The position numbers and the translations under genes are program-made. A model generated the notes under the pieces. That model had not been told where the DNA came from, searched no databases, and saw only the letters and a program-made list of their open reading frames with translations. A stretch of DNA of 64,000 nt from Xestospongia bergquistia (Eukaryota; Porifera; Demospongiae; Haplosclerida; Petrosiidae): NCBI GenBank assembly GCA_963965975.1, contig OZ014424.1, forward strand, positions 1,798,001-1,862,000, given 5' to 3'. Shown here piece after piece: positions 1 through 64,000 of the stretch. Every line of letters starts with the position of its first letter. Positions within the stretch are counted from its first letter, which is position 1.

Positions 1-1169
1 CTATAGAATGTATAGTTGATGGATTTTTGTTGATAGCTATGAGGGGTCTAATTCAAGCTATGTATTGGTTTCGTGGAGAAGAGGAGAAAATTAGATTTTA
101 CCATGTATGGATTAGAGGTCTTGAAATCATGAAGGAATATAATGTTCAGCTTTCATATCCATTACCAGTAGATGAATATGACCTACGTGAGGAGGTGAAA
201 ACAAAGGAAGAGCTGGATACAATATGGGGTAATACTTTAGAAATACTTTTTCAATATGCATTGATGTATGAAAGATGTCTAGGTAGAGTATGTATTAAGT
301 ACCTATTGGAAGTGGGACATAGAATGATTGATAATGAATATTTTAAAGAAGGTGAATCTGTGATTAAAAGAAGTGTACTAATAGAAACAAATATATGTGA
401 AGAGATATGTTCCAAGCCACCCAATTATTATCCTTTTCCTCGATTTTATGTTACCCAGTATGTCCTGGATGAACTTCATGTATTAAGTCGTAAGCTTCTC
501 GAAACAGAATATCCACTTAATTTTCAATTATACATTAAATTTGGACTAACAGCTCTGAAGACCAAATATCATCTACAGATACCAGTTGAACCAGATGACA
601 AACATCAAGTATTACTATTGTTTTCCATGTGGATGAAGAGCTGTGAATCTACTAATTCCTCTTATCCTTTTGAGTTAATCTCTTTAACAAAAGAATTTGT
701 TTTAAGCTTTCGTTATTATTCAGAAGGATCAGAATTACTTTTGTCTAACTGTGATTTCATTTACCGATATCCTTCACTACTACGTCTTCTCCTTGAAGTA
801 GGAGGTGATGCTGTAATAAATGATATTGGATGGGATGGAAGAACTTTACTTCAAGTTGCTCTTAAAAAGGCAGTTAATGTACACAAAATTGAAAGGATAG
901 AGGAAGTTATAAGAATATTATTGGAATATGGTGCTCATGTAGACACAACTAACAGTAAAAGTCTGACATTGTTCAGTGACGTAGTTAAATCAAAGCTTCC
1001 ATCATACAAAGCTTTATGTTCTCCACACCTTCCTTTATCTCTCTATTGCAGTGCAGCTAATGCTGTAGCAAAGTACTGTATACCTTATCAAGGACTACCT
1101 TCTCATGTTATAAACTTTATCAAGTTACATGATCCTCAATACTTTAAACAGTTTGACTATTTTCCTTAG
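1..1169 (+). CDS. FEM1-like ankyrin protein, alpha subfamily (5' end outside window)
   Basis: The frame is open from the left edge (first full codon at base 3) to TAG at 1167-1169, about 389 residues. This is the C-terminal 60 percent of the roughly 664-residue protein seen complete at 3602. It covers the helical middle region, which aligns with the part of FEM1 proteins containing the K-P-V-P / A-x-E-V / EELE stretch. Two ankyrin repeats follow (motif GWDGRTLLQVALKK and the LLEYGAHVDTTN helix-turn). The end carries an Elongin-BC box (SLYCSAANAV) and a CUL2 box (LPSHVINFI). FEM1 proteins are substrate receptors of CUL2-RING ubiquitin ligases that read C-terminal degrons. That role here is inferred from motif order. 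No break is visible. Its 3' partner at 1903 is a dead beta copy. Confidence 0.85.
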   Translation, partial: IECIVDGFLLIAMRGLIQAMYWFRGEEEKIRFYHVWIRGLEIMKEYNVQLSYPLPVDEYDLREEVKTKEELDTIWGNTLEILFQYALMYERCLGRVCIKYLLEVGHRMIDNEYFKEGESVIKRSVLIETNICEEICSKPPNYYPFPRFYVTQYVLDELHVLSRKLLETEYPLNFQLYIKFGLTALKTKYHLQIPVEPDDKHQVLLLFSMWMKSCESTNSSYPFELISLTKEFVLSFRYYSEGSELLLSNCDFIYRYPSLLRLLLEVGGDAVINDIGWDGRTLLQVALKKAVNVHKIERIEEVIRILLEYGAHVDTTNSKSLTLFSDVVKSKLPSYKALCSPHLPLSLYCSAANAVAKYCIPYQGLPSHVINFIKLHDPQYFKQFDYFP

Positions 1170-1489
1170 AACTGTTTGACATTCATTAAAGTCTGTGTGT
1201 ACATGTTGAGTTAAATTAGTTTATTTGCATGCTTTATTTTATAAATATTAATGATGTTATATAGAGAAATGTGGAGATATCTGTAGACCTTTTGGGAAAA
1301 CATTTTACCTTGTTTACATTTGTAGAGTAAGTGTCTTCTCACACAGAATTTATCCATATCCAAAAAAAGAATTAAATGAAATTAAGTTTAGTTACCAATT
1401 TAATAGACTTATTTCAGCAGCTGATAATCTACTAGAGGAAGAACACACCTTGAACACATGTTTGACCCACACACCTAATTAGGGATTAG

Positions 1490-1860
1490 ATGTAAGAGTG
1501 TATGACAATCACTTCAATCCCACAACCTCCAAACTTTCTTCTAGATTTAATTAACCACATTCTGTTTGGTTTTTGTGTCCTTCAAGTATTGTATGTCACT
1601 TGGTGACTGCATTAATTCACTGATCAAGTAAGTCTTCAGCACTGACATTTTATAAGACTTAAGAAAGTTCTGGAGCAATAGATATGTTTCCCACTTACCC
1701 TTAGTAAAGTTGTAAACATGAGGAACGGCTCCGGTTAACACATTTGATTTATAAGTTTAGCTTCAAAAAAGTCAATATAAGACTTTATTTCCTAATCTTA
1801 TCTTTCTCTCAAGGCATGCCATTTTCTTCTCATGCTGTATTTGTACCATTGAGGGTATAG
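1490..1860 (-). pseudogene. Tubulin-tyrosine-ligase-like relic
   Basis: On the minus strand there are disconnected open stretches that match the better preserved relic at 16230-17221. They include an AVPHVYNFTKGKWETYLLLQ-type segment and, at about 1540-1565, a remnant of the MWLIK ATP-grasp strand. Stops and frameshifts separate them. TTL-family enzymes ligate amino acids to tubulin tails; nothing here could make an active enzyme. Bases 1170-1490 hold only the 3' flank common to the FEM1-like genes. Confidence 0.6.
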
Positions 1861-1902
1861 GATAACGTTTGAACACAAAAATAGCATTTAATAGAAGCTT
1901 GT

Positions 1903-2665
1903 ATGTCAGAGAGTCTTCATGACCATGGAAAAATAATTAAATATTTAATTTCTAAAGGGGCCAAAGTCAATAAGGCATCAATTGATGGATCTACTCCATT
2001 ACATCATGCACACTCCCTCAAGACTATAAAGTACTTGCTGGAGTGTGGTGCTAATATTAATAAGACCTGTAATGAAGGCATCAGTCCACTAATACAACTT
2101 GTCGGAAATGGCCTCCTAAGCAAAGATTCAGATTTTAAGATATTTCTTTAATAAAAATATTAATGTTTATCAACGTACAACAAATGGCTATACAGTTTTG
2201 CACATTGCTAGTCGTATGTTACTTTTATATCTGAATTACTTTTGTCTAACACTGATTCATTTACCGATACCTTTCACTACTATGTCTTCTCCTTGAAGTA
2301 GGAGGTGATGTTGTAATAAATGATGTTGGATGGGATAGAAGAACTTTACTTCAAGTAGCTCTTAAAAAGGCAGTTAATGGATACAAAATTGAAAGAGTAG
2401 AGGAAGTTATAAGGATATTATTGGAATATGGTGCTCATGCAGACACAACTAACAGTAAAAGCCTTACTTTGTTCAGTGACATATATAGTTAAATCAAAGC
2501 TTCCATCATACAAAGCTTTATGTTCTCCACATCTTCCTTTATCTCTCTATTGTATTGCAGCTAATGCTGTAGTGAAGTACTGTATACCTTATCAAGGATT
2601 ACCTTATAGACTTTATCAAGTTACATGATCCTTGTTACTTTAAGCAGTTAGATTATTTTCCTTAG
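1903..2665 (+). pseudogene. FEM1-like beta-subfamily pseudogene
   Basis: The open part at 1903-2151 matches residues about 106-190 of the intact beta gene at 20822 (SESL-DHGKIIKYLISKGAK). After that the frame shifts. A large internal deletion joins the N-terminal ankyrin part directly to the C-terminal part at about 2225 (ELLLSN region). The C-terminal part carries further indels; one at 2480 shifts the VKSKLPSYKAL frame. The CUL2-box region has lost several bases, so LPSHVIDFI is no longer encoded. The first 105 codons are absent. The usual final TAG is still recognisable at the end. Not functional as a full protein. Confidence 0.85.
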
Positions 2666-2989
2666 AATTGTTTGACATTCATTAAAGTACATTTTAAGTT
2701 AAATTAGTTTATTTACATGCTTTATTTCACAATGATGTTATATAGAGAAATGTGGAGATATTTGTAGAAGACATGTTGCCTTGTTTTCATTTGTAGAGTG
2801 AGTGTCTTATTGTACAGAATTTATACATATCCAAAAAGTGAATTAATAAATAAAATTAAAATTTAGTTACAGCTAACACTGGGTTACTAATTTATAGACT
2901 TATTTCAGCAGCTCAAAATCTACTAGAGAAAAAAACACACCTCAAACACATGTTTAAGCCACATACTTAATTGGAGATTAGATATAAGA

Positions 2990-3345
2990 GTGTATGACAA
3001 TAACTTCAATATCACAACCTCCAAACTTTCTTCTAGGCCATAAGACTTAAGAAAGTTCTGGAGCAATAGATGTGTTTCCCACTTATCCTTAGTAAAGTTG
3101 TGAATATGAGGAACAGATCCTATCAACACATTTGATTTATAAGTTTAGCTTTGAAAAGTCAATAAAGAGTTCATTTCCTAATCATTATCACTAGAAAGTC
3201 TTTCTCTTATGACATGCATGTCATTTGCTTCTCATGTCCTATTTGTATCATTGAGGGTATAGGAGTGTCTCACAGGAGACATGTTGCCATGGTTTCACTT
3301 GTAAAATGGCTGTCTTCAGAGTCTGATTACAACTTCATTACCTAT
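2990..3345 (-). pseudogene. TTL-like relic, two pieces
   Basis: The minus strand holds a piece matching the SVPHIHNFTKDKWETHLLLQ segment (about 3129-2990). Nearer the next FEM1-like gene, at about 3345-3285, it holds the N-terminal acidic segment (K-L-stop-S-D-S-E-D-S-H-F-T-S-E-T), where an in-frame TAA interrupts it. The 5' end points away from the FEM1-like gene at 3602, so the two were once head to head. Decayed. Confidence 0.55.
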
Positions 3346-3529
3346 AAAACATTAAGGAAACTTAACTATAAAACAAAACTATTATGTAATATTAACTACT
3401 TTATTCAGTAGGTTGTTATTGCTTACTCCTTTAAAGCCAGTATCAAGTGTTAGCTCCACCCTGTACGTTGAAGGGAGGGGCTGGCGTCTATCATTGCAAT
3501 AAAAATTAATAATAGCGTGTCTTTATCTT

Positions 3530-3601
3530 TAATGATTACTCGTTGTAGAGAAGGGCTCTCTCATAACCGAACCTCCGTATAAAAGTAGTGATCTAAACGT
3601 T
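3530..3601 (+). promoter_or_regulatory. Conserved upstream block of FEM1-like gene
   Basis: This block recurs almost unchanged before the alpha copies: TACTCGTTGTAGAGAAGGGC, then CATAACCGAACCTCC, then TATAAAA (3578-3584), then GATCTAAACGTT and the start codon. The TATAAAA lies only 24 nt before the ATG. That is closer than a TATA box normally sits to a transcript start, so its role as a TATA box is doubtful. Conservation suggests regulation, or simply recent duplication. Confidence 0.5.
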
Positions 3602-5596
3602 ATGGCAGACTATAGATTCAGTAAAGAAAAGTATCGACAATTGTGTTATTGGACCAGACATGGCAAACTATTTGAGATAAAGGCATTGATAAAAGAAGTA
3701 CAACCTAAAGAAAGAGTTCTGTTTGGACCAACCACGTTTTGCCCTCCACTAAAATACATGTTGAAAACACCTCTTGTCATTGCTTGCTATTGGGGCAAAT
3801 TTCATATTGTCAAGTACTTCCTTGAGACTTTCCCTAATATCATTGATGTAGATACATTAGCTGTTATATTTTTTAACAAGAAAACAGCAATTACTCCACT
3901 AATAGCAGCTTGTATGGCAGAATGTAGGGATGGCCGTGACCAAGCTTCTCAAAAAATAATTCAATATTTAATTTCAAAAGGGGCCAAAATTAACAAGTTA
4001 TCAACTGATGGGAGTACTCCATTACATCATGCACTTTCCCTTGAGACTATAAAGTATTTACTGGAATGTGGTGCTGATATTAATAAGACCTGTAATGAGG
4101 GCAATAGCCTATTAGTAAAAGTTGCTGGAAGTTTCGTTCTGAAAAAAGAAGCCCAAATTGAGATTTTAAGATATTTGCTTGATAACAATGCTAATGTTTA
4201 TCAATGTGCAAAAAATGGCTACACAGCGTTACACATGGCCAGTCATAGTTCATTTGCTTGTGAAGAAGTACTTAAGTTGTTATTAGACAGTGGTGCACCT
4301 CCTATGTTTACTGCTACATCTTGTGTTACAGATATTGACTACATACCATCTCCTGTGTATCTTGTTGCCGTGTCTACTGGGAATGAGGCTATAGTAAATG
4401 TTTTTCTTCAAAGAGAAGATTGTCCTATAGAATGTATAGTTGATGTATATTTGTTGATAGCTATGAGGTCTCTTTCTCTAGCAATGTATTTTTTTCAAGG
4501 AGAAGAGGAGAAAATTAGATTTTACCATGTATGGATTAAAGGTCTTGAAATCATGAAGGAATATAATGTTCAGCTTTCATATCCATTACCAGTAGATGAA
4601 TATGATCTACGTGAGGAGGTGAAAACAAAGGAAGAGCTGGATGCAATATGGGGTAATACTTTAGAAATACTTTTTCAATATGTATTGCTTTATGAAAGAT
4701 GTCTAGGTAGAGTATGTATTCATTACCTATTGGAAGTGGGAAATAGAATGATTGATAATGGATATCTTAACGAAGGTGAATCTGTGATTAAAAGAAGTGT
4801 ACTATTACAAACAAACATATGTGAAAAAATATGTTCCAAGCCACCCAATTACTATCCTTTTCCTCGATTTCATGTTACACAAAGTGTCCAGGATGAATTA
4901 CATGTATTAGTTCGTAAGTTTCTCCAAACAGGATATCCACCTAATTTCCAATTGTACATTAAATTTGGACTAACTGCTCTGAAGACCAAATATCACCTAC
5001 AGCTACAAGTTGAACGAGATGACAAACGTCAAGTATTACTATTGTTTTCCATGTGGATGAAGAGCTGTGATTTTTTTACCAATTCATCTTATCCTTTTGA
5101 GTTAATCTCTTTAGCCAAAGAATTTGTTTTAAGCTTTCGTTATTATCCAGAAGGATCTGAATTACTTTTGTCTAACTCTGATTTCATTTACCAATACCCT
5201 TCACTACTACGTCTTCTCCTTGAAGTAGGAGGTGATGCTGTAATAAATGATGTTGGATGGGATGGAAGAACTTTACTTCAAGTTGCTCTTAAAAAGGCAG
5301 TTAATGCATACAAAGTTGAAAGAATAGAGGAAGTTATAAAGATATTATTGGAATATGGTGCTCATGTAGACACAACTAACAGTAAAGGCCTTACATTGTT
5401 TAGTGACTTAGTTAAATCAAAGCTTCCATCGTACAAAGCTTTATGTTTTCCACACCTTCCTTTATCTCTCTATTGTATAGCAGCTAATGCTGTAGCAAAG
5501 TACTGTATACCTTATCAAGGACTGCCTTCTCATGTTATAGACTTTATCAAGTTACACGATCCTCAATACTTTAAGCAGTTAGATTATTTTCTTTAG
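3602..5596 (+). CDS. FEM1-like ankyrin protein, alpha subfamily, intact, putative CUL2 substrate receptor
   Basis: Single exon, 664 residues. The start MADYRFSKEKY is kept in most copies, and ACGTT precedes the ATG. Residues about 10-275 hold degenerate and clear ankyrin repeats (GSTPLHHALS, GADINKTCNEG, GYTALHMASHS). Residues about 300-510 are helical and align in order with the FEM1 middle: YHVWIKGLEIM, then SYPLPVDEYDLREEVKTKEEL. Residues about 535-600 hold two more ankyrin repeats. The BC box is SLYCIAANAV at 622-631 and the CUL2 box is LPSHVIDFI at 641-649. Vertebrate FEM1 proteins are about 620-670 residues with the same order, so length fits. Probable role: substrate receptor of a CUL2-Elongin BC ligase in nucleus or cytosol; the target is unknown. 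Particular to this copy: one extra residue in the CDFFTNSSYP stretch and a C-terminal L instead of P. Its downstream neighbour is a beta pseudogene at 6953. Confidence 0.9.
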   Translation: MADYRFSKEKYRQLCYWTRHGKLFEIKALIKEVQPKERVLFGPTTFCPPLKYMLKTPLVIACYWGKFHIVKYFLETFPNIIDVDTLAVIFFNKKTAITPLIAACMAECRDGRDQASQKIIQYLISKGAKINKLSTDGSTPLHHALSLETIKYLLECGADINKTCNEGNSLLVKVAGSFVLKKEAQIEILRYLLDNNANVYQCAKNGYTALHMASHSSFACEEVLKLLLDSGAPPMFTATSCVTDIDYIPSPVYLVAVSTGNEAIVNVFLQREDCPIECIVDVYLLIAMRSLSLAMYFFQGEEEKIRFYHVWIKGLEIMKEYNVQLSYPLPVDEYDLREEVKTKEELDAIWGNTLEILFQYVLLYERCLGRVCIHYLLEVGNRMIDNGYLNEGESVIKRSVLLQTNICEKICSKPPNYYPFPRFHVTQSVQDELHVLVRKFLQTGYPPNFQLYIKFGLTALKTKYHLQLQVERDDKRQVLLLFSMWMKSCDFFTNSSYPFELISLAKEFVLSFRYYPEGSELLLSNSDFIYQYPSLLRLLLEVGGDAVINDVGWDGRTLLQVALKKAVNAYKVERIEEVIKILLEYGAHVDTTNSKGLTLFSDLVKSKLPSYKALCFPHLPLSLYCIAANAVAKYCIPYQGLPSHVIDFIKLHDPQYFKQLDYFL

Positions 5597-5929
5597 AATT
5601 GTTTGACATTCATTAAAGTATATGTTAAGTTAAATTAGTTTATTTGCATGCTTTATTTTACAAATATTAATGATGTTATATAGAGATATCTGTACTTTTG
5701 GGAAGACATGTTGCCTTGTTTTCATTTGTAGTGTGATGAGTGACTGTCTTATCATACAGAGTTTATACATATCCTAAAAAATGAATTATTAAATAAAATT
5801 AAATTTAGTTACAGCTAGTACTGGGTTACCAATTTTATAGACTTATTTCAGCAGTTTTAAATCTACTAGAGGAAAAACACACCTTGAACACATGTTTGAG
5901 TCACACACTTAATTAGGGATTAGATGTAA

Positions 5930-6470
5930 GAGTGTATGACAATCACTTCAATCCCACAACCTCCAAACTTTCTTCTAGATTTAATTAACCACATGTCGTT
6001 TAGTTTTGTGTCCTTAAATTCATGTAAAGGGATTATATTTATCTAAAAGTGGACAATCTGGAGGATTTTTCTTCATATTAATTGTCAAGAATGAAAATGT
6101 TCTTCTACAGGTCATGACCAGAAACACTTAGGGTGCCTGTCTCTTTATCATTACTAAATCAAGCATGTCCTTCTATATTAAAGAAAATATCAGTGCATTA
6201 TATATTGAGTATATTATTATTACTACATATTAAGTTTAAGTAACACATTGTTTATGTATCATTAAGTGAAGTATAATATTTATAATGACATTACAAACAT
6301 GAGGAATAGCACTCATTAGCACATTTGTAAAGCTGTGGTTATAGAAATGGAGGTTATAAACGTGAAGACAACTGTGAACACATAATCTGAAAACAAGATT
6401 TCATTTCTCCATCATTATTGATATAATCTTTTTTACTTCTAACATGCCATTTCTTCTCATATACTTATGA
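5930..6470 (-). pseudogene. TTL-like relic, two pieces
   Basis: At about 6010-5935 the minus strand encodes a remnant of the MWLIK...GIEVI ATP-grasp strand, with the glycine loop degraded. At about 6470-6290 it encodes a remnant of the N-terminal part (VRSKK-D-NND and the SAIPHVH-type stretch), frame-broken. The DNA between them is AT-rich filler. Bases 6470-6945 hold no gene that I can see. The same layout recurs at 19860-20400, showing both regions come from one duplicated block. Confidence 0.5.
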
Positions 6471-6952
6471 TAGTATTCACAAAGTTATTGGCATTTCTTT
6501 GACAAACTCTCATGTATAATCTCATAGTAATAGACTAGTTAATGAGAATAGAGTAAGAAGTCATTTGTTTAGTACACAAACTACTGTGCAGTTTATAATT
6601 AATAATTAAAATAGTATATGTTATTGATAATTTTAAATATAAATATGTTTATTAGTGATGTGTGCAATCTACATAACTATGAATTAGTTAGAATGATTTA
6701 TTTATTTAACAGTATGCACTATGATAGGGAGGAGAGCTGCTTCAGTTATAGTCTTTGACTGGCTTGGGTTAAGTATTTGTTTCCCAATAGAGTACACAGA
6801 TCATATCTGTTACTGACAATCACATTGTCGAGAAACTATATACTTAACTAGACTACTTTAAAAACACAGACTATAATGCAACCTCTTACTCTTCAATGAA
6901 GCCCCAGTCATGCAAATATGGGTTGGGTTGACCGAACCTCTTTATAGAACAA

Positions 6953-8406
6953 GTGCTGACTACAGATTCAATGTCATGCAAGCGGACATGACGGCAAAAT
7001 AACTCAAGTTGATGCCTTATTGACTGATTAAAGAGGTATGTCCTGAAGAAAGAGCTCGGTTTGGACCAACCACGTTTTGCCCTCCACTAAAGTACATGTT
7101 GGAATCACCTTTTGTCATTGCTTGCTATTGCGGCAAATTTAAGATTGTCCAATACTTCCTTGAGACCTTCCCCAATATTATTGATGTAGATACATTAGCT
7201 ATAAGGTATATGAACATAAAAATAGCATTTACCCCACTAATACCAGCTTGTATGACAGACCACAGAAAATAATTAAATATTTGATTTCAAAAGGGGCCAA
7301 AGTCAATAAGGCATCAACTGATGGGAGTACTCCATTACATCATGCACACTCCCTCAAGACTATAAAGTATTTACTGGAGTGTGGTGCTGATATTGATAAG
7401 ACCTGTAATGAAGGCACAAGTCCAATAATACAAATTGTCGGAAATGGCCTCCTAACAAAAGAAGCAAAGATTCAGATTTTAAAATAATAAAAATGTTAAT
7501 GTTTATCAACGTACAACAAATGGCTATACTATTGCTAGTTGTATGTTATTTTCCTATAAAGAAGTAATTCAGGTACTATTAGATTATAGAGCACCTCCTA
7601 TGTTTACTGCTACTACTTGTGTTACAGATATTGATTACATACCACCCCCTGTGTATTATGCTGTTGGACGTGGTTATGAAGCTACAGTGGAGGTTTTGTT
7701 TCAAAGAGAAGATTGTCCTATAGAATGTAAATTCATATTTGCTAGAAGCTATGATGCTTCAAGCCATGTATTGTGATAATGAAATTGAAAAGAGAATTAG
7801 CTTTTACCATGTATGGATTAAAGGTCTGGAAATTATGAAAGAACATAATGTTCAGCTTTCATATTCATCAGCTGTAGATGAATATGACCTACGTGAGGAG
7901 GTGAAAATGAAGGAACAGCGGATGCAATATGGGACAATACTTTGGAAATATTTTATCAACATGCATTGATTTATGAGCGATGTCTAGGTAGAGAATGTAC
8001 CAATTGCCTATTGCACTACTACGTCTACTCCTTGAAGTAGGAGGTGATGCTGTAATAAATGATGTTGGATGGGATGGAAGAAGTTTACTTCAAGTTGCTC
8101 TTAAAAAGGCAGTTAATGCATACAAAGTTGAGAGGATAGAGGAAGTTATAAGGATATTATCAAAATATGGTGCTCATGTGGACACAACAAACAATAATTG
8201 CCTGACAATATTCAGTGACAGTTAAATCACAGCTTTCATCATACAAAGCTTTATGTTGTCCACACTTTCCTTTATCTCTCTATTGTATAGCAGCTAATGC
8301 TGTAGTAAAGTACTGTATACCTTATCAAGGACTACCTTCTCATGTTATAGACTTTATCAAGTTACATGATCCTCAATACTTTAAACAGTTAAATTATTTT
8401 CCTTAG
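6953..8406 (+). pseudogene. FEM1-like beta-subfamily pseudogene
   Basis: This matches the intact beta gene at 20822 from its first codon, including the ASGHDGKIT-type N-terminus. The start codon position reads GTG, and a deletion soon follows. Five separate open pieces (7248-7487, 7543-7776, 7739-7969, 7995-8225, 8215-8406) lie in changing frames, so at least four indels are needed. A large middle segment, roughly codons 370-530 of the intact protein, is missing between about 7985 and 8020. The CUL2 box LPSHVIDFI is still spelled at the end but cannot be reached in one frame. The upstream ACCGAACCT motif is retained. Confidence 0.88.
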
Positions 8407-8489
8407 AATTATTTGACATTCATTAAAGTCTGTATGTATGTGTTTAAGTTAAATTAGTTTGTGTTAATTAGGATAATGCAGAGTGTCTC

Positions 8490-8790
8490 ACAGGTGACAT
8501 GTTACCATGGTTTCACTTGTAAAGTGACTGTCTTCAGAGTCTTCTTCCAACTTTATTACCTATAAAACGATAAGGAAACTTAACTGTAAAACAAAACAAT
8601 TATGTAATATTAACTAGTTTATACAGCAGGTTGTTATTGATTACAGCCAGCACACAAAGTGTTAGCTTCACCCTGTACATTAAAGGGAGGAGCTGGTCTC
8701 TATCATTGAAAGATATTACAGTAATTAAGTAAAAATTAATGATGATTTTATTTACCAGAGAACAAGCGTATCTTTATCTTTAATGATAAC
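8490..8790 (-). pseudogene. TTL-like N-terminal remnant and intergenic filler
   Basis: The minus strand at about 8562-8495 spells the acidic N-terminal segment E-E-D-S-E-D-S-H-F-T-S-E-T of the TTL-like relics, with the start ATG changed to ATA. The rest, to about 8790, is the shared upstream flank of alpha copies, with no coding content. Confidence 0.45.
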
Positions 8791-8854
8791 TCGTTGTAGA
8801 GAAGGGCTCTCTCATAACCGAACCTCCGTATAAAAAAGTAGTGATCTAAACGTT
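8787..8854 (+). promoter_or_regulatory. Conserved upstream block of FEM1-like gene
   Basis: Contains the CGTTGTAGAGAAGGGCTCTC, CATAACCGAACCTCC and TATAAAA (8829-8835) elements before the ATG. The A-run after TATA is two bases longer than at 3578, so the spacing to the ATG is 26 nt. Confidence 0.5.
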
Positions 8855-10885
8855 ATGGCAGACTATAGATTCAGTAAAGAAAAGTATCAACAATTGTGTT
8901 ACTGGACTAAACATGGCAAACTAACTGAGATAAAGGCATTGATAAAAGAAGTACAACCGAATGAAAGAGTTCTGTTTGGACCAACCACGTTTTGCCCTCC
9001 ACTAAAGTACATGTTGGAATCACCTCTTGTTAATGCTTGTTATTGTGGCAAATTTAAGATTGTCAAGTACTTCCTTGAGACTTTCCCTAATATCATTGAT
9101 GTAGATACATTAGCTGTTATACTTTCTAACAAGAAAACAGCAATTACTCCACTAATAGCAGCTTGTATGGCAGAATGTAGGGATGACTGTGACCAAGCTT
9201 CTCAAAAAATAATTAAAGATTTAATTTCAAAGGGGGCCAAAATAAACAAGTCATCAACTGATGGGAGTACTCCATTACGTCATGCACTTTCCCTTAAGAC
9301 TATAAAGTATTTACTGGAGTGTGGTGCTGATATTAATAAGACCTGTAATGAAGGTATTAGCCTATTAATAGAAGTTGCTGGAAGTTTTGTTCTGAAAAAA
9401 GATGCCCAAATTGAGATTTTAAGATATTTGCTTGATAACAATGCTAATGTTTATCAATGTACAAAAAATGGCTACACAGCTTTACACATTGCTAGTCATA
9501 GTCAATTTACTTATTATGAAGAAGTAATTAAGTTTTTATTAGACAGTGGAGCACCTCCTATGTTTACTGCTACGTCTTGTGTTACAGATATTGATTACAT
9601 ACCATCTCCTGTGTATCTTGCTGCTGCGTTTACTGGGAATGAGGCTATAGTGGATGTTTTTATTCAAAGAGAAGATTGTCCTATAGAATGTGTAGTTGAT
9701 GTATATTTGTTGACAGCTATGGGGCGTCTAGGTCTAGCAATATATTTGTTTCATAGAGAAGAGGAGAAAATAAGATTTTACCATATATGGATTAAAGGTC
9801 TTGAAATCATGAAGGAACATAACGTTCAGCTTTCATATCCATTACCAGTAGATGAATATGACCTACGTGAGGAGGTGAAAACAAAGGAAGAGCTGGATGC
9901 AATATGGGGTAATACTTTAGAAATACTTTTTCAATATGCATTGCTTTATGAAAGATGTCTAGGTAGAATATGTATTCATTACCTATTGGAAGTGGGAAAT
10001 AGAATGATTGATAATGGATATATTAATGAAGGTGTATCTGTGATTAAAAGAGGTGTACTATTAGAAACAAATATATGTGAAGACATATGTTCCAAACCAC
10101 CCAATTACTATCCTTTTCCTCGATTTCATGTTACACAAAGTGTCCAGGATGAATTACATGTATTAGTTCGTAAGTTTCTCGAAACAGGATATACGCCTAA
10201 TTTTCAATTGTACATTAAATTTGGACTAACAGCTCTGAAGACCAAATATCATCTACAGTTATCAGTTGAACCAGATGACAAACGTCAAGTATTACTATTG
10301 TTTTCCATGTGGATAAAGAGCTGTGAATCTACCAATTCATCTTATCCTTTTGAGTTAATCTCTTTAGTCAAAGAGTTTGTTTTAAGTTTTCTTCATTATC
10401 CAGAAGGATCAGAATTACTTTTGTCTAACTGTGATTTCATTTACCGATATCCTTCACTACTACGTCTTCTCCTTGAAGTAGGAGGTGATGCTGTAATAAA
10501 TGATGTTGGATGGGATGGAAGAACTTTACTTCAAGTTGCTCTTAAAAAGGCAGTTAATGCATACAAAGTTGAAAGGATAGAGGAAGTTATAAGGATAGAG
10601 GAAGTTATAAAGATAGAGAAAGTTATAAGGATATTATTGGAATATGGTGCTCATGCAGACACAACTAACCGTAAAGGCCTTATATTGTTCAGTGACATAG
10701 TTAAATCAAAGCTTCCATCATACAAAGCTTTATGTTCTCCACACCTTCCTTTATCTCTCTATTGTACTACAGCTAATGCTGTAGCGAAGTACTGTATACC
10801 TTATCAAGGACTACCTTCTCATGTTATAGACTTTATCAAGTTACATGATCCTCATTACTTTAAGCAGTTAAATTATTTTCCTTAG
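8855..10885 (+). CDS. FEM1-like ankyrin protein, alpha subfamily, with tripled RIEEVI segment
   Basis: Single exon, 676 residues, the longest copy. Domain order is as in the gene at 3602. The extra length comes from an in-frame 18-bp tandem repeat at about 10575-10630. It gives RIEEVI, RIEEVI, KIEKVI just before the last ankyrin helix (RILLEYGAH), where most copies have a single unit. The repeat lengthens a helix ahead of the BC/CUL2 boxes. The BC box reads SLYCTTANAV, with T where FEM1 proteins have A at the fifth position. The CUL2 box LPSHVIDFI is unchanged. The promoter block and the 3' ATTAAAG element 20 nt after the stop are intact, so the gene looks expressible. The loop SHSQFTYYEEVIKF in the fourth ankyrin region differs from its neighbours. 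Confidence 0.9.
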   Translation: MADYRFSKEKYQQLCYWTKHGKLTEIKALIKEVQPNERVLFGPTTFCPPLKYMLESPLVNACYCGKFKIVKYFLETFPNIIDVDTLAVILSNKKTAITPLIAACMAECRDDCDQASQKIIKDLISKGAKINKSSTDGSTPLRHALSLKTIKYLLECGADINKTCNEGISLLIEVAGSFVLKKDAQIEILRYLLDNNANVYQCTKNGYTALHIASHSQFTYYEEVIKFLLDSGAPPMFTATSCVTDIDYIPSPVYLAAAFTGNEAIVDVFIQREDCPIECVVDVYLLTAMGRLGLAIYLFHREEEKIRFYHIWIKGLEIMKEHNVQLSYPLPVDEYDLREEVKTKEELDAIWGNTLEILFQYALLYERCLGRICIHYLLEVGNRMIDNGYINEGVSVIKRGVLLETNICEDICSKPPNYYPFPRFHVTQSVQDELHVLVRKFLETGYTPNFQLYIKFGLTALKTKYHLQLSVEPDDKRQVLLLFSMWIKSCESTNSSYPFELISLVKEFVLSFLHYPEGSELLLSNCDFIYRYPSLLRLLLEVGGDAVINDVGWDGRTLLQVALKKAVNAYKVERIEEVIRIEEVIKIEKVIRILLEYGAHADTTNRKGLILFSDIVKSKLPSYKALCSPHLPLSLYCTTANAVAKYCIPYQGLPSHVIDFIKLHDPHYFKQLNYFP

Positions 10886-12250
10886 AATTGTTTGACATTC
10901 ATTAAAGTATATGTTAAGTTAAATTAGTTTATTTGCATGCTTTATTTTACAAAATATTAATGATGTTATTAAGAGAAATGTGGAGACATCTGTAGACCTT
11001 TAGGAAGACATGTTGCCTTACTTTCATTTGCAGAGTGAGTGTCTTCTTGTACAGAGTTTATGTACAACTTCTAAAAATGGATTAATAATAAAATTAAATT
11101 TAGTTATAGCTGGGTTATAAAGCTAATTAGAGAAAAAACACACCATGAAGACATGTTTGAGTCACACAATAAATTGGGAATTAGATATGAGAGTGTATGA
11201 CATTAAAGGTGCACATTTCTCTCTTTTCTGGCCTAGTACTGTTTATAATAAAGTCATAGCATGTATGATGTACTATAGTAACATATTATTATATATTGCC
11301 CATTGAAGCGCAAATATCAATATGCCTTGTAATAACTTTCCAGGCTTTTATAAATACCTATATGCATGTCCTTTTTATTAGCATTTTAAAAATATGCATA
11401 CCTTGTACATGTCAGTTTTATATTAATTCAGAATTTGTACTGAAGTAATTACATCATCACTGTTATATATAGTGTGATCAAGTATCCATTTCAATATAAG
11501 ATGAATGAGAGGAGATGTATAACTATTCATTCATTATAAAGGGAAAGACTGTCTCATGACCTAGACACCATCCTCTACTGCCAGGAGCACAGAATATGAC
11601 TTGTAGCATTGAACTACATGAACTAAGGATGTTTTTTCTAAAATAAGCTTTAGTGACCACACTTGAAATAACATTTTAACAAATAAAACAAATTTGGAGT
11701 TCTTAGCTAGTTTACTTACATGATGCAAGTTGTATGTTTAAAATATCAATAAACTATAACCTATATATTTTTATTATTCAGAAGGATCTGAATTACTTTT
11801 GTCTAACTCTGATTTCATTTACCTATATCCTTCACTACTACGTCTTCTCCTTGAAGTAGGAGGTGATGCTGTAATAAATGATGTTGGATGGGATGGAAGA
11901 ACTTTATTGCAGTTGGATTATTATTATTAGAATTGTTTATTGTTCATTAAAGTCTGTGTGTACATGTTCAGTTAAATTAGTTTGTGCGCTTTATTTTATA
12001 AATATTAATAATATTATATTATATAGGGAAATGTGGAGACATCTTTAGACCATGGGAAGATATGTTGCCTTGTTTTCATTTGTCTTCTCGTACATACATA
12101 GTTTATGTATAACCTAAAAATGGTTTAATGAATAAATAATTAGATGAAAACATGAAGGTGCTCTCTAAGAGAAGAAAACCTACAAATACATAAATATAAG
12201 TGTACTTGTATTGTTAATTCTAGACAACAATTAATAAACTAACAATTAAG
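10886..12250. other. Intergenic region with a FEM1-like fragment
   Basis: Bases 10886-11210 are the usual 3' flank. About 11210-11560 is homologous to 32520-32720, except for roughly 130 extra bases here (about 11217-11345). Bases 11560-11770 show nothing recognisable. Bases 11775-11934 are an isolated + strand fragment of a FEM1-like gene (EGSELLLSN through DVGWDGRTL). It is then truncated straight into a copy of the 3' flank. No functional gene. Confidence 0.6.
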
Positions 12251-12255
12251 CAGAA

Positions 12256-12850
12256 TTAAAGTAATTGTATCATGTCAAACATTTCCTGAATGTAACAAGA
12301 GTATAGCAGTCTGTAAGGAATTAATTTGTTAGTGACAAAGTTACTGTTACCAGGATGGTGTTGATCTAAATATGCTTGTAACCTATCATAGAACCAGTAA
12401 TGATTATCAGGACAATCTTGAAGTTCTGTAAGGTTTAAGAAAATTCTGAAGCCATGAATACATATCCCACTGACTTTGTGAACATGAGGAATGGCATTCG
12501 TTAACACATTTGATTTACAAAGCTGTGTTTTAAAAAATAGATGAGAAAGACTTGTAGAGCAAGTGAAGACAACTGTGAACACATTATCTGAAAACAAAGA
12601 TTTCATTTCTTCATCATTATTGATATTATCTTTTTTACTTCTAACATGCAATTGGTTCTCATATCCTATTTGTATCAGTGATAGACGTTGAGGTTTGTCT
12701 ATAAAAAATTTCAAAATAGCTATACTGATCCCATGATTTGTATAATGGTTGATACTAGGATACAGGATAATGAGGAGTGTCTGAGAGAAGACTTGTTACC
12801 ATGGTTTCACTCGTAAAATGACTGTCTTCGGAGTCTTCTTCTGAATTCAT
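12256..12850 (-). pseudogene. TTL-like relic, N- and C-terminal parts
   Basis: The minus strand starts with MNSEEDSEDSHFTSET at 12850, then breaks by a stop and frameshift. An open stretch of 152 residues follows (12714-12256). It contains FIDKPQRLSLIQIGYENQ, RSKKDNINNDEEM and NAIPHVHKV, then jumps to the C-terminal YWFYDRLQAYLDQHHPGN and VTNKLIPYRLLYS. The ATP-grasp middle (MWLIKPR region) is deleted. This is therefore an internal-deletion derivative of the longer relic at 16230-17221. It cannot be an active ligase. Confidence 0.7.
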
Positions 12851-13059
12851 TACCTATATTAAAACATTAGGGAAACTTAACACTGAGACAGATTTATTCA
12901 GTAGGTTGTTATTGATTACTCCTTTAAAGCTAGCACACAAAGTGTTAGCTCCACCATGTACATTGAAGGGCAGGGCTGGCTTCTATCATTGAAAGATATT
13001 GCATTAATTAAGTAAAAATTAATGATCATTTTATCTACAAGAGAACCAGCGTGTGTTTA

Positions 13060-13127
13060 ATTACTCCTTGTAGGGAAGGGCTCTCTTATAACCGAACTTC
13101 CGTATAAAAATTAGTGATCTAAACGTT
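13060..13127 (+). promoter_or_regulatory. Conserved upstream block of FEM1-like gene
   Basis: Retains ACTCCTTGTAGGGAAGGGCT, the ACCGAAC core and TATAAAA at 13103-13109, 25 nt before the ATG. It differs by a few bases from the other copies. Confidence 0.5.
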
Positions 13128-15122
13128 ATGGCAGACTATATATTCAGTAAAGAAAACCATCGACAATTGTGTTACTGGACCAAACATGGCAAACTAACTG
13201 AGATAGAGGCATTGATAAAAGAAGTACAACCTAAAGAAAGAGCTCGGTTTGGACCAACAACGTTTTGCCCTCCATTAAAGTACATGTTGGAATCACCTCT
13301 TGTTAATGCTTGTTATTGTGGCAAATTTCATATCGTCCAGTACTTCCTTGAGACTTTTCCTAATATCATTGATGTAGATACATTAGCTGTTATATTTTTT
13401 AACAAGAAAACAGCAATTACTCCACTAATAGCAGCTTGTATAGCAGAACGTAGGGATGACTGTGACCAAGATTCTCTAAAAATAATTAAATATTTAATTT
13501 CAAAAGGGGCCAAAATTAATAAGTCATCAACTGATGGGAGTACTCCATTACGTCATGCACTTTCCCTTAAGACTATAAAGTATTTACTGGAGTGTGGTGC
13601 TGATATTAATAAGACCTGTAATGAGGGTAGCAGTCTATTAATAGAAGTTGCTGGAAGTTCCCTTCTTAAAAAAGACACCCAAATTGAGATTTTAAGATAT
13701 TTGCTTGATAACAATGCTAATGTTTATCAATGTACAAAAAATGGCTACACAGCTTTACACATGGCTAGTTCTAGTTCGTTAGTTTATGAAGTAGTAGTTA
13801 AGTTTTTATTAGACTATGGAATACCTCCTATGTTTACTGCTACTTCTTGTGTTACAGATATTGATTACATACCATCTCCTGCATACCTCGCTGCTGTGTC
13901 TCCTGGAGGAGAGGCTATAGCGCCCGTTTTTCTTCAAAGAGAAGATTGTCCTATAGAATGTACAGTCGATGTGTTTTTGTTGACAGCTATGAGGCGTCTA
14001 AGTGAAGCTATGTATTGCTTTAATGAAGAAGAAGAGGAGAAAATTAGATTTTACCATATATGGATTAAAGGTCTTGAAATCATGAATGAACATAATGTTC
14101 AGCTTTCATATCCATTACCAGTAGATGAATATGACCTACGTGAGGAGGTGAAAACAAAGGAAGAGCTGGATGCAATATGGGGTAATACTTTAGAAATTCT
14201 TTTTCAATATGCATTGCTTTATGAAAGATGTCTAGGTAGAGTATGTATTAAGTACTTATTGGAAGTGGGAGATAGAATGATTGATAATGGATATCTTAAA
14301 GAAGGTGAATCTGTGATTGAACGAGGTGTACTATTAGAAACAAGTATATGTGAAAAGATATGTTCCAAGCCACCCAATTCCTATCCTTTTCCTCGATTTA
14401 ATATTACACAGAATGTCCTGGATGAACTTCATGTATTAATTTGTAAGCTTCTCGAAACAGAATATCCACTTAATTTTCAATTATACATTAAATTTGGACT
14501 AACAGCTCTGAAGACCAAATATCACCTACAGCTACCAGTTGAACCAGATGACAAACGTCAAGTATTACTATTGTTTTCCATGTGGATAAAGAGCTGTGAA
14601 TCTACCAATTCATCTTATCCTTATGAGTTAATCTCTTTAGCTAAAGAGCTTGTTTTAATCTATCTTTATTATCCAGAAGGATCAGAATTACTTTTGTCTA
14701 ACTGTGATTTCATTTACCGATATCCTTCACTACTACGTCTTCTCCTTGAAGTAGGAGGTGATGCTGTAATAAATGATGTTGGATGGGATGGAAGAACTTT
14801 ACTTCAAGTTGCTCTTAAAAAGGCAGTTAATGCATACAAAGTTGAAAGAATAGAGGAAGTTATAAGGATATTATTGGAATATGGTGCTCATGCAGACACA
14901 ACTAACCGTAAAGGCCTTACATTGTTCAGTGACATAGTTAAATCAAAGCTTCTATCATACAAAGCTTTATGTTCTCCGCACCTTCCTTTATCTCTCTATT
15001 GTACTGCAGCTAATGCTGTAGTGAAGTATTGTATACCTTATCAAGGACTACCTTCTCATGTTATAGACTTTATCAAGTTACACGATCCTCGTTACTTTAA
15101 GCAGTTAAATTATTTTCCTTAG
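13128..15122 (+). CDS. FEM1-like ankyrin protein, alpha subfamily, intact
   Basis: Single exon, 664 residues, start MADYIFSKENH. Differences from the other copies cluster in the N-terminal ankyrin half and the start of the middle region: ASSSSLVYEVVVKFLLDYGI, SPGGEAIAPVF, and an extra glutamate in CFNEEEEEKIRF. The last 230 residues are nearly invariant. The BC box SLYCTAANAV and CUL2 box LPSHVIDFI are intact. In FEM1 proteins the N-terminal ankyrin groove binds the degron. Variation there with a constant ligase-binding tail is what different targets would predict, but I have not measured substitution rates. Confidence 0.9.
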   Translation: MADYIFSKENHRQLCYWTKHGKLTEIEALIKEVQPKERARFGPTTFCPPLKYMLESPLVNACYCGKFHIVQYFLETFPNIIDVDTLAVIFFNKKTAITPLIAACIAERRDDCDQDSLKIIKYLISKGAKINKSSTDGSTPLRHALSLKTIKYLLECGADINKTCNEGSSLLIEVAGSSLLKKDTQIEILRYLLDNNANVYQCTKNGYTALHMASSSSLVYEVVVKFLLDYGIPPMFTATSCVTDIDYIPSPAYLAAVSPGGEAIAPVFLQREDCPIECTVDVFLLTAMRRLSEAMYCFNEEEEEKIRFYHIWIKGLEIMNEHNVQLSYPLPVDEYDLREEVKTKEELDAIWGNTLEILFQYALLYERCLGRVCIKYLLEVGDRMIDNGYLKEGESVIERGVLLETSICEKICSKPPNSYPFPRFNITQNVLDELHVLICKLLETEYPLNFQLYIKFGLTALKTKYHLQLPVEPDDKRQVLLLFSMWIKSCESTNSSYPYELISLAKELVLIYLYYPEGSELLLSNCDFIYRYPSLLRLLLEVGGDAVINDVGWDGRTLLQVALKKAVNAYKVERIEEVIRILLEYGAHADTTNRKGLTLFSDIVKSKLLSYKALCSPHLPLSLYCTAANAVVKYCIPYQGLPSHVIDFIKLHDPRYFKQLNYFP

Positions 15123-16229
15123 AATTGTTTGACATTCATTAAAGTATATGTTAAGTTAAATTAGTTTATTTGCATGCTTTATTTTACAAAATATTAATGA
15201 TGTTATATAGAGAAATGTGGAGATATCTGTAGACCTATAGGAAGACATGTTGCCTTGTTTCATTTGTAGAGTGAGTGTCTTCTTGTACAGAGTTTATGTA
15301 CAACTTCTAAAAATCATAATTGAGTTTTAAGTAATAACGATGATGTATGTCAAAGTAAGGTAACTATGGGAGTTATACATTAAATCATCTTGTTGTGACC
15401 TTGATGCATTTACACCATTTTTACTGTTAAAGATTCATTTTTATTACAATACTTCTAGTAATGTTAGTATGGATAAAAGATACATTTGAGACAGTGCAGT
15501 AGACACTTGTTATGTGGTGTTTATTCAAGGTCATTGTGGTGGCAATCATATAATTCCAATTGATCAAGAAAGTAGTGCACATGATAGCATCATGTAATAT
15601 CTTTGCCTACACTCCAGTTAATAATTATATGATAACAAATAACCACTAATGATGTAATAAAATGTACAATAAATTTAACACTAGTTTGAATGATTAAATT
15701 CATATAGAGGATTATACTTATCTAATAGATAATTATAAGGATTTTCCTTCCATATTAACCATTCTCCTACAGGATGTCAAGAACACTTCAAGTGTCTGTC
15801 ACATTATTATCACTAAATGAAGCATCTCCTTCTGTAATAAAAAATGTTATTATGATATATGAGGTACATTATATATTAATATATATTAAACTAGAGAACA
15901 CATTCTTTGCGCATGATTACTTGAAATATAGTATTTATTATTAAATATGTTGTGTACCTATTGTCACTTACTTTCTGATTATGATGATAATCATTTATAT
16001 ATCCAATCTTTAGACTTCCATTAGCTACAATGAACCAAATATTCCAATCAATTGATACCATAACATCTGAACCTGTTAGATGAAAACAGGAAGGTGCTCT
16101 CTCTATGAAATGAAAACCTATAAATGTATAAACATAAGTATACTTGTTATATTGTTAACTATGTAATTTACTCAGACATCTACTAATAAACTAGCAATTA
16201 GTAAAAGTGAAGTATTTCTTTAATTAAGT
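15123..16229. other. Intergenic, no gene seen
   Basis: The first 200 bases are the common 3' flank with ATTAAAG. The remainder is AT-rich and full of stops in all frames. Part of it (about 15420-15560) matches 32935-33060 upstream of the gene at 33602. I see no RNA gene or repeat array. Confidence 0.6.
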
Positions 16230-17221
16230 TTAACATTACCTGAACATAATAAAGGAACTGCTGTTTTCTTGATGTAAGTGAAAGGAATTAATTTGTTAGT
16301 GACAAAGTTACTGTTATCAGAATGATGTTAATGTAAATATGTCTGTAACCTATCATAGAACCAGTAGTACTTGTCAAGAGAGAAGTCAGGTTGTTCACTC
16401 TGAATACATGTGTTTCTTAGATGAGCATCATGACTACCTTTAGAATGATATGCTTTCAAAGACATAGATATCCGTCATGATGGAATAACATATGTGGCTG
16501 TGTGTTTGTTATAAGAATGAAAGCTCTGATATCAAATTTACTGTCTTCAAGTAATAACAGATTATGTATATGTTCAGTCTCTTGCACAATTTTCCTATCT
16601 GATTTCACCATTTTCTCCTCCAATTGAGGTATACTGTCAATTACTTCAATCCCAGTGCCTCCAGAACCTGTTCTTGGTTTTATTAACCACATATTGTTTG
16701 GTTTTCTTTCTTTAAGATGTTGTAAGATGTTTGGTGACTGTATTAATTCACTCATCAAATAAGTATTAGGTACAAGCTTAAGTTGCTCTACTGATGTTCC
16801 ATAATGTTTAAGGAAATTCTGAAGCAGTGAATACATATCCCACTTATCAATAGTGATCTTGTGAACATGAGGAATAGCACTCATTAATATATTTGATTTA
16901 CAAAGTGTGTTTTAAGAAATGGATGAGAAAGAGTTCTGGAGCCAGTGAAGACAACTGTGAACACATCATCTGAAAACAAAGATTTCATTATTGGTGTAAT
17001 CTTTTTTACTTCTAACATGACATTGTTTCTCATATCCTATTTGTATCAGTGATAGACGTTGGGGTTTGTCTATAAAAACCATTCCAAAATAGTTATACTG
17101 ATCCCATGATTTGTACAATGGTGATACCAGGATACAAGATAATGATTAGTGTCTGTGATAGACATGTTAACGTGGTTTCACTTGTAAAATGGCTGTCATC
17201 AGAGTCTTCTTCTGACTTCAT
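16230..17221 (-). pseudogene. TTL-like (tubulin tyrosine ligase family) gene relic, best preserved copy
   Basis: The minus strand begins with MKSEEDSDDSHFTSETT at 17221 and loses frame by about 17100. It regains the FIDKPQRLSL-equivalent and then has a 142-residue open part (16884-16456). That part shows TTL-family marks: MWLIKPRTGSGGTGIEVI (ATP-grasp strand and glycine loop), KIVQE, KFDIRAFILI and HHDGYLCL. Beyond the TAG the reading continues as KAYHSKGSHDAHLRNTCIQ and YWFYDRLQTYL, then hits a stop. The order matches TTL/TTLL enzymes, which attach amino acids to tubulin. Several frame breaks make it a pseudogene, unless introns that I cannot define remove them. Its start lies about 300 bp head to head from the FEM1-like gene at 17524. 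Confidence 0.75.
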
Positions 17222-17449
17222 TACCTACATTAAAAAACTAAGGAAACTAAACAGTAATACAAAACCATTATGTAATATTAACTACTTTATCCAGCAGGTT
17301 GTTATTGATTACTCCATTGAAACAAGCACACCATGTGTTAGCTCCAAAGTGTACATTGAAGGGCAGGCTGGCCTCAATCATTGAAAGACATTGCAATAAT
17401 TAAAAACTAATGAGGATTTTATCTACAAGAGAACCAGCGTGTCTTTATC

Positions 17450-17523
17450 TTTAATAATTACTCGTTGTAGATAAGGGCTTTCTCATAACCGAACCTCCGT
17501 ATAAAAGTAGTGATCTAAACGTT
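17450..17523 (+). promoter_or_regulatory. Conserved upstream block of FEM1-like gene
   Basis: Carries ACTCGTTGTAGATAAGGGCT, CATAACCGAACCTCC and TATAAAA at 17500-17506, 24 nt before the ATG. The 300-bp gap between this gene and the minus-strand TTL-like start would have served as a shared divergent promoter. Confidence 0.5.
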
Positions 17524-19515
17524 ATGGCAGACTATAGATTCAGTAAAGAAAAGTATCGACAATTGTGTTACTGGACCAAACATGACAAACTAACTGAGAT
17601 AAAGGCATTGATAAAAGAAGCACAACGTAAAGAAAGAGCTCGGTTTGGACCAACCACCTTTTGCCCTCCATTAAAGTACATGTTGGAATCACCTCTTGTC
17701 ATTGCTTGCTATTGGGGCAAATTTAAGATTGTCAAGTACTTCCTTGAGACTTTCCCTAATATCATTGATGTAGATACATTAGCTGTTATATTTTTTGATA
17801 AGAAAACAGCAATTACCCCACTAACAGCAGCTTGTATGGCAGATCATAGTGATCATAGTAACCAAGATTCTCTTAAAATAATTAAATGTTTAATTTCAAA
17901 AGGAGCCAAAATTAACAAGTCATCAACTGATGGGAGTACTCCATTACGTCATGCACTTTCCCTTGAGACTATAAAGTATTTACTGGAGTGTGGTGCTGAT
18001 ATTAATAAGACCTGTAATGAGGGCAATAGCCTATTAATACAAGTTGCCAGAAATAACTTTCTGAAAAAAGATGCCAAAATTCAGATTTTAAGATATTTGC
18101 TTGATAACAATGCTAATGTTTATCAACGTACAAAAATAGGCTACACAGCTTTACACATTGCTAGTCATAGTTCATTTGGTTGTGAGGAAGTAGTTAAGTT
18201 TTTATTAGACTATGGAACACCTCCTATGTTTACTGCTGCTTCTTGTGTTACAGATATTGATTACATACCATCTCCTGCATATCTTGCTGCTGTGTCTCCT
18301 GGGGAAAAGGCTATAGTGGAGGTTTTTCTTCAAAGAGAAGATTGTCCTATAGAATGTAAAGTCAATATATATTTGTTGAAAGCTATGAGGCTTCAAAATC
18401 AAGCCGTGTATTCGTTTCATGAAGAAGAGGAGAAAATTAGATTTTACCATATATGGATTAAAGGTCTTGAAATCATGAAGGAACATAATGTTCAGCTTTC
18501 ATATCCATTACCAGTAGATGAATATGATCTACGTGAGGAGGTGAAAACAAAGGAAGAGCTGGATACAATATGGGGTAATACTTTAGAAATACTTTTTCAA
18601 TGTGCATTGCTTTATGAAAGATGTCTAGGTAGAGTATGTATTAAGTACTTATTGGAAGTGGGAGATAGAATGATTGATAATGGATATCTTAAAGAAGGTG
18701 AATCTGTGATTGAACGAGGTGTACTATTAGAAACAAATATATGTGAAAAGATATGTTCCAAGCCACCCAATTCCTATCCTTTTCCTCGATTTCATTTTAC
18801 ACAATGTGTCCTGGACTACTTTCATGTATTAATTGGTAAGCTTCGCGAAACAGAGTATCCACTTAATTTTCATTTGTACATTCAATTTGGACTAACAGCT
18901 CTGAAGACCAAATATCACCTACAGCTACCAGTTGAACCAGATGACAAACGTCAAGTATTACTATTGTTTTCCATGTGGATAAAGAGCTGTGAATCTACCA
19001 ATTTATTTTATCCTTTTGAGTTAATGTCTTTAGCAAAAGAGTTTGTTTCAAGCTATCTTTATTATCCAGAAGGATCAGAATTACTTTTGTCTAACTGTGA
19101 TTTCATTTACCGATATCCTTCACTATTGTGTCTTCTCCTTGAAGTAGGAGGTGATGCTGTAATAAATGATGTTGGATGGGATGGAAGAACTTTACTTCAA
19201 GTAGCTCTTAAAAAGGCAGTTAATGCATACAAATTTGAAAGGATAGAGGAAGTTATAAGGATATTATTGGAATATGGTGCTCATGTAGACACAACTAACA
19301 GTAAAGGCCTTACATTGTTCAGCAACATAATTAAATCAAAGCTTCCATCATACAAAGCTTTATGTTCTCCACATCTTCCTTTGTCTCTCTATTGTATAGC
19401 AGCTAATGCTGTAGTGAAGTACTGTATACCTTATCAAGGACTACCTTCTCATGTTATAGACTTTATCAAGTTACATGATCCTCATTACTTTAAGCAGTTA
19501 AATTATTTTCCTTAG
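17524..19515 (+). CDS. FEM1-like ankyrin protein, alpha subfamily, intact
   Basis: Single exon, 663 residues, start MADYRFSKEKYRQ. Copy-specific features are HDKLTEIKALIKEAQRKER near the N-terminus, MADHSDHSNQDSLK replacing the MAE-R-D-D stretch, and a distinctive CVLDYFHVLIGKLRETEYPL segment in the middle region. That segment shares CVLDYFHV with the beta gene at 20822 and not with its alpha neighbours, hinting at gene conversion between adjacent genes. The BC box SLYCIAANAV and CUL2 box LPSHVIDFI are intact. The usual ATTAAAG follows the stop. Confidence 0.9.
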   Translation: MADYRFSKEKYRQLCYWTKHDKLTEIKALIKEAQRKERARFGPTTFCPPLKYMLESPLVIACYWGKFKIVKYFLETFPNIIDVDTLAVIFFDKKTAITPLTAACMADHSDHSNQDSLKIIKCLISKGAKINKSSTDGSTPLRHALSLETIKYLLECGADINKTCNEGNSLLIQVARNNFLKKDAKIQILRYLLDNNANVYQRTKIGYTALHIASHSSFGCEEVVKFLLDYGTPPMFTAASCVTDIDYIPSPAYLAAVSPGEKAIVEVFLQREDCPIECKVNIYLLKAMRLQNQAVYSFHEEEEKIRFYHIWIKGLEIMKEHNVQLSYPLPVDEYDLREEVKTKEELDTIWGNTLEILFQCALLYERCLGRVCIKYLLEVGDRMIDNGYLKEGESVIERGVLLETNICEKICSKPPNSYPFPRFHFTQCVLDYFHVLIGKLRETEYPLNFHLYIQFGLTALKTKYHLQLPVEPDDKRQVLLLFSMWIKSCESTNLFYPFELMSLAKEFVSSYLYYPEGSELLLSNCDFIYRYPSLLCLLLEVGGDAVINDVGWDGRTLLQVALKKAVNAYKFERIEEVIRILLEYGAHVDTTNSKGLTLFSNIIKSKLPSYKALCSPHLPLSLYCIAANAVVKYCIPYQGLPSHVIDFIKLHDPHYFKQLNYFP

Positions 19516-19854
19516 AATTGTTTGACATTCATTAAAGTATATGTTAAGTTAAATTAGTTTATTTGCATGCTTTAATTTACAAATATTAATGATGTTATGT
19601 GGAGATATCTGTAGACCTTTGGGAAGACATGTTGCCTTGTTTTCATTTGCAGAGTGATAGTGACTGTCTTCTCGTACAGTGTTTATCCATATCCTAAAAT
19701 TGGATTATTAAATAAAAATAAAGTTAGTTACAGCTAGCACTGGGTTACCAATTTTATAGACTTATTTCAGCAGTTTTAAATCTACTAGAGGAAAAACACA
19801 CCTTGAACACATGTTTGAGTCACACACTTAATTAGGGATTAGATGTAAAAGTGT

Positions 19855-20400
19855 GAGACAATCACTTCAATCCCGCAACCTCCAAACTTTCTTCTAGATT
19901 TAATTAACCACATGTCGTTTGGTTTTGTGTCCTTAAATTCATGTAAAGGGATTATATTTATCTAAAAGTGGACAATCTGGAAGATTTTCCTTCATATTAA
20001 TTGTCAAGAATGAAAATGTTATCCTACAGGCATGACCAGAAACACTTAGGGTGTCTGTCTCATTATCATTACTAAATCAAACATGTCCTATAATAGAGAA
20101 AATTTCAGTTCAATATATATTGAGTATACTATTATTAATACATATTAAGTTTATGTAACACATTGTTTATGTATCATTAAATGAGCCATAATATTTATAA
20201 TGGAATTACGAACATGAGGAATAGCACTCATTAACACATTTGTAAAGCTGTGGTTATAGAAATGAATTAGAAAGATTTTTAGAGCTAGTGAAGAAACTGT
20301 GAACAAATCATCTGAAAACAAATATTTTATTTCATCATCATTGTTGATATAATCTTTATTACTTCTAACATGCCATTGCTTCTCATATACTTATGATGGT
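19855..20400 (-). pseudogene. TTL-like relic, two pieces
   Basis: The minus strand encodes an MWLIKSRRKFGG-type remnant at about 19935-19860. An N-terminal remnant (VRSKKD-NND, then the nearby PHVR stretch) lies at about 20400-20200. It is collinear with the relic at 5930-6470. Bases 20400-20790 contain nothing recognisable beyond AT-rich sequence. Confidence 0.5.
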
Positions 20401-20792
20401 ATTCACAAAGTGATTGGCATTTCTTTGACAACCTTTCATATAAACTCTCATGTATAATCTCATAGTAATAGACTAGAGGATGACAATAGAGTAAGAAGTC
20501 ATTTGTTTAGTACACAAACTACTGTTCAGTTCATAATTAGTAATTAAAATAGTATATGTTATTAATACTTTTAAATATAAGTATATATATATATTAGTGA
20601 TGTGTGCAATCCACATGACTATGAATTAGTTAGAAGGATCTATTTTATTTCACTGCCTCAGTTATAGTCTTTAACTGGCTGAATTGGGGACTTAAGATTT
20701 ATGCTTTAGATTAAAGTATTTGTTTCTCAATAGAGTACTATAACAACTTCTCACTCTTCAAAGACGCCCTATAAATGGAATTAAATATGGGT

Positions 20793-20821
20793 TGGGTTGA
20801 CCGAACCTTAAGAAGTGGTTT
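20793..20821 (+). promoter_or_regulatory. Upstream motif of the beta FEM1-like gene
   Basis: GTTGACCGAACCT is kept here and before the beta pseudogene at 6953. ACCGAACCT is the only part shared with the alpha upstream block. There is no TATAAAA. ATAAATGG lies about 50 bp upstream of the ATG. The shared core is the best candidate for a regulatory element common to both subfamilies. Confidence 0.4.
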
Positions 20822-22831
20822 ATGGCTGACTACAGATTCAGTGAAGTGAAGTATCAACAGTTGTGTCATGCAAGCGGACATGACGGCAAAATAACTCAGG
20901 TACAGGCACTGATTAAGGAGATACGTCCTGAAGAAAGAGCTCAGTTTGGACCAACCACGTTTTGCCCTCCACTAAAGTACATGTTAGAATCACCTTTTGT
21001 CATTGCTTGCTATTGTGGCAAATTTAAGATTGTCCAGTACTTCCTTGAGACCTTCCCTAATATCATTGATGTAAATACATTGGCTATTAGGTTTTTGGAC
21101 AAGAAAACAGCAGTTACCCCACTAATAGCAACTTGTATGTCAGAGAGTCTTGATGACCATGGAAAAATAATTAAATATTTAATTTCTAAAGGGGCCAAAG
21201 TCAATAAGGCATCAACTGATGGATCTACTCCATTACATCATGCACAGTCCCTCAAGACTATAAAGTACTTACTGGAGTGTGGTGCTGATATTAATAAGAT
21301 TTGTAATGAAGGCATCAGTCCACTAATACAAATCGTGAGAAATGGCCTCCTAAAAAAAGAAGCAAAGATTCAGATTTTAAGATATTTACTTGATAACAAT
21401 CCAAATGTTTATCAACGTACAACAAATGGCTATACAGCTTTACACATAGCTAGTCATACTTCATTTGCTTATAAAGAAGTAGTTCAGTTTCTATTAGACT
21501 ATGGAGCACCTCCTATGTTTACTGCTACTTCTCACGTTATAGATATTGATTACATACCATCTCCTGTGTATCTTGCTGCTTATAGTGGTGATGAGGCTAT
21601 AGTCGATGTTTTTCTTCAAAGAGAAGATTGTCCTATAGAATGTAAAGTAAATATATATTTGCTAAAAGCTACTGGACAACAAGCTTTGTATTACTTTCAT
21701 GAAGAAGAGGAGAGAATTAGATTTTACCATGCATGGATTAAAGGTCTTGAAATCATGAAGAAACATAATGTCCAGTTCTCATATCCATTACCAGTAGATG
21801 AATATGACCTACGAGAGGAGGTGAAAACAAAGAAAGAGCTGGATGCAATATGGCGCAATGCTTTGGAAATACTTTTTCAATATGCATTGATATATGAACG
21901 ATGTCTAGGTAGAGAATGTACTAAGTACCTGTTGGAAGTGGGTGAAGAAATGATTGATAAGGGATACCCTAAAGAAGGTGAGTTTGTGATTAAAAGAGGT
22001 ATATTATTTGAAACAAATATATGTGAAGAGTTATGTTCCAAACCACCCAATTCCTATCATTTTCCTCGATTTCATGTTACAAAAAGTGTCCTGGACTACT
22101 TTCATGTATTTATTCGTAAGCTTCTCAAAACAGCATATCCATCTAATTTTCCATTGTACATTAAATTTGGACTAACAGCTCTGAAGACCAAATATCATCT
22201 ACAGTTACCAGTTGAACGATACGACAAGCATCAAGTATTAAGAGTGTTTTCCATGTGGATAGAGAGCTGTGAATCTACCAATTCATCTTATCCTTTTGAG
22301 TTAATCTCTTTAGCCAAAGAATTTGTTTCAACCTATCTTTATTATCCAGAAGGATCAGAATTACTTTTGTCTAACTGTGATTTCATTTACCAATATCCTT
22401 CACTACTACGTCTTCTCCTTGAAGTAGGAGGTAATGCTGTAATAAATGATGTTGGATGGGATGGAAGAACTTTACTTCAAGTTGCTCTTCAAAAATTAGT
22501 TAATGTATCTGAAAAAGAAGGGATAGATGAAGTTATAAGGATAGAGGAAGTTATAAAGATAGAGGAAGTTATCAGGATATTATTGGAATATGGTGCTCAT
22601 GTAGACACAACTAACAGTAAAGGCCTGACATTATTCAGTGACGTAGTTCAATCAAAGCTTTCATCATACAAAGCTTTATGTTCTCCACATCTTCCTTTAT
22701 CTCTCTATTGTATAGCAGCTAATGCTGTAGTGAAGTACTGTATACCTTATCAAGGACTACCTTCTCATGTTGTAGACTTTATCAAGTTACATGATTCTCA
22801 ATATTTTAAGCAGTTTGATTATTTTCCTTAG
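20822..22831 (+). CDS. FEM1-like ankyrin protein, beta subfamily, the only intact beta copy
   Basis: Single exon, 669 residues. The N-terminus MADYRFSEVKYQQL continues CHASGHDGKITQVQALIKEI, longer by a few residues than in alpha copies and clearly diverged. The ankyrin units GSTPLHHAQSLKTIKYLLE and GYTALHIASHTSFAYKEVV are clear. The middle region keeps PLPVDEYDLREEV. The C-terminal ankyrin segment carries DEVIRIEEVIKIEEVIRI, a tripled RIEEVI like that at 8855. The BC box is SLYCIAANAV and the CUL2 box is LPSHVVDFI, which still fits the consensus. The other beta copies (1903, 6953, 36188) are all broken, so this one may carry the subfamily function. The role as a CUL2 substrate receptor is inferred. 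Confidence 0.88.
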   Translation: MADYRFSEVKYQQLCHASGHDGKITQVQALIKEIRPEERAQFGPTTFCPPLKYMLESPFVIACYCGKFKIVQYFLETFPNIIDVNTLAIRFLDKKTAVTPLIATCMSESLDDHGKIIKYLISKGAKVNKASTDGSTPLHHAQSLKTIKYLLECGADINKICNEGISPLIQIVRNGLLKKEAKIQILRYLLDNNPNVYQRTTNGYTALHIASHTSFAYKEVVQFLLDYGAPPMFTATSHVIDIDYIPSPVYLAAYSGDEAIVDVFLQREDCPIECKVNIYLLKATGQQALYYFHEEEERIRFYHAWIKGLEIMKKHNVQFSYPLPVDEYDLREEVKTKKELDAIWRNALEILFQYALIYERCLGRECTKYLLEVGEEMIDKGYPKEGEFVIKRGILFETNICEELCSKPPNSYHFPRFHVTKSVLDYFHVFIRKLLKTAYPSNFPLYIKFGLTALKTKYHLQLPVERYDKHQVLRVFSMWIESCESTNSSYPFELISLAKEFVSTYLYYPEGSELLLSNCDFIYQYPSLLRLLLEVGGNAVINDVGWDGRTLLQVALQKLVNVSEKEGIDEVIRIEEVIKIEEVIRILLEYGAHVDTTNSKGLTLFSDVVQSKLSSYKALCSPHLPLSLYCIAANAVVKYCIPYQGLPSHVVDFIKLHDSQYFKQFDYFP

Positions 22832-23014
22832 AATTGTTTGATGTTCATTAATGTGTGTGTACATTCCTGTTGAAATAAATAGGTCACTTTATCTGATTAC
22901 AGTCACTTAAGAGTTATGCATGACTACAAAATACAGTAATCATTGGATGTTATTAATAAGTTAGACAAGTGAATTAGTCTAAAATAGTTTATCTCCTCTC
23001 TCACGTGTTTGCAG

Positions 23015-23160
23015 TTCAATTAGCAGTTTCAGACCCAGAATCGATAAATTCTGCAGACCCTCTGTTTGCTATGGAAGCTAAACTAACCAAATTGAAGAAA
23101 CTAAGTTTACCAGAAGCTGCAGAGTTGACATTTAGTAAACTAATAAAAATGTTTTATTGA
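23015..23160 (+). other. Possible orphan terminal exon
   Basis: A good acceptor (TTTGCAG, ending 23014) is followed by an open stretch with ordinary composition ending in TGA at 23158-23160. It includes QLAVSDPESINSADPLFAME and KLTKLKKLSLPEAAELTF. I do not recognise the protein and find no matching upstream exon. It lies just beyond the end of the duplicated FEM1-like block (homology to 36985 stops at about 22970). It may be the last exon of a gene split by that duplication, or chance. Confidence 0.35.
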
Positions 23161-24224
23161 AAGTTAGCAGGAAAAGAGCTTTATTTTTAATATATTAATA
23201 ATTAATAATAATTATTATAAATTTATGGTAGTTGGGTGATGGAAAATCTATTAATCCTTGCACTTAAAAAAGTGGACATTTATCCAGGTAGATTTGTTGT
23301 ATATCAAAAAGAAATGAAAGTACATAAATAAGGTGAAAATTCCCACTTCATAAGTACCTAATGTAAACATTAATAACAGAATTGATCTTTTAAGTTAATC
23401 ATATAATTATGATTGTTATATTAATGCCAATAAAAATAACATAAAATATATGAGTGGTGAGAGATGATGGATTTAATTGGCATTTCAGCTGATGCCTGTC
23501 AATCAGAATAATGAGTAATAAATATAGTAACGGAGGATATGATAACGGATCTGTAATGATCCTTGTATCAACAACTGATATGTGTGACACATACAATTTG
23601 TTTGACCCAAACTACAATGATAGATGTGAAGATGAGCCCATACAGCAGAAAACTCAAGGTACCTCATGTTTTTTATTGGTTTCCAATATGATTACTCATT
23701 CTATACCATATGAATGGGTTGATATTGATTGTGTGCATGAATTGAGGACTATAATAAGGTTGTCTTACAATTCTTTCATTCTAATGCACCTGTAGTTCAA
23801 CAGATACATATGCTAAATTGAATAATACTTTTAGTATGTAAAAAATTAGTGTACATGATGCATATTGTTGCAATTATATTATAATCATGGTAATTAACAC
23901 TAAATTGTCACAAAGAAATGCAAACTATCTACTAATCCAAGTAAAGTTTCCCTTCTGTCATCACCTCCACATCCTCCTGCTTTTCCCATTCAAACACAAA
24001 CAGAGCCTATATTATATAGTTTATAATTATTTAGATATTAACATGTATACAGATCTGATAATGCATTAGTGTTTAAGATTGTACTGATGAAATTATACCT
24101 AGTTCTTAATGGATTAGCATCACTTGGCATTATTACAAACAAAATAAATAGACAATGTACTGACAGATAGAATATGTGTCTTATTGTCAGTTTATTTTTA
24201 CTAAGATTTTATCACATCCAGTGA
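23161..24224. other. Intergenic, no gene seen
   Basis: AT-rich. Short open frames at 23511-23795 and 23887-24069 have no family marks. A run of ATTAATAATTAATAATAATT lies near 23200. Nothing that I can name. Confidence 0.5.
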
Positions 24225-24316
24225 ACTGAGCATGCTCAGTTTAACATGCTGCTTTAATGGCGCCAGTTTTAGTAAACTGAGCATGCTCAGTTCAATAAGC
24301 TGCAAAAGTGGCGCCA
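24225..24316. repeat. Two 51-bp units, each with two perfect palindromes
   Basis: The 16-bp palindrome ACTGAGCATGCTCAGT occurs at 24225-24240 and again at 24276-24291. The 8-bp palindrome TGGCGCCA occurs at 24258-24265 and at 24309-24316. Both pairs are spaced exactly 51 bp, so the unit was duplicated whole. The region is GC-richer than its surroundings and is followed by a locally less AT-rich stretch (24330-24660). That looks like a dimeric-factor binding site and promoter for the non-coding locus downstream, but this is inference. Confidence 0.6.
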
Positions 24317-25605
24317 ATTTTTAGTCCTAAAAATACTATGTATTAGGTAGACCACCTCATTTCTGCAAGATGACTATACCTGTTGGACTGGTGCTACTGC
24401 AGGACTGATATGTTTTAAAGAAGAAGAGTACAACTGTGCTGCTGTCTACAGTCCGTTGCTTTGTGTCCAGTCAAGTTAATACCTTCCTTCAATTCTCATT
24501 CACCTCTAATGTAGAAAAACGTTACAGTCAACTCGAGGGCAACGACAAAAAATACGCTTTGTTCCAGCACGTACACAAGCAGAGAAAGTATTCAGGTCAG
24601 AGTAAACGTATGCCATGTGTATTTGTGGAAAGCCTAATTCAGATATTCTAGCTTTGTTAGGCCCAGACAGTTGCTGTTGTTTCACATACTTATAGCCTCT
24701 TCTAGCTACTTTCTTATAACTTGAGACCCTTTGATCTGTTGAGGCTGCCTAATTCTATAGTATATTATCAAAGTTTAGTTGTACCTCAGTTTAAGTCAGT
24801 ATTCAGTTGGCCTATGCAGTGTAGCACCGATCCGAGATAGTGTGTACAGGAAGCTGTTATATTGATTAGATGTATTCAGAGTAGAGAGGATTTTGCTGTC
24901 CTAAACACAACTAAAATGGCTAGTGCAAATATCTCCCATTGAATACTGAGTAACTTTTCATGAATGCTATAGCTGACAATAGGCATGGAGCTTTTAAGTT
25001 AGAAGGTCCTGGCAGCTAGCTGACAAGCTGAGTAGCTGTATTTCACATTGAGAACCAGATTTGAAGCCTGGAACATATAAGCACTTCAATAGAATATGAA
25101 GCTTACTCATACCAGCAGTTTCGATATAGCAGGCTAGCTTTCTTCTTGGTTGTAGCTTATAACCACAGTCTAGCTAATAAGAAATCATCTTGTTAACCAT
25201 AATTATTAGCAGAGCCTCCCTGATAAGTACATGAACTCTGTGGGTCCAATAGTCTAATTTTAAAACATGTTCACAACCCTATTGTAATGTTTTGGTGTAA
25301 TACATGTCGACTGAATAACTAGAGTACAAGTCCTGTATGTATTAATAATTGTAGTTTGTGCAAGCTTTTGAGACCAACTTTAAAAAGTAACCTTATAAAT
25401 TAACATATTAATAATTTCTATCATACATTTTTATGACAGACACTTTACATAGTTTTAGATGTCTTGTCACTTTGATCTTATATTGTACCATCATATCATA
25501 TAGAAAGTAAATCATTGCAATGTCTAATGATCCAAGTCTTGTTGTGTTCAGTGACCATTATACTATCTATTGTTGTGTTATATAAAGAAAGTGTTATAAC
25601 TCTTG
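24317..25605. other. Unassigned, possible 5' part of a non-coding transcript
   Basis: Bases 24330-24660 have fewer stops. An open frame at 24436-24651 contains VEKRYSQLEGNDKKYALFQH, with a possible donor (CAG/GTCAGAG) at about 24596. I do not recognise it as a protein. The rest, to 25605, has no coding signal. Confidence 0.3.
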
Positions 25606-26460
25606 TGATCAACATAGCATGTATGTGGCTTACCCTTTGTTAATCCATTTACATACACACACCTTTTGTTAATCCTATCACAGTATGACATCTACATATT
25701 CCAACCTCTTGTAAGTCCTATAACATGTACATTCAGACACACTTGTAACTTCCTTTCTTTTAATTTATGGTAGTCCTGTGACATGTCTATATACAAACCT
25801 TTTGACGTATTCATACACAAACGTTTTGTTACTTGTACCACAATATATCCTGTGACACAAACTAGCCCTGTGATATGCACCTATATAAACCTTTTGACAT
25901 ATTCATACACAAATGTTTTGTTACTCATACCACATTATGTCCTATGATACAACCTAGTTCTGTGACATGTACATTTACAAACCTTTTGACATATTCATGC
26001 ACAAATGTCTTGTTACTAGTTCTGTGGCACATTCTCTTACAATATGGTATAACCTTGTCTCCGACATGTACATGTTTGAATGCCTAATTACCCATACCAC
26101 TTAATTTCCTATTATACAACCAATACATACAAATGTTTTAATACCCAACCTCTTGTAATACAATACAACCTAGCCCTGTGACATATACATATATACAAAC
26201 CTCATACAACCACATAATCTTATGTAACCTAGTCCTGTGACATGTATGTACACAAAACATTTTGACATATTTATACATAAATATCTTGTTACTCATACCC
26301 ACATTATGTCCTATGATACAACCTAGTCCTGTGACACACACATATACAAATCTTCTGACATATTTATGCACAAATATCTTATTACTCAAACCACATTATG
26401 TCCTATGATACAACCTATTCCTGTGACATGTACATATAAACCTCTTATACCTAATAGCAC
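25606..26460. repeat. Imperfect tandem repeat, about 90-bp unit
   Basis: ACCTAGTCCTGTGACATGTA and close variants recur at about 25860, 25948, 26169, 26228, 26321 and 26412. Each is followed by ACAAACCTTTTGACATATTC and by a TTGTTACTCATACCACATTA stretch. Spacing is mostly 88-93 bp with some half units. The short ORFs inside are created by the repeat. Confidence 0.75.
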
Positions 26461-27119
26461 AACACATTCCTTGTGTAATATTAGTATAATATGGTAGAAA
26501 AATTTCTCTTCACCAACATTGTGAATTCATTAATATTTGTTATCTGTATTTTGTATAAATTTTGTTTTCTAACAAAACCTTTTGTCACCTTGTACACTAA
26601 AACAATAATACTTTTGTAAATCTCCTATTCACACTAAATCTACTAGTGTCTACAATTTTACTGGTAGAATCTAATTTGGTTCTTGTTACTTACTGTTCAA
26701 TGTATCTCCTGTGTTGATCTCTTGTTGCCATATACTGTGACTGTTATAACTCTTGAGTTATTATTATACAAGTTCTATCTTGTGTTAATATCTCCTGTGA
26801 CAGTTAACACTCTTATACGTGATCTGACATTTTGTTTAGTCCTCTATATGTTATCTTTAACATCCATCTCCTGCAGCTGTTCAACACTTTTGTGTTATGT
26901 TATATTATTGTCTGTACCCTACATTCATTAGTTTTTCAGTATTTTTGTAGACTAAAGATGTTCTATTGTTTTCTTGATATATCTTACCTATTGTAGTCCT
27001 ATAGTGTATGACCCACAGAGTTCATGTACTGTAATACTTCCTCTTGCTATTCTTGTTCCTGTTGTCTTGTTTTGTTTGTTGTATATTATTCCTACATATT
27101 CCAACATTGTCAAAGAGGT

Positions 27120-27560
27120 TTTCTACTGATAATGCTCGCATCAGTATTTTTACTGGCATCTATAATTTTACTCCAGTTCTTTTACTGACATCTCTATACT
27201 CCAGTTCTCTTACTGGCATCTAAAATTTTACTTCAGTACTTTTTACTGGCATCTAAAATTTTACTTCAGTATTTTTTACTGGCATCTAGAATTTTACTTC
27301 AGTACTTTTACTGACAACTAAAATTTTATTTCAGTATTTTTTAATAGCATCTAAAAAATTACTTCACTTTTTTTAATGGCATCTAAAAATTTACTACAGT
27401 ATTTTTTACTGGCATCTAAAATTCACTACAGCATTTTTTACTGGCATCTAGAATTTTACTTCAGTATTTTTTACTGGCATCTAAAATTTTGGCATTAAAA
27501 AATTTACTACAGTATTTTTTACTGGCATCTAAAAATTTACTTCAGTATGGCATCTAGAAT
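27120..27560. repeat. Minisatellite, about 32-bp unit
   Basis: TTTTTACTGGCATCTAAAAT followed by TTTACTTCAGTA recurs about a dozen times with small length changes. It is AT-rich and non-coding. Each unit ends in a T-rich stretch plus ACTTCAG, which resembles a splice acceptor. Bases 26460-27120 just upstream hold diffuse TGTTA/CTTTTG-rich sequence without a clear unit. Confidence 0.75.
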
Positions 27561-27589
27561 TTTTCGTGTCCTGTTCACTGGCATCAGGG

Positions 27590-28700
27590 CTTTAGGTAAG
27601 TTTTCATTCATGGTTTGTATTGGCCTGGAGGATTTGAAGGTTAGGTTTTATAGCAGATGTCCATGAAATCTAAACTCTTCTCTTTATCCCTAATAACTGA
27701 CATGGACTGTTGTACACTAGAATTATTAAGTAATTTTAACATACAACAGACTCTTGTCAATTTATAATAATAATTATTATTATTGCTCTGTTATAATAAC
27801 TATTTTTCATTTTATAGTAGGACTGTTTTCTACTGGAGATGATCATCAACTAATTGAGAGTTATAAACTCAACAATTTAAATAATACCTTCTTTTAGGAT
27901 AGAGTAGAATAGGTCTGTTTACTGACTGGTCTATTGGAGATGATTGTCCTACTTCTAGTAAGTTAATAGAAACACTTATTAAATAAATGTTTTAACTATT
28001 TATTCTCTTCTATTATAATAGTAATTTATTCTACATCAACATGTGATGATCTAGATCTAGTATAGTCCTATGATATACTATATATTTAAGTCATATCTAT
28101 TATTAAATTACTTATTTACTAACTATTTGTTCTGTAGTGTAATGATATAATGTTCTAATGGTTGTGAGTTATATAGTAACCATAATGTTAGAACAAAACA
28201 TTCTGTCACATTTAGTAGGTCTATCAATAAACTAGTAAGAAATGATCTGATAACATTTTTGTTAATATACCTACTGTAAGTTGAATTATTAAATAGTACA
28301 ATGTCTACTAAATGAACCTCAATGTTCTATAATAGAATAGAAAGGTTAATGTCACTGGTAATGATGATCTTATGTACATTAACTGATGACTAATGTAAGT
28401 TATCTGTTATAATAATATGGACATTTCTTTACTAAACATGTATTTTTTATAATTTTAGATGGACTTTGGTCTATTATATAAGTGTATGGTTCTCTGATAA
28501 CTTAGACTGTAAGTTTGATGTATCATTAACATAACAATCATGTACTAAACTATTTCCTTTAATTCTATAGTGATACTTTGATGACTAGACTGGAGATGAT
28601 GCAGTGATGTTCTCTAATAATTACTCTATGTAAGATTGATCTTATATACCTTTTGTTAATTCTATTTAACTTTTCATTCTGTAGTGATGTTCACGTTGAG
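27590..28700 (+). ncRNA. Candidate spliced non-coding segment, first copy of 1-kb direct duplication
   Basis: Short blocks are bounded by good splice sites on the + strand. Acceptors (TTATAG, TTTTAG, AATAG, CTATAG, CTGTAG) end near 27819, 27898, 28458, 28570 and 28684. Donors (GTAAGT or GTAAGA) begin at 27596, 27958, 28395, 28509 and 28630. The blocks are about 50-60 nt, share a core like CTGGAGATGATxxTC, and have stops in all three frames, so they cannot be protein exons. The segment from about 27660 to 28640 reappears at 29950-30920. Interpretation as a non-coding RNA gene is inference. Confidence 0.35.
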
Positions 28701-28725
28701 TGTACTTCAACTGCTGGAGATGGTG

Positions 28726-28900
28726 GAGATTTTTAATGAGTTGATGAATGAGATAATGTTGGAGATGATGATGGAGATGGTGATTGAGATGGTGATTGAG
28801 ATGGTGATGGAGATGGTGATGGAGATGGTGATGGAGATGGTGATTGAGATGGTGGTGATGATGATGATCGAGATGGTGATGGAGATAATGGTTGTATACT
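28726..28900 (+). repeat. GAGATGGTGATG microsatellite
   Basis: A run of 6- and 12-bp units (GAGATGGTGATT, GAGATGGTGATGG) about 170 bp long. It opens a 72-residue frame made almost only of M, E, V and I. The frame is a product of the repeat and shows no gene character. Confidence 0.85.
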
Positions 28901-29041
28901 AATAGTTACACTATATATAGTACAATTACAAACAGTTTTGGTCTCCTTTAATTGGGTTATCTACTACTAACACTGTGTGGACATCAATAATTGTTTATGG
29001 GCCTGCAAAAAACATTCAACATCAACATTGCTGGTTGTGGC

Positions 29042-29161
29042 TCTGTATATTGGTTCTTGAGGTTGACAGGCTTTATGTCTTTCTGTATCTTGGTTCTTGA
29101 GGTTGACAGGCTTTGTGTCTTTCTGTATCTTGGTTCTTGAGGTTGACAGTCTTTGTGTGTT
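29042..29161. repeat. 40-bp tandem repeat, three copies
   Basis: TCTGTATCTTGGTTCTTGAG plus GTTGACAGGCTTTGTGTCTT is repeated three times head to tail with one or two changes per copy. No coding content. Confidence 0.85.
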
Positions 29162-29469
29162 GAATATGGTCAGGGATCAGTTTGTGGGTTGTCAATAGGG
29201 ATATCATAATGTGATTATAGGTAGTTGATGAGTCTGGGGTATTAATAGGTGGATTTGGACATGGAACAACAGTGTATGATATTTTGCCATTACTTTTTAA
29301 TATTGTATCCTCCTCCTTGTCTTGTGGTACCTCACATCTTGTTCATCTTTATCTTTTGTGTATCTATATATGAACTATCCTTGTATAACCTTCTAGGTGT
29401 TATTGATGTATAACAGTGACCCTTTCTCTTGATATTAAACCTGATGTCAGACCCTTCAATATTTATTTT

Positions 29470-29840
29470 AATCCTTTGTGTGTGTCTGTTACTGTGTCAT
29501 AATGTTCTATATCTTGTGTCTGTCATATTAACTCCCTTTGTGTCATATAATCCTGAATAATTTAACCCCTTCTGTTTCGTAATTGTTAACCATTGAGTGT
29601 GTTGTGTATTAACCCCTTATGTGTGTTGTATAATCTTGAATTATTTAGCCCTCCATTTTATAATTGTTACCATTGTGTTGCATATTTATCCCTTTGTGTG
29701 CTGTATAATCCTGAATAATTTAACCCCTACTGTTTCATAATTGTTAACCATTGAGTGTGTTGCATATTTACCCCTTATGTGTGCTGTATAAGCCTGAATT
29801 ATTTAACTCCCTTTGTAATTTTTTGTAAATTAATGCTGAC
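29470..29840. repeat. Imperfect repeat, about 120-bp unit
   Basis: Units contain GTATAATCCTGAATAATTTA, then ACCCCTxCTGTTTC(A/G)TAATTGTTAACC, then ATTGAGTGTGTTG. They recur about three times with deletions. Nothing else is seen in this stretch or in 29162-29470. Confidence 0.65.
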
Positions 29841-29919
29841 ATCTCTAATACTGACATCTCATTGTCACTGTATTACTGGTATCTGGATAGGTTTTGAAGG
29901 TTAGGTTTGTGCTGGCATG

Positions 29920-30940
29920 GAAGATTTGATGGTTACATTTTATTAGCTGGTGTTTGTGAAGTGTAGGCTCTTCTCTTTATTCCTAATAACTGACATGGAC
30001 TGTTGTACACTAGAATTATTAAGTAATTTTAATATACAAGAGACTCTTGTCAATTTATAACAATAACTATTATTATTTCTATGTTATAATAACTATTTTT
30101 CATTTTATAGTAGGACTGTTTTCTACTGGAGATGATCATCAATTAATTGAGAGTTATAAACTCAACAATTTAAATAATAACTTTTTTTAGGATGGAGTAG
30201 AATAGGTCTGTTTACTGATCTATTAGTGATGGGTATTCTACTTCTAGTAAGTTAATAGAAACACTTATTAAATAATTGTTTTTACTATTTATTTTCTTCT
30301 ATTATAATAGTAATTTATTCTACATCAACATGTGATGATCTAGATCTAGTATAGTCCTATGATATACTATATGTGTAAGTCATATCTATTATTAAATTAC
30401 TAATTTACTAACTACTTGTTCTGTAGTATAATGATATAATGTTCTAATGGTTGTGAGTTGTATAGTAACTATAATGTTAGAACAAAACATTCTGTTACAT
30501 TTAGTAGGTCTATCAATAAACTAGTAAGAAATGATCTGATAACAATTGTAGATACCTCCTGTAAGTAGAATTAATATAATTGTCTACTGAATGAACTTTG
30601 TTCTATAATAATAGGATGTACAGGTTAATGATCATTGTAGTGATAATCTGATGTACATTAACTGATAACTACTGTAAGTTATAATAATGTGGACAGTTCT
30701 ATATTAAACATGTGTTTTAATTTTTTAGCTGAATTTTAATCTACTGTGTAGGAATACATGATGTCAAGGTTCTTTAATAACTTTTTAGACTGTAAGTTTG
30801 ATCTCTCATTAATTTTGACAATATTGTACTAAACTCCTTGTATTCTATAGTGATACTTTGATGACTAGACTGGAGATGATGTAGTGAAGTTCTCTAATAA
30901 CTACTCTATGTAAGATTGATTTTTTATATATCATTAATTC
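29920..30940 (+). repeat. Second copy of the 1-kb direct duplication with mini-exon-like blocks
   Basis: Homologous to 27640-28640 at a constant offset near 2,280-2,293 bp. For example, TAATAACTGACATGGACTGT is at 27691 and 29984, and TATAGTGATACTTTGATGAC is at 28567 and 30847. Splice-like borders are conserved: GTAAGTTAATAGA, GTAAGTTTGAT and TATAG/TGATACTTTG. Conservation of these borders between diverged copies is mild evidence that they matter. Confidence 0.7.
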
Positions 30941-31085
30941 TGACTGCGCATTTTTATTCTCTAGTTGTTTTTATTCTTTAGCTGTTCTACTTGAGTGCTG
31001 GGAATGATGACAGCTGTATCATAATACTTATACTATGTTATAAGTATGATACTACTGACCCTTTTGTCACTCTAATAGATTTATG

Positions 31086-31662
31086 ATCTGATGTATATTA
31101 ACTGATGACTACTGTAAGTTGACTTGTTAAATAGTACAATTGTCTACTGAATGAACTATTTAATAGGATGGACAGGTTTAATGATCACTGGTAGCGATGA
31201 TCTAATCTACATTAACTGATGACTACTGTAAGTTGACTTGTTAAATAGTACAATTGTCTACTGAATGAACTATTTAATAGGATGGACAGGTTTAATGATC
31301 ACTGGTAGCGATGATCTAATCTACATTAACTGATGACTACTGTAAGTTGACTTGTTAAATAGTACAATTGTCTACTGAATGAACTATTTAATAGGATGGA
31401 CAGGTTTAATGATCACTGGTAGCGATGATCTAATCTACATTAACTGATGACTACTGTAAGTTGACTTGTTAAATAGTACAATTGTCTACTGAATGAACTA
31501 TTTAATAGGATGGACAGGTTTAATGATCACTGGTAGCGATGATCTAATCTACATTAACTGATGACTACTGTAAGTTGACTTGTTAAATAGTACAATTGTC
31601 TACTGAATGAACTATTTAATAGGATGGACAGGTTTAATGATCACTGGTAGTGATTATCTGAT
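31086..31662 (+). repeat. 114-bp tandem array, each unit a mini-exon plus mini-intron
   Basis: Five copies at an exact 114-bp period. Donor-like GTAAGTTGACTTG begins at 31114, 31228, 31342, 31456 and 31570. Acceptor-like TATTTAATAG/GATGG ends 53 nt later each time. The 61-nt block between (GATGGACAGG ... GATGACTACT) has a stop in every frame. Units are almost identical, so the expansion is recent. A single diverged unit is present in the older duplicated segments near 28340-28440 and 30590-30690. The last unit runs directly into a FEM1-like fragment at 31663. Confidence 0.85.
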
Positions 31663-32245
31663 GTACCAGATGACAAACGTCAAGTATTACTATTGTTTTC
31701 CATGTGGATAAAGAGCTGTGAATCTACCAATTCATCTTATCCTTTTTAAGTTAATGTCTTTAGCAAAAGTGTTTGTTTTAACCTATCTTTATTATCCAGA
31801 AGGATCTGAATTACTTTTGTCTAACTGTGATTTCATTTACCTATATCCTTCACTACTATGTCTTCTCCTTGAAGTAGGAGGTGATGCTGTAATAAATGAT
31901 GTTGGATGGGATGGAAGAACTTTGCTTTAAGTTGCTCTTAAAAAGGGTGTTAATGCATACAAAATTGCAAGAATAGACGAAATTATGAAGATATTATTGG
32001 AATATGGTGCTCATGTAGACACAACTAACAGTAAAGGCCTGACATTGTTCAGTGACATAGTTAAATCAAAGCTTCCATCATACAAAGCTTTATGTTCTCC
32101 ACATCTTCCTTTATCTCTCTATTGTATAGCAGCTAATGATGTAGTGAAGTACTGTATACCTTATCAAGGACTACCTTCTCATGTTATAGACTTTATCAAG
32201 TTACATGATTATCGTTACTTTGAGCAGTTAAATTATTTTCCTTAG
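31663..32245 (+). pseudogene. FEM1-like alpha C-terminal fragment
   Basis: Starts abruptly at the equivalent of codon 470 (PDDKRQVLLLFSMW) where the 114-bp array ends. It contains a frameshift after SSYPF at about 31745 and a TAA in LLQVALKK at about 31927. It then reads to the normal end, with BC box SLYCIAANDV and LPSHVIDFI. The N-terminal 70 percent is absent. The 3' flank to about 32720 matches that after the gene at 8855. Confidence 0.88.
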
Positions 32246-32769
32246 AATTGTTTGACATTTATTAAAGTCTGCAAGTGTTAAGTTAAATTAGTTTGTGTGC
32301 TTTATTTTATAAAATATTAATGATCTTATATTATATAGAGAAATGTAGACGATATTTGTCTTGTTTTCATTTGTAGAGTGAGTGTCTTCTTGTACAGAGT
32401 TTATGTACAACTTCTAATAATAAAATTAAATTTAGTTATAGCTGGGTTACAAAATCTAATTAGAAGAAAAAAACATCATGAAGACATGTATGAGTCACAC
32501 ACTAAAATGGGAATTAGATATGAGAGTGTATGACATTAGAGGTGCACATATAAATACCTACCAGTATATGTCCATTTCTTAGCATTTTATAAATATGTAT
32601 ACACTTGTATATGTCAGTTTATTATTAATTCAGAATTGTACTGAAGTAATTACATCATCACTGTTATATATAGTGTGATCAAGTATCCATTTTAATATAA
32701 GGTGATGAGAGGAGAGGTATAACTATTTAGGTAGAATGGATATTCATTCATTATCATCACTTGTAAACA

Positions 32770-32929
32770 CTGTTTAGATAAAGATCTTGGTCTTCCCTTC
32801 TCCAAGTATCATCACGAAACTTGCCACCTCTATCCTTCCAACTAGATCTCGTAGGGCTTGGCTGTCTCCTATCTCCTTCAGTTTCTCTTGACCTTTCAGA
32901 ATCAAGTTGACGCCAACTCTCTTCCCTTC
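32770..32929 (-). other. Orphan exon-like fragment, R/W/D-rich
   Basis: The minus strand has an acceptor-like CTTTTAG ending at 32930. The following 160 bases are open in one frame with coding-like, less AT-rich composition: SWRQLDSERSRETEGDRRQ, then SSWKDRGGKFRDDTWRRED. The style recalls the arginine/aspartate/tryptophan-rich tails of translation initiation factors such as eIF3a, but similarity of composition is weak evidence. It sits inside DNA otherwise matching intergenic sequence near 15420, so it looks inserted. Confidence 0.35.
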
Positions 32930-33100
32930 CTAAAAGTTCTTTATTACAAGACTTCTAGTAATGTTAGTAAGGATAAAAGATACCTTTGAGGCAGTGCAGT
33001 AGACACTTGTTAAGTGTTGTTTATTCAAGCCCTGAGTGGGAGAAAATCAGTTAATACCAATTGATCAAGAGTTTAGTGATTAAAACATGATAGCATCATA

Positions 33101-33335
33101 ACGTTCGGCTTTCATATCCATTACCAGTAGATGAATATGACCTACATGAGAAGGCGAAAATGAAGGAAGAGCTGAATTGAATATGGGGCAATACTTTAGA
33201 AATACTTTTTCAGTATGCTTTGCTTTATGAGCGATGTCTAGGTCAAATATGTATTCAGTACATATTGGAAGTGGGAGATAGAATGATTGTAGAATAGTTG
33301 TCTTCAGACTCTTCTTCTGACTTCATTACCTATAT
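33101..33335 (+). pseudogene. FEM1-like middle fragment next to TTL-like N-terminal remnant
   Basis: Bases 33101-33291 encode, on the + strand, the SYPLPVDEYDL...ERCLGQICIQYILEVGDRMI stretch of the middle region, with one in-frame stop (EELN-stop). This fragment then joins, at about 33295, the minus-strand acidic N-terminal remnant of the TTL-like relics (E-E-D-S-x-D-x). A chimeric junction of two debris pieces. Confidence 0.75.
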
Positions 33336-33534
33336 TAAAACGTTAGGGAAACTTAACAATGAGACAGATTTATTCAGTAGGTTGTTATTGATTACTCCTT
33401 TAAAGCTAGCATACAAAGTGTTAGCTCCACCCTGTACATTGAAGGACAGGGCTGGCCAAATCATTGAAAGACATTACAATAATTAAAAAATAATGATGAT
33501 TTTATCTCACCAGAGAAACAGTGTGACTTTATCT

Positions 33535-33601
33535 TTAGTAATTATTCGTTGTAGAGAAGGGCTCTCTCATAACCGAACCTCTGAGTAGTGATCTAAACGT
33601 T
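33535..33601 (+). promoter_or_regulatory. Upstream block of FEM1-like gene, TATA-like element deleted
   Basis: TTCGTTGTAGAGAAGGGCTC and CATAACCGAACCTC are kept. The CCGTATAAAAGTA stretch of other copies is shortened to CTGAGTAG. If TATAAAA drives the paralogues, this copy should behave differently. Confidence 0.5.
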
Positions 33602-35590
33602 ATGGAAGACTATAGATTCAGTAAAGAAAAGTATCAACAATTGTGTTACTGGACCAAACATGGCAAACTAACTGAGATAAAGGCATTGATAAAAGAAGTA
33701 CAACGTAAAGAAAGAGCTCGGTTTGGACCAACCACGTTTTGCCCTCCATTAAAGTACATGTTGGAATCACCTCTTGTCATTGCTTGTTATTGGAGCAAAT
33801 TTAAGATTGTCCAGTACTTCCTTGAGACTTTCCCTAATATCATTGATGTAGATACATTAGCTGATATAGTTTTGGACAAGAAAATAGCAATTACTCCACT
33901 AATAGCAGCTTGTATGGCAGAACGTAGAGATGACTGTGACCAAGAATCTCTAAAAATAATTAAATATTTAATTTCAAAAGGGGCCAAAATTAACAAGTCA
34001 TCAACTGATGGGAGTACTCCATTATGTCATGCACTTTCCCTTAAGACTATAAAGTATTTACTGGAGTGTGGTGCTGATATTAACAAGGCCTGTAATGAGG
34101 GTATTAGCATATTAATAGAAGTTGCTAGAAGTTTCCTTCTAAAAATAGATACTCAAATTCAAATTTTAAGATATTTGCTTGATAACAATGCTAATGTTTA
34201 TCAATGTACAAAAAATGGCTACACAGCTTTACACATGGCCTGTCGTAGTTCATTAGCTTATGAAGTAGTTGAGCTTTTATTAGACTATGGAACACCTCCT
34301 ATGTTCACTGCTACTTCTTGTGTTACAGATATTAATTACATACCATCTCCTGCATACCTCGCTGCTGTGTCTCCTGGGGGAGAGGCTATAGCGCCTGTTT
34401 TTCTTCAAAGAGAAGATTGTCCTATAGAATGTATAGTCGATGTGTTTTTGTTGACAGCTATGAGGCGTCTAAGTGAAGCTATGTATTGCTTTCATGGAGA
34501 AGAGGAGAAAATTAGATTTTACCATATATGGATTAAAGGTCTTGAAATCATGAATGAACATAATGTTCAGCTTTCATATCCATTACCAGTAGATGAATAT
34601 GACCTACGTGAGGAGGTGAAAACAAAGAAAGAGCTGGATACAATATGGGGTAATACTTTAGAAATTCTTTTTCAATATGCATTGCTTTATGAAAGATGTC
34701 TAGGTAGAGTATGTATTAAGTACCTATTGGAAGTGGGAGATAGAATGATTGATAATGGATACCCTAAAGAAGGTGAATCTGTGATTAGAAGAGGTGTACT
34801 ATTAGAAACAAATATATGTGAAGAGATATGTTCCAAGCCACCCAATTCCTATCCTTTTCCTCGATTTGATGTTACACAGTATGCCCTGGATGAACTTCAT
34901 GTATTAATTCGTAAGCTTCTCGAAACAGGATATCCACCTAATTTCCAATTGTACATTCAATTTGGACTAACAGCTCTAAAGACCAAATATCATCTACAGT
35001 TACCAGATGAACCAGATGACAAACGTCAAGTATTACTATTGTTTTCCATGTGGATGAAGAGCTGTGAATCTACCAATTCACCTTATCCCTTTGAGTTAAT
35101 CTCTTTAGCCAAAGAATTTGTTTTAAGCTTTCGTTATTATCCAGAAGGATCAGAATTACTTTTGTCTAACTGTGATTTCATTTACCGATACCCTTCACTA
35201 TTGTGTCTTCTCCTTGAAGTAGGAGGTTATGCTGTAATAAATGATGTTGGATGGGATGGAAGAACTTTACTTCAAGTAGCTCTTAAAAAGGCAGTTAATG
35301 CAGACAAAGTTGAAAGAATAGAAGAAGTTATAAGGATGTTATTGGAATATGGTGCTCATGTAGACACAACTGACAGTAAAGGCCTGACATTGTTCAGTGA
35401 CATAGTTAAATCAAAACTTCCATCATACAAAGCTTTATGTTCTCCACACTTTCCTTTATCTCTCTATTGTATAGCAGCTAATGCTGTAGCAAAGTACTGT
35501 ATACCTTATCAAGGACTACCTTCTCATGTTATGGACTTTATCAAGTTACATGATCCTCATTACTTTAAGCAGTTAAATTATTTTTCTTAG
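33602..35590 (+). CDS. FEM1-like ankyrin protein, alpha subfamily, intact
   Basis: Single exon, 662 residues, start MEDYRFSKEKY. It is separated from the main array by the 9-kb repeat region and lies before a beta fragment (36188), so it reproduces the alpha-beta arrangement of 17524-22831. Copy-specific stretches are CYWSKFKIVQYF, DTLADIVLDKKIA, MACRSSLAYEVVELL (one residue shorter) and CLLLEVGGYAVI. SPGGEAIAPVF and CFHGEEEKIRF tie it to the copy at 13128. The BC box SLYCIAANAV is intact and the CUL2 box reads LPSHVMDFI, still consensus. The 3' flank is standard. Confidence 0.9.
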   Translation: MEDYRFSKEKYQQLCYWTKHGKLTEIKALIKEVQRKERARFGPTTFCPPLKYMLESPLVIACYWSKFKIVQYFLETFPNIIDVDTLADIVLDKKIAITPLIAACMAERRDDCDQESLKIIKYLISKGAKINKSSTDGSTPLCHALSLKTIKYLLECGADINKACNEGISILIEVARSFLLKIDTQIQILRYLLDNNANVYQCTKNGYTALHMACRSSLAYEVVELLLDYGTPPMFTATSCVTDINYIPSPAYLAAVSPGGEAIAPVFLQREDCPIECIVDVFLLTAMRRLSEAMYCFHGEEEKIRFYHIWIKGLEIMNEHNVQLSYPLPVDEYDLREEVKTKKELDTIWGNTLEILFQYALLYERCLGRVCIKYLLEVGDRMIDNGYPKEGESVIRRGVLLETNICEEICSKPPNSYPFPRFDVTQYALDELHVLIRKLLETGYPPNFQLYIQFGLTALKTKYHLQLPDEPDDKRQVLLLFSMWMKSCESTNSPYPFELISLAKEFVLSFRYYPEGSELLLSNCDFIYRYPSLLCLLLEVGGYAVINDVGWDGRTLLQVALKKAVNADKVERIEEVIRMLLEYGAHVDTTDSKGLTLFSDIVKSKLPSYKALCSPHFPLSLYCIAANAVAKYCIPYQGLPSHVMDFIKLHDPHYFKQLNYFS

Positions 35591-35934
35591 AATTGTTTGA
35601 CATTCATTAAAGTATATGTTAAGTTAAATTAGTTTATTTGCATGCTTTATTTTATTAATATTAATGATGTTATAGAGAGATATCTGTAGACCTATAGGAA
35701 GACATGTTGCCTTGTTTTCATTTGTAGAGTGATGAGTGACTGTCTTCTCGTACAGAGTTTATCCATATCCTAAAATTGGATTATTAAATAAAATTAAATT
35801 TAGTTACAGCTAGCACTGGGTTACCAATTTTATAGACTTATTTCAGCAGTTTTAAATCTACTAGAGGAAATCACACCTTGAACACATGTTTGAGTCACAC
35901 ACTTAATTAGGGATTAGATGTAAGAGTGTATGAC

Positions 35935-36015
35935 AATCACTTCAATCCCACAACCTCCAAACTTTCTTCTATATAGATTTAATTACCCACATGTTGTTTA
36001 GTTTTGTGTCCTTAA
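35935..36015 (-). pseudogene. TTL-like relic fragment
   Basis: The minus strand holds the degraded ATP-grasp strand region (equivalent to MWLIKSRRKFGG at 19935-19860), with a small insertion. It lies in the same place after an alpha gene as the other relics. Confidence 0.45.
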
Positions 36016-36187
36016 ATTCATGTAAAGGGATTATATTTATCTAAAAGTGGACAATCTGGAGGATTTTCCTTCATATTAATTGTCAAGAATGAAAATGTTA
36101 TCCTACAAGTATGTCCAGAAACACTTAGGGTGTCTGTTGCAATATCATTACTAAATCAAGCATGTCCTATAATAAAGAAAATATCAG

Positions 36188-36868
36188 AAATAATAAGACC
36201 TGCAATGAAGGCATCAGTCCACTAATACAAATCGTGAGAAATGGCCTCCTAAAAAAAGAAGCAAAGATTCGGATTTTAAGATATTTACTTGATAACAATC
36301 CAAATGTTTATCAATGTACAACAAATGGCTACACAGCTTTACACATTGCTAGTCATACTTCATTTGCTTATAAAGAAGTAGTTCAGTTTCTATTAGACTA
36401 TGGAGTACCTCCTATGTTTACTACTACTTCTCATGTTACAGATATTGATTACATACCATCTCCTGTGTATCTTGCTGCTTATAGTGCTGATGAGGCTATA
36501 GTTAATTTTTTTTTCAAAGAGAAGATTGTCCTATAGAATGTAAAGTCACTGCACATTTGTTAAAAGCTATAAGGTGATAAGTAAAGATAGAGGAAGTTAT
36601 AAGGATATTATTGGAATATGGTGCTCAAGTAGACACGACTAATAATAAAGGCCTTACATTGTTCAGTGACATAGTTAAATCAAAGCTTTCATTGTACAAA
36701 GCTTTATGTTCTCCACACCTTCCTTTGTCCCTCTATTGTACTCCAGCTAATGATGTAGTGAAGTACTGTATACCTTATCGAGGACTACCTTCTCATGTTA
36801 TAGACTTTATCAAGTTACATGATCCTCAATACTTTAAGCAGTTTGATTATTTCCTTAGAATTGTTTGA
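36188..36868 (+). pseudogene. FEM1-like beta-subfamily pseudogene with two large deletions
   Basis: Homology to the intact beta gene begins abruptly at codon about 160 (NKTCNEGISPLIQIVRNG). A deletion of more than 1 kb fuses upstream intergenic DNA (up to about 36185) to the coding part. A 124-residue frame runs to 36536, where a frameshift follows (FFFKEK). A second deletion removes the whole middle region, so the text resumes at EEVIRILLEYGAQVD (about 36587). It runs to the normal C-terminus with LPSHVIDFI and a final frameshift (FLRIV). The 3' flank matches that of the gene at 20822 up to about 36985. Confidence 0.88.
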
Positions 36869-36984
36869 TGTTCATTAATGTTGGTGTACATTCCTGTTGA
36901 AATAAATAAGTCGTTTTATCTGATTACAGTCACTTAAGAGTTATGCATGACTACAAAATACAGTAATCATTGGATGTTATCAAC

Positions 36985-37705
36985 AAGTTATGCTATATAG
37001 CTGTTTTGATTACTACTTCCTATGGAAGTGACAGTTCACTAGTTCAATATTATTAACATGTCAGGAAGGTCATGTAGTGGTTAGGAAGGTTGTTCTAATA
37101 CAAACTGTATAGCAATTAGTACTATTAGCCTTCACATGCATGTCAGGCATCCATGAACATTAATACTATTAGACGTGATGTATATATTATACCTGCCTAG
37201 TAAAAGTATGTGGCTTGAAATCTTCATGATACTGTAGTAAATGAATTATATATGTAGTGGTTATTCATACAGCATAGGAAGTTCATAATTCAATGTGAAA
37301 TTAATGTATTTAGGTTCTAATGTTTAGTTTTTAGGGTCTAGGATAGTGTTTAATTTCTCTTTGAAGTATGCAATTCCTGTGCTATAAGAATAGCTATTGC
37401 TACACTGAGTGATGATAGTTTACCATGTTGCCACTGTATGAGAAATAAATCACTAATTCATTTGAAATAAAACTAGGAGTCATGAGTGTCAAAGACATTT
37501 AAGGTACTGTGGACTCAAGTTCTAGTATGTGGTATATCTATAGTAGCATCATAGGATATTGAACTTTGCAAGATGGACCTATCCTCATTGTTTGAACAGT
37601 GGACAGAGATCTAGGGAATCATATTAACACAATTGGTTCCACACATGAAAACTGCATTTATTAAAAGTACAAGACCTCATTACATGTCATGTTCATTTAA
37701 TCTAT

Positions 37706-37767
<62 letters not shown>

Positions 37768-37933
37768 GCTAAGAATAGTCAGGAAAGTAAATGTAACTTT
37801 GTTATGATATAGTTTATGTTGATACATAAATGTTCCTAAAAAGGATTAAATACATACATACGTGTTGTAATAACAAAAGCACCCCCCACTTTTCGCAGTG
37901 GGAGTGGCTCATACAATTTGCTTCTTACCAGCA
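36985..37933. other. Intergenic with (AT)n microsatellite
   Basis: No gene is seen in 36985-37900. An uninterrupted AT dinucleotide run spans about 37710-37762. CACCCCCCACTTTTCGCAG just before the phospholipase gene could be promoter DNA or the acceptor of an undetected 5' exon. Confidence 0.6.
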
Positions 37934-40040
37934 ATGTTCTGTTTAGTTCTTATTTTTGTTGCCTTAACTCTTCAAGGAGTAACGTTGGTGTCATATGCTG
38001 ATGACTTTAATTGTCCACCTTTACCACCTCTTACTAAACATGCACAGTCTGTCTATGAGCTTAGACCACAAGATATCAAAGTGGTCATGGCACTAGGAGA
38101 TAGTGTAACAGCAGGTATGATCAACCATCAAGTAACTTACCCGATAATCCACCATCTCTCCGTCCATTTATTTATATAACATATTCTCTTTAGCATTTGC
38201 TGCTATGGGAAGACAAGATAATATCAAAGATTTTTATGAATTTAGAGTAAGACATAGATATTTAATAATATATGACACACATGTATATTTTTAGGGTATC
38301 TCCTGGAGTATAGGTGGAGACACTGGTGCTATAACATTGCCTTCTTTTTTAAAACACTACACTCCTGATCTTATTGGAGCTAGTTTAGGATCTCACTTTG
38401 TAGAGGTAAATATATGTATACTTTATCAAGTTAGGAGGTCAATCTCATTTGAACTGAGAGCCACTTTATATATATAGTGGGTGTAAGACTCAGGTGTATA
38501 AGACTAGCTAGAGGCTATAGTAACAATTTATCAGTGTTTTTTATCCTTATAGCTGTGTTATGGCCCTGTTTGTTTCCCTGATCAATACCGACCATCAGAG
38601 GATGTTTTTAATGCAGCTCAGAGTGGTGCTATGATACTTAACCTGAAGAGACATGAGTTTAAATACCTTTATAATGAGCTTAAGAAGGTATAATTTGTAA
38701 TGTATATCTATTTGTTGTGACAATGTTGTGATAATCCTTAATAATATTGCTATGATGCCATACCCCTTTAATAGAATCCTGCTGTTAATATGGAAGAAGA
38801 TTGGAAGTTGTTATCAATTCTCATAGGATTTAATGATCTCTGTTTAGGGTTAGATAGCCATATCACTCTCTTTTAAACCACTTTAATATTTTTATAAAAA
38901 TTAGTTGTTCTGGTGATGTTCCATTTATTACTGCTGATGACTTTGAGCATAACTTACGTGATGTTTTAGAGGAAATTCGTACAAATATTCCTCGTGTTTT
39001 TGTTAATTTAGTACAGGTCTTCAATGTGTCTATGGTAGGAAATATCTATGGATATTGAGAACATATTTAAATTTTTACAGGTTTATGAAAAGTCAAAGGA
39101 ATCTGAACGTTGTAGAAACATTCACAGATTATTTTTCATTGAATGTTTTTGTGCTTTTGCTCCTGGTAAAGAAGGTGATAAAACTAGGTTAATAATTCCA
39201 CATAACATATTGTTTCATAACAAATTCATTTCATAGACAAGAAGTTGACAATTATGGTGCTGAGTATAATAAACGAATGGAAATAGTGAGATATTAGAAT
39301 TAAGACTCAATGAAGATGTGTATATAATATTAATGCTATGATAGCATAATGTACTGTATTCAACAATACCTATATCATCTGATGTTGTCATAACAATCAT
39401 AGGACACTGTTACATAAACTGTGAAGTTGTTCTACTTTCTTTATAGGTAGCTCATGATTATAGCTTGAAGAAATACCAAGACTTTGCTGTAGTGGTTCAA
39501 CCTGGTGTTCGAGATGGCTCTCCAGATACTGTTCCTATTTACTTTTTGTCTGATGTAAGCAAAAGTCTACTAATAAGACACTTAGAAATTATACAATAAT
39601 ATTAGCGGTTTATAGTGTATGTGTTTATTGAGGTACAAGAAATGTCACCTATATTATTTTCTTTCCTCTAGTAAACACACACTAGCTTATAAAGTATGAA
39701 ACAATAACAAATTAAATACTTACTACTTACATGATAAAGAGGATGTTAACAATGTATGTCACTTTAAATATACACTTTCTAATACAACTTATCTTAGGCC
39801 ATATTTTAAACCAAACAGAGTGTATTAACAACAATACATTTGACATATTACATCAATGTTATAAGTCTGTGGTTTACTTTGTAGGTGGATTGCTTTCATC
39901 CCTCACTAGTAGCACATCAGTCAATGGCTAAAGTAATTTGGAATAACATGTTAACTCCAGCAGCTAACAAATCAACAAATTTTGACTATAAAGCACCTTA
40001 TGTTTGTCCTACTAATGAAACTCTATTATACACATACTAG
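37934..40040 (+). CDS. PLB1: Phospholipase B1-like secreted GDSL lipase, about ten exons
   Basis: I place exons at 37934-38114, 38194-38246, 38295-38405, 38553-38687, 38775-about 38852, 38905-39034, 39081-39187, 39237-39285, 39447-39554 and 39885-40040; phases agree except after exon 5. The product is about 370 residues. It has a signal peptide (MFCLVLIFVALTLQGVTLV), LRPQDIKVVMALGDSVTA with the catalytic serine, GISWSIGGDTGAITLPSFL, IGFNDLC (block with N), and SDVDCFHPS with the catalytic D and H. This is the single-domain layout of phospholipase B/GDSL esterases that hydrolyse phospholipid acyl esters outside the cell. GTG at 37898 could extend the frame, but ATG at 37934 begins the signal peptide. 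The exon 5/6 junction lacks a clean GT donor. The gene is convergent with the one ending at 40245. Confidence 0.88.
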
Positions 40041-40244
40041 ATGAGTTTGTGAGAGATATGTGTGTGCTCTTGCTGTATATTAGGGGTCAGTGTGTATATA
40101 TTATATGTGTGTGTCTATACATCTTATGAGTGTGATAGTACCACTAACTGCAACGTTGTGTTTTTGAGTTCTGTTAGAAGGGTGAAGATAATAATTGAAC
40201 TATAGTTTCTCTGTGTGGGTGGATCTTTTATTTCATTTTTTGTA

Positions 40245-42720
40245 TTAAAATTGTTTGATATAATGTCTATTAATAGTAGTAGTAATAGGAAATGTCTTTG
40301 TTGCCATAGCAACCACTGATTCTTGTATTTGGTCAACTTGTGTTGGTGGAGTGTATTCATCCTCAGTAGATCTATAATGGAAAGTGGATATAATATGAAG
40401 ATATGAAAAAATATATAGCTTTTTATGATGTAAACATTTTATTGAAGTTTAAGGAGGTTAATATATGTTGCTTTCAAATTGATACTAGGTAGGTAGCCAG
40501 TATTATTGATGTAATCTATTTAGAGGGAAATTTAGCAATTATATAACTTGGAGAATTGCCATTAACTGTTATTTGGTGGGCCAATCTATGAGTTTAGTCC
40601 TAACACATAATGTATCTATATTATGTGTACAATATTTTTGGTGAGAAATTTATTATAAAAAAACTATTGTCTTCTATTATATGTCACTGTATGCAATTGT
40701 GTAAGAAATCATTTAATTAGTTTTATTTGCTTACCTAGCAACAGTTACTAGTGTGGGTAGGTTAACATATATTATTAGCTCATTAAGGAGATGTCTTATT
40801 GCTTCAGTTAAATAAACTATCTCTTCATCCTTTGATATGTGATGAGGTAAGTCAGTCATCATACCAGCTACGTGGAGCTAAATAGAGAAAGAGGAATAAA
40901 TAAATGTTAAATGTGAAGGTATTAACTACTAAAGTTGTTATACATACTTACATCTGATGCTTCAATAATGTCTCCATTTCTTTCTTGTCCAATAATAGAC
41001 TTGATTTGTGCTTGTAGGGTACTGTGAAATAAGATATATTGCATATTGACTGAACTGTAATAATTTATATATCATTATAAGAGTAAAATGTAAGTTATAA
41101 GGTGGTTTAGAACTAGTATGTATTGTAGATCTACTTTAGTGTTTCTGACTCTTCTGTCCATAACTTGAGCAAGGATGATAGCTGAGTAACTCTAGTCTCA
41201 TTTGCTTCCTTGGCAATCTGTAATGTAATGAGACATATGGTTAGTATAGCTCATTATAGGTTGATGGTACATTTGTAGTTCAGCAAGTAAATAATATCAT
41301 TAAAGGACATCGGATTCTTTAATGTACACTGTAAAAATTAAATTGTTATTTTAACAATTACTTTGTAGTTTACATCAGTGGGTTACTATGGAATATAGAA
41401 TTTATGTGAATTGCTCATTGTGTTATTTGTTGGCAGGTAAAAGTACAACATTCTGAGAAATTACACAATGAGTAATTCACAAAAATTCTCTATAATATAG
41501 TAATCCACCAATGTAAGCTACAAAGTAATTGTTAAAATAACAATTTAATTTTTACAGTGTATTACCTGTTCTGAATCTGATGATAATGGATTTGGTAAAT
41601 TTAGCTCATATAGTTGTTTTAAATATGTAAATTGTTCCTGTAATGAAAGTACACAGTATAGTTAAAATCAGTCATGATTGTTACAATAAATAAATATATT
41701 TACCTCTGTAAACCAATTCTTAAATGGGTTGACTGTAGAGAAGAAATCCAAGTCGATATCTAGCACCCATGCTGATGAGGTTGATAAAATCTTTCGCAAA
41801 TCAAAGAACCATTCAGGAATCTCATGAGAGCTTTCAGTTAGGTGCCTATGAGATGATGCATTGCTAGTTGTTTGATGTGACAATGACGGAGAGCGTGATG
41901 GTGAAGATTGTGAGGATGATTTAATTATGTCAACTGTAAACACATAGAGAGGAATAGATTGGATATTTTCTAACTCAGTTTGAGGAAAATAGAGACCTTC
42001 ATTAAGATAGTAAGGTAGAGGAAGATTGACCCTGTAAGTTAAAAATAAATAAATATCATATTAAATAGAAGTAAGATGTAAAATAATATCTGAATAATTT
42101 TTATACAGTGTCTAGAGTCCCAGCAGAAATGCCACACTTCAATGTGAAATTAATAGTATACCCTAGACTCTAAATCTTGCAATCTAAATGTATAAATTTC
42201 CATTAAAGAATAGCTTTTTCTGCAGGTCACTAGCGACAATGAATATTAGTTAATGTTGATTAAATAAATAGACAGACATGACTCCATATAATTCAACAAT
42301 ATAATAAACAATTATATTTTGTGTAGTAGTTATTAATATTAATACGGCAAGAAGCATTCCAATCATTGACCTTATCATTCCATTTTCACGATGTCTACCC
42401 ACTGTCAGTTGATAACAACCATCTGTCATCTGCATAGACCATGGTGGCTTCAACCAAACTATAGAGTTAAAATGACCAGCATACACAGCTGGCAATATCC
42501 AGTCAGAAATGCTTATGGTTTCATATAACGTCTCCTTTTCATAGACCAAATCAGCTGGTAAATCAGGAGAGAGGAGATCAGGATGAGCATCCAAATGAAG
42601 AAGACATATTCCAGTATATGGTAACTTTTTACTGCCTATGGCTCTGTATATATGTTCTAGAGCTTCGTTATGATCCTCTACAATATGAATAGGAAGTGAC
42701 TTAGTGGATGCAGAGGCCAT
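40245..42720 (-). CDS. C5orf22: C5orf22/UPF0489 family protein, seven exons
   Basis: Minus-strand exons: 42720-42371, 42031-41704, 41637-41566, 41217-41135, 41021-40952, 40877-40735 and 40371-40245. All have GT-AG borders, and together they give exactly 391 codons including TAA. The protein begins MASASTKSLPIHIVEDHNEA. It contains LLHLDAHPDLL (an arginase-like D-A-H-x-D arrangement), YAGHFNSIVWLKPPW, AWVLDIDLDFFS with NPFKNWFTE, then LPHHISKDEEI and PTLVTVARS near the end. The order and spacing match the vertebrate protein (about 440 residues), with a shorter serine-rich linker. Function is not established; a metal-binding hydrolase fold is only suggested by the motifs. Intron 3 contains a MITE. 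The start is 187 bp from a divergent fucosyltransferase gene. Confidence 0.9.
41327..41559. mobile_element. 233-bp foldback MITE in an intron
   Basis: The ends are perfect inverted repeats for about 42 bp (CACTGTAAAAATTAAATTGT... and its complement ending CAGTG). The inner parts also pair imperfectly (ATTGCTCATTGTG with CACAATGAGTAAT), so the whole element is one hairpin. It is flanked by TA on both sides (41325-41326 and 41560-41561), the target duplication of Tc1/mariner-type elements. There is no ORF. It lies in intron 3 of the C5orf22 homologue, close to the donor of exon 3. Confidence 0.85.
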
Positions 42721-42907
42721 ATTGTGATAATAGGGACCACCCACGTGTAGGTCCCTCCCCCTTTAATGGCTGTCTGGGAGAGGTGTTTGGGCACCACTTG
42801 CTCTTCAGGTTGTTTCTCCATCGTTACCTGAGGATTTGGGAGGAACTACAATTTACTTTGAAGTCACTTTTTCTGGGAGCCAAATTCCACTAATTAATTG
42901 TAAGAAA
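42721..42907. promoter_or_regulatory. Divergent promoter between C5orf22-like and fucosyltransferase genes
   Basis: 187 bp separate the two start codons. GGGACC...CACGTG...GGTCCC forms a near-palindrome at about 42732-42755, with the E-box CACGTG in its centre, followed by CCCTCCCCCTTT. The stretch is GC-richer than its surroundings. A shared promoter is inferred from spacing and composition. ATG codons at 42744 (minus) and 42836 (plus) would extend either protein into this region but are less likely. Confidence 0.5.
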
Positions 42908-44056
42908 ATGTCTTGGTCTAAAATTTATCGGTGGTTCTTTTATTCAATGCTAATTTTTGGGACAGCCACACTGACATTTCAAGCAAACTATTTATTAGAA
43001 GCTTTCAATACTAAGAAAAACACATCACAACTGACACCTGCTGTGTCTTCAAATCAATTTGAAAAAATAATTTTATTTTGGACACTGTATCGTAATTTAT
43101 CGTGGATAACATACATGAATATAAATGGTTCTATAAAATGTGGGCAACAGAAATACAAATGTTTTGTTAGTAATGACAAACAACTCTTCTCCAAGAGTAG
43201 TGCTGTTGTTTTTCATGGCATAGCTAAACGTTTCTTTTATGATTTAGACCTTGCACGTTCTCTGACCAGACCACCAGGACAACGATGGATTTTCTTTAAC
43301 ATTGAACCTCCATCAAAACATGAAAAATACATTCAAAAACTTAAACAGAAGACAAACTCTGTATTTAACTGGACTATGACTTATAAGCTTAGTTCAGACA
43401 TTAGATTTGGATATGGTGAAGTTTTTCCTGGAAAGTTTCAAGGAGGATATGATCCAAACAAAAATTACCTCCAAGGTAAAAAAAAAACAGCAGTGGCTTT
43501 TATTAGCAATTGTGCAGTCGATCGACTACTTTTAATAAAGAAGCTACAAAAGTATATTGATGTTGATATCTATGGTAGATGTGGTAAAATGACTTGTGGG
43601 CAACATTGTGTTTCTTTATTGTCTCAGTATAAATTCTACCTTGCCTTTGAAAGTAGACTTTGTCAAGACTACATAACAGAGAAAACATATCACAATGCCT
43701 TTTGGAATGGAATAGTACCTGTGATCATATCAGGAGCAGACTTGTCAAATCTTACAGTAGTCCCTCCAAACTCATTCATCAACGGCCGCAGTTTTAAGAG
43801 AGCAAAACTTTTAGCTGATCATTTGATGCATATTGGAAGTGATCCTCAACTTTATAACAAGTTCTTTAAATGGAAAGACCACTGGTTTGTATCTCGTATA
43901 CATGAATATGGTTCTGATCATGAGAAGTCATTATCAATTCCATGTCGCGTTTGTGAAAAATTATATGAACAGAATCATCATGAGCAGACATATCATGATC
44001 TTGCACAATGGTATAGCAATAAACAAAACTGCAAGTTGTACCCTCATTTCATATGA
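42908..44056 (+). CDS. Alpha-1,3-fucosyltransferase (GT10), type II Golgi enzyme
   Basis: Single exon, 382 residues from ATG 42908. A 5' extension to 42836 is possible, but MSWSKIYRWFFYSMLIFG gives the expected short cytoplasmic tail plus signal anchor. GT10 marks are present: IFFNIEPPSKHEKY (about 130), NWTMTYKLSSDI, KKTAVAFISNCAVDRLLLIK, VDIYGRCG, and the family signature FYLAFESRLCQDYITEKTYH (from about 242), followed by NAFWNGIVPV and NSFINGRSF. These enzymes transfer fucose from GDP-fucose to N-acetylglucosamine in glycans in the Golgi lumen. Length is in the family range. A second copy with an altered N-terminus lies at 61468. The gene faces the TRPA-like gene ending at 44841. Confidence 0.92.
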   Translation: MSWSKIYRWFFYSMLIFGTATLTFQANYLLEAFNTKKNTSQLTPAVSSNQFEKIILFWTLYRNLSWITYMNINGSIKCGQQKYKCFVSNDKQLFSKSSAVVFHGIAKRFFYDLDLARSLTRPPGQRWIFFNIEPPSKHEKYIQKLKQKTNSVFNWTMTYKLSSDIRFGYGEVFPGKFQGGYDPNKNYLQGKKKTAVAFISNCAVDRLLLIKKLQKYIDVDIYGRCGKMTCGQHCVSLLSQYKFYLAFESRLCQDYITEKTYHNAFWNGIVPVIISGADLSNLTVVPPNSFINGRSFKRAKLLADHLMHIGSDPQLYNKFFKWKDHWFVSRIHEYGSDHEKSLSIPCRVCEKLYEQNHHEQTYHDLAQWYSNKQNCKLYPHFI

Positions 44057-44840
44057 ATGTGGAATGAAACTTTGGTTAACAAACTTATGAAGTATATAAT
44101 TTCCAAGAATCACTAAATACTTTTATATACTAGAACTGAATGATACTGATCTGTATGTCGATTCGTCATGCTACTGTTGTTAGTTGGTAACTAGAAGTAT
44201 TATAAATTTAGTCCAAGGTATACAAATATTTTTGTCATTTTCAGTTTCTTGTTTACTATATATTATAAAATAGTTTCATTATAAATTAATGTTTGTCTAC
44301 ACAAGAGAGAACTATACCATCTAATTTGATAATGTACATCAATATTATTAATAATAAGGTAAGTTCTATATGTCATTGGATATTGTTAACAGTTCTTGTT
44401 TAGGCCATATACCAATATCTTACATGTAATTGTCAATGACTGTTTATGCTTACTACTACTATAGCAATATTTCAACCTATAAGCCAGTTATATCTCCATT
44501 AATAGAAGCCATTATAAAGTTAAATATAACTACATAATCAGATCTACTGTTCTCTTAAATAGCTAGAGAGCAAATAAGTGGCAGGTCACTAGAATGTTTT
44601 GTCATGGAAAGCCACGACACTACTTAAATTTTGGTTAACAGTTACATACAAAACTAAAAATTCTTGGATCTTCAAATAAATATGAAATCTATCATGTGAC
44701 AAGTGTCATATTTTAATCATGTATATATAGTCTTGTATTAAAGTTACATAGTAGTATTATTATTATTATAGACAAAAAGCATCAAGATGATCACAATAAA
44801 TTATTAGTTGAAATATGCACTGTAACACTTCAAATTCAGT
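44057..44840. other. Convergent intergenic spacer, FUT to TRPA
   Basis: Non-coding. It is nearly identical to 62569-63346, which shows that the gene pair was duplicated with its spacer. The last 280 bp (from AATGTTTTGTCATGGAAAGC) also recur after the TRPA copies at 50789 and 56209, so they form part of the TRPA 3' flank. Includes an ATTATTATTATTATA run near 44755. Confidence 0.7.
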
Positions 44841-47800
44841 TTACGAAACAATTGACAGTTCAATATCATCTCCTTTCTGTCGTACAATAGTTTCAAGTAA
44901 ATCCTTCAACTCATCATGGTGCTGTTTCTGCAAAGAATGCATGATCGCTATTTCGTTTTGAAGACAATGAATTTTTGTTTCTTGATTTTCTAATATCTTA
45001 TAAAGATCAGGTGCTGATTCATCTCTATCTTTCAAAGCCCTCCAGAAAACCTTCCAACGTTTTCTCACTGGAGAGACATGCTTGTTTGGATGATGTTCAT
45101 GAAATCGCTTATTGAAGCGATCTAGGATGCAGTTTGGTAACCAAGCCTCCATTTTAGTGAAGATCCTTACTTCATCTGAACGTTGCTTCAAGAGAGCATT
45201 TCTTTTGATGCTGTCAATGTCTCCAACAGCTAGACCTATAAGTAGATTCATAACCACTACAGCTAGCAATGCTCCTGCAAACAACACAAGCATATATGTT
45301 AGGAGAGGATATTGCAATGCCACCCTCTCTGATCGAAGTACATAAGTCTCATAATTTATTTCTCCAAGTAAATAAGAAAATATGATAAAAATGGAATCAC
45401 CAAGATTTGTAAATGGAGAAAAGTCACCAGCAAGAATAAATAGAGAGAAAGCAAAAGCTATTACAAATAGAATGCAGACAAATGACACTTTTATCAATGT
45501 ACTTAACACCTCCGATAACATGGATACGTATACTCCAAAAACATCAAAGGGCTTTATATACAGAACTAGAGTGACCCAAGAAAAAAATATTGCAATAGCG
45601 CCAGCTTCCCAATAGACAAAGCTGAACCCATGTTGAATGAACTTCCAAGGAATCAGAAAGGCATAGGTTGAACTATGAGCTAATGCAAGGATCCACATTA
45701 GCTCATGTTTGGTTATATTAAGAACTTCAAGTCGTATTGAGAATAGGTTGCAAAACCAAATGATTGTATTGATCAAGCAGAAAAAAAGGGTGAAGAAACG
45801 AAGCACTGTTGAAGCATCAGAGATCTCTGTGATTGTGGTATTCGAAGATCCCTCATTAACCTCAAATGTCACTGCATATGTGATATTCAAACGAGGTGGG
45901 GGTGTAACTATAATGAATGAAGACAAAAACAGAACTTGAAGAAAGAACAGAAGTAATTGGGTTCCATAAACAATTCTACCATACCCTCTCCATTTCATCT
46001 TCAAATATTGGATCACGACGTTGTGATTGAGAAGTGTTACACGATTGAAATGGAGCATTTCCTTTAAAGCCACCATACCTTTGTTTCTTTTACCAGTAAT
46101 CACTGATAACTCTTCTTGTGACTGTCCTTTATATTTGATTGTCACAAAAGATGAAAAATCCTCATCTTTGTGGTGGTTAGATAAAAGAACAGTTTTCTCA
46201 TTTGCTTCTCCAAGTTCTTCATCGTTTTGAGAACTGTCTTCGGAAACTAAACGGAGGTATTTGAAATCATAGGTTTCATAATAGCTTTTGTGTTCCTTTG
46301 CATATGGACATTTTTCATGACATCGATCCACCACAGCTTTTGCAATATCTGGCATGGTCTGCACGAGTTGTATAAAAATGGGAGGTTTGTCATTACGCTC
46401 TGGAATGTCGAGACATTCTTGCCATCTATCATGTTTAACAACGACTAACGCAGACACAGTATCACTCTTCTCAAGAATTATATCCATAAAAGTTTCCCTA
46501 TCATTGTTGGTTGTTATGGGAATATTGAGGTCAAGACAAAGTTTGAGAACACTTGAATTGCCACTACATACTGCATGATGCAAAGCACTGTAGCCTCTGT
46601 CATCAGTCCAATCTCTTTGGAATGGATGTACTTCAAATAATACTTTGGCGCAATCTGTCTGACCCATACGAACAGCTGCAAGGAATGGTGTAAACCCATT
46701 ATAAGACTTGTGCATCATAGCACCTCGACCGAGAAGAAGTTCCACACATCTAAGGTGACCATATCTGGCAGCTTCATGAAGAGGAGTGACTCCAGAAGTA
46801 TCTGTTTCATTCAACATGTTTGATGCCACTGGAGTGCTGAGCAGTGCATTCAAGGCCTTCCAATTTCCACTTCTAGAGGCTAGATGAAGATAGTTCGATC
46901 CTTTGTCATTTTTAATATTTAAGAGGCGACTTTGTATTGCTGATACAAGAACCATCACAAACTCCCCTTGTACATTGCATAGTGCATAGTGGAGAGGTGT
47001 GTTACAAGTGCTGTCTTGTTGACATAACAGTTCAAGAAAGCAAGGCAATTGAAGGAGGTAATGCAAAATTGCTTTTCTTTTATGAAGGATGGCATAATGC
47101 ATGACATTTTTCTGTGTGCTATCACAGATATAGACAGTACTCTGATCAGCCTTAACCAACTCTTGGACTACTTCTAAGCTGCCATATATTATACCAGAAT
47201 GTAATGCTGTATGACCTTCACTGTCAATGTGATTAGGATTAGCACCATTGTGAATAAGATAGCTGATAATATGCCCTCCGTGAGTTGAACAAGCTCCCCA
47301 GTGTAATGGAGTCTTACCTCCAGCAGCAGGAACATGAATGATCTCACTGCCACAAATCTCAACCATTGCTTGCACAATGTCAATATGACCTTGATAGCAT
47401 GCCAAATGAATTGGAGGAATTTGGTCACCATTCTTGATGACAGGACTAGCACCATGTTTAAGAAGGACCTTCACTATATTGACATGACCTGCATCAATAG
47501 CAGTGTGTATGGGCGTGCTATTTTCTTTATCAAGAAACTGCAAAATTGCTTCTATTGGGTAACCATGACCAGTGGCAGAGGAAATCATATAGTCTAATAC
47601 TCTGGCTGATCCAGAAAATGCAGCAAAATGTAATGGAGTACGTTTATCAGCATCCATAGCACACAAACGAAATGTTTTCTTTTCCTTCCATTCCTGCACA
47701 ACTAATGAGCAATTATTAAAAGCATCAACAATATCAACATGGTCGTGTTCGGCTGCTATGTGAAGTGGTGTGCGTTTACGATATCCTTCAACAATAAGAT

Positions 47801-48314
47801 TTATAGTGGTGTGCTGAAGGAATGCCTGTACTAAAGTAATGTTGCCTGTACGAACTGCAATATGCAGTGGTGCATCTTCATTCTTGTTAAGAATGGTATC
47901 ACTGGCTTTGCGATTTAACAGTAAATGAATAGAGTCAATGTGACCATTGAAAGTGGCAGTATGCAGAGCTGTATTGCCATTGTCATCAACAGCATCAATG
48001 GCTATGCCACTATCAATGAGATAATTCATTGTGTCAAGCTGATTATTAGCAGTAGCTGCATGAAGAAGTGTCAGCCCTTGACTATCTCTTAGTTTTAAGG
48101 AGACATTGAAAGATTCAATGCGTGTTTGAAGAACACTGAGATCTCCATCTGATGCCAGCTCATGTGGTGACCAATTGCTTACTTCTTCAGCTAGTTCATT
48201 AAGTTCAAAGCTTGTGTTCTTTTTTCTGTTTCTTTTTCTTCTTCTTTTGTTTGATTGCGTTTTTATTGTTAGCACTGTCTGTCCAGCAGTTTGGAAGTTG
48301 AGTTTGGCTGCCAT
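44841..48314 (-). CDS. TRPA: TRPA-type ankyrin cation channel, copy 1
   Basis: Single exon, 1157 residues. The basic N-terminus (KTQSNKRRRKRNRKKN) is followed by about 16 ankyrin repeats over residues 78-620 (such as GNTALHTATFNGHIDSIHLL and GVTPLHEAARYGHLRCVELL). The pre-S1 linker RWQECLDIPE ... YYETYDFKYL aligns with TRPA1. Six membrane segments lie at about 780-1030. The pore is FSYLLGEINYETYV, and the S6/TRP-like region is MNLLIGLAVGDIDSIKR. The last 50 residues form a coiled coil (LENQETKIHCLQNEIA). Length and order fit TRPA channels, plasma-membrane Ca-permeable sensors of noxious or thermal stimuli. E replaces the D of the human GDIN pore motif. By my alignment from memory, the reactive cysteine 621 position is P and 641 is C (VVDRC). 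The stimulus is unknown. A 103-bp repeat array starts 460 bp upstream. Confidence 0.93.
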   Translation of the reverse strand: MAAKLNFQTAGQTVLTIKTQSNKRRRKRNRKKNTSFELNELAEEVSNWSPHELASDGDLSVLQTRIESFNVSLKLRDSQGLTLLHAATANNQLDTMNYLIDSGIAIDAVDDNGNTALHTATFNGHIDSIHLLLNRKASDTILNKNEDAPLHIAVRTGNITLVQAFLQHTTINLIVEGYRKRTPLHIAAEHDHVDIVDAFNNCSLVVQEWKEKKTFRLCAMDADKRTPLHFAAFSGSARVLDYMISSATGHGYPIEAILQFLDKENSTPIHTAIDAGHVNIVKVLLKHGASPVIKNGDQIPPIHLACYQGHIDIVQAMVEICGSEIIHVPAAGGKTPLHWGACSTHGGHIISYLIHNGANPNHIDSEGHTALHSGIIYGSLEVVQELVKADQSTVYICDSTQKNVMHYAILHKRKAILHYLLQLPCFLELLCQQDSTCNTPLHYALCNVQGEFVMVLVSAIQSRLLNIKNDKGSNYLHLASRSGNWKALNALLSTPVASNMLNETDTSGVTPLHEAARYGHLRCVELLLGRGAMMHKSYNGFTPFLAAVRMGQTDCAKVLFEVHPFQRDWTDDRGYSALHHAVCSGNSSVLKLCLDLNIPITTNNDRETFMDIILEKSDTVSALVVVKHDRWQECLDIPERNDKPPIFIQLVQTMPDIAKAVVDRCHEKCPYAKEHKSYYETYDFKYLRLVSEDSSQNDEELGEANEKTVLLSNHHKDEDFSSFVTIKYKGQSQEELSVITGKRNKGMVALKEMLHFNRVTLLNHNVVIQYLKMKWRGYGRIVYGTQLLLFFLQVLFLSSFIIVTPPPRLNITYAVTFEVNEGSSNTTITEISDASTVLRFFTLFFCLINTIIWFCNLFSIRLEVLNITKHELMWILALAHSSTYAFLIPWKFIQHGFSFVYWEAGAIAIFFSWVTLVLYIKPFDVFGVYVSMLSEVLSTLIKVSFVCILFVIAFAFSLFILAGDFSPFTNLGDSIFIIFSYLLGEINYETYVLRSERVALQYPLLTYMLVLFAGALLAVVVMNLLIGLAVGDIDSIKRNALLKQRSDEVRIFTKMEAWLPNCILDRFNKRFHEHHPNKHVSPVRKRWKVFWRALKDRDESAPDLYKILENQETKIHCLQNEIAIMHSLQKQHHDELKDLLETIVRQKGDDIELSIVS

Positions 48315-48773
48315 TGTCAGTCAATCTAAATAGAAAAAAGCAAAGAATTGGTTTATAAATATTGGTTGCAAGTCAGCTTTCCCAATTCATGTATGTCACT
48401 ATGAAAGTAATGCAATTAGAGTATTAGCACCACATAAAATATTGTAATATTGATTGAGAATCTGTTGAGAGAGAGAGAGTAAATATCATCTCTCTAGTTT
48501 TGTTTTAGTTTAATTTTTTATAATTTTAATTAATTATAGTTAGTTTTTGTGCCAGTGGAAAAATTTTCCTTGTTTTCTCGGATTTCAGTTAACTTTAGTT
48601 ATATATAATTGAGAAAGTTGAATTTAATACATTTATTATCAGACTAATGGCATTGTTTGTTTCAACTGGTGTTGATGAGGCAGGTATAATGAGAATATCG
48701 TTACCCACATGTAAAGTTGTATATAACATTTAATTTCTACACAAAAACCTAATCAGGTAGTTATCATATATTG
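48315..48773. promoter_or_regulatory. Conserved TRPA upstream region
   Basis: About 460 bp between the minus-strand start codon and the 103-bp array, repeated almost unchanged before the copies at 54262 and 59682. Contains a GAGAGAGAGA tract and an AT-rich TTTTATAATTTTAATTAATT segment. Probable core promoter by position; no element is proven. Confidence 0.45.
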
Positions 48774-50480
48774 TCTTTCTCCTCTACCCTATTATACACC
48801 CAAGGTGAAAGGTATACATGTGGTCTTACTGCTCATTTGTATAACAGTAATAGCACTATCATTATCAGCTGTATTGTCTTCCTCTTCTACCTTATTATAC
48901 ACCCAAGATGAAAGGTATACATGTGGTCTTACTGCTCACGTGTATAACAGTAATAGTTCTATCATTATCGGCTATATTGTCTTCCTCTTCTACCCTATTA
49001 TCCACCCAAGGTGAAAGGTATACACGTGGTCTTACTGCTAACTTGTATAACAGTAATAGTGCTATCATTATCGGCTGTATTGTCTTCCTCTTCTACCCTA
49101 TTATCCACCCAAGGTGAAAGGTATACATGTGGTCTTACTGCTAACTTGTATAACAGTAATAGTGCTATCATAATCAGCTGTATTGTCTTCCTCTTCTACC
49201 CTATTATCCACCCAAGATGAAAGGTATACATGTGGTCTTACTGCTAACTTGTATAACAGTAATAGTGCTATCATTATCGGCTGTATTGTCTTCCTCTTCT
49301 ACCCTATTATCCACCCAAGGTGAAAGGTATACATGTGGTCTTACTGCTAACTTGTATAACAGTAATAGTGCTATCATAATCAGCTGTATTGTCTTCCTCT
49401 TCTACCCTATTATACACCCAAAGTGAAAGGTATACATGTGGTCTTACTGCTAACTTGTATAACAGTAATAGTGCTATCATTATCAGCTGTATTGTCTTCC
49501 TCTTCTACCCTATTATACACCCAAGATGAAAGGTATACATGTGGTCATACTGCTCACTTGTATAACAGTAATAGTGCTATCATTATCGGCTGTATTGTCT
49601 TCCTCTTCTACCCTATTATACACCCAAGGTGAAAGGTATACATGTGGTCTTACTGCTCATTTGTATAACAGTAATAGCACTATCATTATCAGCTGTATTG
49701 TCTTCCTCTTCTACCTTATTATACACCCAAGATGAAAGGTATACATGTGGTCATACTGCTCACTTGTATAACAGTAATAGTGCTATCATTATCGGCTGTA
49801 TTGTCTTCCTCTTCTACCCTATTATACACCCAAGGTGAAAGGTATACATGTGGTCTTACTGCTCATTTGTATAACAGTAATAGCACTATCATTATCAGCT
49901 GTATTGTCTTCCTCTTCTACCTTATTATACACCCAAGATGAAAGGTATACATGTGGTCTTACTGCTCACGTGTATAACAGTAATAGTGCTATCATTATCG
50001 GCTATATTGTCTTCCTCTTCTACCCTATTATCCACCCAAGGTGAAAGGTATACACGTGGTCTTATTGCTAACTTGTATAACAGTAATAGTGCTATCATTA
50101 TCGGCTGTATTGTCTTCCTCTTCTACCCTATTATCCACCCAAGGTGAAAGGTATACATGTGGTCTTACTGCTAACTTGTATAACAGTAATAGTGCTATCA
50201 TTATCAGCTGTATTGTCTTCCTCTTCTACCCTATTATACACCCAAGGTGAAAGGTATACATGTGGTCTTACTGCTAACTTGTATAACAGTAATAGTGCTA
50301 TCATAATCAGCTGTATTGTCTTCCTCTTCTACCCTATTATACACCCAAGGTGAAAGGTATACATGTGGTCATACTGCTCACTTGTATAGACATAATAGCA
50401 CTATCACTATCAGGTATATTGTCTTCCTCTTCTACCCTATCATACACCCTATTATACACTCAAGGTGAAAAGAATACATG
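48774..50480. repeat. 103-bp tandem array 1, about 16 units
   Basis: Units read CACCCAAGGTGAAAGGTATA, CATGTGGTCTTACTGCTCAC, TTGTATAACAGTAATAGTGC, TATCATTATCGGCTGTATTG, then TCTTCCTCTTCTACCCTATT ATA. The period is exactly 103 bp for 15 steps, with an 11-bp insertion before the last, decayed unit. As 103 is not a multiple of three, each unit is read in successive frames, giving a ladder of overlapping 69-residue ORFs. These are a by-product. Units 48805-49117 and 49835-50147 match each other better than their neighbours. The array lies upstream of TRPA copy 1 and downstream of copy 2. Confidence 0.95.
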
Positions 50481-50788
50481 TGTTCTTACTGCTCACTAAT
50501 GCATGCTTACATATGGTTGCATTGAATAGTGCCATCTTTAGTTAGAATGTTTGTCATGGAAGCCACAACACTACTTAAATTTTGGTTACCAGTTACATAC
50601 ATAACTAAAAATTCTTGGATCTTCAAATAAGTATGAAATCCATTATGTGCCAAGTGTCATATTGCAATCATGTATATATAGTCTTGTATTAAAGTTACAT
50701 AGTATTATTATTATTATAAACAAAAAGCATCAAGATGATCACAATAAATTATTAGTTGAAATATGCACTGTTACACTTCAAATTCAGT
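50481..50788. other. TRPA copy 2 3' flank
   Basis: Non-coding and shared with 44560-44840, 55930-56208 and 63090-63346. No other element seen. Confidence 0.6.
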
Positions 50789-53700
50789 TTACAAAATAAA
50801 TGACAGTTCAATATCATCTCCTTTCTGTCGTACAATAGTTTCAAGTAAATCCTTCAACTCATCATGGCGCTGTTTCTGCAAATACTGGATGGTTGCCATT
50901 TCATTTTGAAGACTATTTATTTTTGTTTCTTGATTTTCTAATATCTTATAAAGATCAGGTGCTGATTCATCTCTATCTTTCAAAGCCCGCCAGAAAACCC
51001 TCCAACGTTTTCTCACTGGAGAGACATGCTTGTTTGGATAATGTTCATAAAATCGCTTATTGAAGCGATTTAGGATGCAGTTTGGTAACCAAGCCTCCAT
51101 TTTAGTGAAGATCCTTACTTCATCTGAACGTTGCTTCAAGAGGGCATTTCTTTTGATGCTGTCAATATCCCCAACAGCCAGACCTATAAGTAGATTCATA
51201 ACCACTACAGCTAGCAATGTTCCTGCAAACAACACAAGGATATATGTTATGATAGGATATTGCAATGCCACTCTCTCTGATCGAAGTACATAAGTCTCAT
51301 AATTTATTTCTCCAAGTAAATAAGAGAATGTGATAAAAATGGAATCACCAAGATTTGTAAATGGCGAAAAGTCACCAGCAAGAATAAACAGAGAGAAAGC
51401 AAAAGCTATTACAAATAGAATGCAGACAAATGACACTTTAATCAATGTACCTAACACCTCCAAAAACATGGATACGTATACTCCAAAAACATCAAAGGGC
51501 TTTATGTACAGAACTAGAGTGACCCAAGAACAAAATATTGCAATAGCCCCAGCTTCCCAATAAACAAAGCTGAACCCATGTTGAATGAACTTCCAAGGAA
51601 TCAGAAAAGCATAGGTTGAACCAAGAACTAATGCAAGGATCCACATTAGCTCATGTTTGGTTATATTAAGAACTTCAAGTCGCATTGAGAATAGGTTGCA
51701 GAACCAAATGATTGTATTAATCAAGCAGAAAAAAAGGGTGAAGAAACGAAGCACTGTTGAAGCATCAGAGATCTCTGTGATTGTGGTATTCAAAGATCCC
51801 TCATTAACCTCAAATGTCACTGCATCTGTGATATTCAAACGGGGTGGGGGTGTAACTATAATGAATGAAGACAAAAACAGAACTTGAAGAAAGAACAGAA
51901 GTAATTGTGTACCATAAACAATTCTACCATACCCTCTCCATTTCATCTTCAAGTATTGGATCACGACCATGTGATTGAGAAGTGACACACGATTGAAACG
52001 GAGCATTTCCTTTAAAGCCACCATACCTGTGTTTCTTTTACCAGTAATCACTGATAACTCTTCTTGTGACTGTCCTTCATATTTGATTCTCACAGACGAC
52101 GAAAAATCCTCATCTTTGTGGTTGTTAGATAAAAGAACATGTTTCTCATTTGCTTCCCCAATTTCTTCATCGTTTTGAGATATGTGTTCAGAAACTAAAT
52201 GGAGATATTTGAAATCATATGTTTCATAATAGCTTTTGTGTTCCTTAGCATATGGACCTTTTTCATGACATCGATCCAACACAGCTTTTGCAATATCTGG
52301 CATGGTCTGCACGAGTTGTATAAAAATGGGAGGTTTGTCATTATGCTCTGAAATGTCGAGACATTCTTGCCATCTATCATGTTTAACAACGACTAATGCA
52401 GACACAGTATCACTCTTCTCAAGAATTATATCCATAAATGTTTCCCTATCATTGTTGGTTGTTATGGGAATGTTGAGGTCGAGACAAAGTTTGAGAACAC
52501 TTGAATTGCCACTGCATACTGCATGATGCAAAGCACTGTAACCTCTGTCATCAGTCCAATCTCTTTGGAATGGATATACTTCAAATAAAGCTTTGGCGCA
52601 ATCTGTCTGACCCATACGAACAGCTGCAAGAAATGGTGTAAACCCATTATAAGACTTGTGCATCATAGCACCTCGACCGAGAAGAAGTTCCACACATCTA
52701 AGATGACCATATCTGGCAGCTTCATGAAGAGGAGTGACTCCAGAAGTATCTGTTTCATTCAACATGTTTGATGCCACTGGAGTGCTGAGCAGTGCATTCA
52801 AGGCCTTCCAATTTCCACTTCTAGAGGCTAGATGAAGATAGTTCAATCCTTTGTCATTTTTAATATTTGAGAGGCGACTTTGTATTGCTGATACAAGAAC
52901 CATCACAAACTCCCCTTGTACATTGCATAGTGCATAGTGGAGAGGTGTATTACAAGTGCTGTCTTGTTGACATAACAGTTCAACAAAGCAAGGAAATTGA
53001 AGGAGGTAATGCAAAATTGCTTTTCTTTTATGAAGGATGGCATAATGCATGACATTTTTCTGTGTGCTATCACAGATATAGACAGTACTCTGATCAGCCT
53101 TAACCAACTCTTGGACTACTTCTAAGCTGCCATATATTATACCAGAATGTAACGCTGTACGACCTTCACTGTCAACGTGATTAGGATTAGCACCATTGTG
53201 AATAAGATAGCTGATAATATGCGCTCCGTGAGTTGAACGAGCTCCCCAGTGTAATGGAGTCTTACCTCCAGCAGCAGGAACATGAACGATCTCACTGCCA
53301 CAAATCTCAACCATTGCTTGCACAATGTCAATATGACCTTGGTAGCATGCCAAATGAATCGGAGGAATTTGGTCACCATTCTTGACGACAGCACTAGCAC
53401 CATGTTTAAGAAGGACCTTCACTATATTGACATGACCTGCATCAATAGCAGTGTGTAAGGGTGTGCTATTTTCTTCATCAAGAAACTGCAAAATTGCTTC
53501 TATTGTATAACCATGATCATTGCCACGGGAAATCATATAATCTAATACTCTGGCTGATCCACAATGTGCAGCAAAATGTATTGGTGTACGTTTATCAGCA
53601 TCCCTAGCACACAAACGAAATGTTTTCTTTTCCATCCATTCCTGCACAACTAAAGAGCGATTATTAAAAGCATCAACAATATCAACATAGTCGTGTTCGG

Positions 53701-54262
53701 CTGCTATGTGAAGTGGTGTGCGTTTACGATATCCTTCAACAATAAGATTTATAATGGTGTGCTGAAGGAATGCCTGTACTAAAGTAATGTTGCCTGTACG
53801 AACTGCAATATGCAGTGGTGCATCTTCATTCTTGTTAAGAATGGTATCACTGGCTTTGCGATTTAACAGTAAATGAATAGAGTCAATGTGATTATTGAAA
53901 GTGGCAGTATGCAGAGCTGTATTGCCATTGTCATCAACAGCATCAATGGCTATGCCACTATCAATGAGATAATTCATTGTGTCAAGCTGATTATTAGCAG
54001 TAGCTGCATGAAGAAGTGTCAGCCCTTGACTATCTCTTAGTTTTAAGGAGACATTGAAAGATTCAATGCGTGTTTGAAGAACACTGAGATCTCCATCTGA
54101 TGCCAGCTCATGTGGTGACCAATTGCTTACTTCTTCAGCTAGTTCATTAAGTTCAAAGCTTGTGTTCTTTTTTCTGTTTCTTTTTCTTCTTCTTTTGTTT
54201 GATTGCGTTTTTATTGTTAGCACTGTCTGTCCAACAGTTTGGAAGTTGAGTTTGGCTGCCAT
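50789..54262 (-). CDS. TRPA: TRPA-type ankyrin cation channel, copy 2
   Basis: Single exon, 1157 residues, collinear with copy 1 and closest to copy 3. Same ankyrin block, six membrane segments, FSYLLGEINYETYV pore and C-terminal coiled coil. Differences from copy 1 cluster in ankyrin repeats 4-6 (RTPIHFAAHCGSARVLDYMI, FLDEENSTPLHT) and in the pre-S1 linker. There VLDRCHEKGPYAKE lacks the second cysteine of copy 1 (CHEKC), and SEHISQNDEEIGEANEKHVL differs. The coiled coil reads KINSLQNEMATIQYLQKQ. Such clustered changes could alter activation or assembly. A separate 103-bp array (about 11 units) begins 460 bp upstream. Confidence 0.93.
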   Translation of the reverse strand: MAAKLNFQTVGQTVLTIKTQSNKRRRKRNRKKNTSFELNELAEEVSNWSPHELASDGDLSVLQTRIESFNVSLKLRDSQGLTLLHAATANNQLDTMNYLIDSGIAIDAVDDNGNTALHTATFNNHIDSIHLLLNRKASDTILNKNEDAPLHIAVRTGNITLVQAFLQHTIINLIVEGYRKRTPLHIAAEHDYVDIVDAFNNRSLVVQEWMEKKTFRLCARDADKRTPIHFAAHCGSARVLDYMISRGNDHGYTIEAILQFLDEENSTPLHTAIDAGHVNIVKVLLKHGASAVVKNGDQIPPIHLACYQGHIDIVQAMVEICGSEIVHVPAAGGKTPLHWGARSTHGAHIISYLIHNGANPNHVDSEGRTALHSGIIYGSLEVVQELVKADQSTVYICDSTQKNVMHYAILHKRKAILHYLLQFPCFVELLCQQDSTCNTPLHYALCNVQGEFVMVLVSAIQSRLSNIKNDKGLNYLHLASRSGNWKALNALLSTPVASNMLNETDTSGVTPLHEAARYGHLRCVELLLGRGAMMHKSYNGFTPFLAAVRMGQTDCAKALFEVYPFQRDWTDDRGYSALHHAVCSGNSSVLKLCLDLNIPITTNNDRETFMDIILEKSDTVSALVVVKHDRWQECLDISEHNDKPPIFIQLVQTMPDIAKAVLDRCHEKGPYAKEHKSYYETYDFKYLHLVSEHISQNDEEIGEANEKHVLLSNNHKDEDFSSSVRIKYEGQSQEELSVITGKRNTGMVALKEMLRFNRVSLLNHMVVIQYLKMKWRGYGRIVYGTQLLLFFLQVLFLSSFIIVTPPPRLNITDAVTFEVNEGSLNTTITEISDASTVLRFFTLFFCLINTIIWFCNLFSMRLEVLNITKHELMWILALVLGSTYAFLIPWKFIQHGFSFVYWEAGAIAIFCSWVTLVLYIKPFDVFGVYVSMFLEVLGTLIKVSFVCILFVIAFAFSLFILAGDFSPFTNLGDSIFITFSYLLGEINYETYVLRSERVALQYPIITYILVLFAGTLLAVVVMNLLIGLAVGDIDSIKRNALLKQRSDEVRIFTKMEAWLPNCILNRFNKRFYEHYPNKHVSPVRKRWRVFWRALKDRDESAPDLYKILENQETKINSLQNEMATIQYLQKQRHDELKDLLETIVRQKGDDIELSFIL

Positions 54263-54721
54263 TGTCAGTCAATCTAAATAGAAAAAAGCAAAGAATTGGT
54301 TTATAAATATTGGTTGCAAGTCAGCTTTCCCAATTCATGTATGTCACTATGAAAGTAATGCAATTAGAGTATTAGCACCACATAAAATATTGTAATATTG
54401 ATTGAGAATCTGTTGAGAAAGAGAGAGTGAATATCATCTCTCTAGTTTTGTTTTAGTTTAATTTTTTATAATTTTAATTAATTATAGTTAGTTTTTGTGC
54501 CAGTGGAAAAAGTGTCCTTAGTTTCTCGGATTTCAGGATAACTTTAGTTATTTATAATTGAGAAAGTTGAATTTAATACATTTATTACCAGACTAATGGT
54601 ATTGTTTGTTTCAACTGATGTTGATGAGGCAGGTATAATGAGAATATCGTGACCCACATGTAAAGTTGCATATAACATTTAATTTCTAGCCAAAAATCAA
54701 ATCAGGTAGTTATCATATATT

Positions 54722-55925
54722 GTCTTTCTCCTCTACCCTATTATACACCCAAGGTGAAAGGTATACATGTGGTCTTACTGCTAACTTGTATAACAGTAAT
54801 AGCGCTATCATTATCAGCTGTATTGTCTTCCTCTTCTACCTCATTATACACCCAAGATGAAAGGTATACATGTGGTCTTACTGCTCACTTGTATAACAGT
54901 AATAGTGCTATCATTATCGGCTATATTGTCTTCCTCTTCCACCCTATTATACACGCAAGGTGAAAAGTATACATGTGGTCTTACTGCTAACTTGTATAAC
55001 AGTAATAGTGCTATCAATATCGGCTGTATTGTCTTCCTCTTCTACCCTATTATACACCCAAGATGAAAAGTATACATGTGGTCTTACTGCTCATTTGTAT
55101 AACAGTAATAGCACTATCATTATCGGCTTTATTGTCTTCCTCTTCTACCTTATTATACACCCAAGATGAAAGGTATACATGTGGTCTTACTGCTCACGTG
55201 TATAACAGTAATAGTGCTATCGTTATCAGCTGTATTGTCTTCCTCTTCTACCCTATTATACACCCAAGATGAAAAGTATACATGTGGTCTTACTGCTCAC
55301 TTGTATAACAGTAATAGTGCTATCATTATCGGTTATATTGTCTTCCCCTTCCACCCTATTATACAACCAAGGTGAAAGGTATACATGTGGTCTTACTGCT
55401 AACTTGTATAACAGTAATAGTGCTATCATTATCGGCTGTATTGTCTTCCTCTTCTACCCTATTATACACCCAAGATGAAAAGTATACATGTGGTCTTACT
55501 GCTCTCTTGTATAACAGTAATAGTGCTATCATTATCGGCTATATTGTCTTCCCCTTCCACCCTATTATACACCCAAGATGAAAGGTATACATGTAGTCTT
55601 ACTGCTCACTTGTATAACAGTAATAGTGCTATCATTATCAGCTGTATTGTCTTCCTCTTCTACCCTATTATACACCCAAGATGAAAAGTATACATGTGGT
55701 CTTACTGCTCACTTGTAGAACAGTAATAGCGCTATCATTATCGGCTGTATTGTCTTCCTCTTACACCCAAAGTGAAAGGTATACATGTGGTCATACTGCT
55801 CACTTATAGACATAATAGCACTATCACTATCAAGTATATTGTCTTCCTCTTCTACCCTATCATAAACCCTATTATACACTCAAGGTGAAAAGAATACACG
55901 TGTTCTTACTGCTCACTAATGCATG
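54722..55925. repeat. 103-bp tandem array 2, about 11 units
   Basis: Same unit as array 1. The 103-bp register holds from 54754 to 55681, then a shortened unit and a decayed end unit (CACTCAAGGTGAAAAGAATA) like that closing array 1. Many units carry GAAAAGTATAC instead of GAAAGGTATAC, a variant that is rare in array 1, so the arrays have been homogenised separately. It starts about 460 bp upstream of TRPA copy 2. Confidence 0.95.
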
Positions 55926-56208
55926 CTTACATATGGTTGCATTGAATAGTGCCATCTTTAGTTAGAATGTTTGTCATGGAAGCCACAACACTACTTAAAT
56001 TTTGGTTACCAGTTACATACATAACTAAAAATTCTTGGATCTTCAAGTAAGTATGAAATCCATTATGTGCCAAGTGTCATATTGTAATCATATATATATA
56101 GTCTTGTATTAAAGTTACATAGTATTATTATTATTATAAACAAAAAGCATCAAGATGATCACAATAAATTATTAGTTGAAATATGCACTGTTACACTTCA
56201 AATTCAGT

Positions 56209-59200
56209 TTACAAAACAAATGACAGTTCAATATCATCTCCTTTCTGTCGTACAATAGTTTCAAGTAAATCCTTCAACTCATCATGGCGCTGTTTCTGGA
56301 AAGACTGGATGGTTGCCATTTCATTTTGAAGACTATTTATTTTTGTTTCTTGATTTTCTAATATCTTATAAAGATCAGGTGCTGATTCATCTCTATCTTT
56401 CAAAGCCCGCCAGAAAACCCTCCAACTTTTTCTCACTGGAGAGACATGCTTGTTTGGATAATGTTAATAAAATTGCTTATTGAAGCGATCTAGGATGCAG
56501 TTTGGTAACCAAGCCTCCATTTTAGTGAAGATCCTTACTTCATCTGAACGTTGCTTCAAGAGGGCATTTCTTTTGATGCTGTCAATATCCCCAACAGCCA
56601 GACCTATAAGTAGATTCATAACCACTACAGCTAGCAATGTTCCTGCAAACAACACAAGGATATATGTTATGATAGGATATTGCAATGCCACTCTCTCTGA
56701 TCGAAGTACATAAGTCTCATAATTTATTTCTCCAAGTAAATAAGAGAATGTGATAAAAATGGAATCACCAAGATTTGTAAATGGCGAAAAGTCACCAGCA
56801 AGAATAAACAGAGAGAAAGCAAAAGCTATTACAAATAGAATGCAGACAAATGACACTTTAATCAATGTACCTAACACCTCCAAAAACATGGATACGTATA
56901 CTCCAAAAACATCAAAGGGCTTTATGTACAGAACTAGAGTGACCCAAGAACAAAATATTGCAATAGCCCCAGCTTCCCAATAAACAAAGCTGAACCCATG
57001 TTGAATGAACTTCCAAGGAATCAGAAAAGCATAGGTTGAACCAAGAACTAATGCAAGGATCCACATTAGCTCATGTTTGGTTATATTAAGAACTTCAAGT
57101 CGCATTGAGAATAGGTTGCAGAACCAAATGATTGTATTAATCAAGCAGAAAAAAAGGGTGAAGAAACGAAGCACTGTTGAAGCATCAGAGATCTCTGTGA
57201 TTGTGGTATTCAAAGATCCCTCATTAACCTCAAATGTCACTGCATCTGTGATATTCAAACGGGGTGGGGGTGTAACTATAATGAATGAAGACAAAAACAG
57301 AACTTGAAGAAAGAACAGAAGTAATTGTGTACCATAAACAATTCTACCATACCCTCTCCATTTCATCTTCAAGTATTGGATCACGACCATGTGATTGAGA
57401 AGTGACACACGATTGAAACGGAGCATTTCCTTTAAAGCCACCATACCTGTGTTTCTTTTACCAGTAATCACTGATAACTCTTCTTGTGACTGTCCTTCAT
57501 ATTTGATTCTCACAGACGACGAAAAATCCTCATCTTTGTGGTTGTTAGATAAAAGAACATGTTTCTCATTTGCTTCCCCAATTTCTTCATCGTTTTGAGA
57601 TATGTGTTCAGAAACTAAATGGAGATATTTGAAATCATATGTTTCATAATAGCTTTTGTGTTCCTTAGCATATGGACCTTTTTCATGACATCGATCCAAC
57701 ACAGCTTTTGCAATATCTGGCATGGTCTGCACGAGTTGTATAAAAATGGGAGGTTTGTCATTATGCTCTGAAATGTCGAGACATTCTTGCCATCTATCAT
57801 GTTTAACAACGACTAATGCAGACACAGTATCACTCTTCTCAAGAATTATATCCATAAATGTTTCCCTATCATTGTTGGTTGTTATGGGAATGTTGAGGTC
57901 GAGACAAAGTTTGAGAACACTTGAATTGCCACTGCATACTGCATGATGCAAAGCACTGTAACCTCTGTCATCAGTCCAATCTCTTTGGAATGGATATACT
58001 TCAAATAAAGCTTTGGCGCAATCTGTCTGACCCATACTAACAGCTGCAAGAAATGGTGTAAACCCATTATAAGACTTGTGCATCATAGCACCTCGACCGA
58101 GAAGAAGTTCCACACATCTAAGGTGACCATATCTGGCAGCTTCATGAAGAGGAGTGACTCCAGAAGTATCTGTTTCATTCAACATGTTTGATGCCACTGG
58201 AGTGCTGAGCAGTGCATTTAAGGCCTTCCAATTTCCACTTCTAGAGGCTAGATGAAGATAGTTCAATCCTTTGTCATTTTTAATATTTGAGAGGCGACTT
58301 TGTATTGCTGATACAAGAACCATCACAAACTCCCCTTGTACATTGCATAGTGCATAGTGGAGAGGTGTATTACAAGTGCTGTCTTGTTGACATAACAGTT
58401 CAACAAAGCAAGGAAATTGAAGGAGGTAATGCAAAATTGCTTTTCTTTTATGAAGGATGGCATAATGCATGACATTTTTCTGTGTGCTATCACAGATATA
58501 GACAGTACTCTGATCAGCATTAACCAACTCTTGGACTACTTCTAAGCTGCCATATATTATACCAGAATGTAATGCTGTACGACCTTCACTGTCAACGTGA
58601 TTAGGATTAGCACCATTGTGAATAAGATAGCTGATAATATGCGCTCCGTGAGTTGAACGAGCTCCCCAGTGTAATGGAGTCTTACCTCCAGCAGCAGGAA
58701 CATGAACAGTCTCACTGCCACAAATCTCAACCATTGCTTGCACAATGTCAATACGACCTTGATAGCATGCCAAATGAATCGGAGGAATTTGGTCACCATT
58801 CTTGACGACAGCACTAGCACCATGTTTAAGAAGGACCTTCACTATATTGACATGACCTGCATCAATAGCAGTGTGTAAGGGCGTGCTATTTTCTTCATCA
58901 AGAAACTGCAAAATTGCTTCTATTGTATAACCATGATCATTGCCAAGGGAAATCATATAATCTAATACTCTGGCTGATCCACAATGTGCAGCAAAATGTA
59001 TTGGTGTACGTTTATCAGCATCCTTAGCACACAAACGAAATGTTTTCTTTTCCTTCCATTCCTGCACAACTAAAGAGCGATTATTAAAAGCATCAACAAT
59101 ATCAACATAGTCGTGTTCGGCTGCTATGTGAAGTGGTGTGCGTTTACGATATCCTTCAACAATAAGATTTATAGTGGTGTGCTGAAGGAATGCCTGTACT

Positions 59201-59682
59201 AAAGTAATGTTGCCTGTACGAACTGCAATATGCAGTGGTGCATCTTCATTCTTGTTAAGAATGGTATCACTGGCTTTGTGATTTAACAGTAAATGAATAG
59301 AGTCAATGTGATGACTCAAAGTGGCAGTATGCAGAGCTGTATTGCCATTGTCATCAACAGCATCAATGGCTATGCCACTATCAATGAGATAATTCATTGT
59401 GTCAAGCTGATTGTTAGCAGTAGCTGCATGAAGAAGTGTCAGCTCTTGACTATCTCTTAGTTTTAATGACACATTGAAAGATTCAATGCGTGTTTGAAGA
59501 ACACTGAGATCTCCATCTGATGCCAGCTCATGTGGTGACCAATTGCTTACTTCTTCAGCTAGTTCATTAAGTTCAAAGCTTGTGTTCTTTTTTCTGTTGC
59601 TTTTTCTTCTACTTTTGTTTGATTGCGTTTTTATTGTTAGCGCTGTCTGTCCAACAGTGTGGAAGTTGATTTTGCCTGCCAT
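56209..59682 (-). pseudogene. TRPA: TRPA-type channel, copy 3, with premature stop near the C-terminus
   Basis: Opens at 59682 with MAGKINFHTVGQTALTIKTQ and reads 1072 residues to TAA at 56466-56464. In the other copies this codon is GAA (FYEHYPNK). The same frame then stays open for the remaining 85 codons to 56209, so only one base change separates it from a full-length gene. The ankyrin block, six membrane segments, pore and GLAVGDIDSIKR are intact. What is lost is the basic segment (PVRKRW) and the C-terminal coiled coil that helps TRPA tetramers form. It could be a recent pseudogene, a truncated channel subunit, a read-through case or a sequencing error. Upstream it has the shortest 103-bp array. 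Confidence 0.85.
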
Positions 59683-60139
59683 TGTCAGTCAATCTAAATA
59701 GAAAAAAGCAAAGAATTGGTTTATAAATATTGGTTGCAAGTCAGCTTTCTCAATTCATGTATGTCACTATGAAGTAATACAAGTAGAGTAATAGCACCAT
59801 ATAAAATATTGTAATTTTGATTGAGAATTTGTTGAGAGAGAGAGTGTGAATATCATCTCTCTAGTGTTGCTTTAGTTTAACTTTTTATAATTTTAGTTAG
59901 TTATAGTTAGTTTTTGTGCCAGTTGAATAATTTTCCTTAGTTTCTCAGATTTCAGGATAACTTTAATTATTTATAATTGAGAAAGTTGAATTTAATACAT
60001 TTATTATCAGACTAATGGTATTGCTTGTTTCAACTGATGTTGATGAGGCAGGTATAATGAGAATATCGTGACCCACATGTAAAGTTGCATATAACATTTA
60101 ATTTCTACCCAAAAATCTTATCAGGTAGTTATCATATAT

Positions 60140-60425
60140 TGTCTTTCTCCTCTACCCTATTATACACCCAAGGTGAAAGGTATACTTGTTGTCTTACTGC
60201 TCACTTGTATAACAGTAATAGTGCTATCATTATCGGCTATATTGTCTTCCTCTTCTACCTTATTATACACCCAAGGTGAAAGGTATACATGTGGTCATAC
60301 TGCTCACTTGTGTAGACATAATAGCACTATCACTATCAGCTATATTGTCTTCCTCTTCTACCCTATTATATACTCAAGGTGAAAAGTATACATGTGGTCT
60401 TACTGCTCACTGATGCATTCCTTAC
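60140..60425. repeat. 103-bp tandem array 3, about three units
   Basis: The same 103-bp unit in about three copies, starting the usual 460 bp upstream of the TRPA start at 59682. The last unit ends like arrays 1 and 2 (GCTCACTGATGCAT). The array is much shorter than its siblings. Confidence 0.9.
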
Positions 60426-61467
60426 ATATGGTTGCATTGAATAGTCCCATCTTTAGTTATCAGTTAACTTATCATTAACGAGTTATCATCTCATACCTTG
60501 GTTTATCTTTTGTGCAGTTCTGACGTTTATTTATTGAGTACAGGTATCTGTTGTTTTAGTTCAATACTAACTATAATAGTCAGTTATAGTTAGTTTTTGT
60601 CATTATTGCATTATTTTAGTTAGTTTTATTTTGTTTTCTTGGTGTCAAGAAACTTTTAGTAAGTTTTAGTTAATTGTCAAATAAAAGATGCTTAGTTAGT
60701 TAGAATTAGTTAACTAAAAGTCAAATATACTAAACTAAGAAGGTTTTAGTTTTAGTTATAGTTAAAACTAAAACAACACAACATGATCTCTCCACTCTCC
60801 AACATGTGGTTTATAATAGATTATTTCTCACTTATCTTATTGCATATCTATCTTTTCACTAAATCATACCATTGTCTGTTATCCATCATATATCTATCCA
60901 CCTATTCAGTAATCTATAGCTATATGACTGCACATTCTTTCATCAGTTAATTCATTATCCTAACTGGTTCTCTCTCCATTAACCTGATCATCCATACATT
61001 CATTCATTCAGCCATCTTTCCACCTGTCCATTCATCCATTCATCTATTCAATCCATCCATCCATTACATATATACTCCTCTATGACTCATCCATTCTTCA
61101 ACGCATCAATTTGAAGTTAAATTGAGTTATCCTAACAGACTATACTGAGTGACAGTGATGATAACTTTAGTTATATCTATAGACTATATCTCTATTGGTC
61201 AATAAATGATTTCTAGGTCTAACCATCATCACACACAGGCAGGTTATCATGTATTTGATATAATGTATGGAATTGCATTGAAGATATGACTATCTATGCA
61301 TTTACAATATTTTTTTTTTAAAATAAAGTTTTTATATCATTATACAACTTACGTAATAGAGCAGAAACAAATGGAGAGGGAGCTTAAGACCAGGCAGCTA
61401 TACTAATAATAATGAGTGGGCGGAATATCTTAATAACTAGCTCCACCCTCCAATTTATCAGTGGTAA
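60426..61467. other. Intergenic with simple repeats
   Basis: About 60560-60780 is rich in TTAGTTAG/AGTTAGTTTT variants. About 60983-61070 is a degenerate CATTCATT/CCATCCAT tract. No gene seen. About 61405-61460 (GAGTGGGCGGAATATC, then CTCCACCCTCC) replaces the normal upstream region of the fucosyltransferase and may act as its promoter. Confidence 0.55.
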
Positions 61468-62568
61468 ATGCTAATTTTTGGGACAGCCACATTGACATTT
61501 CAAGCAAACTATTTATTAGAAGCTTTCAATACTAAGAAAAACACATCACAACTGACACCTGCTGTGTCTTCAAATCAATTTGAAAAAATAATTTTATTTT
61601 GGACATTGTATCGTAATTTATCATGCATGAATATAAACAGTTCTATAAAATGTAGGAAACAGAAATACAAATGTTTTGTTAGTAATGACAAACAACTTTT
61701 CTCCAAGAGTAGTGCTGTTGTTTTTCATGGCATAGCTAAACGTTTCTTTTATGATTTAGACCTTGCACGTTCTCTGACCAGACCACCAGGACAACGATGG
61801 ATTTTCTTTAACATTGAACCTCCATCAAAACATGAAAAATACATTCAAAAACTTAAACAGAAGACAAACTCTGTATTTAACTGGACTATGACTTATAAGC
61901 TTAGTTCAGACATTAGATTTGGATATGGTGAAGTTTTTCCTGGAAAGTTTCAAGGAGGATATGATCCAAACAAAAATTACCTCCAAGGTAAAACAAAAAC
62001 AGCAGTGGCTTTTATTAGCAATTGTGCAGTCGATCGACTACTTTTAATAAAGAAGCTACAAAAGTATATTGATGTTGATATCTATGGTAGATGTGGTAAA
62101 ATGACTTGTGGGAAACATTGTGTTTCTTTATTGTCTCAGTATAAATTCTACCTTGCCTTTGAAAGTAGATTTTGTCAAGACTACATAACAGAGAAAACAT
62201 ATCACAATGCCTTTTGGAATGGAATAGTACCTGTGATCATATCAGGAGCTGACTTGTCAAATCTTACAGTAGTCCCTCCAAACTCGTTCATCAACGGCCG
62301 CAGTTTTAAGAGAGCAAAACTTTTAGCTGATTATTTGATGCATATTGGAAGTGATCCTCAACTTTATAACAATTTCTTTAAATGGAAAGATCACTGGTTT
62401 GTATCTCGTATACATGAATATGGTTCTGATCATGAGAAGTCATTATCAATTCCATGTCGCGTTTGTGAAAAATTATATGAACAGAATCATCATGAGCAGA
62501 CATATCATGATCTTGCACAATGGTATAGCAATAAACAAAACTGCAAGTTGTACCCTCATTTCATATGA
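61468..62568 (+). CDS. Alpha-1,3-fucosyltransferase (GT10), duplicated copy with shortened N-terminus
   Basis: 366 residues from ATG 61468; TAA stands directly before this ATG, so the frame cannot extend upstream. Homology to the gene at 42908 begins at this codon (MLIFGTATLTFQANYLLEAF). The cytoplasmic tail and part of the signal anchor (MSWSKIYRWFFYS) have been cut off by the duplication breakpoint. The catalytic part is intact: NIEPPSKHEKY, NWTMTYKLSSDI, VDIYGRCG and FYLAFESRFCQDYITEKTYH. Four residues (WITY) are missing near residue 50. The weak remaining hydrophobic stretch may not hold the enzyme in the Golgi, so secretion, mislocalisation or loss of use is possible. It could also use an undetected 5' exon. 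Confidence 0.85.
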   Translation: MLIFGTATLTFQANYLLEAFNTKKNTSQLTPAVSSNQFEKIILFWTLYRNLSCMNINSSIKCRKQKYKCFVSNDKQLFSKSSAVVFHGIAKRFFYDLDLARSLTRPPGQRWIFFNIEPPSKHEKYIQKLKQKTNSVFNWTMTYKLSSDIRFGYGEVFPGKFQGGYDPNKNYLQGKTKTAVAFISNCAVDRLLLIKKLQKYIDVDIYGRCGKMTCGKHCVSLLSQYKFYLAFESRFCQDYITEKTYHNAFWNGIVPVIISGADLSNLTVVPPNSFINGRSFKRAKLLADYLMHIGSDPQLYNNFFKWKDHWFVSRIHEYGSDHEKSLSIPCRVCEKLYEQNHHEQTYHDLAQWYSNKQNCKLYPHFI

Positions 62569-63346
62569 ATGTGGAATGAAACTTTGGTTAACAAACTTAT
62601 GAAGTATATAAATTCCAAGAATCACTAAATACTTTTATATACTAGAACTGAATGATACTGATGTGTATGTTGATTCGTCATGCTACTGTTGTTAGTTGGT
62701 AACTAGAAGTATTATAAATTTAGTCCAAGGTATACAAATATTTTTGTCATTTTCAATTTCTTGTTTACTATATATTATAAAATAGTTTCATTATAAATTA
62801 ATGTTTGTCTACACAAGAGAGAACTATATCATCTAATTTGATAATGTACATCAATATTATTAATAAGGTAAGTTCTATATGTGATTGGATATTGTTAACA
62901 GTTCTTGTTTAGGCCATATACCAATGTCTTACATGTAATTGTCAATGACTGTTTATGCTTACTACTACTATAGCAATGTTTCAACCTATAAGCCAGTTAT
63001 ATCTCCATTAATAGAAGCCATTATAAAGTTAAATGTCACTACATAATCAGATCTACTGTTCTCTTAAATAGCTAGAGAGCAAATAAGTGGCAGGTCACTA
63101 GAATGTTTTGTCATGGAAAGCCACGACACTACTCAAATTTTGGTTACCAGTTACATACATAACTAAAAATTCTTGGATCTTCAAATAAATATGAAATCCA
63201 TCATGTGACAAGTGTCAAATTGTAATCACGTATATATAGTCTTGTATTAAAGTTACATAGTATTATTATTATTATAAACAAAAAGCATCAAGATGATCAC
63301 AATAAATTATTAGTTGAAATATACACTGTTACACTTCAAATTCAGT
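62569..63346. other. Convergent spacer, FUT copy 2 to TRPA copy 4
   Basis: Near-identical to 44057-44840, with small indels (ATTATTAATAAGG loses one ATA). No gene. Confidence 0.7.
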
Positions 63347-64000
63347 TTACGAAACAATTGACAGTTTAATATCATCTCCTTTCTGTCGTACAATAGTTTC
63401 AAGTAAATCCTTCAACTCATCATGGCGCTGTTTCTGCAAAGAATGCATGGTCGCTATTTCGTTTTGAAGACTATTTATTTTTGTTTCTTGATTTTCTAGT
63501 ATCTTATAAAGATCAGGTGCTGATTCATCTCTATCTTTCAAAGCCCGCCAGAAAACCCTCCAACGTTTTCTCACTGGAGAGACATGCTTGTTTGGATAAT
63601 GTTCATAAAATCGCTTATTGAAGCGATCTAGGATGCAGTTTGGTAACCAAGCCTCCATTTTAGTGAAGATCCTTACTTCATCTGAACGTTGCTTCAAGAG
63701 GGCATTTCTTTTGATGCTGTCAATGTCCCCAACAGCCAGACCTATAAGTAGATTCATAACCACTACAGCTAGCAATGCTCCTGCAAACAACACAAGGATA
63801 TATGTTATGATAGGATATTGCAATGCCACTCTCTCTGATCGAAGTACATACGTCTCATAATTTATTTCTCCAAGTAAATAAGAGAATGTGATAAAAATGG
63901 AATCACCAAGATTTGTAAATGGCGAAAAGTCACCAGCAAGAATAAATAGAGAGAAAGCAAAAGCTATTACAAATAGAATGCAGACAAATGACACTTTAAT
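63347..64000 (-). CDS. TRPA: TRPA-type channel, copy 4 (5' part outside window)
   Basis: The last 218 codons are visible and the frame is open to the right edge; the true start lies beyond base 64000. Visible parts are S5 (IKVSFVCILFVIAFAFSLFI), the pore FSYLLGEINYETYV, S6 with MNLLIGLAVGDIDSIKR, NKRFYEHYPNKHVSPVRKR and the C-terminal coiled coil ending DIKLSIVS. It is a mosaic: the pore part follows copies 2 and 3 (YPIITYILVL), while the tail (IATMHSLQKQ, SIVS) follows copy 1. This suggests gene conversion. No stop at the position that breaks copy 3. Confidence 0.9.
   Translation of the reverse strand: MKVSFVCILFVIAFAFSLFILAGDFSPFTNLGDSIFITFSYLLGEINYETYVLRSERVALQYPIITYILVLFAGALLAVVVMNLLIGLAVGDIDSIKRNALLKQRSDEVRIFTKMEAWLPNCILDRFNKRFYEHYPNKHVSPVRKRWRVFWRALKDRDESAPDLYKILENQETKINSLQNEIATMHSLQKQRHDELKDLLETIVRQKGDDIKLSIVS

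Follow-up and report, generated by a model that had tools for sequence, protein, structure and literature searches.

The sponge gene array described here encodes FEM1-derived proteins. We consider it likely, with a probability of about 0.6, that these are CRL2 substrate receptors with a remade and diversifying specificity. The evidence comes from sequence and prediction and consists of FEM1 homology and fold, kept docking residues, pocket loss, expansion and a selection signal. In the mechanism that we propose, the array would supply substrate receptors for the cullin-2 ubiquitin ligase. Docking on Elongin C and CUL2 would fall to the C-terminal VHL box, made up of the BC box and the cullin box, and the target would sit on the ankyrin and helical body. 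With most of the Arg/Pro C-degron pocket lost, something else would be recognised, and the copies, once duplicated in tandem, would have diversified in binding through positive selection at a few body sites.

Layout of the array

The window is the whole stretch of DNA analysed, 64,000 nucleotides at C14:1798001-1862000, and the genome searched comprises 146 Mb in 21 contigs. Stop-to-stop frames and tblastn identified seven open FEM1-like frames in the window, all on the plus strand, along with broken ones, as an earlier sequence-only reading had claimed. The tally is six complete ATG-to-stop copies, one copy truncated at the left edge, and six broken pieces. In window positions, the features are:

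3..1169, plus strand, 3' part of F05; gene start 825 bases beyond the left edge of the window; CUL2 box LPSHVINFI
1888..2659, plus strand, decayed FEM1-like copy; codons about 100-214 then 528-663; frame broken, without the middle
3602..5596, plus strand, F06, intact FEM1-like gene, 664 aa; the copy used for structure modelling
5468..5503, plus strand, BC box of F06; residue 623 is the FEM1B L597 equivalent
5525..5557, plus strand, CUL2 (cullin) box of F06, PSHVIDFIKLH; residue 642 is the FEM1B P617 equivalent
7024..8400, plus strand, decayed FEM1-like copy; codons about 29-377 then 529-663; internal deletion and frameshifts
8855..10885, plus strand, F07, intact FEM1-like gene, 676 aa; in-frame RIEEVI-type insert in the C-terminal ankyrin part
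11766..11915, plus strand, FEM1-like fragment; codons 512-561
13128..15122, plus strand, F08, intact FEM1-like gene, 664 aa
17524..19515, plus strand, F09, intact FEM1-like gene, 663 aa
20822..22831, plus strand, F10, intact FEM1-like gene, 669 aa; CUL2 box LPSHVVDFI
24000..32381, plus strand, region similar to a dispersed repeat that also occurs on C2, C3, C4, C5 and C9; 24000 marks only the start of the query
31662..32381, plus strand, FEM1 3' end (from codon about 471) fused to the dispersed repeat; one of the six broken pieces
33010..33288, plus strand, FEM1-like fragment; codons 293-384
33602..35590, plus strand, F11, intact FEM1-like gene, 662 aa; CUL2 box LPSHVMDFI
36192..36856, plus strand, decayed FEM1-like copy; codons about 161-289 then 574-664

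The array that the same reading placed in the window is real, but it reaches left beyond the window. Within the 304 kb surrounding it (C14:1658001-1962000), 11 full-length copies, all on the plus strand, occupy about 60 kb at C14:1775198-1834856. Ten of the 11 are intact, with an uninterrupted ATG-to-stop frame of 660-676 aa; F02, which lies outside the window, carries an in-frame TGA after codon 419. Among database proteins P0001-P0020, identical entries exist for F04, F06, F09 and the truncated F02. Full-length entries for F03, F05, F08, F10 and F11 are 97-99.8% identical and are possibly alleles, and for F01 and F07 no entry in this set exceeds 89% identity.

FEM1 homology and predicted fold

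A profile of 24 family members matched FEM1C at E=8.4e-53 and FEM1B at E=3e-46, each in one stretch covering most of the chain, between profile positions 52-55 and 644 (of 656), with roughly the first 50 positions unaligned by sequence. Identity between the array proteins and FEM1B is 20-25%. Two AlphaFold models match human FEM1B and FEM1C nearly end to end, VHL box included, with model residues 9-653 aligned to FEM1C 2-617 in the order ankyrin, helical middle, ankyrin and VHL box. The layout proposed from the letters alone (ankyrins, helical region, ankyrins, BC box, CUL2 box) is therefore borne out by both the profile and the predicted structure. The first 34 Foldseek rows were FEM1, with moderate whole-chain TM-scores of 0.45-0.55 by query length (four best rows and 9j79_P). 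When the last 388 residues alone (helical middle, C-terminal ankyrins and tail) served as query, FEM1C was again the top match, at a modest E=1.5e-06, the best stretch being the C-terminal ankyrins and tail. Chance ankyrin similarity is ruled out by this FEM1C-first match together with the 34 FEM1 rows. A Pfam search of the FEM1-like proteins matched ankyrins and no other domain.

The array proteins are FEM1-derived, with homology far beyond chance. We use the term FEM1-derived rather than FEM1 C-degron reader because the pocket residues define degron reading by FEM1B, not descent.

The docking end

Contact residues of FEM1B were taken from passages of PMC11053023 and PMC10943247, the latter placing the BC box at 597-608 and the cullin box at 617-627. 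They were compared in an alignment of 24 family members with FEM1B, including relatives just 33-48% identical to F06. The equivalents of L597 and P617 are unchanged in all 24 members. At the F623 position Phe occurs in 23 members and Tyr in one, at V624 Ile in 21 and Val in three, and at L620 Val in 23 and Ile in one. The L600 position is Leu in only 4/24 and changed in the other 20, so that binding of Elongin C by the array proteins is not assured. The CUL2-box variants reported earlier (LPSHVIDFI, LPSHVINFI, LPSHVVDFI and LPSHVMDFI) are all present, the pattern hydrophobic-P-x-x-hydrophobic-x-x-x-hydrophobic fits all ten intact array copies, and the claim of intact CUL2-box tails holds in that the VHL box is retained. 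Maintenance of the docking residues by gene conversion alone was set aside, as they persist across deep relatives. From these sequences we infer that array copies are probably expressed, bind Elongin and CUL2 and support ubiquitylation.

The target end

The Arg/Pro C-degron pocket was compared at FEM1B Y84, W93, S122, R126 and F130. W93 is kept in none of the 24 family members (Ile, Thr or Met instead), F130 in one, R126 in seven and S122 in 16, the last often within the array clade, and the loop after the R126 position is shortened. Tyr at position 84 is found in 0/24 members, and in none of the relatives compared in the tree set either. At the columns of H185 and C186, which we take to be the zinc-binding residues for the FNIP1 (reductive stress) receptor role of FEM1B, neither His nor Cys occurs in any of the 24 rows. 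In the second FEM1B pocket D356 is kept in 14/24 and W367 in 2/24, and only one of the 24 rows has residues in the F501/H502 insert; the alignment is uncertain in both places and differs between two alignments. Judged by these residues, the Arg/Pro C-degron pocket of the array proteins is mostly gone. Most of it is lost in comparison with FEM1B and with a pocket-keeping gene of the same genome, so the array proteins should recognise something else, and their target specificity has probably changed. The varied or foreign targets suggested by the earlier reading are a hypothesis, set against a target end that lacks most of the known pocket and seems to be diversifying.

Relatives in the genome and apparent stepwise loss of the pocket

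Genome searches gave 76 matches with F06, a lower bound from the best 65 of 719 candidates scored, and 135 with the sponge protein P0128 (best 66 of 1214 candidates scored). The F06 search located a second array at C14:3704-3746 kb with at least five full-length frames and a pseudogene; four of five rows list one TAA, which probably precedes the ATG, as the open frames of 668-671 aa suggest. A further close-clade gene lies at C14:1283286-1285352, and a FEM1-like copy on C8 carries a TGA. Divergent FEM1-like matches in frames of 665-829 aa number at least 18 (four on C1, five on C3, three on C4, two each on C9 and C10, one each on C13 and C14), with the C3:2174523 match in a 2110-aa frame excluded. 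The main piece of each has no stop, and the second piece of the C3:2233392 gene has one TAA. The F06 tail was also matched in 13 of these frames and not reached in C4:7436490, C4:7665952, C9:891640, C9:3036670 and C14:4755040. Genome-wide, candidate uninterrupted FEM1-like frames thus come to at least about 34 (10 + 5 + 1 in the close clade and 18 divergent).

The sequences of two divergent genes, L042 and L043, were read. These adjoin each other on C10, and each is a single frame. L042 (671 aa) keeps W93, S122, R126 and F130; L043 (659 aa) has Ile, Ala, Arg and Tyr at these positions and is intermediate. A first tree was built from FEM1B and a selection of 31 of the relatives found. The array clade, which has P0026 at its base, split off at 100% bootstrap, and all four pocket residues are kept in 11 of 13 outgroup proteins (P0122, P0128, P0145, P0148, P0149, P0150, P0152, P0155, P0157, P0158 and P0160). 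P0109 has Trp, Ser, Arg and Tyr at these positions and P0161 has Asn, Ser, Met and Phe; P0157 is without a VHL box. In a second tree the order outward from FEM1B was pocket-keeping outgroups, L042, L043, P0026 and the array clade, with supports of 93-100. The pocket thus seems, from sequence comparison, to have been lost in steps, as the neighbouring L042 and L043 illustrate.

The coding regions of the array copies are single-exon. The lack of introns seems to predate the array, because L042, L043 and the array copies are all single open frames and 16 more divergent frames are uninterrupted. P0150, with 670 aa on a 2099-base contig, is nearly intron-free, since almost no room is left for introns. 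The earlier proposal of a retrocopy that then expanded into a single-exon tandem family stands for the single-exon coding and the expansion; a recent retrocopy as the source was set aside, as uninterrupted frames are common to divergent relatives in this genome. Human FEM1A is itself a single-exon gene. Among the titles and abstracts listed in literature searches, none dealt with a sponge or lineage-specific FEM1 expansion, and none was listed for an intronless FEM1A.

Signals of selection and probable gene conversion

Pairwise dN/dS among the 11 array copies was 0.62 overall. The VHL box (residues 601-652) had the lowest value of six regions, 0.35, the five others ranging from 0.57 to 0.64; some 30-codon windows outside it were equally low (121-150, 0.30; 316-345, 0.26). 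Values above 1 were found in windows 91-120, 196-225, 211-240, 421-450 and 541-570.

Codon models M1a and M2a were fitted to the ten intact copies with code written by the authors and naive empirical Bayes only. M2a improved on M1a for codons 1-330 (2dlnL 18.9, p 7.7e-5) and weakly for codons 331-664 (2dlnL 8.2, p 0.016), where it named a further site, 428. With seven segments given their own trees, 2dlnL rose to 33.6 (p 5e-8), with sites 40, 178, 257, 266, 290, 297 and 531. Removal of columns near gaps (564/655 kept) halved the signal (2dlnL 15.9, p 3.6e-4). In simulations under M1a, 35 completed of 36 seeds and with overflow warnings in some fits, the maximum was 10.57, compared with 30.75 when the same optimiser was run on the data. 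The mean probability of purifying selection was 0.44-0.60 over the six regions. These fits point to positive selection at a small number of sites, all of them elsewhere than in the VHL box, and the target end seems to be diversifying.

Gene conversion between the tandem copies is likely because synonymous divergence varies along the gene. Such conversion can mimic site-specific selection.

Comparison with known systems and alternative explanations

FEM1B and FEM1C (and FEM1A), substrate receptors of CRL2, resemble the array proteins in profile and fold over nearly the whole chain and show the same succession of parts: ankyrins, a helical (TPR-like) block, ankyrins again, BC box and cullin box. 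Unlike FEM1B, the array proteins lack most of the Arg/Pro pocket and the FNIP1 zinc residues, and mostly the F501/H502 insert; the many tandem copies are a further difference from all three. P0128, annotated 'Protein fem-1 homolog A-like' in the sponge Dysidea avara, and relatives among P0145-P0161 are FEM1-like as in the array and mostly 634-733 aa long (one 474 aa). P0128 keeps W93, S122, R126 and F130, unlike the array, and falls outside the array clade. The F-box receptors of Caenorhabditis use a different ligase, SKP1-CUL1, via the F-box; their receptor domains are unrelated and the families much larger than the array. The mode of expansion and selection is comparable, as passages of PMC8665587 describe species-specific tandem expansion of a ligase receptor with the adaptor end under purifying selection and signs of positive selection at the substrate end.

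Could the array simply reflect the birth and death of tandem copies under relaxed constraint, with docking residues persisting only because most copies are young or have been homogenised, and without selection for any new specificity? The decayed copies and fragments between intact ones, the premature stop of F02, the high overall dN/dS and the plausible gene conversion all speak for this, and yet we regard it as unlikely: ten of 11 full-length copies are intact, the docking residues are kept in relatives out of reach of conversion within the array, and M2a beats M1a by a value that none of the 35 simulations reached. It is somewhat unlikely that the copies still read C-termini through an altered pocket preferring a different last residue, given the absence of W93 in 24/24 and F130 in 23/24 and the shortened loop after R126; this would overlap with our preferred reading as a form of changed specificity.

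Two further explanations concern the docking end. FEM1-resembling ankyrin scaffolds that no longer join CUL2 would fit the change at L600 in 20/24, but are very improbable in view of the equivalents of L597, P617, F623 and V624, which persist in deeply divergent members, and of the VHL box having the lowest dN/dS. Decoys, occupying Elongin C and CUL2 without target delivery and so tuning other CRL2 ligases, would be in line with a docking end conserved more than the target end. We judge them the most improbable, as the whole body keeps its reading frame and is in part under purifying selection, and as no selected site falls in the VHL box, contrary to the needs of a decoy.

The C-degron pocket of FEM1, a conserved ligase receptor, is known in atomic detail. 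Under the preferred reading of receptors with remade specificity, a docking end kept, a pocket lost stepwise and then multiplication under selection would make the array a natural experiment in target change of a degradation receptor and perhaps the sponge equivalent of the expanded nematode F-box receptors. A bolder proposal, which we find distinctly unlikely, is that the array forms a receptor repertoire of this sponge lineage, freed from C-degron reading and tandem-diversified, that recognises variable or foreign intracellular proteins. If true, an early animal lineage would have a recognition system based on degradation, in parallel with the nematode F-box arrays.

A dispersed repeat that carries the 3' end of a FEM1-like gene

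All six broken pieces are present in the window, but the one at 31662-32381 is the end of a dispersed repeat and was rejected as a decayed tandem gene, since its junction at codon about 471 is common to nine dispersed loci. These loci, on C1, C3, C4, C5, C6 and C9, were chosen from the F06 genome search. In 9/9 the F06 coding similarity starts at the equivalent of window 5011-5017, and to the left they share non-FEM1 sequence; the window contains this junction at about 31662. Window 24000-32381 matches C2, C3, C4, C5 and C9 at 72-93% among the best 12 of 276 candidates scored. A single fusion, after which the FEM1-carrying repeat spread, would account for this most simply. The FEM1 part carries stops in eight of the nine loci, and C1:18167057 has none in its piece.

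FEM1-like variants and relatives

Two intact single-exon FEM1-like genes of the tandem array, F07 (8855-10885) and F10 (20822-22831), carry repeated RIEEVI-type units inserted in frame in the C-terminal ankyrin part. Two adjoining, divergent FEM1-like single-frame genes, L043 and L042, lie on opposite strands of contig C10 (6962382-6966556); L042 retains the FEM1B Arg/Pro C-degron pocket residues W93, S122, R126 and F130, and L043 is intermediate. In the FEM1-like relative proteins P0022-P0025 the helical (TPR) region is shortened and the VHL box is retained. Among the matches listed from a genome search with the ankyrin family PF12796, for which 150 of 6319 candidates were scored, many lie within long open frames on C14, the contig of the window.

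Repeats and other genes of the window

The FEM1 3' end is also borne by a dispersed repeat, matched over 24000-32381 of the window and at nine fragment loci elsewhere in the genome (L033-L041), and the junction at about codon 471 (F06 numbering) is common to the copies. A tandem repeat lies immediately to the left of this junction in the window:

31083-31666, 114-bp tandem repeat, 5.1 copies

A tubulin-tyrosine-ligase-like fragment lies amid the FEM1-like copies:

16456-16911, minus strand, TTL-like fragment (Pfam TTL, 1.7e-16)

By eye, the frame at 12256-12795 has a short stretch in common with this fragment; a Pfam search of that frame gave zero families above the cut-off.

Beyond these lie a tandem set of single-frame TRPA1-like channel genes, the 103-bp tandem repeats that adjoin them, and two fucosyltransferase-like (GT10) genes:

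42767-44056, plus strand, GT10 gene, single frame (Pfam)
44841-48320, minus strand, TRPA1-like copy 1, single frame, 1159 aa (PDB TRPA1 match, E=8.3e-113)
48769-50449, 103-bp repeat, 16 copies
50789-54268, minus strand, TRPA1-like copy 2, single frame, in tandem with copy 1
54718-55869, 103-bp repeat, 11 copies
56464-59688, minus strand, TRPA1-like copy 3
60135-60411, 103-bp repeat, 3 copies
61468-62568, plus strand, GT10 gene, single frame (by likeness to the 42767-44056 copy)
63347-64000, minus strand, TRPA1-like copy 4

The frame of TRPA1-like copy 3 ends prematurely at 56464, and its C-terminal portion lies in the next frame (56209-56463). The two GT10 genes are near-identical by eye, Pfam having been applied to the 42767-44056 copy only.
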